Origin: Planctomycetes bacterium GWF2_42_9
GTDB taxonomy: Bacteria > Planctomycetota > Phycisphaerae > Sedimentisphaerales > UBA12454
Assembly (NCBI GenBank): GCA_001825675.1
Contig: MHYA01000070.1
Location: 1 to 33,972, forward strand
Direction: 5' to 3'
DNA length: 33,972 nucleotides
This document shows, piece after piece, positions 1-33,972 of this stretch. Each line of letters starts with the position of its first letter. Within the stretch, counting starts at the first letter, position 1. The notes under the pieces were generated by a model. That model worked only from the letters and a program-made list of their open reading frames with translations, made no database searches and was not told the DNA's origin. A program made the position numbers and the translations under genes.

Positions 1-843
1 GGGTTGAAAAAATAACGCTAAAGCGATTTGCCAGGAATTAAAAAAGCAGTGAATTAAAATCGGACGCAGCAGAGAACCGCTTTTTTCGTACGTATAACCC
101 ATCGCAACGGCAAGAATGAAAATGCCAGGAAAATGCATCAGCGGGTGCAGTACGGCAAAAATCGCAGCGACAAACAATATGCTCGTCCATGGTTTGTAGC
201 CAAGAGTTTCACGTAAATACGTTTGAAGAAGGCCGCGGAAAACCAATTCCTCAAAAATCGGCGTAAGTACGGCGGCAAAAACAATCATCAAAATCCTTAG
301 GCTTAGCTGCTTGTATTCCAGCAAAACAACAAGGCCTTCGTTCTTATCCATCTCAAAGTCTGAACCCATTATGAGCCGGCCAATCAATGCAACCAGAAAC
401 AGTGAAATCGCAACGAAAGGCCAGGTGCTAATGAAAATCAAAGCTGAATGAAATATATCCCGAAAAATTCCCTTAATTCGAAAACCAAAACCTGAAAGAC
501 CATTGACGAAAAATTCTTTAGCAGAGATGACAATAAAAATTACCGCAATGACCTCAACAAAGAAGTAAAAACCAAAAGTCGCAAATTTCTGCTGCCAGTC
601 TGTTTCTTCAGAGGTAACGGACTTAGCAACTGTCGAACCTAATGATGAAAGAACAAGCCAGCCGAAAAGTACGGCAAAAGGGAAATAATAAGGCATAAGG
701 TTGGGTCTGGAAGGCGCACTGTCGAGAGATTTTATCCCAAATTCCGTCTCGGCAAGCCATTTAATAAATAAAGAGCCTCCGAGGAGTAAGGAACCCCATA
801 AAATAACAGAATATATTATCATATTTGAATCCATCTGTTGCAT
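1..843 (-). CDS. CPBP family intramembrane metalloprotease (partial, C-terminus beyond window)
   Basis: The reading frame is open from base 843 to the left edge (281 codons, no stop seen), so only the extreme C-terminus is missing. It encodes a multi-pass membrane protein. The three CPBP (Abi/CAAX-like) motifs are visible: a glutamate pair with arginine (E198, E199, R203), F229xxxH233, and H265xxxN269. In this family these residues form the intramembrane zinc-protease site. Substrates of bacterial CPBP proteins are mostly unknown; roles in protein processing and in bacteriocin immunity are reported. The start is uncertain: ATG at 843, 834 and 822 are in frame and none has a strong Shine-Dalgarno (GGA before 822 is the best). 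It diverges from murA across about 60 bp. The residues after the last motif run up to the edge, so little is lost. Confidence 0.85.
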   Translation of the reverse strand, partial: MQQMDSNMIIYSVILWGSLLLGGSLFIKWLAETEFGIKSLDSAPSRPNLMPYYFPFAVLFGWLVLSSLGSTVAKSVTSEETDWQQKFATFGFYFFVEVIAVIFIVISAKEFFVNGLSGFGFRIKGIFRDIFHSALIFISTWPFVAISLFLVALIGRLIMGSDFEMDKNEGLVVLLEYKQLSLRILMIVFAAVLTPIFEELVFRGLLQTYLRETLGYKPWTSILFVAAIFAVLHPLMHFPGIFILAVAMGYTYEKSGSLLRPILIHCFFNSWQIALALFFQP

Positions 844-905
844 TAATCTGTAATTTGTATTAGATTATTGCTTTACTTTCAAGATTATAAAAGGGATTTT
901 AATTT

Positions 906-2177
906 ATGGCTATGGATATCTTTAAAATAACAGGCCCGGCAAGGCTTGACGGTACGATAAATGTAAGCAGTTCAAAAAACGCGGCTCTGCCGATTATGGC
1001 GGCGACAATTCTTGCAGGCGGAAAAAACACTCTCATCGGGCTTCCTAATTTAAGCGATATTGCGGTTATGGGTCAACTGATGGAGTCGCTGGGCTGCAAA
1101 AAGCAAGTCGTTGACGGTAATACAATATTCGACACCAGCGTTATTGATAAACCTTTCGGCGATTATGAAATCGTGCGTAAAATGCGGGCGGGCATTTGCA
1201 TTCTAGGTCCGGTACTTGCGCGATGCGGGAAAGTTGAAGTATCTATGCCGGGCGGCTGCGCAATCGGGTATCGGCCGGTAGATATTCACGTTCGCGGCTT
1301 GCAGGAAATGGGCGCTAAAATCGAACTGAAAAACGGCTACATCGTCGCTCATTCCAACGGCGGATTAAAAGGCGCTAATATTTTTCTTGGCGGTGCGTTT
1401 GGTTCCAGCGTTTTAGCAACCGCAAATATTTTGTCGGCCGCGGTTTTGGCCAAGGGCAAAACGATAATTGAATACGCAGCGTGCGAGCCTGAAATAACGG
1501 ATTTGGCAAACTGCCTGGTTAAAATGGGTGCGAAAATCACCGGCATTGGTTCGCCGCAACTTACAATCCACGGCGTGAAAGAATTAAAGCCTGTCGAATA
1601 TAAAATTATTCCCGACAGAATCGAAGCTGGCACGTTCCTTTGCGCAGCGGCGATTACAAGAGGAAAATTGAAACTGAAAAATTGCAGGCTCGATCATTTA
1701 TGGGCGGCAGTTAATAAACTAAGAAGTATGAACGTCAGAATCGATGAAATTGAAGACGGCTGCGAAGTTGAATGCGATAGTCATATCGACGCGACCGATC
1801 TTACGACGCTTCCATATCCGGGTTTCCCAACCGATTTACAGGCACAGTTTATGGCTTGTTTGAGTCTGGCAAGAGGCAACAGCGTTGTGACCGAAAAAAT
1901 ATTTGAAGATAGATTTATGCACGTGCCGGAATTGACGAGAATGTCGGCAAACCTTCGTAAAGAAGGCCCGCACGTAATTATCAGCGGTGTTGAAAAACTG
2001 ACCGGTGCGCCTGTTATGGCATCAGATTTGAGAGCTTCGGCGGCGCTTGTAGTTGCGGCGTTGGCGGCACACGGCGAAACCATCATTAACCGTGTCTATC
2101 ATATAGACAGAGGTTATGAGAAAATAGAAGAAAAACTGAACGCAGTTGGTGCTAAGATACAGCGTTTGAGCATATAA
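906..2177 (+). CDS. murA: UDP-N-acetylglucosamine 1-carboxyvinyltransferase
   Basis: MurA catalyses the first committed step of peptidoglycan synthesis, transferring enolpyruvate from PEP to UDP-GlcNAc in the cytoplasm. The 423-residue length is normal. Lys24-Asn25 (UDP-GlcNAc/PEP binding) and the catalytic cysteine, Cys118 in a PGGCAIG loop, are present, followed by the RPVDIH strand. The conserved aspartate is at about 310 (FPTD) and the arginine-rich C-terminal segment is intact. Having Cys rather than Asp in the loop predicts fosfomycin sensitivity by the usual rule. ATG 906 is chosen; ATG 912 is also in frame. The upstream AAAGGG is a weak ribosome site, with a TATAAA at 886-891. It stands alone rather than in the mur operon, diverging from the CPBP protease gene. 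The family call is secure. Confidence 0.97.
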   Translation: MAMDIFKITGPARLDGTINVSSSKNAALPIMAATILAGGKNTLIGLPNLSDIAVMGQLMESLGCKKQVVDGNTIFDTSVIDKPFGDYEIVRKMRAGICILGPVLARCGKVEVSMPGGCAIGYRPVDIHVRGLQEMGAKIELKNGYIVAHSNGGLKGANIFLGGAFGSSVLATANILSAAVLAKGKTIIEYAACEPEITDLANCLVKMGAKITGIGSPQLTIHGVKELKPVEYKIIPDRIEAGTFLCAAAITRGKLKLKNCRLDHLWAAVNKLRSMNVRIDEIEDGCEVECDSHIDATDLTTLPYPGFPTDLQAQFMACLSLARGNSVVTEKIFEDRFMHVPELTRMSANLRKEGPHVIISGVEKLTGAPVMASDLRASAALVVAALAAHGETIINRVYHIDRGYEKIEEKLNAVGAKIQRLSI

Positions 2178-2223
2178 AAAGGAACACACTACAAACTAAT
2201 GCACTTAGCGGTATAACAGGATA

Positions 2224-2249
2224 GATTCCCGTCTGCGCGGGAATGACAC
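2224..2249. repeat. REP-like hairpin, copy 1
   Basis: A short inverted repeat (TTCCCG, six-base loop, CGGGAA) is followed by TGACAC in the gap between the convergent murA and AIG-repeat genes. A closely similar element lies at 5107-5133 before eno. It may act as an intergenic hairpin repeat or a weak bidirectional terminator for the convergent pair. Confidence 0.6.
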
Positions 2250-2254
2250 TTGAC

Positions 2255-2755
2255 TTAATTGATAAGGCTGTGAAGTTTTTCCCACAAACCTTTGAAGAAT
2301 GTTACCGCCTCGAAGTCTTTCGTTGACATACTTAATACATACTGGCCGAACGCAATTTGACCGAGTGCATAATAGCCGTAAGCGAACTGGCCGATAGCGA
2401 CGATTCCGAAAGCAGCCTGACCAATAGAAAAGAAACCCGCGATACTTAATTGAGCAAGTGCAAAGACAAGAGCGATTGAAAGCTGGCCGATAGCTATTAC
2501 ACCTATCGAAAGCTGACCAATCGCAAGAACGCCAATCGCTTTTCTGCCGATAGCTATAACGCCATTTGCCCAGAGCCTTTTGCCTGTTTCAGGGCAGACG
2601 CCCATTGTGATGTGAACCAGCGGAAATGAGCCGATTTTAATATTAGATTTGAAATCCTTGAAAAGCATTCCGCTTTCGTAGAGGTATTTGCGGGTTTCGC
2701 CCAAAAAACTTTGAGTAATAACATAATCAGGTTTTGTGTTCAGCAAATTTGGCAT
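2255..2755 (-). CDS. Hypothetical protein with AIGxx pentapeptide-like repeats
   Basis: Function not recognised. The 166-residue protein has an N-terminal part of about 65 residues without repeats. From about residue 67 to 138 it has a run of near-perfect five-residue units of the form A/S-I-G-x-x (AIGQL, SIGVI, AIGQL and so on), then a short tail. A period of five with a small residue followed by a hydrophobic one resembles the pentapeptide-repeat right-handed beta-helix, but the usual Asn/Asp-Leu core is replaced by Ile-Gly. Alternatively, the very hydrophobic glycine-rich block could pack as membrane helices. There is no signal peptide. An excellent Shine-Dalgarno (AAGGAGGT) stands just before ATG 2755, so the gene is real and probably well translated. 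It converges on murA and is followed upstream by the YhaM-like gene on the same strand. Confidence 0.75.
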   Translation of the reverse strand: MPNLLNTKPDYVITQSFLGETRKYLYESGMLFKDFKSNIKIGSFPLVHITMGVCPETGKRLWANGVIAIGRKAIGVLAIGQLSIGVIAIGQLSIALVFALAQLSIAGFFSIGQAAFGIVAIGQFAYGYYALGQIAFGQYVLSMSTKDFEAVTFFKGLWEKLHSLIN

Positions 2756-2828
2756 AAAATACCTCCTTGACGTTCAGCGTTTAGCGTATAAGACTGCACG
2801 CTGTATGCTATACGCTTTAATTCCAGAA

Positions 2829-3794
2829 TCAGTCAACTACACGTTTCCTGTAAATTTTCGAATCCAAACTTTTTATGAATGCCGTCCAATTAGTATCGCC
2901 TGGCTCGTTATCGATTTTGCCGGTAACCTGATTGATCTTGGCATCGATATTGTCAAGGAAACTAATCAGGAACGCTTCGGCTGTCATTGGCAATTTCGGT
3001 GAGCCAAAATCATATTGGCCGTGATGAGCGAGAACGATATGCTCGATGCTGTCTAGAATTTCTTTGTTTATCTTCTGCCCTGCCGCCTCCAAAGCCATCG
3101 CTTTTTTCTCAATCATATTTACGGTTATAGTGATATGGCCGAGGAGTTGACCGCAATCGCTATAGCCGAAAGCCATTTGATAAGTAAGCTCTTCCGTTTT
3201 GCCCATATCGTGCAGGAATATGCCTGCGAGCACAAGGTCTGTTTGGAGCTGCGGATAAAACGGCATTATCGCTTTTGCGGTATTAAGCATATTGTTGGTA
3301 TGTTCAAGCAGGCCGCCGATGTAGCTATGATGATTTGCTGTGCCGCCGGGAGCGGTGCAGAATTTTTTCATAATTTCAGCATCGTTCAAGAACTGGCTGA
3401 TGAGCAGCTTTAGGAATGGATTTTTAATTTCCGATACGATCTTTATCGTATCATCCAACATCTGCTTGATGTCTTTTTCGGTTCGCGGCAGATAATCATT
3501 GATGTTGACTTTTTCGGCAGGTACGGTGCTTATCCTATCGCCAACGATTTGCATCGCGTTTTGGTACATTTCGCTTCTGCCTCTTATGTGTGCAAAGCCT
3601 TCTTTGGGAAGCGAATTAAAGAGTTCTTCACTTGCCTGCCAGATTCGGCCGTTGACTTTACCGGTGCGGTCGCCAACGAACATTGCGATATATAAATCGC
3701 CGCGCGTCGTACTGCGCAGTATCGGCTGACTGATCATGTAAACGTCGTCAATGGTTGTTCCGGGCTGAAGCTGATTTATGAAAATATGCGGCAT
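2829..3794 (-). CDS. YhaM/CBF1-family 3'-5' exoribonuclease (OB fold plus HD domain)
   Basis: The 321-residue protein has an N-terminal OB-fold nucleic-acid-binding region (about residues 15-95) and an HD phosphohydrolase domain (about 145-300). Metal-binding residues visible are His155/His156, His165, the His195-Asp196 doublet (FLHDMGK) and a later HHGQ motif near 256. This layout and length match YhaM, the Mn-dependent 3'-5' exoribonuclease of Firmicutes, which also trims DNA ends. Many bacteria outside Firmicutes carry homologues annotated only as HD proteins. It probably acts in RNA turnover in the cytoplasm. ATG 3794 is preceded by AGGTGA at good spacing. The gene lies upstream of the AIG-repeat gene on the same strand with about 70 bp between them, so co-transcription is possible. 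The family assignment is good; the exact substrate is inferred. Confidence 0.85.
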   Translation of the reverse strand: MPHIFINQLQPGTTIDDVYMISQPILRSTTRGDLYIAMFVGDRTGKVNGRIWQASEELFNSLPKEGFAHIRGRSEMYQNAMQIVGDRISTVPAEKVNINDYLPRTEKDIKQMLDDTIKIVSEIKNPFLKLLISQFLNDAEIMKKFCTAPGGTANHHSYIGGLLEHTNNMLNTAKAIMPFYPQLQTDLVLAGIFLHDMGKTEELTYQMAFGYSDCGQLLGHITITVNMIEKKAMALEAAGQKINKEILDSIEHIVLAHHGQYDFGSPKLPMTAEAFLISFLDNIDAKINQVTGKIDNEPGDTNWTAFIKSLDSKIYRKRVVD

Positions 3795-3862
3795 CTAATT
3801 CACCTGTATTAAAATTGTTTCTTCTTTTATAACTCGTTGGTCTATACAAACTTAATCGCAAT

Positions 3863-3919
3863 TATATCAAATATCAAAATGAAAAAATAAAAATGACATA
3901 TTAAAATTCAAAAATTACA
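3863..3919 (+). repeat. 57-bp AT-rich direct repeat, copy 1
   Basis: This copy matches 3997-4053 over 57 bases with a single substitution (G at 3881, T in the other copy) and no gaps, at an offset of 134 bp. The unit is built from short words such as ATCAAATATC, AAAATGACA and AAATTCAAAA. Confidence 0.9.
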
Positions 3920-3996
3920 TTCCTGCGATTTCGCTAGCAATACATTGATAACTATATTCTAATCATCAGGATATGCAAGCAAAAGATATATAACAA

Positions 3997-4053
3997 TATA
4001 TCAAATATCAAAATTAAAAAATAAAAATGACATATTAAAATTCAAAAATTACA
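3997..4053 (+). repeat. 57-bp AT-rich direct repeat, copy 2
   Basis: This is the second copy of the element at 3863-3919, 56/57 identical by direct comparison. Near identity in a non-coding spacer implies a recent duplication or a mobile or conserved repeat family. Confidence 0.9.
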
Positions 4054-4356
4054 CGGACAGATTGAAATCGGCGATGTTTATACCGTAGCGTAATGATAAA
4101 GGTATGCAAAAGACACAGGACTAATCCACGATTTTCGCCTTGATTTCGGAGCATATTAATCCTATTATAATTAGTCGGAGACATAATGTTACCGACTGAA
4201 AGCGGATATTTCAACTGGTTACAAATTGTTACCGGTTGAAAATTTGAGAAACTTGAACCGTCGACAATTTGATGACAGTTGAAAATTAAATGACAGGCGA
4301 AAACTTTCTGCCAACAAAAACTCTTAAAAAATTGAACAAAAAATAAGGAGAAACTT

Positions 4357-4911
4357 ATGCAAAAATTTTGTATTTATATACTTTTTTTGATTCTAGTTTT
4401 AAGCGCGTTTGCTGATGAAGAGATGGCACAATACTCTTATGCTACAGCTTCATCTGAAGGCAGATATTTTTTTATTATGAAATCTGATCCAAATAATAAC
4501 TGGGTTACGGAAAAAGGATCTGGTATTTACGAAGTTAAAAATGATGGAACGTTTAAAGAAATATGGCGTACCGAGGGATGGTATTCATTTAAAACATTCC
4601 TATCATCAGATGGGCTTTGTTTGGTAAGGCTTGGAAACTGGCCAAGGGGACGTGCACCATCCAATAAACATTTAGCTATAGCATTTTACAAAGAAGGCCG
4701 ATTGATAAAATCATATAGTACTTCCGATTTAATCAAAGATTTATCGAAAGTCCACCCCAGCGTCTCACATTACCAGTACCTCGATAATAGTTATAAACCT
4801 GTTTTGGAAGATTATAGTACAAAATTTCACATAGTTACAATTGATGGTCTCCTCTATGAATTTGATATAACCACAGGAAAAATCAATGAAGCCAAAGCAT
4901 ACGAAAAATAA
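4357..4911 (+). CDS. Hypothetical secreted protein
   Basis: Function not recognised. The 184-residue product starts with a clear signal peptide (Met-Gln-Lys, a hydrophobic core to about residue 17, cleavage probably after Ala19). The mature part of about 165 residues has no catalytic motif I can name. It contains a Trp/Gly-rich segment (GNWPRGRAPSN, about residues 88-98) and beta-strand-like stretches such as FHIVTIDGLLYEFD near the C-terminus, suggesting a small beta-rich, propeller-like or sensor-type exported protein. ATG 4357 is preceded by a strong AAGGAG ribosome site. It is flanked by repeat-rich gaps on both sides and appears to be a single-gene unit. Its base composition looks more AT-rich than neighbouring eno, which could indicate acquisition. 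Confidence 0.75.
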   Translation: MQKFCIYILFLILVLSAFADEEMAQYSYATASSEGRYFFIMKSDPNNNWVTEKGSGIYEVKNDGTFKEIWRTEGWYSFKTFLSSDGLCLVRLGNWPRGRAPSNKHLAIAFYKEGRLIKSYSTSDLIKDLSKVHPSVSHYQYLDNSYKPVLEDYSTKFHIVTIDGLLYEFDITTGKINEAKAYEK

Positions 4912-5047
4912 ATAAGGTTAGGCACTAAATTATCTTATGATAGGCCAGAATAATAAAACAATCAGATAAACTTTTAAATTGACTAATCAGGGCAAAATGG
5001 TTACCTTTTTGGGGTTTTGAAACCTTTAAGATTGCCATAAAAAAACT

Positions 5048-5100
5048 CGTCGCCATACCGGCGACGGCTAAACCCTGTCATAGTGATGACAGGGCTAAAC
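5048..5100. repeat. Two adjacent hairpins, each followed by GCTAAAC
   Basis: Hairpin 1 (5048-5066) has a 7-bp perfect stem, CGTCGCC with a five-base loop and GGCGACG. Hairpin 2 (5073-5094) has a 9-bp perfect stem, CCCTGTCAT with loop AGTG and ATGACAGGG. Each is followed directly by GCTAAAC (5067-5073 and 5094-5100). The shared tail suggests a repeated palindromic unit with different stems. They lie 60-110 bp before the eno start, so they could also sit in its mRNA leader. Confidence 0.65.
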
Positions 5101-5106
5101 ATAATG

Positions 5107-5133
5107 GATTTCCGCTTTTCGCGGGAATGACAC
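5107..5133. repeat. REP-like hairpin, copy 2
   Basis: GATTTCCGC, a T-rich loop, then GCGGGAATGACAC closely matches the element at 2224-2249, including the trailing TGACAC. The left arm lacks one C compared with the right arm. It lies about 25 bp before eno. Confidence 0.6.
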
Positions 5134-5144
5134 GAATATTTTAG

Positions 5145-6444
<1,300 letters not shown>

Positions 6445-6464
6445 TACTTACATTTATCAAAACC

Positions 6465-6496
6465 AAAGGGCTGTTCAAAATGAGCAGCCCTTTTTT
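6465..6496 (+). terminator. Rho-independent terminator after eno
   Basis: GGGCTGTTC and GAGCAGCCC form a 9-bp stem (one G-T pair) around AAAAT, followed by six Ts. It starts about 20 bp after the eno stop and fits as its terminator. Confidence 0.9.
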
Positions 6497-6555
6497 ATTG
6501 CAAAATAGTTCCTTGCTGTTATAAAAGAATACCTATTTAGACAGGAAGGATTTCT

Positions 6556-8592
6556 ATGATTAGATTTAAATCGGCATTAAAATCACTATCAATTTCATTA
6601 TTCCTCGTGGCAATTCTCTGTTGTACATCTTTCGCAAAAGAGTTTAGCTACGCCGACATCGTTGATGAGTTAACAAACCTGCAAAAGCTCGCCCTTCTTC
6701 CGGCTGATGGGCAAAAATGTGCATTGTGGTCAAGTTATAATCAGGTAAGCAAATATGATCCAAATACAAATACATACATTGAATGGTACAGAAACGGCGA
6801 CGGCAGCGGAATCATAAGAATGGAAGGCGAAAATCAGGTAATCGCCGAAATGAACGGGCCGGGCTGTATCAACAGGATTTGGTCTGCAACCGCGGGTCAG
6901 GGGCATCTGAAAATATATTTAGATGGAGTTCAAACGCCGGCGGTTGATTTGCCTTTTATAAAGTATTGCGACGGCAGCACCACGCCTTTCAATCGCAAAT
7001 CATTAGTTTATGTAGCAGCCAAAGGCTATAATAATTATACACCGATACCATATCAAAAATCCTGTAAAATTATCGCAGAGCCAAATTGGGGCAAATATTA
7101 TCAAATCACTTATCAAACTTTCCCAAAAGACACGATCGTGCCAACGTTCAATATGAACCTTTCGGCGGAAGATTCTGCCGCACTCGACAAGGCCGATGCA
7201 ATTTTATCCAACTGCAAAGCATTTATTCCATCGGCAAACGAAAGCAAAGAAATCAGCAAATTAATAACGGTTGAGCCGGGCAAACAAGCTGAAATTTTCA
7301 ACCTCAAGGGCCCTGCCTCGATAATCAGACTTGAAATCAAACCGCAACTGCCTGCCGACAAAAAACAGCAGGAAGATTTACTTCGCCAGCTCACAATCCA
7401 GATGAATTGGGACAATCAAAAAAATCCTGCCGTCTGGTCTCCGCTGGGTGATTTCTTCGGCACAGCGCCAGGCGTAAATGAATACTCATCATTTCCACTC
7501 GGTATGAGCAATGATTTATTTTATTCGAATTGGTTTATGCCCTTCTCAAAAGCAGGTAAAGGTATAATAGGCAACGATTCAAACACAACCTTCAAAGCAG
7601 ATGTTCGCATAGTATACGCTCCAATTGACGCTAACGCTGATTACGGCAGATTTCACGCAAAATGGCACAGAGACGCGTTTCTGCCTGACGCAAAAATCTG
7701 GCCGCTTGACTGGACTATTCTGAAAACAAAAGGCCGAGGCAAATTCTGCGGCTTCGCTTTGAATCTTTGGAACCCGGCGGGCAAATGGTGGGGAGAAGGC
7801 GATGAGCGATTCTTCGTTGACGGCGAGAAATTTCCGTCGACGTTCGGCACAGGTACAGAAGATTATTTTGGTTACGCCTGGTGCTGCCCCAAATTATTCT
7901 ATGCGTCATATCACAATCAAACGGCAAACACCAATGGGAATAACACCGACCACATTTCGCTCAATCGATGGCAGATTGCGGACAATGTACCGTTTCAAAA
8001 ATCATTTGACGCCTATATCGAAAAATATTTTTCCAACAGCAGAAAAACTTTTTATTCCGCTGTCAGCTATTGGTATTTGGACGCCAAAGGTCAGGACGAA
8101 TACAAACCTGTCGCAGTTAACGAACGGCTTGGTTATTACGCAAGACCAGCGGAAAACGTTATAGCAGGCGTCGCAATTTCAGGTGAGCCGAGCGGCGGCA
8201 AAATAGAACTGGGCGGGCTCAACCGGCACGATGGATATAATTGGCGTGATTTAGACCATCTTGCGTGGAAGGATGCAAAGCTCGGCGATAAACTACATCT
8301 TGAGCTTTCCGCCGACAAAGACGGCAAATACATTCTGATAGGAAAATTCACAAAGCAGGATGGTTACGCGACTGTACAGCTTTATTTAGACAATAAAAAA
8401 ATCGGCGAACCAATGGATTTCCAAAATGACAAGCTGATTTCAACGCCCGAACTTTCGCTGGGCAAATATGATCTCAAGGCAGGAAAACACATTCTGACTG
8501 TGGAGATAATTAAGCTCGGCCCGCCGGTAAAACCGACCAAATACAGAGACGCAATGTTTGGCATTGATTATGTCAAGTTGAAGCCAATGTAA
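6556..8592 (+). CDS. DUF2961/GH172-family secreted glycoside hydrolase
   Basis: This 678-residue protein has a signal peptide (hydrophobic core about residues 10-27, cleavage near Ala27), so it acts outside the cytoplasm. DUF2961 features include a GDGSGIIRM segment near 81-89 and the core WWGEGDERFFVDGEKFPSTF followed by GTGTEDYFGYAW (about 411-442). DUF2961 proteins were assigned to GH172 after work on a bifidobacterial alpha-fructofuranosidase and later D-arabinofuranosidases. Glu414 and Glu435, 21 residues apart, match my recollection of the two catalytic glutamates of that founder. The C-terminal region (about 545-678) looks like a carbohydrate-binding beta-sandwich ending YVKLKPM. The likely substrate is a fructofuranoside- or arabinofuranoside-type glycan. 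AGGAAGGA precedes ATG 6556. It is a single-gene unit between two terminators. The family is confident, the substrate unknown. Confidence 0.9.
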   Translation: MIRFKSALKSLSISLFLVAILCCTSFAKEFSYADIVDELTNLQKLALLPADGQKCALWSSYNQVSKYDPNTNTYIEWYRNGDGSGIIRMEGENQVIAEMNGPGCINRIWSATAGQGHLKIYLDGVQTPAVDLPFIKYCDGSTTPFNRKSLVYVAAKGYNNYTPIPYQKSCKIIAEPNWGKYYQITYQTFPKDTIVPTFNMNLSAEDSAALDKADAILSNCKAFIPSANESKEISKLITVEPGKQAEIFNLKGPASIIRLEIKPQLPADKKQQEDLLRQLTIQMNWDNQKNPAVWSPLGDFFGTAPGVNEYSSFPLGMSNDLFYSNWFMPFSKAGKGIIGNDSNTTFKADVRIVYAPIDANADYGRFHAKWHRDAFLPDAKIWPLDWTILKTKGRGKFCGFALNLWNPAGKWWGEGDERFFVDGEKFPSTFGTGTEDYFGYAWCCPKLFYASYHNQTANTNGNNTDHISLNRWQIADNVPFQKSFDAYIEKYFSNSRKTFYSAVSYWYLDAKGQDEYKPVAVNERLGYYARPAENVIAGVAISGEPSGGKIELGGLNRHDGYNWRDLDHLAWKDAKLGDKLHLELSADKDGKYILIGKFTKQDGYATVQLYLDNKKIGEPMDFQNDKLISTPELSLGKYDLKAGKHILTVEIIKLGPPVKPTKYRDAMFGIDYVKLKPM

Positions 8593-8598
8593 ATCAAA

Positions 8599-8627
8599 AG
8601 CCCCGTTTAATAGCGGGGCTTTTTTTA
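8599..8627. terminator. Terminator after the GH172 gene, possibly bidirectional
   Basis: AGCCCCG and CGGGGCT form a 7-bp stem with an eight-base loop, followed by seven Ts on the plus strand. The convergent membrane-protein gene stops at 8625, so the same hairpin (followed by TTTTGATTT on the minus strand) may also end that transcript. Confidence 0.9.
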
Positions 8628-9071
8628 TCTCATTTTGAAAAGTATTATAGTTATACAGCCCATACCGACAAGTGAGACTGTAAGATGCAGAGAGACCCAA
8701 AGCCAATGAAGGCGGATGTGCTGCAAATGGTGGGAATATTCTTTATCCGCCTGATTTTGCAGTTCCAGCAGACGAGTATTAGGCATTAATTCATCTATCC
8801 GCTTGCGCCAATAACGAGAGCGATTTCTTGTGAATTGCCAGCGCTCGTATAATTTTTCTGAAGTTATCGCGCCATATAACCCGAGAAAAACCAAAATCGC
8901 ACCAAGCGGCAATGAAGACGGGACAAACCCTTTTGTGCCCATAAACGCAAGACTTGCGGCCGCAACAGTAATGACAAAATTAGTTACTAAAGCACGCTGC
9001 GTTTCTAACTGGCGGCATTGAGTCCATTGCTCATCGCAAAATTTTAATAGTACATCTATATCATCGGCCAT
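8625..9071 (-). CDS. Small membrane protein of unknown function
   Basis: Function not recognised. The 148-residue protein begins with a soluble helix rich in charged and Gln residues (about 1-26). Two closely spaced membrane segments follow (about 27-45 and 53-71), then a cytoplasmic loop with many Arg/Glu (about 72-120) and a third membrane segment (about 122-146). The charged loop would place the N-terminus outside and the loop inside by the positive-inside rule, though this is only a topology guess. AAGGA stands before ATG 9071. It follows mraY by 24 bp on the same strand, so it may be the last gene of the murE-murF-mraY transcript, which gives a weak hint of an envelope role. Confidence 0.75.
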   Translation of the reverse strand: MADDIDVLLKFCDEQWTQCRQLETQRALVTNFVITVAAASLAFMGTKGFVPSSLPLGAILVFLGLYGAITSEKLYERWQFTRNRSRYWRKRIDELMPNTRLLELQNQADKEYSHHLQHIRLHWLWVSLHLTVSLVGMGCITIILFKMR

Positions 9072-9095
9072 AAAAATCCTTCGTGGAAAAAACTG

Positions 9096-10235
9096 TTAGC
9101 GTATTTTCAGGGTAGCTAAGGCGAAAGCGGCAAAAGCGGCGGCAAGAAGCCAGAACCTGACGACAACCTGCGGTTCAGACCAGCCGCCAAGATGAAAATG
9201 ATGATGAATTGGAGCACAGCGGAAAATTCTTTTCCCGCCAGAGTATTTGAAATATCCTACCTGAAGAATAACGCTCGTAAGTTCCATAACAAAAACGCCG
9301 CAGATAATCAGAAGCAGGATTTCGTGTCTTGTAACAAGAGCACCATAACCCATCGCAGCACCTAACGGCAGCGAACCGATATCGCCCATAAATGTTTGAG
9401 CCGGGTGGCAATTAAACCAGAGAAAGCCCATCGTTGCCCCAAGTATGGAAGCGTAAAAAATGCAAAGCTCACCCGATTGAGGTATGTGAGGCAAAAGCAG
9501 ATAACCTGCCCAGGTCATTGTAGAAGTTCGAGTCATTGGTTCAGAGGCAACATAGCAAAGAATCGCAAGCGTCATACTTGCAATCGCTACGCAGCCTGCC
9601 GCAAGGCCATCCATACCATCGGTAAGATTTACAGCGTTGCTGGTCGCAGAAATATACAGAATCGCAATGAGAATGAAAAGCCAACCGCTAATATGAATGC
9701 CATATTTATAAAAAGGCAACCAAAGGCGTGTCGCATCGGGAATTTTTTGAACATCGAAATATAAAAATGCCGCGATAAGAACCGCCCCGCCTAATTGGAA
9801 CGCTAATTTTTCCCAAGGCTTTAAACCATTTCGGCTGCGGTGGCGAATTTTACTGGTAAGTTTGAGCCAATCATCAACCGCACCAATCCCGCCATACCAT
9901 ATCATCAGGATTATTGCTTTTTGTACAAACGGATTGTTTAGCTTTGCCCAAAGGAAAGTACCAGCCATCATCGCCAAAAGAATAATCAGGCCGCCCATTG
10001 TCGGGGTGTTTTCTTTTTCTTTGTTGAGAGCGTTTAATTTTTCGTGGTGGAATTCAGGTCTGTCGCCGATTTTTTTCATCATCAGCCAGCGGATGATACG
10101 CGGGCCGGTAACCCACGCAACAACGAGACTTGTAAGAGCGGCTAAAATGCAGCGAAATAAAACTTCCTGCCAGGCGTAAAAACCGAGTGAACCGGTTGTG
10201 AAATCCTGCAATAACGAAAAAAGATAATATAACAT
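9096..10235 (-). CDS. mraY: Phospho-N-acetylmuramoyl-pentapeptide transferase
   Basis: MraY moves phospho-MurNAc-pentapeptide onto undecaprenyl phosphate at the inner membrane, giving lipid I. The 379-residue polytopic protein has the family signature residues: the Asp121-Asp122 pair followed by WLKL, the NLTDGMDG motif at 203-210, a Phe-Met-Gly-Asp-Ile segment (FMGDIGSLPLG), and the HHHFH motif near the C-terminus. The length is slightly above the E. coli enzyme (360), in line with an added N-terminal stretch. AAGGA precedes ATG 10235. It is third in the murE-murF-mraY operon, 10 bp after murF, which is the conserved dcw order. Confidence 0.97.
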   Translation of the reverse strand: MLYYLFSLLQDFTTGSLGFYAWQEVLFRCILAALTSLVVAWVTGPRIIRWLMMKKIGDRPEFHHEKLNALNKEKENTPTMGGLIILLAMMAGTFLWAKLNNPFVQKAIILMIWYGGIGAVDDWLKLTSKIRHRSRNGLKPWEKLAFQLGGAVLIAAFLYFDVQKIPDATRLWLPFYKYGIHISGWLFILIAILYISATSNAVNLTDGMDGLAAGCVAIASMTLAILCYVASEPMTRTSTMTWAGYLLLPHIPQSGELCIFYASILGATMGFLWFNCHPAQTFMGDIGSLPLGAAMGYGALVTRHEILLLIICGVFVMELTSVILQVGYFKYSGGKRIFRCAPIHHHFHLGGWSEPQVVVRFWLLAAAFAAFALATLKIR

Positions 10236-10245
10236 ATCCTTATGT

Positions 10246-11604
10246 CTATCCTATAAATAATCCTTTGAGCCTTTCGACAACCGCTTCGTAACGTTCGCTT
10301 CGAGAAGCTTTAATCAGTATTATATCGTCAGGTTTGACAAATTTGTACATATTATCACAAAGTTGCGTAAGATTTTCAAAAACGTTGACGGAAATGTCGT
10401 AATCGGCTGTATTATGGGCTGTTTGTGCGGCTATAGCGGCATCACCCTTGATCGTTAATACGACGGGAATCTTATGAATTGCGATTGTGTTGCCGAGTTG
10501 AGAATGCAGAGATTCGCTTTGGCTTCCGAGTTCGCCCATCCGCCCGAAGATAAAAACTGCACGTTTTTTTTCCTGCTGCGAAATCAGAGAGAGCGTTTCC
10601 AAAGCGTTGGCCATTGAGCCGGGGTTTGCGTTGTAACAATCGCAGAGAACTTTTGCCGAGCCGATTTGCAGACACTCCATTCTCATATCGGCAGGCTTTA
10701 CCGTAGCAATTGCAGCAGCAAATTGCGAAGCCGAGATTCCGAGATTTTTGCATACCGTCCAGGCTGCTAGTGCGTTTTCTACGTTAGCCCTGCCGGGAAG
10801 TGGTAGCTGCACTGTTACGCCTTCAATTTCAAAACTGCTTTCAAAGCCGCCGATTTTTACGTTCTGCGGTTTGCAGAATGGTTCAAATTTTATTTTTTTA
10901 TCTGTGCAATAATCAAAAAGCGTATCTGTAATAAAGAGTCTTCCCCCGGGCTTTAAACCTTTGGCGATGGACGACTTTTCTCCTTTGATAACATCGAGAC
11001 TGCAGAAGCCTTCGAGATGTGCCGCGAAAACGGATGTTACAATCGCAATGTCGGGTTCGATTATGTTTGTGAGGTATTCGATTTCGCCGGGATGATTACT
11101 GCCAAGTTCTGAAACTAAAATTTCCGTATCATCGAGAGCATCGAAAACCGTCAGCGGAACGCCGATGTTATTATTGAAACTTTTCGGCGAAGAATAGCAT
11201 TTGAATTTGCTCTTTAAGACGTGGCTAACCATATTCTTTGTGGATGTTTTGCCCGCCGAACCGGTGATAGCGACAACTTTGTATGAAGAATTCCGCCGAA
11301 CGTATTTTGCCAGTCGGCCAAGAGCTTGGATAGTATCGTCAACAAATAGAATTGGTTTATCTGATGGAATACCGTTTGAGTTAAAGCCCAGCCTGCAAAC
11401 GGCACAAGCCGCACCATTTTCAAAAGCCTGTTTTAAATGATCGTGGCCGTCGTGATTTTCGCCCTTGATGGCAAAAAAAGCACTGCCTTGGGTTACTTTG
11501 CGGGAATCAATACAGACATTCGAGATTTGAAATTTTAAATTTGAAATCTCAGATACTTCGGCATTTATGATTTCGGCAAGTTTTGCGTAATTTATAGATT
11601 TCAC
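10246..11604 (-). CDS. murF: UDP-N-acetylmuramoyl-tripeptide--D-alanyl-D-alanine ligase
   Basis: MurF adds D-Ala-D-Ala to UDP-MurNAc-tripeptide using ATP. The 452-residue protein has the N-terminal substrate domain (IDSRKVTQGSAFFAIKGE, about 32-49), the ATP loop GSAGKTS at 115-121, the central ligase domain and a C-terminal domain ending in a KASRSER motif. The start is GTG at 11604, two bases after the murE stop, implying translational coupling. Residues 19-28 (EISNLKFQIS) are encoded by a 29-bp palindrome and look inserted compared with ordinary MurF N-termini. The site is before the conserved DSR motif, so function should survive. It lies between murE and mraY. Confidence 0.96.
   Translation of the reverse strand: MKSINYAKLAEIINAEVSEISNLKFQISNVCIDSRKVTQGSAFFAIKGENHDGHDHLKQAFENGAACAVCRLGFNSNGIPSDKPILFVDDTIQALGRLAKYVRRNSSYKVVAITGSAGKTSTKNMVSHVLKSKFKCYSSPKSFNNNIGVPLTVFDALDDTEILVSELGSNHPGEIEYLTNIIEPDIAIVTSVFAAHLEGFCSLDVIKGEKSSIAKGLKPGGRLFITDTLFDYCTDKKIKFEPFCKPQNVKIGGFESSFEIEGVTVQLPLPGRANVENALAAWTVCKNLGISASQFAAAIATVKPADMRMECLQIGSAKVLCDCYNANPGSMANALETLSLISQQEKKRAVFIFGRMGELGSQSESLHSQLGNTIAIHKIPVVLTIKGDAAIAAQTAHNTADYDISVNVFENLTQLCDNMYKFVKPDDIILIKASRSERYEAVVERLKGLFIG
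11522..11550. repeat. 29-bp palindrome inside the murF coding region
   Basis: GAGATTTGAAATTT and AAATTTGAAATCTC form a 14-bp inverted repeat around a single T, with one G-G mismatch. It is read in frame as residues 19-28 of MurF (EISNLKFQIS). Its word content (AAATTT, TTGAAAT) is close to the AT-rich repeats at 3863 and 3997. Confidence 0.85.
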
Positions 11605-11606
11605 TT

Positions 11607-13064
11607 TTAGACTAAACTCGCTGAATGCTGCAAAAATTCCGCCGCTGTTTCAATATCGCTGAAATGCTGCTTTTCGGCGCCGATAATCTGGTAATTTTCG
11701 TGTCCTTTGCCTGCAATCAGAATAATATCGCCCTGTTTTGCTTCAGCAATAGCTTCTTCAATCGCTTTTCGCCTGTCCGGCTCAACGGTAATATGTTCAG
11801 AATGCGGATTCGTGAAACCGGCAAGAATATCTTCGATAATCGCCATCGGCTTTTCCGAACGCGGATTGTCGCTGGTAACAAAAATTCGCTCGGCATACTG
11901 ACTAACCGCTTGGGCCATTCTTGGGCGTTTGGTTTTGTCTCTGTCACCGCCGCAGCCGAAAATCGCAATTAATTTCCCCTTGCACAATGGTTTAAGCGTC
12001 GAAAGAACGTGCTTAAGCGCATCATCTGTATGTGCGTAATCGACAAGCACCGTAAACTCACGCTTCGACGGCACTTTGTGCAGTCTGCCCGGAACGACCT
12101 GCAATTTCGACAGCCCGGCGGCGATGGTTTTCAGATCGAAACCGGCGCCAATCGCCAATCCTGCCGCTGAAAGATGATTGCTTAAATTATGCTCACCTAT
12201 CAGGGGCGAATTGACTTTTACTTTTTCGTTTCTATACGACAATTCGTAAACCGTTCCATTTATATCCATAGAAATCAGTTTTGCGTTTAAATCGCCTTTG
12301 CCGCAAATCGAATAGAATATTTTATTTGCCTTAGTAGCGGCGGCAACCTGCTCACATACGGAATCGTCGCTATTAATTACCGCGGTCGCATCAGGCGAAA
12401 GGCTTTCGAAAAGTCTCAACTTGGCGGCCAAATACGCTTCCATAGTTTTGTGATAATCGAGATGGTCGCCGGTGAAATTGGTAAATGCCGCGGCACTGAA
12501 ATCGATGCCTGCAAGCCGATTTTGCTCAATCGCATGGCTGCTGGCTTCCATAATCATATATTCGGAACCATAAGTTGCCATTTTTTCGGCTATCGATGCT
12601 AGTTCCAGCGCATCTGGTGTGGTCATTTTGGATTCAATGGTGTCTTGGCCGCTGCCTAAGTCAATCGTTACCGTGCCGATCATACCGCATTTCTTGTCGC
12701 TATTGGAAATTATCGACCGAACAAGATAAGTTGTAGTGGTTTTTCCATTGGTTCCGGTAACCGCAAGATTCACAAGTTTGCTGTTAGGATAATTATAATA
12801 CGCTTGTGAAAGCAGCCCCAGTGCCTTTGTAGTATCCTCCGTGTGTATGACCTCGGCAGAGGCAACCTGTACTGGTTCCTGCGATACAACGTAGCGAGCA
12901 CCATAAACGGCTGCCTGGCCTATAAAGTTATGGCCGTCCATTTTAGAGCCTTTTACCGCAACGAAGATATCGCCCTGCCGAACATTTCGCGAATCACTGC
13001 AAACGCGCGGCCGCCAGACTAACGGTTTTCCCTCAACAAGTTTTAATAATTGTTCAAGTGTCAT
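11607..13064 (-). CDS. murE: UDP-N-acetylmuramoyl-L-alanyl-D-glutamate--2,6-diaminopimelate ligase
   Basis: MurE adds the third stem-peptide residue to UDP-MurNAc-L-Ala-D-Glu in the cytoplasm. The 485-residue length is typical. The N-terminal SDSRNVRQGDIFVAVKG region (about 23-39), ATP loop GTNGKTTT (104-111), central EASSHAI and TGDHLDYH motifs (about 173-205) and C-terminal DNPR (399-402) are all present. The DNPR motif marks meso-diaminopimelate-adding enzymes, so this cell should make DAP-type peptidoglycan. The lysine carbamylated in family members lies in the YLAAKLRLF segment. ATG 13064 has no clear ribosome site. It is the first gene of the operon murE-murF-mraY and diverges from the DUF434 gene over 61 bp. 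Confidence 0.97.
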   Translation of the reverse strand: MTLEQLLKLVEGKPLVWRPRVCSDSRNVRQGDIFVAVKGSKMDGHNFIGQAAVYGARYVVSQEPVQVASAEVIHTEDTTKALGLLSQAYYNYPNSKLVNLAVTGTNGKTTTTYLVRSIISNSDKKCGMIGTVTIDLGSGQDTIESKMTTPDALELASIAEKMATYGSEYMIMEASSHAIEQNRLAGIDFSAAAFTNFTGDHLDYHKTMEAYLAAKLRLFESLSPDATAVINSDDSVCEQVAAATKANKIFYSICGKGDLNAKLISMDINGTVYELSYRNEKVKVNSPLIGEHNLSNHLSAAGLAIGAGFDLKTIAAGLSKLQVVPGRLHKVPSKREFTVLVDYAHTDDALKHVLSTLKPLCKGKLIAIFGCGGDRDKTKRPRMAQAVSQYAERIFVTSDNPRSEKPMAIIEDILAGFTNPHSEHITVEPDRRKAIEEAIAEAKQGDIILIAGKGHENYQIIGAEKQHFSDIETAAEFLQHSASLV

Positions 13065-13089
13065 AGCGTATATTTAACATATCATTTTG

Positions 13090-13118
13090 TTCAATATCAA
13101 CAAGAAATAATGTATAAT
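13090..13118 (+). promoter_or_regulatory. Putative promoter for the DUF434 gene (leaderless)
   Basis: A perfect TATAAT lies at 13113-13118, with a weak TTCAAT at 13090-13095 (17-bp spacer). Transcription would begin about seven bases downstream, at or next to the ATG at 13126. There is no ribosome site, suggesting a leaderless mRNA. Confidence 0.5.
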
Positions 13119-13125
13119 TAAAAAA

Positions 13126-13830
13126 ATGTCTGATAAAAGAAAACATAGAGGTGCAAATCCGCAGGATTGTTTGCTGTTTGGCGAGGGAAAAGTACCGGCA
13201 TTGAAACAAGCGGCTGCCGATTACGCCGAGCTTTTGACAAAAAAATACCCGCAAAACGCTTCCTTGAAACTTGTTGGCGATAAATTTGAACTCACCGATC
13301 GCCAGAGACTGGCTTTGATGAGAAGCTGCTGCTCAAAAGAGCAATCCGAAAACAGGAAATTCAAACAGCTTCAAACTTCAGAATTGGCCGGCAAAGATAT
13401 GCTTATAGATGGTTATAACGTACTTATAACCGTTGAAGCGGCAATGAGCGGCGCTTATGTTTTTATTGGCCGCGACGGCTGCTTTCGCGATTTGGCAGGT
13501 TTGCACGGGACGTACCGAAAAGTAACAGAGACAATTCCCGCCATCGCGTTTATAAATTCCTGCCTGACGAAATTAGAGTTATCAAAAATCACTTGGCTTC
13601 TCGATAGGCCCGTTTCAAACAGTGGAAGATTAAAGAAAATCATCGAATTACATACATCAAGCGAGGTAATACTAACCGATAATCCTGATGTCGATTTGAA
13701 ACGAACCGAAAAAATCATTGCAAGCAGCGACAGCATTATCCTTGATAGCTGCAAGCGGTGGTTTAATCTTGCCGCTTATGTAATCACACAAGAAAACCAG
13801 CCGGCCAAAATTATTGACCTTTCTAAGTAA
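13126..13830 (+). CDS. DUF434 domain-containing protein (DUF434 plus PIN-like domain)
   Basis: The 234-residue protein matches the DUF434 family. It has an N-terminal helical domain starting KHRGANPQD and containing LTDRQRLALMR (about 56-66), then a second domain starting IDGYNVLITVE (about 94-104). That motif, with further acidic positions such as LLDRPVS and LTDNPDVD, resembles the first acidic site of NYN/PIN-type nuclease folds (DUF5616-like). The family occurs in archaea and scattered bacteria without an established function; an RNA-linked role is often suggested and remains inference. There is no ribosome site before ATG 13126, but a good -10 box ends seven bases upstream. It diverges from murE and is followed by about 140 bp without a gene. 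Confidence 0.85.
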   Translation: MSDKRKHRGANPQDCLLFGEGKVPALKQAAADYAELLTKKYPQNASLKLVGDKFELTDRQRLALMRSCCSKEQSENRKFKQLQTSELAGKDMLIDGYNVLITVEAAMSGAYVFIGRDGCFRDLAGLHGTYRKVTETIPAIAFINSCLTKLELSKITWLLDRPVSNSGRLKKIIELHTSSEVILTDNPDVDLKRTEKIIASSDSIILDSCKRWFNLAAYVITQENQPAKIIDLSK

Positions 13831-13950
13831 GAAAAATATCTTTTTATTTCATTAGGGCCGATAATTCCCCACTTAGTGATTAACAGAAAGATTATTTAAT
13901 TATCTTGTAATAATAATGCCAATTTCCATCTCAAAAACGCCATTTTTTGT

Positions 13951-13956
13951 TATAAT
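13951..13956 (+). promoter_or_regulatory. Putative -10 box for the alpha/beta-hydrolase gene
   Basis: TATAAT stands 17 bases before the ATG at 13974, with no clear -35 and no ribosome site. The implied leader is only about ten bases. Confidence 0.4.
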
Positions 13957-13973
13957 ATAGTAGACTTTCTTTT

Positions 13974-15278
13974 ATGGGTGGAATTTTGCGATATATTTTT
14001 CTGATTTTGTCTTCGGCGGTCTGGCTGGCGGTCGGTAGATTTGTACTGAAACTGGATTCGGTCATTGACCTGATTCATTTCGCATCCATTCCATCGGCAG
14101 TTGGCTATTTATTTATTTTCAAACCGAAAATTCAAAAAAACAGTTTTATTTCGTATTCGATTTGTTTTTCTTTTATTGCACTTATTATTTTAATTTATTT
14201 TTTGGCTTTTGCCAAAGCAATACCCGAAGTTCGCATCAATTGGCTTGAATTGCCGATTGCATTATATTTTCTGACATCAATTTACCTTGTTCTATGGCTG
14301 CTGGACAAATTCGTAAATTCCGTATTTTTTGTTCTGTTCAAAAATTTAATAAAAAACAAGACTGTTTTCACCGCTGCCAGATTGACACTAAGGCTTGGGG
14401 TTCTAATTTTTATTGTCGCTCCATATCTGATTGCACTTTTCGTTACTCATTGGGTAAAATTCGCAGACGCTGAAAAACCTGTGAGTCTGAAAAATAATGA
14501 ATACAGCCAAATCGACTTCATTTCATCTGACGGTGCTAAACTCAAAGGCTGGCTTATTTCTTCTCAAAGCCACGTATCAGATTCGACTGTAATAATTGTA
14601 CCGGGAAGAAGCGCGGCGAAAAATCTGTTTTTGCCTTACGCGAAAGTTTTCAGTGAAAACGGCTATAACGTGCTTTTATTCGACCTTAGAGGAAACGGCG
14701 GCAGCAGCGGACATAAATATAGTTTTGCCGTCAATGAAGTAAACGACGTTACCGCAGCAGTTGATTTTCTGCGAAAAGATAAGCCGCAGTTATGTAATTA
14801 TATTTTTGGTTACGGCTTGAATGAAGGCGCGGCGGCGCTCATTGGCGCGGCAGCAATCGATGAACGCTTTACCGCTATTGTCAGTGATAATGCGACTGGT
14901 TACGAAATTAGTATGCCGGACTGGCTTAATGACCGTTTGCCAAACTGGGCGGAAAAAAGTTTTCTGCAAATGACTAAAACTTTTGTGCGGATAGATGTCG
15001 GCCGGGAAATCTGGGGAGCGGAAGGAATTTATGAAAGAATTTCACAGATAAGTCCCTGCCCGATACTTTTTACTAATAGTATTAAAAACAGCAAAGGCAA
15101 CCGACTGAAAACTATTGAGATGTTCTCAAAAGCCCGCGAACCAAAGAATCTTTGGCTTGCGCCATTATCAGGCAATCCAAATGTTTATGACATTTATTTT
15201 TTCAATGTCCTGCAAACATTCGAAATCGGTAAATCAAAACAGAAGATTGGAAATTGGCGAATCAGTAAAAGCAATTAA
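13974..15278 (+). CDS. Membrane-anchored alpha/beta-hydrolase-fold protein, probably inactive
   Basis: The 434-residue protein has an N-terminal membrane domain with four or five segments (about residues 5-24, 36-50, 58-80, 92-120 and 138-160). A soluble alpha/beta-hydrolase domain (about 175-425) follows, similar to the BAAT/YqiA-like peptidase group. Hydrolase landmarks are FISSDGAKLKGWL (183-194), VIIVPGRSA (207-214) and VLLFDLRGNGGSSG (233-246). At the nucleophile elbow, where GxSxGG is expected, the sequence is GYGLNEG (279-285), so the serine is absent. Near the C-terminus the usual histidine region reads PLSGNPNVYD, also without His. It may therefore be a pseudoenzyme or binding protein. 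It reads toward the tRNA gene, and no partner gene is visible. Confidence 0.7.
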   Translation: MGGILRYIFLILSSAVWLAVGRFVLKLDSVIDLIHFASIPSAVGYLFIFKPKIQKNSFISYSICFSFIALIILIYFLAFAKAIPEVRINWLELPIALYFLTSIYLVLWLLDKFVNSVFFVLFKNLIKNKTVFTAARLTLRLGVLIFIVAPYLIALFVTHWVKFADAEKPVSLKNNEYSQIDFISSDGAKLKGWLISSQSHVSDSTVIIVPGRSAAKNLFLPYAKVFSENGYNVLLFDLRGNGGSSGHKYSFAVNEVNDVTAAVDFLRKDKPQLCNYIFGYGLNEGAAALIGAAAIDERFTAIVSDNATGYEISMPDWLNDRLPNWAEKSFLQMTKTFVRIDVGREIWGAEGIYERISQISPCPILFTNSIKNSKGNRLKTIEMFSKAREPKNLWLAPLSGNPNVYDIYFFNVLQTFEIGKSKQKIGNWRISKSN

Positions 15279-15400
15279 TAAAACTGACGTTTTTCTCCTT
15301 TTGTCCCTTTTTTTCTTTTAAAATCACCATTTTTAATTATAATCAGTAAAATAATTTAGAGAATAACGGATAAAAACCTTTTATTTTTAACGTAAGTTAT

Positions 15401-15406
15401 TATAAT
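15401..15406 (+). promoter_or_regulatory. Putative -10 box for tRNA-Ser
   Basis: TATAAT ends 12 bases before the first base of the tRNA. The -35 is unclear in the T-rich sequence upstream. Confidence 0.5.
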
Positions 15407-15418
15407 AAAAGCACTTTT

Positions 15419-15509
15419 GGAGAGGTGGCCGAGAGGCTGAAGGCAACGGTTTGCTAAACCGTCGTACCGGTATAAACTGGTACCGCGAGTTCGAATCTCG
15501 CCCTCTCCG
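15419..15509 (+). tRNA. tRNA-Ser (anticodon GCT)
   Basis: The acceptor arms GGAGAGG (15419-15425) and CCTCTCC (15502-15508) pair, with discriminator G at 15509. The anticodon stem ACGGT/ACCGT encloses the loop TTGCTAA, giving anticodon GCT for AGC/AGU serine codons. A long variable arm (TACCGGT...ACTGGTA) is typical of class II tRNAs, and the T arm has GTTCGAATC. No CCA is encoded. The 3' part is duplicated at 18712-18777, marking the gene as an integration site. Confidence 0.97.
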
Positions 15510-15515
15510 TTTATT
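15450..15515 (+). repeat. Attachment-site direct repeat, tRNA-proximal copy
   Basis: From the anticodon loop to seven bases past the tRNA end, this 66-bp segment matches 18712-18777 without gaps. The four mismatches all lie in the loop of the variable arm. Looser similarity continues about 40 bp further (GTTCAAAyGCTTGT, AACGGCT). Confidence 0.9.
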
Positions 15516-15632
15516 ATGAGCGCGCAGTTCAAACGCTTGTAAACTAACGGCTTGTACTCAAATTCCCACAAGTAATTTTATAAACCCTCCATTCTAACGC
15601 TGTTCTGCTTTAATTCTTTTTCCGCCATAAAT

Positions 15633-15705
15633 TGCAACTCAAATGCAACTAAATATTTTGCGTTTTCTTGTTCGCGAACACACACAAACACGACATAATG
15701 TGTTT
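15633..15705. promoter_or_regulatory. Palindromes and direct repeats upstream of the integrase
   Basis: TGCAACT occurs twice 11 bp apart (15633-15639, 15644-15650), a spacing suited to integrase arm-type sites. A perfect 12-bp palindrome TGTTCGCGAACA lies at 15669-15680, and AAACAC/GTGTTT flank eight bases at 15686-15705. These are candidate operator or recombinase sites; the assignment is inference. Confidence 0.4.
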
Positions 15706-15804
15706 AGTTTGAGTTCACAATTACACAATGTACAAGATTACTAATTGGAAAAAAAAATAAGATAGGTTCGTGCATTGCGCGATAGCATTGGAAAGGAAAA
15801 TCAA

Positions 15805-16893
15805 ATGGGCGTACAAATTTATAAACAGAAAACGAGCGGTGATTGGTATGTTTGGATCACGCACAAGGGACAGAGGACATCCCGAAAGATTGGGGAAGAT
15901 AAGAAGCTTGCCATGAAGGCCGCGAAGATGTACCGCGAACAGTTGGCTCTCGGTCAAGTGGACTTCAGCAACGGCAAAAAACTTGATAAGGAAACTCTCA
16001 CCTTTGGAAACTTCTGCAATGATTACCTTGAGAATGTGGCAAAGCAGCGGCTGAAACATAATAGCTGGATCTCCTACAAAAATCTGATCGACTTGCATTT
16101 ATTACCAATATGGAAAGACAGGCCGCTTAATTCGATCACGAAGCAGGAAGTTAAGACTCTGCTGCTCGAAAAACAAGCCACAGGGATCGTAGTCAATAAC
16201 TTACGCATCTGCATCAGTGCTGTTTTCGCGGAAGCGGTCGAACGTGAAATTCTCGTTGTCAATCCCGCGCATGGCTTGGGCAAGACCTTCAGAAGACATG
16301 AAGCGAAAAAGCACACGCAATTTTTAAGTAAAGAACAGGTTTCAATTTTACTTGACGCGGCTAAACAGGAAAATGCCGAATACTATACTTTTCTGCTTGT
16401 GGCTTTCCGCACGGGAATGAGGCTCGGTGAACTTTTAGCTTTGAGTTGGGACTGCGTTAATTTTGAAACTAGGCAAATTGCGGTTCGCAGAAGTTACAGC
16501 CATGCGCATTGGGATACGCCTAAATCTCACAAAATAAGATTCATTGATATGAGCGATGGACTGATCGAGACATTAAAACGCAGATATGAAAAAGCGAAGC
16601 AATTAGCCGATTTCAAGAAAACATCTTTGGTTTTCGCGGATATCAACGGCGATCCGATAAATGACAATATCTTTAGACGCGGCGTTTTCTACAAAATGCT
16701 TGCAAAACTAAATCTGCCAAAAATCCGAATACATGACATAAGACATACTTATGCGTCGCTGCTGTTACAAGCTAACGCCCCTATCCATTATGTAAAAGAA
16801 CAGATGGGACATAGCTCGATCACGACAACAGTAGATTTATACGGGCACTGTCAACCTAGCCAAAATAGGACAGTATTAAATTCGTTGGATTAA
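15805..16893 (+). CDS. Tyrosine-type site-specific integrase
   Basis: This phage-type tyrosine recombinase has about 362 residues: an N-terminal arm-binding region (1-60), a SAM-like core-binding domain (about 66-160, LTFGNFCNDYL onward) and a catalytic domain (about 170-355). The full catalytic set is visible: Arg206 (RTGMRLGE), Lys240 (TPKSHKIR), His310-x-x-Arg313 (HDIRHTY), His336 (MGHSS) and the nucleophile Tyr346 (VDLYGH). It should catalyse integration and excision at the tRNA-Ser site where it sits. A frame opens at TTG 15775, but ATG 15805 is chosen because AAAGGA lies eight bases before it and homologues begin with MGVQIY-like strands. The C-terminus ends soon after the Tyr, as is normal. 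The transposase frame starts only 25 bp downstream. Confidence 0.95.
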   Translation: MGVQIYKQKTSGDWYVWITHKGQRTSRKIGEDKKLAMKAAKMYREQLALGQVDFSNGKKLDKETLTFGNFCNDYLENVAKQRLKHNSWISYKNLIDLHLLPIWKDRPLNSITKQEVKTLLLEKQATGIVVNNLRICISAVFAEAVEREILVVNPAHGLGKTFRRHEAKKHTQFLSKEQVSILLDAAKQENAEYYTFLLVAFRTGMRLGELLALSWDCVNFETRQIAVRRSYSHAHWDTPKSHKIRFIDMSDGLIETLKRRYEKAKQLADFKKTSLVFADINGDPINDNIFRRGVFYKMLAKLNLPKIRIHDIRHTYASLLLQANAPIHYVKEQMGHSSITTTVDLYGHCQPSQNRTVLNSLD

Positions 16894-16917
16894 ACCTTTA
16901 GAATAAAGGAACTATTT

Positions 16918-18136
16918 ATGTTTGAAAGAAAGATCAAGACCAGCTAATTGATGAACTGCTAAAAGGCTACACCGGTCCCAATTCATTCTGGGGCGAAACC
17001 GGCATATTCGCCCAGCTCAAGAAGAAGATTATCGAACGTACTCTCGATGCTGAGATGGACAATCATCTGGGCTATTCCAAGCACGACCCAAAAGGACACA
17101 ACAGCGGCAATTCCCGCAACGGTAAAGGCAAAAAGACCGTTGTCATTGATTCTGAACCAGTAGAACTTGAGCCGCCGAGAGACCGCAACGGCAGCTTTGA
17201 GCCACAACTTGTACCAAAACGCCAAAAATATTTTGAAGGCTTTAACGACAAGATACTTGCGATGTATGCCCGTGGTATGAGCGTTCGGGATATACAGGCT
17301 TGCCTGCTTGACATGTACAAAGTTGATGTTTCCGAAGGACTAATCAGCCAGGCAACTGAAGGCATTATGGAAGAAGTCAAAGCATGGCAGAATCGCCCAC
17401 TTGACAGTGTTTACCCGATAGTGTTTCTGGACTGCATTGTAGTAAAGAGCCGAGAAGATGGCAAGGTTTCCAATCGCAGCGTATATCAGGCATTGGGAAT
17501 AAATATGGAAGGCCAGAAGGAGCTTTTAGGGATTTGGATAGCTCAATCTGAAGGAGCCAAGTTCTGGCTTGGTGTTATTACAGAGCTTAAAAACCGCGGA
17601 ATAAGGGATACATTCATTGCGTGTGTAGATGGCTTAAAAGGCTTTCCAGAGGCTATTGAAAGCGTGTTCCCGCAAACCCAGATTCAGCTTTGCATAGTTC
17701 ATATGATTCGCAATTCCGTCAAGTATGTCAACTGGAAGACCGCAAGGAGTTATGCAAAGACCTCAAGAAAATATATTCATCCTCTACCGAACAGCAGGCT
17801 GAAACTCAACTCGATGCGTTCGCAGAAAAGTGGGACAGCAAGTATCCTACCATCAGCAAAATGTGGCGTCAGCACTGGGAACGTATAATTCCATTCTTTG
17901 ATTATCCATCAGATATTCGCAAAGTAATTTATACAACCAATGCGATAGAATCCTTGAACCGGTCATTGCGTAAAGTTATCAAAACCAAGGGAGCGTTTCC
18001 CAATGACGCATCGATACTGAAGATATTTTATATGGCACTTGCAAATATATCGAAAAAGTGGACGATGCCGATAAGGACATGGAATGCTGCGATAAGCCAG
18101 TTTGCTATAAAGTTCGCCGGCAGAGTCGAACTGTAA
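16918..18136 (+). pseudogene. IS256-family transposase with two frameshifts
   Basis: Joined across two breaks, this encodes a mutator/IS256-type DDE transposase. Visible signatures are GYSKHDPKGHNSGNSRNG, PRDRNGSFEP and VPKRQ in the DNA-binding half, then catalytic Asp in VFLDCIVVK, Asp in ACVDGLKGF and Glu in TTNAIESLNRSLRK. Break 1 is near 16931: ATG 16918 opens a frame that stops after nine codons, and one missing base would join it to the main frame. Break 2 is near 17737: AAGACCGC should read AAGGACCGC, restoring W-K-D-R-K-E-L. The longest intact pieces are about 16926-17888 and from about 17690 to 18136. Both lesions are single-base losses in an otherwise well conserved protein, so they are recent or are sequencing errors. 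AAAGGA precedes ATG 16918. Confidence 0.9.
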
Positions 18137-18144
18137 AATATGAA

Positions 18145-18160
18145 TCCGCCTAATGGCGGA
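18145..18160 (+). terminator. GC-rich hairpin just after the transposase stop
   Basis: TCCGCC-TAAT-GGCGGA is a perfect 6-bp stem nine bases after the stop. There is no T-run, so it may be only a processing or pausing structure. Confidence 0.4.
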
Positions 18161-18190
18161 ACTGAATTTATTAAGTTTACCGCATATGAG

Positions 18191-18299
18191 CCAAAACAGA
18201 AAAAGCTCCGACAACGCATATGGCTGTGGGAGCTTTCTGTTCTGGCATCGCTCTGACGCTCAGGTTGCTCTTCAGCAGAGCCTTATCTTGCAGAGCGAT
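18191..18299. repeat. Tandem inverted repeats downstream of the transposase
   Basis: Two separate stem-loops are visible. Arms 18191-18209 and 18229-18245 (CCAAAACAGAAAAAGCTCC with GGAGCTTTCTGTTCTGG) pair over about 16 bp with an internal bulge. Arms 18247-18255 and 18291-18299 (ATCGCTCTG/CAGAGCGAT) pair perfectly and enclose a smaller hairpin, GCTCT-TCAGC-AGAGC, at 18267-18281. Neither is followed by a good T-run. The region could be a structured RNA or the subterminal part of the insertion sequence. Confidence 0.55.
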
Positions 18300-18360
18300 A
18301 TAGACAAAATAATTGAAATGAGTTATAATGGCAAGCGTGAATTAAAATCGTTAAGACCGT

Positions 18361-18384
18361 TTACACAGTTTATTTCACACCCTC
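18361..18384 (+). repeat. Putative right terminal inverted repeat of the IS256-family element
   Basis: The sequence TTTACACAG...CACACCCTC resembles the right ends of IS256-family elements, which typically carry TTTACACA and end near CTC. No convincing matching left repeat exists between the integrase and the transposase start. The best gapless match at 16870-16895 agrees at only 11 of 26 positions. Confidence 0.5.
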
Positions 18385-18385
18385 T

Positions 18386-19128
18386 AGGGCCTTTTTAATT
18401 GTGACGCTCTGGTTCAACCCTAGAACATATCGTTAATGTAGTCGTGCCAACGTATATTATAATTTATTTTTACTATCTGCTTAAATGAAAAATCCATAGG
18501 AGCCATTTATATCCAAAATTTGGCCCCCAATTTACAAAACATAAACCACTTGTCCAACTTCTCAGATTGAGAGATAAAAAACAAGGTTGTTATTGAGCAG
18601 ATTAATCCATACTTGGATAAAAATAAATTGCGCAATCTACACGCAACTATTTCGGTCTTTGCATAATTCAAGTTATTCAACCATAAAACTTTGTAGACAT
18701 TCGAACTCGCATTTGCTAAACCGTCGTACCGGTGAACGCTGGTACCGCGAGTTCGAATCTCGCCCTCTCCGTTTATTGAGCATGTGTTCAAATGCTTGTT
18801 AATCAACGGCTCAAGATACATATGGCTCCACCAATGCAGCGTTATACCGGCTGAATGCGAAAAGGCTAAACCCAAATACTGTTATGCAATGCAATACCTT
18901 TAGGATCCTTATATTTTGCATCAATCGCCTCAGGATAATATTATACAATGGACAATTAACCAAAAACAGCCTTTTGACTGGAAAGACCGATATACCTTAT
19001 AGGTTTTGGCGATCTTGGTAATGTTGGAATCGAATTTTTTGTGTAAGATTGGCGTGATTGAGGGAATATCACTTATATTATTTTAACGACCTTCAGATTT
19101 ACAATACGACTGAGTTACGTCAAAATAA
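18386..19128. other. Gene-free stretch containing the right att copy
   Basis: Apart from the tRNA-derived repeat at 18712-18777, these 740 bp hold no reading frame I can support. The apparent frames on the minus strand only read the tRNA sequence backwards. The left part (18386-18711) belongs to the island. The part after 18778 is flanking chromosome between the island and the end of the catabolic cluster, and I see no clear terminator for the DUF4450 gene in it. Confidence 0.6.
18712..18777 (+). repeat. Attachment-site direct repeat, displaced tRNA-Ser 3' end
   Basis: This segment is 62/66 identical to 15450-15515, from the anticodon loop through the T arm, acceptor strand and GTTTATT. No 5' half of a tRNA precedes it, so it is not a functional tRNA. 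It marks the right boundary of the integrated island. Confidence 0.9.
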
Positions 19129-22100
19129 TTATTTTCGTATACTAATTCCAAGGATTCCAATGATTATTTCATTAGCAATTGCCTCAATAGATAGTTTGGA
19201 CACTTCTTTTTGATGATTAAGAAGAATTCTTTGAACTATCCCATGATTATAATCGCTGAAATATACCGTTTCATTCTCCTGCTGCAAAGCGGGAACAAGC
19301 CAATCATCAAAATTTTTGGGATGAATAAGATTTACGACCTGCTTTGATTTGTCATTGTAAGTAACAGTTAAACGCGCGTTTTCGACCCAGCATTGCATCG
19401 CATTAGTAACACCGATGAAGAACAAAGCCAGCTCTTTACCATTCACTTTTAATGGAATATCAATAACTGTTGGAAAATTATCCCACATAGAAGCACATAC
19501 AATGTTATTTCCGTTTTCAGGTGTTGAAAATTTGATATCGCTTTTTGTTTTAAACATTCCTTTAGATTTTCTTAAAACAGTGTCATCAATTATTACAGCG
19601 TTATGCCCTGCGTGGTTCCATTCCCATGCATATCTGCCATTTAATCTAACACCAATCGAATAACCTTCTGGCCTCGGACTCTTATATTCCAAAGTGTGGA
19701 GTTCTATTAATGATGAATTAAAATATTTGGAAATATTAATGGGTTCAAACTGGTTTGTGATATTTTTTCCAAATGAAATAATATCTTTGACGGTTTCTTT
19801 TTCTTCTATTTTAAAATCAGCCGGCATCCACGCATGGAAATCATCCGCTTTCACACGCAGAAAAATAGTATGATTGCCTGCATCTGCCTTTACTTGCGCT
19901 TTTAGCTTACTTCCTAAAATAGAAATATTCTCGAATGCGTCGGTTGGATCCTTATACTCTATTATTTCCCCATCAGATATTTCTGCATAAATTTCATTAC
20001 CTTTTAAAGTTTTCTGAGAATATTTAATAGAAGGAATCATCTCGTTACCATAAATTACTTTCAAATAATTGAATCCTGCCGAATGAACCTCAACTATTAG
20101 ATAACAGCAATTTACGCCCGCTTCAATTCTATATTCTGCTATTCTATTGTTTATTAAAACAGTTTCAATCTTTGCGGAGCGAAGCGAAAGTTTAATTACC
20201 TTGCGGCAGTTTTTATCACAATACAGAGACAGGTTTTCCTGACTGCCGTTACGGTAATAGCTATAAGCAATATCTTTCAATTTAATATTAGCATCTGTCC
20301 AGTCAGCCGGCAGGCCGGGCGAGATCTCAATAAAATCATCCATAAGATGGAATCTGATACCATAAAGCCCTTCGACGATTAAACGAATGTACATGCTCGA
20401 TACATCTGTAAAATCCAGATCGCCCAAATCACCAAAACCGTGACCAGATACAACATGCGCAATTAAACCAGGATTTTTCCCTAGGAAGTAACCATCAACA
20501 ATAGCATTTAATATGTCATGAGCTTTTTCTTTTAAACCCGTTTTAAAATACGCTAAAGCAAGATGCATATTTTCAGCAGGAAATAACCCGCATGTCGAAT
20601 ACTTCTTGGGATACCAGTTAGATGAATATTCCAAACGTCCTTCCCTGTTAATGGTTTGTTCGTTGCAAAGCTCTGTCTCGGTGAATCTGAACATTTGATA
20701 TGCCTGAAACATATCAACTATGCCGGTATCGACCGCAAGATAAATCGATGAAAGTTCAGGTGAAGGATGTACAAGCTTATTGCCTATGGTATCAATATAT
20801 TCGGCAATCAAACCTTTTGAAGTCATCCAGAGTTTATCATTAACCGCTTTGGAAATTTTCTTCATCCGTTTTTCGAAAACTTTATTCGGAAGTTTCAACT
20901 TTTTCGCAATTTTCGCCATCATATTGTTTGCAAAATAGTTGTATGCACTTGCCTGTGCGCACCCGCCGCCATTATATGAATGACCATCTGAAATCCATGT
21001 ATTAAGGAAATTCTGATAAAGCCCGTCCTTATCAGGATCAAGGATCCTTTCTTCCCAATCGAGAATTCCTTTTAAATCTTCAAATATTTGTTTTGCGAAT
21101 TTTAGATCTGCCGTCCGTTCCAAATAACGCAGGCTCATATCAACCGCAACTTCCTGCATATTATAGATATCATTCTTTCCAAGGATAGCAGGTACAAAGC
21201 CTGTACTATTTTTAATCTGATGATATTGGGTACCCTCATGATCGAGATCAGGCCGGTCTTTGCCGTCATACCAAGCACTCTCTTTGCCTGGTGCATCTTT
21301 TTTAATATCAGCAAAATGCGATTTTATTGCTGTTTCTACCCGGTCATGCCAGCCGATTACTGTCGGCCCATACCAATTTCTCCAGCCAAGAAAAGGAGCA
21401 TGATAACCATAAGCGCCATGATAAAAAGTTTTATCATGCCATGAAGCATCCAGAGCCAATACTGTTGATGGTATCGTTTGGTTAAGCATTGCGTCAGGAG
21501 TTTGTACAGTAATGGCGGATTTTTTCAAATTGATTTGCTGTTTAATGAACCCCATCGGGTCTTTACAGTTTAACCATTTATCCAAAACTTTTTCATCCTG
21601 ATTCCTGATTACGACAATAAAGCCGTCAAGAGAACTGCCTGCCCCGATCTCAGAAAACATTTTGACTACAGGGTAATCTTCATTCGAAACTTTACTGCCA
21701 AGGAACATCCCCGGGCAATCATTCTGCATGGATTGGGCTGAAGCAACTTCCACATTGACAGGGAAACTGGCTCCTATCCACATATTCCCTCTGGTTCCCT
21801 TGACTAGTGCCCTGTTTTTCCCGCAACTTACAACATTATCTTTACAATCAGAAACACTGAAATTCCGCGTTTTAATGCGTGAATTCTCAAACCTGCCGAT
21901 AAAATCCGTAACTGCACCAAAACCCGATGCAAAGAAAATTCTTTGATTGGTATTTATTTTATAGTGAACTAAAAAACCATCTTCCGGCATCAATGGAAAG
22001 GCTGAAATACTTACATTTACATCTGGAAGATATGGTGAGAACTGTTTTAATTCGTATTCCATCCATCCATTTCGAAATACAGAAACCACATCTTCCGAAT

Positions 22101-22392
22101 CATGAAACCAGCATGAAAGGTCGTCTATGTCGTTCGACCAGAAAGATGCGCTCTTGGAACCGGGAGTTAAAGCTATTCCGCTCATCAAAACGCCATTTTT
22201 TGCGAAATGGCATGCTGTATGTTTTGACCAGTCTGTTACTGCACCCATAAATAATGGCAAATCGCCTGCAAACGTAAAATACCGTTCAGGTAAATTATCA
22301 TTAGCATGTGAACCATATAATGTCCTATTGAAAGTTTCCCGGCTTCCAACGATTTCATATCCATTATCAACAGGCTGGTAACGAGTTCTCAT
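19129..22392 (-). CDS. DUF4450-type large glycosidase-like protein
   Basis: This 1087-residue protein resembles DUF4450 proteins of Bacteroidetes and Planctomycetota polysaccharide loci. The N-terminal part (about 1-290) looks like a beta-sandwich. A helical (alpha/alpha)6-barrel-like region (about 310-720) contains WRNWYGPTVIGWHDRV, GGGCAQASAYNYFA and a long AENMHLALAYFKTG helix, ending with SPGLPADW. The rest (about 730-1087) is beta-rich, probably accessory or carbohydrate-binding. Such an architecture belongs to inverting six-hairpin glycosidases; the bond cleaved is unknown and I cannot name the catalytic acids. There is no signal peptide (MRTRYQPVDNG start), unlike many secreted relatives, suggesting cytoplasmic action. 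AAGGA precedes ATG 22392. It is the last gene of the LacI-led block, 19 bp after the amidohydrolase. Confidence 0.75.
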   Translation of the reverse strand: MRTRYQPVDNGYEIVGSRETFNRTLYGSHANDNLPERYFTFAGDLPLFMGAVTDWSKHTACHFAKNGVLMSGIALTPGSKSASFWSNDIDDLSCWFHDSEDVVSVFRNGWMEYELKQFSPYLPDVNVSISAFPLMPEDGFLVHYKINTNQRIFFASGFGAVTDFIGRFENSRIKTRNFSVSDCKDNVVSCGKNRALVKGTRGNMWIGASFPVNVEVASAQSMQNDCPGMFLGSKVSNEDYPVVKMFSEIGAGSSLDGFIVVIRNQDEKVLDKWLNCKDPMGFIKQQINLKKSAITVQTPDAMLNQTIPSTVLALDASWHDKTFYHGAYGYHAPFLGWRNWYGPTVIGWHDRVETAIKSHFADIKKDAPGKESAWYDGKDRPDLDHEGTQYHQIKNSTGFVPAILGKNDIYNMQEVAVDMSLRYLERTADLKFAKQIFEDLKGILDWEERILDPDKDGLYQNFLNTWISDGHSYNGGGCAQASAYNYFANNMMAKIAKKLKLPNKVFEKRMKKISKAVNDKLWMTSKGLIAEYIDTIGNKLVHPSPELSSIYLAVDTGIVDMFQAYQMFRFTETELCNEQTINREGRLEYSSNWYPKKYSTCGLFPAENMHLALAYFKTGLKEKAHDILNAIVDGYFLGKNPGLIAHVVSGHGFGDLGDLDFTDVSSMYIRLIVEGLYGIRFHLMDDFIEISPGLPADWTDANIKLKDIAYSYYRNGSQENLSLYCDKNCRKVIKLSLRSAKIETVLINNRIAEYRIEAGVNCCYLIVEVHSAGFNYLKVIYGNEMIPSIKYSQKTLKGNEIYAEISDGEIIEYKDPTDAFENISILGSKLKAQVKADAGNHTIFLRVKADDFHAWMPADFKIEEKETVKDIISFGKNITNQFEPINISKYFNSSLIELHTLEYKSPRPEGYSIGVRLNGRYAWEWNHAGHNAVIIDDTVLRKSKGMFKTKSDIKFSTPENGNNIVCASMWDNFPTVIDIPLKVNGKELALFFIGVTNAMQCWVENARLTVTYNDKSKQVVNLIHPKNFDDWLVPALQQENETVYFSDYNHGIVQRILLNHQKEVSKLSIEAIANEIIIGILGISIRK

Positions 22393-22411
22393 AGAGTTGT
22401 CCTTTTAATCT

Positions 22412-23308
22412 TTATAGCCCTAAAAGTTTTATGGCATTTTCACGAGCAATTTTATTAAATACCTGCTCGCTTATTTTCTTCTCACTTCGCCATTTCAGAA
22501 GCAATTCCATTGTCCCAAAAGGCATGTCAAAACCACATATATCGGTACCGAAAAGAAGCTTATCCTGAAATTCATTAAGAAACTTCGGCCCATATTTCGA
22601 ATCTCGACTTAGTGCCGTTGTTGCGTCGGATAACTCGCCGTATAAATTAGGATATCTTCTTAAAAGCTTGGGCATCACACCTTCTTCTTTAATCGGTCCA
22701 CTTGGAGGCCGCCATCCAACCTGTATGCCATCAGGATTAAATGCCGGTTTCCTTTGTGCTGGTGTGTCTATTCTGCTGATTTCCGCCCAGAACACCGGGC
22801 CATGTCCGATCATAATAAGTTTTGAAAACCTTTGAAGAGTATGCTCTAATTGTGGCAATCCGGGGTCGTCGTATAACCCGAAATCACCGCCGACTTGGTC
22901 TGAGCCGTCGAAAGTTACTGGAAGCCCCACATCCTGCGCATGCTTGAAGAGATTTTGAACCATCGGATTCATAACAGGCACATTCAGCATAATTTCACCG
23001 ACTCCTTTGCATCCTTTGTCTTTGTAATATCGAAGCAGGTGATCAAGAGGAGCATCAACAGAATTCGTCATAACACGTGGATCAATATTGCAGAATGGTA
23101 TAAACCTGTTGGGATATTGTGTCGCCATATCGAGTATGTCTTCATTGGCCTGAGGAAGATATATCTCTGGACTTACGATCGGCAGCAACACTCCTTTTTC
23201 AATACCTGCTTTATCATAACGTATAATTACCTGCTCTGCAGTGCAAAATTGGCCAAATGGTAATGGTACAGGTTTCCTGTAAGCATGAGCATGAATATCG
23301 ATAAACAT
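22412..23308 (-). CDS. Amidohydrolase-2 family metal-dependent hydrolase
   Basis: This TIM-barrel hydrolase of about 298 residues has the amidohydrolase-2 layout: His6-x-His8 (DIHAHAY), His169 (MIGHGPVFW) and Asp256 (FGTDICG). The family includes sugar lactonases (rhamnono- and fucono-lactonase) and decarboxylases. At the position where many members have a second-site His, the sequence reads TFDGSDQ. Given the SDR and aldolase in the neighbouring block, a lactonase role is attractive but is inference. ATG 23308 is chosen over the in-frame ATG 23326 because AAAGGG lies at good spacing before it and it leaves a 10-bp gap rather than an overlap with the preceding gene. It sits between the unclassified glycosidase gene and the DUF4450 gene. 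Confidence 0.85.
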   Translation of the reverse strand: MFIDIHAHAYRKPVPLPFGQFCTAEQVIIRYDKAGIEKGVLLPIVSPEIYLPQANEDILDMATQYPNRFIPFCNIDPRVMTNSVDAPLDHLLRYYKDKGCKGVGEIMLNVPVMNPMVQNLFKHAQDVGLPVTFDGSDQVGGDFGLYDDPGLPQLEHTLQRFSKLIMIGHGPVFWAEISRIDTPAQRKPAFNPDGIQVGWRPPSGPIKEEGVMPKLLRRYPNLYGELSDATTALSRDSKYGPKFLNEFQDKLLFGTDICGFDMPFGTMELLLKWRSEKKISEQVFNKIARENAIKLLGL

Positions 23309-23318
23309 TTTTTTCCCT

Positions 23319-25061
23319 TTAAACATATAACTTTAATAAAGATTTGATTTTTCTTTGAATACCGGCGGCATCGAACATTTGCCATTGAGGTTCCTGATGA
23401 AAACCCGCCCTTGCATCGGCTTCTACAAAAGGCAAAACTGTTTTTATATTTTCCAGCTCATTAAAAATGATATCTCTTTCTGTGGAGCTGATTTTGTCTG
23501 TTCTGTTACCCTTATGACTCAAATACCATTTATAGATATTGTGCGTACTTTGGAAAATTCCACCTATAATTTTTGCTACGCCAAATTCTTCTCGAATTCT
23601 TGCATTAGAGCTATCTGAATCAAAAGCTTCTTGATAATACATAAGTGCTTTTTTCCACGCTTTCGACAATTTCTCAAATGATTCTGCAATTTCTTCAAGT
23701 GAATATGTTATAGCGGTATCTTCCAGCCTGTCACAAAAATCATGCTTCATCCACGAACCGCCCATTGGAATACCTTTAAAGTTCAAAACAAGCGGGTAAG
23801 ACAATGCTTCGTTAACTGGTGAAAAATATAAGAAATTGTTATTACCGCCAATTGGGTAATATTTACATGCACGGTCAAAACCGTACCAGGCTTTTACTAT
23901 TGAGTTTGTATCAATTTTGCTGCCAAAATATTTTTTCGCAAGGCTGGCAAGCCATTTCTTTTCATCATAATCAAATTTACTGCCACACAATTCTTGAACC
24001 GCAAACGTGTTGAGCGTATTAGTGCAGCACGCAAAATTCCAGCAACCCATAAAACCAGATACTTTTGTTTGCCGCATAAATTTAAATTTATGGTAAAGGG
24101 ATACGATCATCGGTAAATTAGGCACTGTAGCAAGTTCGTGCGTTGTATTTACTTGAAAACGCGACCACAACTTTCTTGCATTATTTAATGCATATTGTGC
24201 TTTGGATTTAAACCGCGGAGATGGGCCATGATATATCAAACTATACTCTTCAACTATTTTCGTCTCATTACATCTTTTAATTTTGCCGCCTCTTTCAAAA
24301 TCACCCATCAAGATTACATCTTTATGCAGTAATTCTATAATCTCATTATATGGCGGTTTGAAATGCATGTTCCACGACCAATCCCATGCAACCACTTGTG
24401 CTTTTTTATTTACGGAGTGGATCGAATCATGAATTAAGTTTATTATTGAAGACAAAACTTCGGCAGTACCGAATTGACTACATCGTGGACAGTGGCATTT
24501 CTTCGCCCAAAATGTTTCAGGATTTGGATACGTCTTAGTATTACTTATAACATGTGCCCAGCAATTACTGACATGTTCACTGCTGGTTATTAAAATAGCA
24601 CCTGCAAATGGCAATTTCTTGTAGAGCTTAGAAAATCCTTCATAAAGATAATCTTTAACAGCTTGTGTTGATGAACATAAAGCTATTCGCGGTTCTTCAT
24701 CATAGATTTTGGTGGTATGGCCGGCCAAATCTTGATTATCTTTCCAAAAGGGATGCGATGCTTTCATTCCCAATGGCTCAGTCAAATAAGGCCATACCTT
24801 TAATCCGTAACGTTCTGCACGCGAGCATAATTTTTCTAATTCCTTTAAATATTTGCCTGAATTACTATTGTATTTCAGAAATAATTTTGCGGGTGCGACG
24901 TCCCTGAGAGTCAATCTTAGCCAAATACCATTAAATCCCGAATCTGCAATGGCTTCTAAATTAGCATTTGTATGCGTTTGATTAACTGAAAGAATTTCAT
25001 CTTTCAGATTATAGTTACTTTGACCGCAACGGAAAATACGATTTTCAAAAATCTTTGACAT
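23319..25061 (-). CDS. Putative TIM-barrel glycoside hydrolase, unclassified
   Basis: The 580-residue protein has no family I can name with certainty. The first half shows TIM-barrel features: ADSGFNGIWLRL (39-50), GLKVWPYLTEP (86-96), a conserved-looking ITSSEHVSNCWAH (158-170) where Glu162 is a candidate catalytic acid, and a following cysteine cluster CHCPRC (189-194). The cluster is probably a metal or structural site, as in some GH20-like and DUF4838 proteins. VVAWDWSWNMHF follows (about 221-232). The second half is helical. It has no signal peptide. It starts three bases after the creatininase-family gene stops, so it is translationally coupled, and it precedes the amidohydrolase by 10 bp. 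A hydrolase acting on an oligosaccharide or glycoside inside the cell is the best guess. Confidence 0.6.
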   Translation of the reverse strand: MSKIFENRIFRCGQSNYNLKDEILSVNQTHTNANLEAIADSGFNGIWLRLTLRDVAPAKLFLKYNSNSGKYLKELEKLCSRAERYGLKVWPYLTEPLGMKASHPFWKDNQDLAGHTTKIYDEEPRIALCSSTQAVKDYLYEGFSKLYKKLPFAGAILITSSEHVSNCWAHVISNTKTYPNPETFWAKKCHCPRCSQFGTAEVLSSIINLIHDSIHSVNKKAQVVAWDWSWNMHFKPPYNEIIELLHKDVILMGDFERGGKIKRCNETKIVEEYSLIYHGPSPRFKSKAQYALNNARKLWSRFQVNTTHELATVPNLPMIVSLYHKFKFMRQTKVSGFMGCWNFACCTNTLNTFAVQELCGSKFDYDEKKWLASLAKKYFGSKIDTNSIVKAWYGFDRACKYYPIGGNNNFLYFSPVNEALSYPLVLNFKGIPMGGSWMKHDFCDRLEDTAITYSLEEIAESFEKLSKAWKKALMYYQEAFDSDSSNARIREEFGVAKIIGGIFQSTHNIYKWYLSHKGNRTDKISSTERDIIFNELENIKTVLPFVEADARAGFHQEPQWQMFDAAGIQRKIKSLLKLYV

Positions 25062-25064
25062 ATT

Positions 25065-25808
25065 TTACTTCCCTGTCAAAATCTGTTTTATACTATTAAG
25101 AATCATTTTTTTTGCGGCATTACCATAATCAATATCTGCATCCATGGCTGATTGGGCAAACCAATGTTCCTTATTATGTCGTTTCATGTCCACACCTTCA
25201 GGACAAAACGCCATCATCAATGAGGTCTCCTGCTTGCCGGCGTGATCGATAGGAAATTGCTTTTGAGTCTGCTCATCCATAAACGGATGAATTTGTATCC
25301 AGCTAAAAGGATCAATTCCTTTCTCATGCTGCCTATAATAATCCTGCATCTTTTCGCTGCCCCACCAGCCTTCGCCGCGCTCTTTTTCCAAAAACTCAAA
25401 TATCGTCTCTTTTGCAGCTAACTTCAAAGCAAGGTCCGTAGGCATTCCGGCAGTAAAGTTTTCACTTTGATGATGTATGAATAAATGAAGATTTCTAAAA
25501 CCTACCTTTAGCAGATTAATAAAAAGCTCTTTTGCAAATAAGTAAACCGTGTGAGAATCAACACTAATTGTCCCTTTTTTTTCTGGTGAAGATACCGCAT
25601 AACTTGCAGTCCCATAAACAAACGGCGGCAAAATAATCATTTCTATTTCTTTTTCAAGAATATCCAACGCCCGGGTAACAACAAGAGTATCTACCCCAAA
25701 ACAGCAATGCTCGCTATGATATTCCATCACTCCTATTGCCATTACGGTAGGAATATTTTTATCTATCGCCTGCCTTAGCTGATCTGGAAACATCATTTCA
25801 TAACGCAT
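25065..25808 (-). CDS. Creatininase-family amidohydrolase
   Basis: The 247-residue protein has the creatininase fold signature: Glu29-x-His31 and Asp40 (VMEYHSEHCCFGVD), then HHQSEN (112-117) where creatininases carry GHxEN/NGHGGN, and DHAGKQETS (188-196). In creatininase the residues at these sites bind two metal ions. Here the third-site His appears to be replaced by Gln (HHQSEN), unless one of the flanking His residues substitutes. Family members open cyclic amides and amidines (creatinine, formamide compounds, mycofactocin precursor). The substrate here is unknown. AGGTGA precedes ATG 25808. It is embedded between the ASRT gene (17 bp) and the glycosidase gene (3 bp). Confidence 0.85.
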   Translation of the reverse strand: MRYEMMFPDQLRQAIDKNIPTVMAIGVMEYHSEHCCFGVDTLVVTRALDILEKEIEMIILPPFVYGTASYAVSSPEKKGTISVDSHTVYLFAKELFINLLKVGFRNLHLFIHHQSENFTAGMPTDLALKLAAKETIFEFLEKERGEGWWGSEKMQDYYRQHEKGIDPFSWIQIHPFMDEQTQKQFPIDHAGKQETSLMMAFCPEGVDMKRHNKEHWFAQSAMDADIDYGNAAKKMILNSIKQILTGK

Positions 25809-25825
25809 AAATCACCTGCAAAAAT

Positions 25826-26191
25826 TTATTCTAGAGCATACCCCATAGTTGTGTAATATGCTAAGTTTGGTTGCGTAATATCCATTCTTCCTATCTGCGC
25901 CACAACTGGCAATTGACTGCGAACGACTAAAGCATATTGACCAAAGGGGATTTGGTAATTATTTTCACCCACGGGCTTATCTAACCTAAAGCATCTAACT
26001 CGTTGCCCCTTAATGACAGATTTTATATTCTTCATAGGTTCATCGTTATCAAAATAAATATCAAATTCCACAATTGTATCTTGATCGTTCATATTTAGAA
26101 TAACAAGCGATTCGTGGCCAAAAGGCTCTTTATCGCCGGGCTGCGGCAAATCACCGTCAGGGAAAACCCAAACTCTTTTACCTGTATCCAT
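25826..26191 (-). CDS. ASRT-family (Anabaena sensory rhodopsin transducer-like) small protein
   Basis: The 121-residue single-domain beta-rich protein has the recognisable ASRT core: KRVWVFPDGDLP (5-16), GHESLVILN (25-33), VRCFRLD (65-71) and a strongly conserved end QPNLAYYTTMGY (107-118). The founder is the tetrameric transducer of the Anabaena sensory rhodopsin. Comparative work by Aravind's group proposed that the superfamily binds small molecules, probably sugars, and is common in carbohydrate operons. No rhodopsin gene is present here, so a sugar- or metabolite-binding role inside this catabolic block is more likely than photosensing. AGGAGC precedes ATG 26191. It lies 12 bp after the M24 gene. 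Confidence 0.85.
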   Translation of the reverse strand: MDTGKRVWVFPDGDLPQPGDKEPFGHESLVILNMNDQDTIVEFDIYFDNDEPMKNIKSVIKGQRVRCFRLDKPVGENNYQIPFGQYALVVRSQLPVVAQIGRMDITQPNLAYYTTMGYALE

Positions 26192-26203
26192 TTTCTGCTC
26201 CTA

Positions 26204-27367
26204 TTAAATTTCAATTATACCGCTAATTTTGTCTGAAAGAAGTTCGATACCATTTTCCTTTATCACACAACCTGTTTCCCATCTCAAACCAAATTCTTTA
26301 TCACGAACAAATGTATCAATCTGGAATGTCATATTTTCCTGAAGTTTATATTCCGATGTTGTCTCAATCCAGGGCTTTTCAACTTCAAGCATTCCAAGTC
26401 CATGACATGGGCCATAAAGATAATTAGCAGCATATCCCTTTTCTTTGAAATATGCCTCAAATTTCTTAGCCACTTCGCCGGCAACAATTCCCGCTTTCAA
26501 CCATTCTCTTGTTTTAAAATGAGCGTCTAGGCCAAACTGGACAAGTTCTTTCTGTCTTGCATTCATTTTGCCAATACAAAACGGTATTCCAATTGAAGGA
26601 GAATAGCCGCTATATCGTGCTCCTAAATTAAGCTGAATTATCTTACCCTTTTCAATAATGTTGTATCGCGGCCTGGAAATTGCATTATTAGTATTTGCAC
26701 CCCCGAAAAGATAAAGAGCATGAGCTTCGTATTCTCCGCCATTTGCATAAATAGCCTCTTGTGCAATGCCTACAACCTGAAGCTCAGTCATACCGGGTTT
26801 AATTCTCGATAAAACCGCATCAACCGCAAGTTCCGAAATACGAAACGCTTCTTTAAGGCACGCAATTTCAGCTTCAGATTTGATTTGCCTAAGCTCGGTT
26901 ACAATGTTGTCAGCCTTAATAATTTCGGCATTTGGAAATGCCTTTTGAATTGATTGATATAGATCGACACTTGTTACAAGCCAGCCTGCAATGCCAATCT
27001 TTTTGGGATTTTTAACCCCGATGGATTCGAAAACATCCGAAAAAGCATTGAAGCTACCTCCTGGAAACTGTGGGTCTGCTGATTCACGGTATTCACGCAT
27101 TCTGTGTATATTATTTACGGGTGACCAACTGTGCGCGAATTCTTCTGACTCAGGGCCTACCATCAATGCAGCTTTACCATTTGCTGCAATTGCAACTCCA
27201 CCAACTTCAAATAACGGCCAAAAACCACTGAAATAGCGTACATTGGCAAAATCAGCCTCATTGGAATTTGCGATTAACGCATCAAGGCCGGCTTTAGTTA
27301 TTAAGTTTGAAGCTTTTTCAATTCTTCTTAAATACTCGTCTGCTGAAATGCATGCTTTACTTTTCAT
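26204..27367 (-). CDS. M24 (creatinase/aminopeptidase P fold) protein lacking most metal ligands
   Basis: The 387-residue protein has the creatinase N-terminal domain (about 10-160, with NVRYFSGFWP) and the pita-bread domain (about 165-387). Of the five metal ligands of aminopeptidase P, the two aspartates are replaced by Asn247 (QLNLGA) and Ser258 (GYSPSIG). His322 (GPCHGLG) and Glu364 (LRWETG) are kept, and the fourth position is Asp351 instead of Glu. That pattern points to a metal-independent creatinase-like C-N hydrolase rather than a peptidase. A creatininase-family gene two positions downstream strengthens the parallel with the creatinine-creatine pathway, but the substrates need not be those. 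AAGGAA precedes ATG 27367. It follows lacI by 11 bp. Confidence 0.8.
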   Translation of the reverse strand: MKSKACISADEYLRRIEKASNLITKAGLDALIANSNEADFANVRYFSGFWPLFEVGGVAIAANGKAALMVGPESEEFAHSWSPVNNIHRMREYRESADPQFPGGSFNAFSDVFESIGVKNPKKIGIAGWLVTSVDLYQSIQKAFPNAEIIKADNIVTELRQIKSEAEIACLKEAFRISELAVDAVLSRIKPGMTELQVVGIAQEAIYANGGEYEAHALYLFGGANTNNAISRPRYNIIEKGKIIQLNLGARYSGYSPSIGIPFCIGKMNARQKELVQFGLDAHFKTREWLKAGIVAGEVAKKFEAYFKEKGYAANYLYGPCHGLGMLEVEKPWIETTSEYKLQENMTFQIDTFVRDKEFGLRWETGCVIKENGIELLSDKISGIIEI

Positions 27368-27378
27368 TTTTTTGTTCC

Positions 27379-28392
27379 TTATATCGTGGATTTTCTAATA
27401 ATTAATTTGGCAGGTATTACTTTCTTAATTTGCGAAATTTCTTTATTACCTCTGATCATATCGACTAAAGTTTGAACACCTTCTGAACCGAGTCTTGCTT
27501 TATCTATATCAATAGTGCTCAACGATGCAGCAATGTATTGTCCATAGATGATATTATCAAAACCAATTACTTTTACCTGTTTGGGAATTTTTAGTTCCAA
27601 TTTTGATAAAGCATTAACTGCACCTATGGCCATCGTATCATTTGAAAAAATACCATCGTAAGACTTACCATTATTCCATTGTTTTAAAATTGTTTCTCTA
27701 CCGCCTTGGGTCGTATAATCGGATTCAATGACATCAATTATTTTGAATTTATCATTAAAGTTCTTTGCAGCTTCCCTCATGGATTGTGAGAAATAGTGTG
27801 TTTTAGGACCTGTGATTACGAGGACACGTCCACATTTCTGCTCCACTAAATGATTCAATGCCAATTTACATCCGCCTAAATTATCGGATTCAACACAGGC
27901 AATACCTGCATCACCAACAACAGGGCTATCTATTATCACTATATTTTTCGCATGTTTTTTTATCTTTTCTATATCATTTTTACAGAACTGCCCTGCCAGA
28001 ATTGCACCGCACATACCATTAATTGATAAAATAGTTTGAAGCCTTGGGAAAGATTTATCAAAATTCTCCTGCCAATGAACATGTAAAGGACAAAGACCAA
28101 AATTTGCGGCCTCTTTCTCTGCACCTCGTGCAACATCACAAAAAAATTCATCTGCATTTTGAGTATCTGCTCCGAAAATTAAAGCAAAACAACTACTCGC
28201 AACTGAGCGAAGAGCATCTTTACTTCTCATGGAACGCGCTGCAGCGGAAGGAACATATCCAAGAGCAGCGATAGTTTTTAGAACATGTTTACGAGTTTTT
28301 TCACTAACAGACCCATTGCCTGTCAGAACTCTGGATACAGTCATACTGCTAACTCTTGCCTTAGAAGCCACTTGTGAAATAGACACTGACAT
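27379..28392 (-). CDS. LacI-family transcriptional regulator
   Basis: This is a 337-residue LacI/GalR repressor. The N-terminal helix-turn-helix and hinge occupy about residues 4-58 (ISQVASKARVSSMTVSRVL, then GYVPSAAARSMRS). A periplasmic-binding-protein-like effector domain follows, with IFSNDTMAIGAVNAL (about 250-264) and VIGFDN near the end. It heads the block that runs to the DUF4450 gene with gaps of 3-19 bp. A palindromic operator lies 19 bp upstream, over the promoter, so it very likely represses itself and the genes behind it until a sugar-type effector binds. AGGTG precedes ATG 28392. The effector is unknown. Confidence 0.95.
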   Translation of the reverse strand: MSVSISQVASKARVSSMTVSRVLTGNGSVSEKTRKHVLKTIAALGYVPSAAARSMRSKDALRSVASSCFALIFGADTQNADEFFCDVARGAEKEAANFGLCPLHVHWQENFDKSFPRLQTILSINGMCGAILAGQFCKNDIEKIKKHAKNIVIIDSPVVGDAGIACVESDNLGGCKLALNHLVEQKCGRVLVITGPKTHYFSQSMREAAKNFNDKFKIIDVIESDYTTQGGRETILKQWNNGKSYDGIFSNDTMAIGAVNALSKLELKIPKQVKVIGFDNIIYGQYIAASLSTIDIDKARLGSEGVQTLVDMIRGNKEISQIKKVIPAKLIIRKSTI

Positions 28393-28410
28393 TTTTACAC
28401 CTGAATAATG

Positions 28411-28426
28411 TTATCGTTAACGTTAA
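28411..28426. promoter_or_regulatory. LacI-type operator
   Basis: TTATCGTTAACGTTAA contains a perfect CG-centred palindrome TTAACGTTAA (28417-28426) and an overlapping near-palindrome TTATCGTTAA. CG-centred palindromes are the hallmark of LacI-family operators. It overlaps the expected start point of the lacI promoter. Confidence 0.8.
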
Positions 28427-28452
28427 TATACAACAATCCAAAAAAAAATCAA
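28425..28452 (-). promoter_or_regulatory. Putative promoter of the lacI-led block
   Basis: On the minus strand TTGATT (28452-28447) and TATATT (28430-28425) are separated by 16 bp. Transcription would start near 28418, inside the operator, which is ideal for repression by steric block. Confidence 0.6.
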
Positions 28453-28694
28453 ATAAATATCTACGTATTTACATGATTTGTGTAGGCAGGGAAAAAAATC
28501 TTATGTGCTGGCAGTGAGGCTAGCTGCAAGTTGAATGAGACATTGACCCATTCGCATAGTTCTACTACCAGCCGAACATTATTTTACTTCTTATAAACTC
28601 AATATACTTATCTTCATTAAGCATAATTACAAACTGATTAAAACTACTAGCTAACGTCAGGCTTCTCCATAAAGAGCTACAATATACTATGTTT
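28453..28694. other. Intergenic gap between the two catabolic blocks
   Basis: These bases separate the nitrilase-family gene from the lacI promoter region. I see no gene. A weak hairpin (GCTGGC/GCTAGC, about 28505-28522) is the only structure noticed, and there is no clear T-rich terminator on the minus strand. Read-through from the upstream block into the lacI block therefore cannot be excluded. Confidence 0.5.
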
Positions 28695-29612
28695 CTAACA
28701 GATACGGCTTTCTCTTAGGTACTTCTGTAACGGCAGAATATGTATTTCCTGTTCCAATTGGTCTATGTCTATATCCTCTGAAACTACGGTAATCATCATT
28801 CTGCCATCATGTTCCATGAGCTTAACATCAATTTTTCCACCATACCTGGCAAAAAGTTCTTTTAGTATTAGCTGATTGCCATCAAGGTGGTAAATTCGAC
28901 TTTCCAGATTTAGGGTGCATGCAATCCAGCGAGGGTGAAATCCGAATTCCACTGTAGAAGTACGCGTCCCCGCTTGAATAAGAATATTTCCATCTCTATC
29001 ATAAATAATCGATTCCCATGGAAATGCACAAATCAATGGAACTCCGCTGCTAAAAGCCCAAAACTCCATCAATTTCCCTCCATAAGTATAGGAAGGAAAT
29101 ACCATCAGATCAATGCCTGCAGAAATATAATTCCACAGTAAGTCCTGATAGTTACAATCAAAACAGATCGCAGTGCCTATTCGCATTCCATCCAAAACAA
29201 TCGGCTGCTGCAATGCTTCTCCCGGCCGTATGCCTAAATTTCTTTCTGCACTTGTAGGAACAGCTTTACGATATTTCCCAGCCACACTGCCGCTTCTATT
29301 TACATAAATCGTGCTGTTATATAAACGACCATTGTCATTTTCAATGATTGATACGCAAATATTAGTTGAAAAATCTTTTGAGATTCCAGATGCCATCTGA
29401 ACTGTAGGGCCGCTTATGGATTCGGAGGCACAGAAGTTGTGTTTGTCGAAATCAGGAACGATAGTTGTCTCAGGCAATACCAGCAAATCCGGACTTTGCT
29501 CTTTTAATAGTTCTATAACATGGATTCGGAGTAATTCGCGGCGTTTGTCGATAGTGTGGTTTAAATCCGGTTCAAAACAACTGGCAGCTACTCTATATCT
29601 TTTGAACTTCAT
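28695..29612 (-). CDS. Carbon-nitrogen hydrolase (nitrilase superfamily)
   Basis: The 305-residue protein carries the nitrilase Glu-Lys-Cys triad: Glu48 (LPETT), Lys116 (KYRKAVP) and Cys150 (TAICFD). The superfamily hydrolyses nitriles, amides, N-carbamoyl groups and omega-amides through a cysteine acyl-enzyme. Sequence alone does not decide the branch; an amidase or carbamoylase is more common than a true nitrilase. The C-terminal 60 residues extend beyond the catalytic fold. AGAGG precedes ATG 29612, which lies inside the last 20 bp of the upstream cysteine-rich gene, so translation is coupled. It is the last gene of the upstream block. Confidence 0.9.
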   Translation of the reverse strand: MKFKRYRVAASCFEPDLNHTIDKRRELLRIHVIELLKEQSPDLLVLPETTIVPDFDKHNFCASESISGPTVQMASGISKDFSTNICVSIIENDNGRLYNSTIYVNRSGSVAGKYRKAVPTSAERNLGIRPGEALQQPIVLDGMRIGTAICFDCNYQDLLWNYISAGIDLMVFPSYTYGGKLMEFWAFSSGVPLICAFPWESIIYDRDGNILIQAGTRTSTVEFGFHPRWIACTLNLESRIYHLDGNQLILKELFARYGGKIDVKLMEHDGRMMITVVSEDIDIDQLEQEIHILPLQKYLRESRIC

Positions 29613-30051
29613 AATCCTCTTTCATTTTTTTTATTCTAAGTTTGCATTTTGCGTCTTTGCAATTACTCAGGTCTATTTCATAATTAAATCCTAAAGGTTC
29701 AAGGACTCGTCTGTAAAGAGTATCGCAATGTTCACAATAATACTCATAAGGCTTAATATGTTTTTCTTCCAATAATCTCCCCATGCTAGGACAGTAACGC
29801 ATGTCAATTTCAAAAAGCCCGGTATCTTCGTCAAGGCTCATTTTGAAATCGGCTGCTTCTTCGGTAAGGCTGCGGCTCCAATATTCAAAACATCCTGCCA
29901 GACCTTTCTTCTCTGCTAACTCTCTTAGATTACCTAAAAAATTATCCGAAAGGATTTCCCAAAATCTGAATACCGCTTCCTTGCCGCCCTTTTCATCGAG
30001 AAACTTGAAAAGTTCGCTATATGCAGGTATAAATTCTGTACAGGATATCAT
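29593..30051 (-). CDS. Cysteine-rich small protein B (paralogue of neighbour; ATC-hydrolase-like?)
   Basis: The 152-residue protein is helical in its first 65 residues. It then has a cysteine pattern: Cys87-Pro88 (MRYCPSM), Cys106 and Cys109 (YYCEHC), and Cys131 and Cys136 (NCKDAKC). The layout, with CP, then YC about 19 residues on, then a GF/GY strand and a last Cys about 15 residues later, is shared with the adjacent 165-residue protein, so the two are diverged paralogues. It vaguely recalls the L-2-amino-thiazoline-4-carboxylate hydrolase family (cyclic C-N opening), but I cannot confirm this. A metal- or redox-binding protein is equally possible. AAAGG precedes ATG 30051. It overlaps the nitrilase start by 20 bp. 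Confidence 0.6.
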   Translation of the reverse strand: MISCTEFIPAYSELFKFLDEKGGKEAVFRFWEILSDNFLGNLRELAEKKGLAGCFEYWSRSLTEEAADFKMSLDEDTGLFEIDMRYCPSMGRLLEEKHIKPYEYYCEHCDTLYRRVLEPLGFNYEIDLSNCKDAKCKLRIKKMKEDYEVQKI

Positions 30052-30054
30052 AAA

Positions 30055-30552
30055 TTAAACCTTTCTACATCTTGTAGCTTGTTCAAAGTTTTCTATCCAG
30101 ACTTTTTGAACACATTTACCTTCACCAGATTTATATTCACACGTGAATTGATAGCCCGCGTCATTGCATATTGTCTTATTGACGATAACAGTCGTTTGAC
30201 AATATCTGTCTGTAAAAAACGAACCCGTTTTTTTGAGATGTGCTATCGCTGGGCATTGTTTTACTTCACAAATTAATTTATCATTTTCACAATAAATATT
30301 AAATTCACCTTGTTCTTTTTTAAATATATTTTTCCAATGGCTTCGCAGTGCCTCAAGACCTTCTCTTTTTAACTTCTCCGACAATGGCTTAAAATATGTT
30401 TTGCCAACCTGAATTAAATATTCTTCAGTCGCTTTTTCGCCAAAATTATCATCCAGATATTTAATGGCATAACATAACGCACCATGAAAATCTTTGTGCA
30501 GATATTCATTATCAGACTGTTTACAATCGATAACTTTTATTTTATCAGGCAT
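30055..30552 (-). CDS. Cysteine-rich small protein A (paralogue of neighbour; ATC-hydrolase-like?)
   Basis: The 165-residue protein has an N-terminal helical part (about 20-80: HGALCYAIKYLDDNFG, then a Lys/Glu-rich helix). Its cysteine pattern is Cys95, Cys100-Pro101 (VKQCPA), Cys118 (DRYCQT), Cys129, Cys138 and Cys147 (GKCVQK). It aligns by eye with the neighbouring protein B around CP, YC and the last Cys. The genes are 3 bp apart, which suggests equal expression and possibly a heteromer. It lies 6 bp after the aldolase gene. There is no signal peptide or membrane segment. The link to the L-2-amino-thiazoline-4-carboxylate hydrolase family is a tentative recollection; otherwise the function is unknown. 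Confidence 0.6.
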   Translation of the reverse strand: MPDKIKVIDCKQSDNEYLHKDFHGALCYAIKYLDDNFGEKATEEYLIQVGKTYFKPLSEKLKREGLEALRSHWKNIFKKEQGEFNIYCENDKLICEVKQCPAIAHLKKTGSFFTDRYCQTTVIVNKTICNDAGYQFTCEYKSGEGKCVQKVWIENFEQATRCRKV

Positions 30553-30558
30553 ACTTCG

Positions 30559-31422
30559 TTATCTTTCTCTCTTCATAAATGGGAATATAACATTATTATC
30601 CATTATACCTTTTTCCTTGAGTTTGCTCTTGATAGCATACATCCAATCGGTCAAAAGGTCATTACCAAGCATATCATCCATATCTTTGCGGAACCGCTGC
30701 TGAAGCTTGAAAGATTTTAGCTGGTCTTTTTCAACTGTTGCCGCATTATACAATTCCACAAGAGTATCTACAAACGCTGTTCCGCCGCCTGTGATTACGC
30801 CATCTGCACCCATCAACAGACTGATGTCATACACATTTTCATCGCCCTGTAATATCTGACATGGCCTTTTGTTGACATCTGGATATCTTCGCAAAAGTTC
30901 GGTAAACAGATATATATCTCCACTGGAATCCTTAATGGCTTTAATTTGCGGAACCTGCATAATCTTGAGGATTGTATCAAGATTTGCTTTGTTGCCGGTT
31001 GCGCCTGGACAGTGATAAAAAACCATCTGGCAATCAAGTTCGCTGCTAATCTTTTCTACCGAATTCAACAAGCTATCCGGATGAGGAAACCTATAATAAA
31101 ACGGCGTCGTCATTACCATATAGTCGGGGTTAAGTTCTTTGAACTTTTTGCCTAACTCAATCATTCTTCTGGTGGAAACTTCTGCTATACCAGCAAGAAC
31201 TGGAACTCTTTTCTTTGCGTGTTCTACCGCGGTCTTAACCACTACAAGCTTTTGGCTGTCAAGCAGTGCAGGACCTTCACCCATATTACCTAATACGAAT
31301 ATTCCGTTTGCACCCTGTGTTATGACATAATCAATGAGCTTTATTAATGACTGAATATCAACATCTTCATTTTCAAGCAAAGGTGTTGGCAATGCTGTTA
31401 TAATTCCGCTTAACTTTGACAT
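30559..31422 (-). CDS. Dihydrodipicolinate synthase / N-acetylneuraminate lyase family aldolase
   Basis: This class I aldolase of about 287 residues is a TIM barrel. The Schiff-base lysine is Lys164 (IKAIKDSSGD), the catalytic tyrosine is Tyr136 (FYHCPG), and GNMGEG (45-50) is the pyruvate-carboxylate loop, usually GTTGE. The family includes DapA, NanA and 2-keto-3-deoxy sugar acid aldolases. The sialidase-like and SDR neighbours argue for sugar-acid or nonulosonate cleavage to pyruvate plus an aldehyde, not for lysine synthesis. A frame opens at TTG 31440, but ATG 31422 is chosen because GAAAGG lies upstream and homologues start with a KLSGIITALPTP-like strand. It lies 26 bp after the SDR and 6 bp before the cysteine-rich pair. 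Confidence 0.9.
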   Translation of the reverse strand: MSKLSGIITALPTPLLENEDVDIQSLIKLIDYVITQGANGIFVLGNMGEGPALLDSQKLVVVKTAVEHAKKRVPVLAGIAEVSTRRMIELGKKFKELNPDYMVMTTPFYYRFPHPDSLLNSVEKISSELDCQMVFYHCPGATGNKANLDTILKIMQVPQIKAIKDSSGDIYLFTELLRRYPDVNKRPCQILQGDENVYDISLLMGADGVITGGGTAFVDTLVELYNAATVEKDQLKSFKLQQRFRKDMDDMLGNDLLTDWMYAIKSKLKEKGIMDNNVIFPFMKRER

Positions 31423-31448
31423 TTCTCTAAAACCTTTCAAGTTTTTTA

Positions 31449-32222
31449 TTATGCGTGAAGACCGCCGTCCATTAGAATATTTTCGCCTGTGATATATGAT
31501 GATGCCTCGGATGCCAGAAATACCACTACACCTTTTATATCGTCGTTGTTAGCTAATCTGCCCAGTGGAACTTTTTTATTATACTTTTCCACAAATTTTT
31601 CATTCTGGCCTGCATATAAACCGCCCGGACTTATGCAGTTTACCCTGATTTTTTTAGGACCGAGCTTTCTTGCCAAATACTTGGTTAATGCTATCATGCC
31701 GCCCTTATGGAAATGATAATCCGGAGGTGAGTCCATTTCTGTGCCTTCATATAACGAAAAATCGGGACCAAACATGCCCTGCATGGAGCCTATATTAACG
31801 ATAGAACCTCCGCCTCTTTTTTCAATCAAATCAGACATTTCACGAACGATATCAAACATGCCCGTTGCATTTATATCCATAGATGTTCGCCAGCATTCGA
31901 GAGGGTCAATATATCTCTTCATAGGTCTGGCAACTGCATTGTTTATAAATATATCAAGGCCGCCAAAGACACTCTCAATTTCATCTTTGAGCTTTGTTAT
32001 TGATCCATGTTTAGCCTGGTCAACATATCTTGCATGAGCATCAAGCCCTCTTGCCTTAAATTCGTCAACAATCTTTTGGGCGTTATCAAGGCTAGTTGAA
32101 GCTGTTATTACAGTACCACCGCATTCCAGAAGTGCCTCAAATATGCACCTTCCGTACAAACCCGCCCCACCAGTGATCAGGATTACCTTATTTTTTAATG
32201 AAAACATTTCAACAGTATGCAT
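31449..32222 (-). CDS. SDR family NAD(P)-dependent oxidoreductase
   Basis: The 257-residue classical short-chain dehydrogenase has the cofactor motif GGAGLYG (18-24), NNA (94-96), catalytic Ser146 (IGSMQG) and Tyr169-x-x-x-Lys173 (YHFHK), plus a typical C-terminal ILMDGGLHA. It has an unusually long segment between Ser and Tyr (about 23 residues instead of about 13), which may shape the substrate pocket. It probably oxidises a sugar, sugar acid or polyol hydroxyl in this block. ATG 32222 is used; ATG 32207 is also possible. It lies 77 bp after the sialidase-like gene, the largest gap in the upstream block, so a secondary promoter there is possible. Confidence 0.92.
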   Translation of the reverse strand: MHTVEMFSLKNKVILITGGAGLYGRCIFEALLECGGTVITASTSLDNAQKIVDEFKARGLDAHARYVDQAKHGSITKLKDEIESVFGGLDIFINNAVARPMKRYIDPLECWRTSMDINATGMFDIVREMSDLIEKRGGGSIVNIGSMQGMFGPDFSLYEGTEMDSPPDYHFHKGGMIALTKYLARKLGPKKIRVNCISPGGLYAGQNEKFVEKYNKKVPLGRLANNDDIKGVVVFLASEASSYITGENILMDGGLHA

Positions 32223-32299
32223 ATAATAGTTTTTCCTATATATTTGCAGAGATTGATAGTTTAGCTTCCAAATATTACCCTTAAAACATTTTTACAACT

Positions 32300-33412
32300 T
32301 TATTCTATCTTTAATTTGAACCAACGGATATTTGAAACACAATCTTCATAGCACCAGAAAGATACAAAAATAATTCCATCTTTCATATATGTTATGCAAG
32401 GTGCGCCAAAACGTAGCACATTGAAATTATGTGACATGTTTTCTGTTGAATCTGTTAGCCCCGAAGATTGATGCCCCCAAAGAGGCAGCTCAGCTTCATT
32501 GATCCATTTACTTCCTTTCAGCTGACTTACATTCGCCCATAATCCAGGCTTATCTATTCGGCGATATATACATAAGACCCTGCCATCATTCAGTATTAAC
32601 GGTGTAAGAGTCTGCCCCATCAATCCTGTTGATGCAGGTTGTGACCATGTTCTGCCTCCATCTGCGCTCAACGAATATTGATTAGGCATATCGCATTTAG
32701 TTATATCGTCATAGGCCCATGCAGTTGCGATCAGCCGGCCATCCGGCAATTCAGAGATTTTTGATTCCCAAAAAAATGTCTTTCCTTTAGGTTCATTCAT
32801 TACATCAATATATTGAGACCAGGTTTGTCCCTGATCGTTTGAAATTATTGCTATCATTCGGATGCCATTGGGGCAATCGCCATCCCATCCCGGCCAGGTC
32901 TGTGTTGGAATTATCCACCGACCATCACTGAGAATTGTAACTGGGCAGCACATTTCAAATGCAGGACCAATCAAAGGAGGATTTATTCTTTGGGGTGTTG
33001 TCCATTGTTTCCCTTTGTTTTTTGACCTCAAAAGCAAAAGTTCAGTAGGTACAAAACCAAGAGTTTTTTCATTTGTCAAACCTTCATTTAAGTGGGCAGT
33101 GCGATCATGGCGAATCATGAAAATCACAAGACTATCGTCCCGCAGTGCTGTCAATCTTGCACAATTTGAATGCGAATTAGATGAATCTATAAAAATTGAT
33201 CCTTCATTGCGCCAAGTTTCCCCATTGTCATTTGAGCGAAAAAGATATGTATTAAGGTCAGCTGATTCAAACGCCTGACCAAGAACAACAGTTGCTACCA
33301 TTGAACCATCGGAAAGAACTGCAACTGAAGGAAAATACGCATGAATGCTTTGTACATGAGGTCTGGGATTACGATAAAGCACTCCTGTTTTATAATTTTT
33401 AATCGGGTTCAT
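32300..33412 (-). CDS. Sialidase-like BNR/Asp-box beta-propeller protein
   Basis: The protein of about 370 residues has four Asp-box repeats (S-x-D-x-G-x-x-W type) at about 60-67 (SNDNGETW), 130-137 (SKNKGKQW, degenerate), 191-198 (SNDQGQTW) and 249-256 (SADGGRTW), the pattern of six-bladed sialidase propellers. A Glu in FFWESKISELPDG (about 214-226) fits the family's conserved acid. True sialidases also need an arginine triad, which I cannot confirm, and Asp-box proteins without sialidase activity are common. There is no signal peptide. ATG 33412 has GGTGA at good spacing and is preferred. GTG 33427, overlapping the previous stop by one base, is the alternative. It is coupled to the partial propeller gene upstream. 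Confidence 0.85.
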   Translation of the reverse strand: MNPIKNYKTGVLYRNPRPHVQSIHAYFPSVAVLSDGSMVATVVLGQAFESADLNTYLFRSNDNGETWRNEGSIFIDSSNSHSNCARLTALRDDSLVIFMIRHDRTAHLNEGLTNEKTLGFVPTELLLLRSKNKGKQWTTPQRINPPLIGPAFEMCCPVTILSDGRWIIPTQTWPGWDGDCPNGIRMIAIISNDQGQTWSQYIDVMNEPKGKTFFWESKISELPDGRLIATAWAYDDITKCDMPNQYSLSADGGRTWSQPASTGLMGQTLTPLILNDGRVLCIYRRIDKPGLWANVSQLKGSKWINEAELPLWGHQSSGLTDSTENMSHNFNVLRFGAPCITYMKDGIIFVSFWCYEDCVSNIRWFKLKIE

Positions 33413-33426
33413 TGTTTTCACCGTCA

Positions 33427-33972
33427 CTATTCTGATATTTGGATCAAATTGCCAGCTATATAAAAAGGGTCAGCTTCGGAGCCAAATCGTTCTAATAATT
33501 TTTTATTGTATAAATGAAAAACTACATAAACCTGGTTTTCGGAAACAGGTAAAAAACATGGATACCCTGCCATCCCCTCGGCAGGCCGCCACGCTTTTTT
33601 AAGATCATCCTCAGACCACTTTACATTGCTGTAAAGTTTTTCAAATTCCCCAGTAGGATCTTTGAGATGACATATTAATTTCCAGCTGTCTCCATTATCC
33701 TTGCTTGCGGCAATAGCTATACCTGGAGCATTGCCTGCATCACGAAAAGCAAAAAGTAATAGACCGTTAGGCATACAATATAATGCAGGTGATCCGCCTG
33801 CAAGTTCCAGTTGTATTGGCATTGTCCATGTTTTACCATTGTTCGATGATTTTATTTGCCAGAATTTTTTTTCAGGTTTTTTATCCGTTCGCGCAATCGC
33901 AACAAGAGACTTGTCCTTACAGACAACAACTGCTGTTTCATTAAAAATTAAGCATTCTTTCTCGCCATTGGG
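33427..33972 (-). CDS. Second sialidase-like BNR protein (partial, N-terminus beyond window)
   Basis: The frame is open from the right edge to the TAG at 33427, 181 codons, so only the C-terminal part is seen. It contains Asp boxes SSNNGKTW (about 33829-33852) and SKDNGDSW, and sialidase-like segments GSPALYCMPNGLLLFAFRD. It is a homologue of the neighbouring gene but clearly diverged. Whether it has a signal peptide cannot be judged. Its stop touches the start region of the next gene, so the two propellers are co-translated. It is the first visible gene of the catabolic cluster; the promoter lies outside the window. Confidence 0.85.
   Translation of the reverse strand, partial: PNGEKECLIFNETAVVVCKDKSLVAIARTDKKPEKKFWQIKSSNNGKTWTMPIQLELAGGSPALYCMPNGLLLFAFRDAGNAPGIAIAASKDNGDSWKLICHLKDPTGEFEKLYSNVKWSEDDLKKAWRPAEGMAGYPCFLPVSENQVYVVFHLYNKKLLERFGSEADPFYIAGNLIQISE

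Follow-up and report, generated by a model that had tools for sequence, protein, structure and literature searches.

The gene cluster at positions 19129-33972 on the minus strand of contig MHYA01000070.1 (C70) of Planctomycetes bacterium GWF2_42_9 probably encodes an uncharacterised oxidative/aldol pathway of sugar catabolism and belongs to a group of paralogous loci for carbohydrate utilisation in this genome; we put the probability of this reading at roughly 0.55. Judged from sequence, the gene context is that of carbohydrate use. A preliminary description of the window (the whole stretch of DNA analysed, 33,972 nucleotides) had proposed an undescribed catabolic system. This holds for a system of carbohydrate type, and no publication on the gene set was found among open-licence papers.

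The cluster consists of two blocks on the minus strand (Table 1). Block A has the order LacI, M24, ASRT, CRN (the creatininase-family protein), p580, amidohydrolase and 1087-aa protein, and block B the order BNR2, BNR1, SDR, aldolase, cys165, cys152 and nitrilase. Intergenic gaps within each block range from -20 to 77 bp, and 302 bp separate the blocks, which bears out the earlier outline of two tight blocks on one strand. The families named in that outline were also matched in their places (PF13088, SDR, DHDPS, CN_hydrolase, LacI, Creatinase_N with M24, ASRT, Creatininase and Amidohydro_2). The window stops at a run of N on the contig, which leaves BNR2 incomplete; the part inside scores 27.2 bits against the BNR_2 cut-off of 31.4, and the N-terminal part past the N run starts with a lipobox-like signal. 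Beyond the window the cluster continues on the same strand with a second DHDPS protein, a Gfo/Idh protein, a third BNR protein and a LacI regulator, while SSF and DUF6259 genes lie farther on, on the opposite strand.

Table 1. Features of the cluster, with positions in the window
Feature	Position	Strand	Basis
BNR2, C-terminal part of BNR propeller	33427..33972	-	BNR family search
BNR1, Asp-box propeller, 375 aa	32300..33427	-	PF13088-type match
SDR oxidoreductase, 257 aa	31449..32222	-	family match
DHDPS/NanA-superfamily class I aldolase	30559..31440	-	PF00701 and Schiff-base lysine
cys165, cysteine-rich protein	30055..30552	-	diverged homologue of cys152, remote ATC_hydrolase link
cys152, cysteine-rich partner of cys165	29593..30051	-	profile comparison
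Nitrilase-superfamily (CN_hydrolase) protein	28695..29612	-	PF00795
LacI-family regulator at the head of block A	27379..28392	-	family match
M24 pita-bread protein, altered metal site	26204..27367	-	Creatinase_N and M24 match
ASRT-family small protein, predicted sugar-binding sensor	25826..26191	-	PF07100
CRN, creatininase-family protein	25065..25808	-	PF02633
p580, glycoside-hydrolase-like TIM barrel and helical C-terminal part	23319..25061	-	AlphaFold model, fold search
Amidohydrolase-2 (AH2)	22412..23326	-	PF04909, HxH motif by eye
1087-aa DUF4450-like protein	19129..22392	-	DUF4450 score just under cut-off

Elsewhere on the contig, a 3.3-kb integrase/IS256 element at 15450-18777 is bordered by a 66-bp repeat that corresponds to the tRNA-Ser 3' half. 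A genomic island carrying the cluster was considered and rejected: the cluster lies outside this element, and the 47-kb contig holds no third exact copy of the repeat (14-20 bases). In the compared stretches, synteny with G392, a sister genome with 94% identical MurA, ends at window position 6443, far ahead of the cluster.

The cluster is more than a chance medley, because its gene order is repeated elsewhere in the same genome. Three further M24-ASRT-CRN-p580 sets are present, on contigs C38, C155 and C3, together with seven further cysteine-pair places, one of them a remnant (C69). Block B lies within 10 kb of M24-ASRT-CRN-p580 in three of the four sets. Contig C38 carries the entire block A order, from LacI to a 72% identical copy of the 1087-aa protein, at 72-85% identity. 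On C155, block B is followed by the four-gene set on the same strand, and the M24 gene there, one of four own copies, is broken into two frames. A DHDPS-family gene adjoins all eight cysteine-pair places, three of these genes being just 23-26% identical to the window aldolase, and SDR homologues of 65-75% identity occur at six other block-B places. The 22 related stretches that were compared overlap on two contigs and thus represent 20 places. The paralogous contigs have a GC content of 0.38-0.45, by which contamination is neither demonstrated nor ruled out; as the assembly has a contamination score of 7%, a foreign origin of some copies is possible.

Among 40 relatives (an automatically chosen set that includes the genome itself), the CRN subfamily (E below 1e-100) occurs in four, all of them among the seven with cys152-profile matches (hypergeometric 3.8e-4, uncorrected for kinship; one of the seven matches, in G404, covers 45 residues at the edge of a contig). 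None of the six genus mates has a CRN-subfamily or cys152-profile match. Genome G398 carries both blocks on separate contigs (L123 and L153), and in G411 and G414 CRN is 56-57% identical, with no M24 or ASRT found in the stretches examined. Because the genes recur together in the genome and in some relatives of its order, the lack of co-occurrence that would have refuted the preliminary description does not apply inside the order.

Over a wider range, a pattern-based scan, which picks up close relatives, gave 58 CRN loci, which by their record titles come from many phyla. M24 adjoins CRN in 30 of them and p580 in 12; the CRN-M24 neighbours include those of Omnitrophota (L011), Ratteibacteria (L010), Bacteroidales (L020), Desulfosarcina (L035), Planctomycetota (L047) and Chthoniobacter (L058). 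In none of the 58 did a search around CRN yield block-B genes (tblastn at 1e-6, flanks of up to 10 kb, many shorter), so the two blocks are not necessarily parts of a single pathway in every case. When frames of at least 90 aa from L009-L074 and the window were clustered and one representative per cluster was scanned, the recurrent CRN neighbours included FGGY kinase, sugar ABC parts, BtpA, Zn-ADH, Gfo/Idh and MFS proteins.

CRN belongs to PF02633 (86.5 bits against a cut-off of 31.3, E 2.4e-24), the family of creatininase, IolN, MftE and riboflavin formamidase. Residues E29, H31, D40, H113 and E116 are invariant in an alignment of 26 sequences (25 of the 58 loci and the window protein). The first four align with what we take to be creatininase metal ligands, while the fifth ligand falls opposite S115, with the invariant E116 next to it. 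No NCBIfam model passed its cut-off: the creatininase equivalog TIGR04448 gave 69.5 bits against 235, and the scores for the IolN and MftE models were likewise too low. Judging by the alignment, CRN is a strongly conserved subfamily of its own within PF02633.

The M24 protein shares the domains of prolidase, aminopeptidase P and creatinase, with a Creatinase_N and M24 match across almost its entire length. It had been called creatinase-like; its nearest solved relative is an aminopeptidase P/prolidase (2zsg, 1.1e-29), and the creatinases 7yto and 1chm follow at about 5e-5. The metal ligands of the family are D, D, H, E and E; mapped on 2zsg, these positions read N247, S258, H322, D351 and E364. 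Three of the five are replaced in all 30 aligned proteins, with G in place of S258 in four (30 of 35 clustered frames, at least 360 aa long, the window's included and the broken C155 copy left out).

In block B, the aldolase falls within the DHDPS/NanA superfamily (PF00701, 137.5 bits against 22.1) and retains the Schiff-base lysine, within IKDSSGD, and the tyrosine. The lysine is aligned in all 12 aldolases compared, and a GEGP motif is common to the aligned aldolases that adjoin the cysteine pair. The cysteine-rich pair noted earlier is indeed present, and its description can be refined, since cys165 and cys152 are homologous to one another, though diverged (hhalign 97%, E 1.6e-11). The cys165 profile matches ATC_hydrolase (PF14196) with 76.6% and E 2.1e-5 over 125 columns, conserved cysteines included, against 1.4% (E 0.038) and 0.3% (E 0.19) for the CRN and p580 control profiles. 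The cys152 profile gave no link to ATC_hydrolase members (0.2%; its control 1.3%, E 0.042). The best ATC_hydrolase match among 14 cysteine-pair members had E 0.0037, and no protein of the genome exceeded the cut-off of 28.1, the top score of 14.9 bits belonging to cys152 of C155. By these profile comparisons, the pair appears remotely related to ATC hydrolase, from which it differs in its sub-cut-off scores and its tandem arrangement with an aldolase. Against solved structures the cysteine-pair profile gave weak partial matches only (best E 0.0076), and the AlphaFold model of cys152 alone has a pLDDT of 47.9. Recoding of an in-frame TAG in cys152 homologues was rejected, as the TAG terminates cys152 right before SDR.

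The preliminary description also named two large glycosidase-like proteins. Although p580 has no Pfam match, AlphaFold models it (mean pLDDT 86) as a TIM barrel of glycoside-hydrolase type, with Cwp19, GH20C, GH67, GH84, GH5, GH138 and beta-amylase as fold neighbours (Z 18-20, rmsd 3.2-10.3). S161 and E162 are invariant and lie immediately past a barrel strand (13 aligned proteins: 12 frames of 540-640 aa and the window's). At the fold level p580 resembles glycoside hydrolases and is a candidate member of them. The 1087-aa protein falls just short of DUF4450 (26.6 bits against 27), and neither it nor AH2 has a solved relative by sequence. The ASRT protein is a member of PF07100 (95.4 bits against 25). 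Stand-alone ASRT genes in sugar-type operons, like the one in the window, were described for the ASRT/ASRAH family (De Souza 2009, PMC2739507); the portion of that account covered here makes no mention of an M24-ASRT-creatininase arrangement.

In the proposed pathway, the BNR2 lipoprotein, BNR1, p580 and the 1087-aa protein would act as outer-surface and intracellular glycosidases that free a sugar, to be taken up by the SSF symporter. SDR and Gfo/Idh enzymes would oxidise the imported sugar, and CRN and AH2 might then open the oxidised ring, which could be a lactone or else a cyclic diketone such as is named for IolN, a step suggested by analogy only. The DHDPS-type aldolase would split the resulting 2-keto acid, with cys165/cys152 as its putative close partner on the same substrate or product, and the LacI and ASRT proteins would sense the sugar. 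For the altered M24 beside CRN, metal-free cleavage and a regulatory role are both possible, and the sugar may carry a nitrogen substituent. Polysaccharide and carbohydrate utilisation loci of PVC bacteria and Bacteroidota combine, in neighbouring operons, a LacI regulator and SSF/MFS uptake with glycosidase-like enzymes, dehydrogenases and an aldolase. The same elements occur here; the difference lies in the core of CRN, metal-altered M24, ASRT and cysteine pair, for which we know of no sugar reaction in such a context.

A more specific version, along the lines of the preliminary description, takes a nitrogen-decorated sugar as the substrate, with its nitrogen stripped off by CRN, M24, nitrilase, the ATC-like pair and aminotransferases; it seems to us rather doubtful. 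Because contigs C45, C3 and C135 have class-III aminotransferases next to block B (fused to Amidohydro_2 in one 768-aa frame on C135) and cys165 has its remote ATC link, a nitrogen-bearing sugar is still a possible substrate. Aminotransferases occur, however, at only three of the eight cysteine-pair places, and the cys152 profile lacks the ATC link. Hexosaminidases are among the fold neighbours of p580, but their scores are about equalled by those of glucuronidases, endoglucanases and beta-amylase. The nitrilase is a PF00795 protein (71.9 bits against 23.2) in which LPET, YRK and ICFD, read by eye, supply the E-K-C triad. It was found in none of the 22 related stretches and has a single relative in the 58 CRN loci, 27% identical and 8 kb off. 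With this nitrilase unconserved, the M24 metal site altered and CRN below the creatininase cut-off, the argument from three or more C-N-cleaving families is weaker than it was put and is not supported.

More doubtful still is a route for cyclitols or keto-sugars that resembles the inositol pathway of Thermotoga maritima, with CRN as an IolN analogue that cuts a C-C bond of a cyclic diketone. Both systems combine a creatininase-family hydrolase with dehydrogenases, Gfo/Idh proteins are recurrent, and two Zn-ADH genes directly precede M24-CRN in L016, L021, L023 and L063; Zn-ADH is nevertheless absent from the 14 genes of the locus, and the scanned proteins include no inositol gene set. The IolN model (NF041098) matches 26 of 26 CRN proteins (best 3.3e-16), but so do the creatininase and MftE models, and for CRN itself it gives 43.5 bits against 245, lower than its creatininase score. 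Diketo-inositol and 5-keto-L-gluconate appear as compounds of the Thermotoga pathway in the portion of PMC5931981 covered here.

The cluster is unlikely to be biosynthetic instead of catabolic, with an unusual sugar or a glycan of the cell surface as its product. Class-III aminotransferases and DHDPS-type aldolases do occur in sugar synthesis, and the SDR matches the PtmA flagellin-modification model, although well short of its cut-off (120.1 bits against 350). The loci also hold proteins of glycosidase families, SSF symporters and LacI regulators, which speaks against synthesis, and no glycosyltransferase or nucleotidyltransferase was found among 30 neighbour proteins scanned. Catabolism of a nonulosonic (sialic) acid, a class of which the preliminary description had named decorated forms as an example, with the BNR proteins as sialidases and the aldolase as a NanA, is very unlikely, even though Asp-box propellers stand together with a NanA/DapA-family aldolase and the SSF family, with a member farther along, includes sialic-acid symporters. 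The aldolase fails both NanA models by far (126.5 bits against 281 for NF003164; 109 against 382 for TIGR00683). BNR1, with no signal peptide apparent by eye, is nearest to 5hx0 (the uncharacterised Dfer_1899), with sialidases at E about 0.004 only; it has BNR boxes, but FPS at what we take, from an alignment by eye, to be the GH33 RIP position. Least likely of all is degradation of creatinine or creatine by the CRN-M24 pair: both families contain creatinine enzymes and the two genes are often adjacent, yet M24 is nearer to prolidase, CRN scores under the creatininase cut-off and the neighbours are sugar genes.

Beyond the sugar-catabolic reading itself, we tentatively consider a bolder one, which the odds do not favour: CRN with metal-less M24, and the ATC-like cysteine pair with the GEGP-type aldolase, could be two new enzyme pairs of an undescribed sugar catabolism, the CRN-M24 pair being widespread across phyla, in which metal-free M24 and the cysteine pair perform ring-opening or nitrogen-removing steps new to sugar metabolism. 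As a target, the cysteine pair is small and has an evident partner in the aldolase. Since CRN stays below the cut-off of every NCBIfam model, annotation as 'creatininase' and, for M24, as 'Xaa-Pro peptidase' is likely to be misleading. Should the CRN-M24 pair act on sugars, many genomes would be misannotated and a new catabolic reaction would await assay.

The fourteen genes of the cluster are arranged in two blocks, with neighbouring genes spaced -20 to 77 bp apart within each block and 302 bp separating the two, from the nitrilase to the LacI gene. Block B consists of BNR2, BNR1, an SDR, an aldolase, the cysteine-rich proteins cys165 and cys152, and the nitrilase. Block A consists of LacI, M24, ASRT, a creatininase-family protein (CRN), a glycoside-hydrolase-like TIM-barrel protein (p580), an amidohydrolase-2 (AH2), and a DUF4450-like protein of 1087 aa. 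The families assigned in the preliminary description agree with the family matches in the window. BNR2 is cut by a run of N at the window end, and its portion upstream of this run has a lipobox-like signal; the closest solved relative of BNR1 is an uncharacterised protein. GC content is 0.427 at positions 1-15400 versus about 0.385 across the cluster. Just left of the cluster lies a 3.3-kb integrated element. The enolase gene, of which the first frame alone was scanned, has a syntenic counterpart in the sister genome G392 that forms a single frame of 428 aa; DUF2961 is also frequent in carbohydrate loci. Past the window, the same strand of the contig (C70) encodes a second DHDPS protein, Gfo/Idh, another BNR protein, N_methyl and PEP-CTERM proteins, and LacI, while SSF and DUF6259 are found further on, on the opposite strand.

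Coordinates of the cluster, its surroundings, and two features of paralogous loci
Location	Strand	Feature
window 5160-6444		enolase, apparently broken into two frames (204 and 207 aa)
window 6556-8592	plus	DUF2961 protein, 678 aa
window 15418-18777		tRNA-Ser, tyrosine integrase, and frame-broken IS256-type transposase between 66-bp repeats of the tRNA 3' half (94%)
window 19129-33972	minus	cluster of blocks A and B
L071:5059-6218		M24 gene of contig C155; its two frames match the window's M24 protein at residues 1-291 and 284-387
L072:9739-12045		768-aa frame of contig C135: Amidohydro_2, then class-III aminotransferase

Genes of both blocks are clustered beyond chance. The assembly (4.86 Mb in 214 contigs, completeness 92%, contamination 7%) contains four additional copies of the aldolase (78-83% identity), three of CRN (84-89%), and seven of cys152, one of them a remnant on contig C69. 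Contig C38 carries block A in the identical order at 72-85% identity, with the contig end falling just upstream of LacI. On C155, one strand carries block B and then M24 (broken into two frames), ASRT, CRN, and p580. On C3, M24-ASRT-CRN-p580-DUF4838 occupy one strand and SDR-cys152-cys165-aldolase the other, with about 8 kb from the p580 gene to the SDR gene. On C69 (L008), cys165 and cys152 remnants, with matches of 49 and 39 residues, adjoin an aldolase; this place is a decayed copy.

With the studied genome included in each count, cys152 was detected in 4/392 genomes of the phylum by single-sequence search, in 4/382 by profile search, and in 7 of 40 close relatives; it was found in none of six genus mates. 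At E below 1e-100, the CRN subfamily is present in four of these 40 relatives (the studied genome, G398, G411, and G414), all of which fall among the seven with cys152. The hypergeometric chance of this co-occurrence is 3.8e-4, although the numbers are small and G411 and G414 belong to one genus. G398 has M24-ASRT-CRN-p580 at 79-88% identity. In G411 and G414, CRN is 56-57% identical, and M24 and ASRT were not found in the stretches examined; in G414, cys152 and CRN share a contig, about 11 kb apart. Among 58 CRN loci from a scan of genome contigs, 30 have an adjacent M24 gene (on the same strand, less than 600 bp away), 12 an adjacent p580, and 3 an adjacent ASRT; none has block-B genes. Therefore, M24 and CRN form a widespread core, with block B as a partner seen so far within this taxonomic order only.

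The window CRN matches PF02633 at 2.4e-24 and lies below the creatininase, IolN, and MftE cut-offs; all three models are matched by 26/26 CRN proteins, whose mean column identity is 70%. Of the five metal ligands of creatininase, four are aligned and invariant, and the fifth is one place off. Among solved chains, M24 comes nearest to aminopeptidase P and prolidase, with creatinase much more distant. Its metal-ligand positions, mapped on 2zsg, hold N247, S258, H322, D351, and E364, so this protein is not a canonical metallopeptidase; N, H, D, and E are constant in 30/30 sequences, with S in 26 and G in 4. The NCBIfam IolN model carries the name 3-dehydro-scyllo-inosose hydrolase, and IolN is presumably an enzyme of Thermotoga maritima. 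Diketo-inositol and 5-keto-L-gluconate are mentioned among the compounds of the T. maritima inositol pathway (PMC5931981). Given this name and these compounds, a sugar pathway could, by analogy, employ a creatininase-family enzyme. Since, in addition, a protein initially annotated as creatinine amidohydrolase turned out to be a riboflavin-pathway formamidase (PMC9478397), the family name leaves the cleaved bond unfixed.

A DHDPS-family gene adjoins the cysteine pair (cys165 and cys152) at 8/8 places in the genome. The aldolases on C135, C146, and C69 are merely 23-26% identical to that of the window, which ties the pair to the aldolase type beyond one duplicated block. A GEGP motif is found in the nine aligned aldolases adjoining the pair (C70, C45, C3, C138, C155, C135, C146, G414, and G386); in the same alignment it is absent from the G126 aldolase, which is more distant from its cysteine pair, and from both ALD2 proteins. 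The window aldolase belongs to the class I type, retains the lysine and the tyrosine, and lies below the NanA and DapA cut-offs. In other genomes the association is incomplete: one cys152-like gene of G386 (L093) has no adjoining aldolase, and none was seen in the G145 stretch (L129) or the short G411 contig (L126). At L093 (G386:C95), the gene after the distant cys152 homologue encodes a protein resembling, by eye, a sugar-isomerase-type AP endonuclease, so the family has other partners too. L126 and its G414 counterpart L127 contain a tandem three-member array of one cys165-like and two cys152-like genes.

The two cysteine-rich proteins are homologous to each other and are likely related to ATC_hydrolase (PF14196), as judged from profile comparison. 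PF14196 is touched by 2 of 14 pair members (best E 0.0037) and DUF6144 by one (E 0.0018); a PF14196 search of the genome up to E 10 gave a cys152 as sole match (E 0.115). When compared by hhalign to the PF14196 members detected in the phylum, the cys165 profile reached 76.6% (E 2.1e-5), versus 1.4% and 0.3% for the CRN and p580 control profiles; the cys152 profile gave no alignment with these members.

The recurrent neighbours of CRN, with one representative scanned per cluster, are mostly sugar genes: FGGY kinase, MalK-type ABC ATPase and permease, BtpA, Zn-ADH, Gfo/Idh, MFS, and DUF6786. ASRT proteins have been predicted, from similar gene contexts, to bind sugars (De Souza 2009, PMC2739507). 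Paralogous block-B loci encode GH38, GH78-type, and GH52-type proteins, a GH31-type protein below its cut-off, SSF symporters, and an aldo/keto reductase. The predicted p580 model (pLDDT 86, pTM 0.87) points to a glycosidase-type barrel: Foldseek ranked GH20, GH89, GH84, and GH115 enzymes and Cwp19 at the top, and VIA-align placed Cwp19, GH20C, and GH67 first, followed no more than about two Z units lower by GH84, GH5, GH138, and beta-amylase, at 7-13% identity. On C45 and C3, class-III aminotransferases are encoded close to block B. The fused frame on C135, which adjoins the aldolase and the cysteine pair, suggests that Amidohydro_2 and the aminotransferase serve one pathway.

Taken together, the gene content favours an oxidative/aldol sugar-catabolic pathway, in which the families present would account for glycan release, uptake, and regulation, and their chemistry for oxidation, ring opening, and aldol cleavage. 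The earlier argument for a nitrogen-decorated sugar, drawn from several C-N hydrolase families, has lost three supports and gained two others, the aminotransferases and the ATC-like pair. A carbohydrate-utilisation locus is a known kind of system; searches of open-licence literature found no paper describing this core gene set. Its conserved enzymes offer a clear assay route.

Follow-up and report, generated by a model that had tools for sequence, protein, structure and literature searches.

What do two small proteins, encoded side by side behind an aldolase gene, contribute to the operon of Planctomycetes bacterium GWF2_42_9 in which they are found? The two genes, here called P2 and P1, lie in a stretch of 33,972 nucleotides (contig MHYA01000070.1; the window), in a run of minus-strand genes listed here from upstream to downstream:

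32300..33427, minus strand: BNR-repeat sialidase-like protein (PF13088, E 1.1e-14)
31449..32222, minus strand: short-chain dehydrogenase, SDR (PF13561/PF00106)
30559..31440, minus strand: class I aldolase of the DHDPS/N-acetylneuraminate-lyase (NAL) superfamily (PF00701, E 4.9e-40)
30055..30552, minus strand: P2, 165 residues, putative subunit paralogous to P1 (open reading frame and translation)
29593..30051, minus strand: P1, 152 residues, candidate V4R/ATC-hydrolase-like subunit by sequence and model (open reading frame and translation)
28695..29612, minus strand: nitrilase-superfamily protein (PF00795, E 7e-20), downstream of P1

The aldolase, with its Schiff-base Lys170 and Tyr142, adjoins P2 directly upstream. 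P2 and P1 are separated by 3 bp, and the last 20 bp of P1 are shared with the nitrilase gene. Downstream, a gap of about 300 bp separates these genes from the gene of a LacI-type regulator and from a second gene set, with M24 peptidase-like, ASRT, creatininase-like and other members. The ASRT gene (25826-26191, minus strand), which lies among the creatininase- and M24-type genes, encodes a protein with an Anabaena sensory rhodopsin transducer domain (PF07100, E 2.9e-27); this block recurs, at 80-93% identity, behind another P2-P1 copy (L053, 3181-7218). Elsewhere in the window, on the plus strand, enolase is present as two consecutive reading frames (5160-5774 and 5821-6444), as a frameshift or a mistake in the assembly would produce, and a phage-type integrase gene (15775-16893) precedes a transposase-like gene that is split between two overlapping reading frames (17055-18136), both named by eye from the sequence.

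P1 and P2 are paralogues of no named family

Judged by sequence, P1 and P2 belong to no named Pfam or NCBIfam family; single-sequence scans of the two proteins against these collections matched no curated family, and we take the matches to Ig_2 (E 0.16) and SprT (E 0.005) as due to chance. Searches of PDB sequences gave no convincing match either. Geranylgeranyl pyrophosphate synthases (E 0.01) were discarded, the similarity being confined to one helical stretch, and a TRAPP subunit found with P2 (E 0.18) is a mere hint.

The relation between the two is much clearer. As single sequences they match in BLASTP with an E-value of 5e-7 over 88 residues; as profiles, built from alignments of their relatives, they match with a probability of 98% and an E-value of 2.3e-13. 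Because the profile-profile match spans 135 columns, sequence comparison makes them paralogues across nearly their whole length, beyond the similarity of their cysteine motifs. A reading made from the letters of the window alone (the sequence-only reading) had recognised here two related small proteins 3 bp apart; the reading frames are where it placed them, and the kinship it supposed holds at the level of profiles.

The pair is conserved across phyla

Relatives of P1 and P2 come mostly from unannotated, largely metagenome-assembled genomes of Planctomycetota, Victivallales/Lentisphaeria, Omnitrophota, Bacteroidota and Clostridia. The pattern that one would look for in two subunits, a constant genomic pairing together with a fusion, is what we found: 65 of the 69 loci examined contain both genes, and in L009 they form a natural P1-P2 fusion. 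Three of the four unpaired loci are at contig ends, and the fourth, L089, has no recognisable P2. The gene order is nearly always P2 followed by P1, and in 39 of the 65 pair loci the two overlap by 4 bp.

Despite having no Pfam or NCBIfam name, the pair is present seven-fold, with one further remnant, in the genome of the window (4.86 Mb in 214 contigs, estimated contamination 7%), and searches with a P1 profile retrieved it from 38 of 137 genomes of one Lentisphaeria/Victivallales order. Further genomes matched by the same profile were 13 out of 35 for an Omnitrophota group, 3 out of 297 for a Clostridia order, 2 out of 295 for a Bacteroidales-type order and 4 out of 392 for the phylum of the window as a whole; a P2 search in the order of the window matched 9 of 161 genomes. 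No relatives of either protein were found in searches of viral contigs and plasmids.

Between-locus distances of P1 and P2 are correlated at 0.75, and at 0.64 with the aldolase signal removed (Mantel test, 0 of 500 permutations). Taken with the constant adjacency, the overlaps and the fusion, this correlated evolution supports the proposal of the sequence-only reading that two strongly diverged paralogues may be subunits of one complex. Tandem duplications of P1 do exist (L061, L062 and several of L181-L189) and would suit two merely duplicated small proteins that share no complex; we consider this very improbable, given a P2-P1 pairing that is constant across phyla, the overlaps, the fusion and the distinct invariant residues of each protein.

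Several loci depart from the usual arrangement. Two P1 copies stand beside one P2 in L061, L062, L181, L183 and L185-L189, with three in L187. The remnant in the genome of the window (L057, contig C69, 2823-3122) is a single frame of 99 residues that runs from the start of P2 straight into the end of P1, next to an aldolase copy carrying an internal stop. In two loci of Bacteroidota (L007, 427-2235; L008, 3-1832) a protein that begins with a neutral-ceramidase-like domain (PF04734) has P2 as its C-terminal portion, and in two loci of the window's own genome (L053, 8631-9374; L054, 6966-7631) a gene for an SGNH/GDSL hydrolase either separates P2 from P1 or immediately precedes P2.

The pair is linked to aldolases

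The commonest neighbour of the pair is an aldolase of the DHDPS/NAL superfamily, found nearby in 47 of the 69 loci and directly upstream of P2 in 35 of the 59 loci that could be evaluated; near the pair in about a third of the 69 loci, the search picked up no DHDPS aldolase. In the genome of the window, all eight pair loci, the remnant included, are at DHDPS-family genes, accounting for 8 of the 15 that it encodes. The Schiff-base lysine and the catalytic tyrosine are kept in all 44 of 44 pair-linked aldolases, and in L190 an unrelated aldolase of pyruvate type (HpcH/HpaI) takes the same position upstream of P2. The coupling to an aldolase, as the sequence-only reading had it, is thus borne out well beyond this operon. 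Its second partner, the nitrilase, is peculiar to this window: no homologue (E <= 1e-10) is present among the other loci examined, and we reject it as a conserved member of the unit and regard it as an accessory of this copy only.

Other neighbours in the 69 loci are BNR-repeat proteins (23), SDR (17), aldo/keto reductases (11) and Gfo/Idh/MocA proteins (10), and genes for GntR or LacI regulators occur at some pair loci only. It is highly likely that P1-P2 has its role within the aldolase pathway. Among the operons of the window's own genome P1 varies least, with 63-91% identity between copies (median 73%), P2 more (48-68%), and the aldolase most (20-90%, median 58%). Because the aldolases vary while P1 stays constant, the pair probably acts on what their substrates would share, the 2-keto-3-deoxy end at which the ring closes.

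This constancy of P1 beside very different aldolases would also suit a pair with a different catalytic role, a step such as a dehydration or an isomerisation of the 2-keto-3-deoxy acid or of the aldehyde product. The 25 most frequent of the 116 Pfam families in the neighbourhood include no dehydratase, so a step may lack its enzyme, but that missing step is read from 25 families out of 116. To our knowledge, there is no enzyme of the P1/P2 fold that carries out a dehydration or isomerisation of such acids, and we hold this alternative to be quite unlikely.

Invariant residues differ between P1 and P2

In P1, twelve residues are invariant in 77 of 77 sequences: C87, C106, H108, C109, C136, E65, F7, Y11, F15, S89, Y105 and G121. 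In P2, H19, F22, H23, E80 and P101 are invariant in 63 of 63, and two more residues are nearly so: C100, the cysteine of the CPA motif (61 of 63), and D21 (60 of 63). The codons of the main motifs in the window are the following:

29791..29793, minus strand: P1 C87 of the CPS motif (invariant, 77/77)
29725..29736, minus strand: P1 C106-x-H108-C109, the YCxHC motif (invariant, 77/77)
29644..29646, minus strand: P1 C136 (invariant, 77/77)
30484..30498, minus strand: P2 HxDFH, H19 to H23 (H19, F22 and H23 in 63/63; D21 in 60/63)

The pattern CP...YC...G(F/Y)...C, which the sequence-only reading had attributed to both proteins, is present in both sequences of the window; in orthologues, the full cysteine set is a property of P1. 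Its expectation that the cysteines would be kept accordingly holds for the four of P1, and in P2 for the CP cysteine only, the remaining cysteines of the window's P2 varying among the 63 orthologues.

Both proteins are predicted to share the Bet3/V4R fold

AlphaFold models were obtained with a pLDDT of 91.2 and a pTM of 0.83 for P1, and 86.5 and 0.79 for P2, from small input alignments (21-22 rows, taken from the window and the related loci) in which P1 and P2 rows are mixed. In both models, N-terminal helices are followed by a strand pair, two helices and a second strand pair. Compared with the PDB by Foldseek, P1 and P2 match BcsD and the TRAPP subunits Bet3, Trs33 and Trs31, as well as TPC6; H-NOX is matched by P1, and the sensor domain of MopR (5kbh, TM 0.53) by P2. 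The scores are moderate, with E-values of about 7e-4 to 4e-2, TM mostly 0.4-0.56 and probabilities up to 1.0. The alpha/beta fold of Bet3 and V4R, expected of a V4R-type protein, is therefore what the predicted models show at these moderate scores, and on their basis P1 and P2 very probably have the Bet3/V4R/BcsD fold.

A relation between V4R and Bet3 has been published for this fold (PMC2253512), and a similarity among the ATC hydrolase, V4R and HNOB domains has also been pointed out, V4R and ATC hydrolase having a three-cysteine cluster (PMC5847659). P1-P2 looks like a branch of this V4R/ATC-hydrolase superfamily, placed by the tests that we made outside both PF14196 (ATC hydrolase) and PF02830 (V4R).

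Relation to V4R proteins and ATC hydrolase

The likeness to V4R consists of the predicted fold and of a cysteine cluster, which binds zinc in DmpR. The sequences give a weaker hint: 5 of 20 P2 members match NCBIfam MsvR across the V4R region, the best with an E-value of 1.2e-5 and 25 bits, where the cut-off is 220. P1 members have no NCBIfam MsvR match, and neither protein has a Pfam V4R match. The V4R domain of DmpR binds phenol and zinc, with cysteines C151/C177/C185 (PMC7264223), and the V4R cysteines of MsvR, C206/C232/C240 in MaMsvR, affect its redox-dependent DNA binding (PMC3729527). The main rival to an enzymatic or substrate-presenting pair follows this example: P2-P1 would catalyse nothing and would serve as a V4R-type sensor of a ligand or of redox state, binding a pathway intermediate or responding through its cysteines, and tuning the regulator or the enzymes of the operon. 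The fold and the MsvR matches indicate a sensor family. However, we found the pair fused to no DNA-binding or signalling domain, such as the DNA-binding or ATPase domain that sets V4R proteins apart from it; the linkage is to the aldolase and not to the regulator genes, which accompany only some loci; and the C-26-C-8-C spacing of DmpR and MaMsvR is not kept in C87/C106/C109/C136 of P1. We regard a sensor as a serious contender, though on balance an improbable one. If it were true, the pair would be a two-gene V4R-like system devoid of a DNA-binding domain.

The sequence-only reading had pointed to the L-2-amino-thiazoline-4-carboxylate (ATC) hydrolase family, and here the outcome is divided. 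PF14196 is the Pfam family matching most members of either protein, 3 of 21 for P1 (tied with one other family) and 6 of 20 for P2. These weak but repeated matches all stay below the cut-off, with best E-values of 0.0026 for P1 and 0.0054 for P2, and a PF14196 search of the window's own genome returned a single match, a P1 copy, at 14.9 bits against a gathering cut-off of 28.1 bits. Aligned by hhalign with true ATC hydrolases, the profiles reach probabilities of 1.2% and 6.2% (E 0.04 and 0.006), which is not significant, in a region that spans the cysteine framework.

P1 resembles ATC hydrolase in that framework and in the size of the protein. C146/C165/C193 are invariant in 12 true members with the spacing C-19-C-28-C; the three-cysteine framework of PF14196 is found in P1 as C87/C106/C136 (C-19-C-30-C) in all 77 sequences, and P2 keeps its first cysteine only. 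In contrast, P1 has a cysteine, C109, where most ATC hydrolases have an aspartate, and the pair differs from them by the absence of the TLAxG motif, by its two paired subunits and by its setting in an aldolase operon.

ATC hydrolase opens a five-membered ring (PMC10821248, PMC5847659). A true hydrolase of this kind, opening a lactone, a cyclic amide or a similar five-membered ring before or after the aldolase, would agree with the PF14196 matches, with the cysteine spacing of P1 and with the amide or ester hydrolases beside some copies: the nitrilase of the window, SGNH hydrolases elsewhere and the ceramidase-like domain fused to P2. Nonetheless, we think it unlikely, in view of the sub-threshold and non-significant scores above and of hydrolase neighbours that vary from copy to copy and may already perform that step.

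A proposed role for P2-P1

Our best explanation, which we put forward tentatively, is a metal-containing P2-P1 heterodimer that opens a cyclic sugar acid, or hands over its open form, for the aldolase of the operon. Within it, P2 and P1 would be the two unlike subunits, both of the Bet3/V4R/ATC-hydrolase fold. The cysteine cluster of P1 (C87, C106, C109 and C136) is most likely a zinc or iron site, still putative, to which P2 would add its N-terminal HxDFH motif and C100/E80, possibly adjoining the site of P1. The aldolase, of DHDPS/NAL type and once of HpcH/HpaI type, would split a 2-keto-3-deoxy sugar acid in a catabolic operon. The heterodimer, as a dedicated component of such operons, would then act for it as YhcH does for N-acetylneuraminate lyase. 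We favour this role by analogy, because N-acetylneuraminate aldolase uses the open form of its substrate, which is supplied by YhcH; as a step of its own, the opening or presenting of the substrate by P1-P2 is possible but doubtful. Counting against it are the V4R and Bet3 relatives, mostly non-enzymatic, the third or so of loci in which a DHDPS aldolase was not found nearby, the moderate Foldseek TM and the hhalign result with ATC hydrolases. The pair marks aldolase operons that probably degrade sugar acids.

Comparison with Bet3 heterodimers and YhcH

Our searches found no literature that joins V4R with an aldolase, and the closest parallels for the proposed heterodimer come from two separate systems. 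The first is structural. Bet3-family paralogues, whose sequences are little alike, assemble into homo- or heterodimers (PMC2253512); the Bet3-Trs33/Trs31 heterodimers of TRAPP, along with BcsD, are among the best structural matches of P1 and P2, and the heterodimer of paralogues that we propose parallels those of eukaryotic vesicle traffic. The roles of TRAPP and BcsD, in contrast, are vesicle tethering in eukaryotes and bacterial cellulose export, outside any metabolic enzyme context.

The second is functional. YhcH is a small zinc protein that supplies the open-form substrate to N-acetylneuraminate aldolase (PMC8141875). This metalloprotein (YhcH/NanQ, PF04074), encoded with the aldolase, serves as our model for the pair, from which it differs in being a single protein of another sequence family: Pfam scans gave no PF04074 match for P1 or P2, and a PF04074 search of these genomes matches other genes. 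None of the pair loci in the window's own genome contains YhcH. Because most of these genomes encode YhcH at another place, and two loci (G622:C70 and G1092:C29) have it near the pair, P1-P2 is not its clean replacement, and we reject a strict one.

More broadly, we can imagine, as a rather speculative extension, that pyruvate-type aldolases in Planctomycetota, Lentisphaeria and Omnitrophota have a ring-opening partner of general use in an unnamed two-subunit metalloprotein of the V4R/ATC-hydrolase superfamily, which would be a counterpart independent of YhcH and would serve many different ulosonic or 2-keto-3-deoxy sugar acids. If ring-opening is true, the pair would be a second solution, unrelated to YhcH, to the same problem, and it would help to identify the substrates of these operons.
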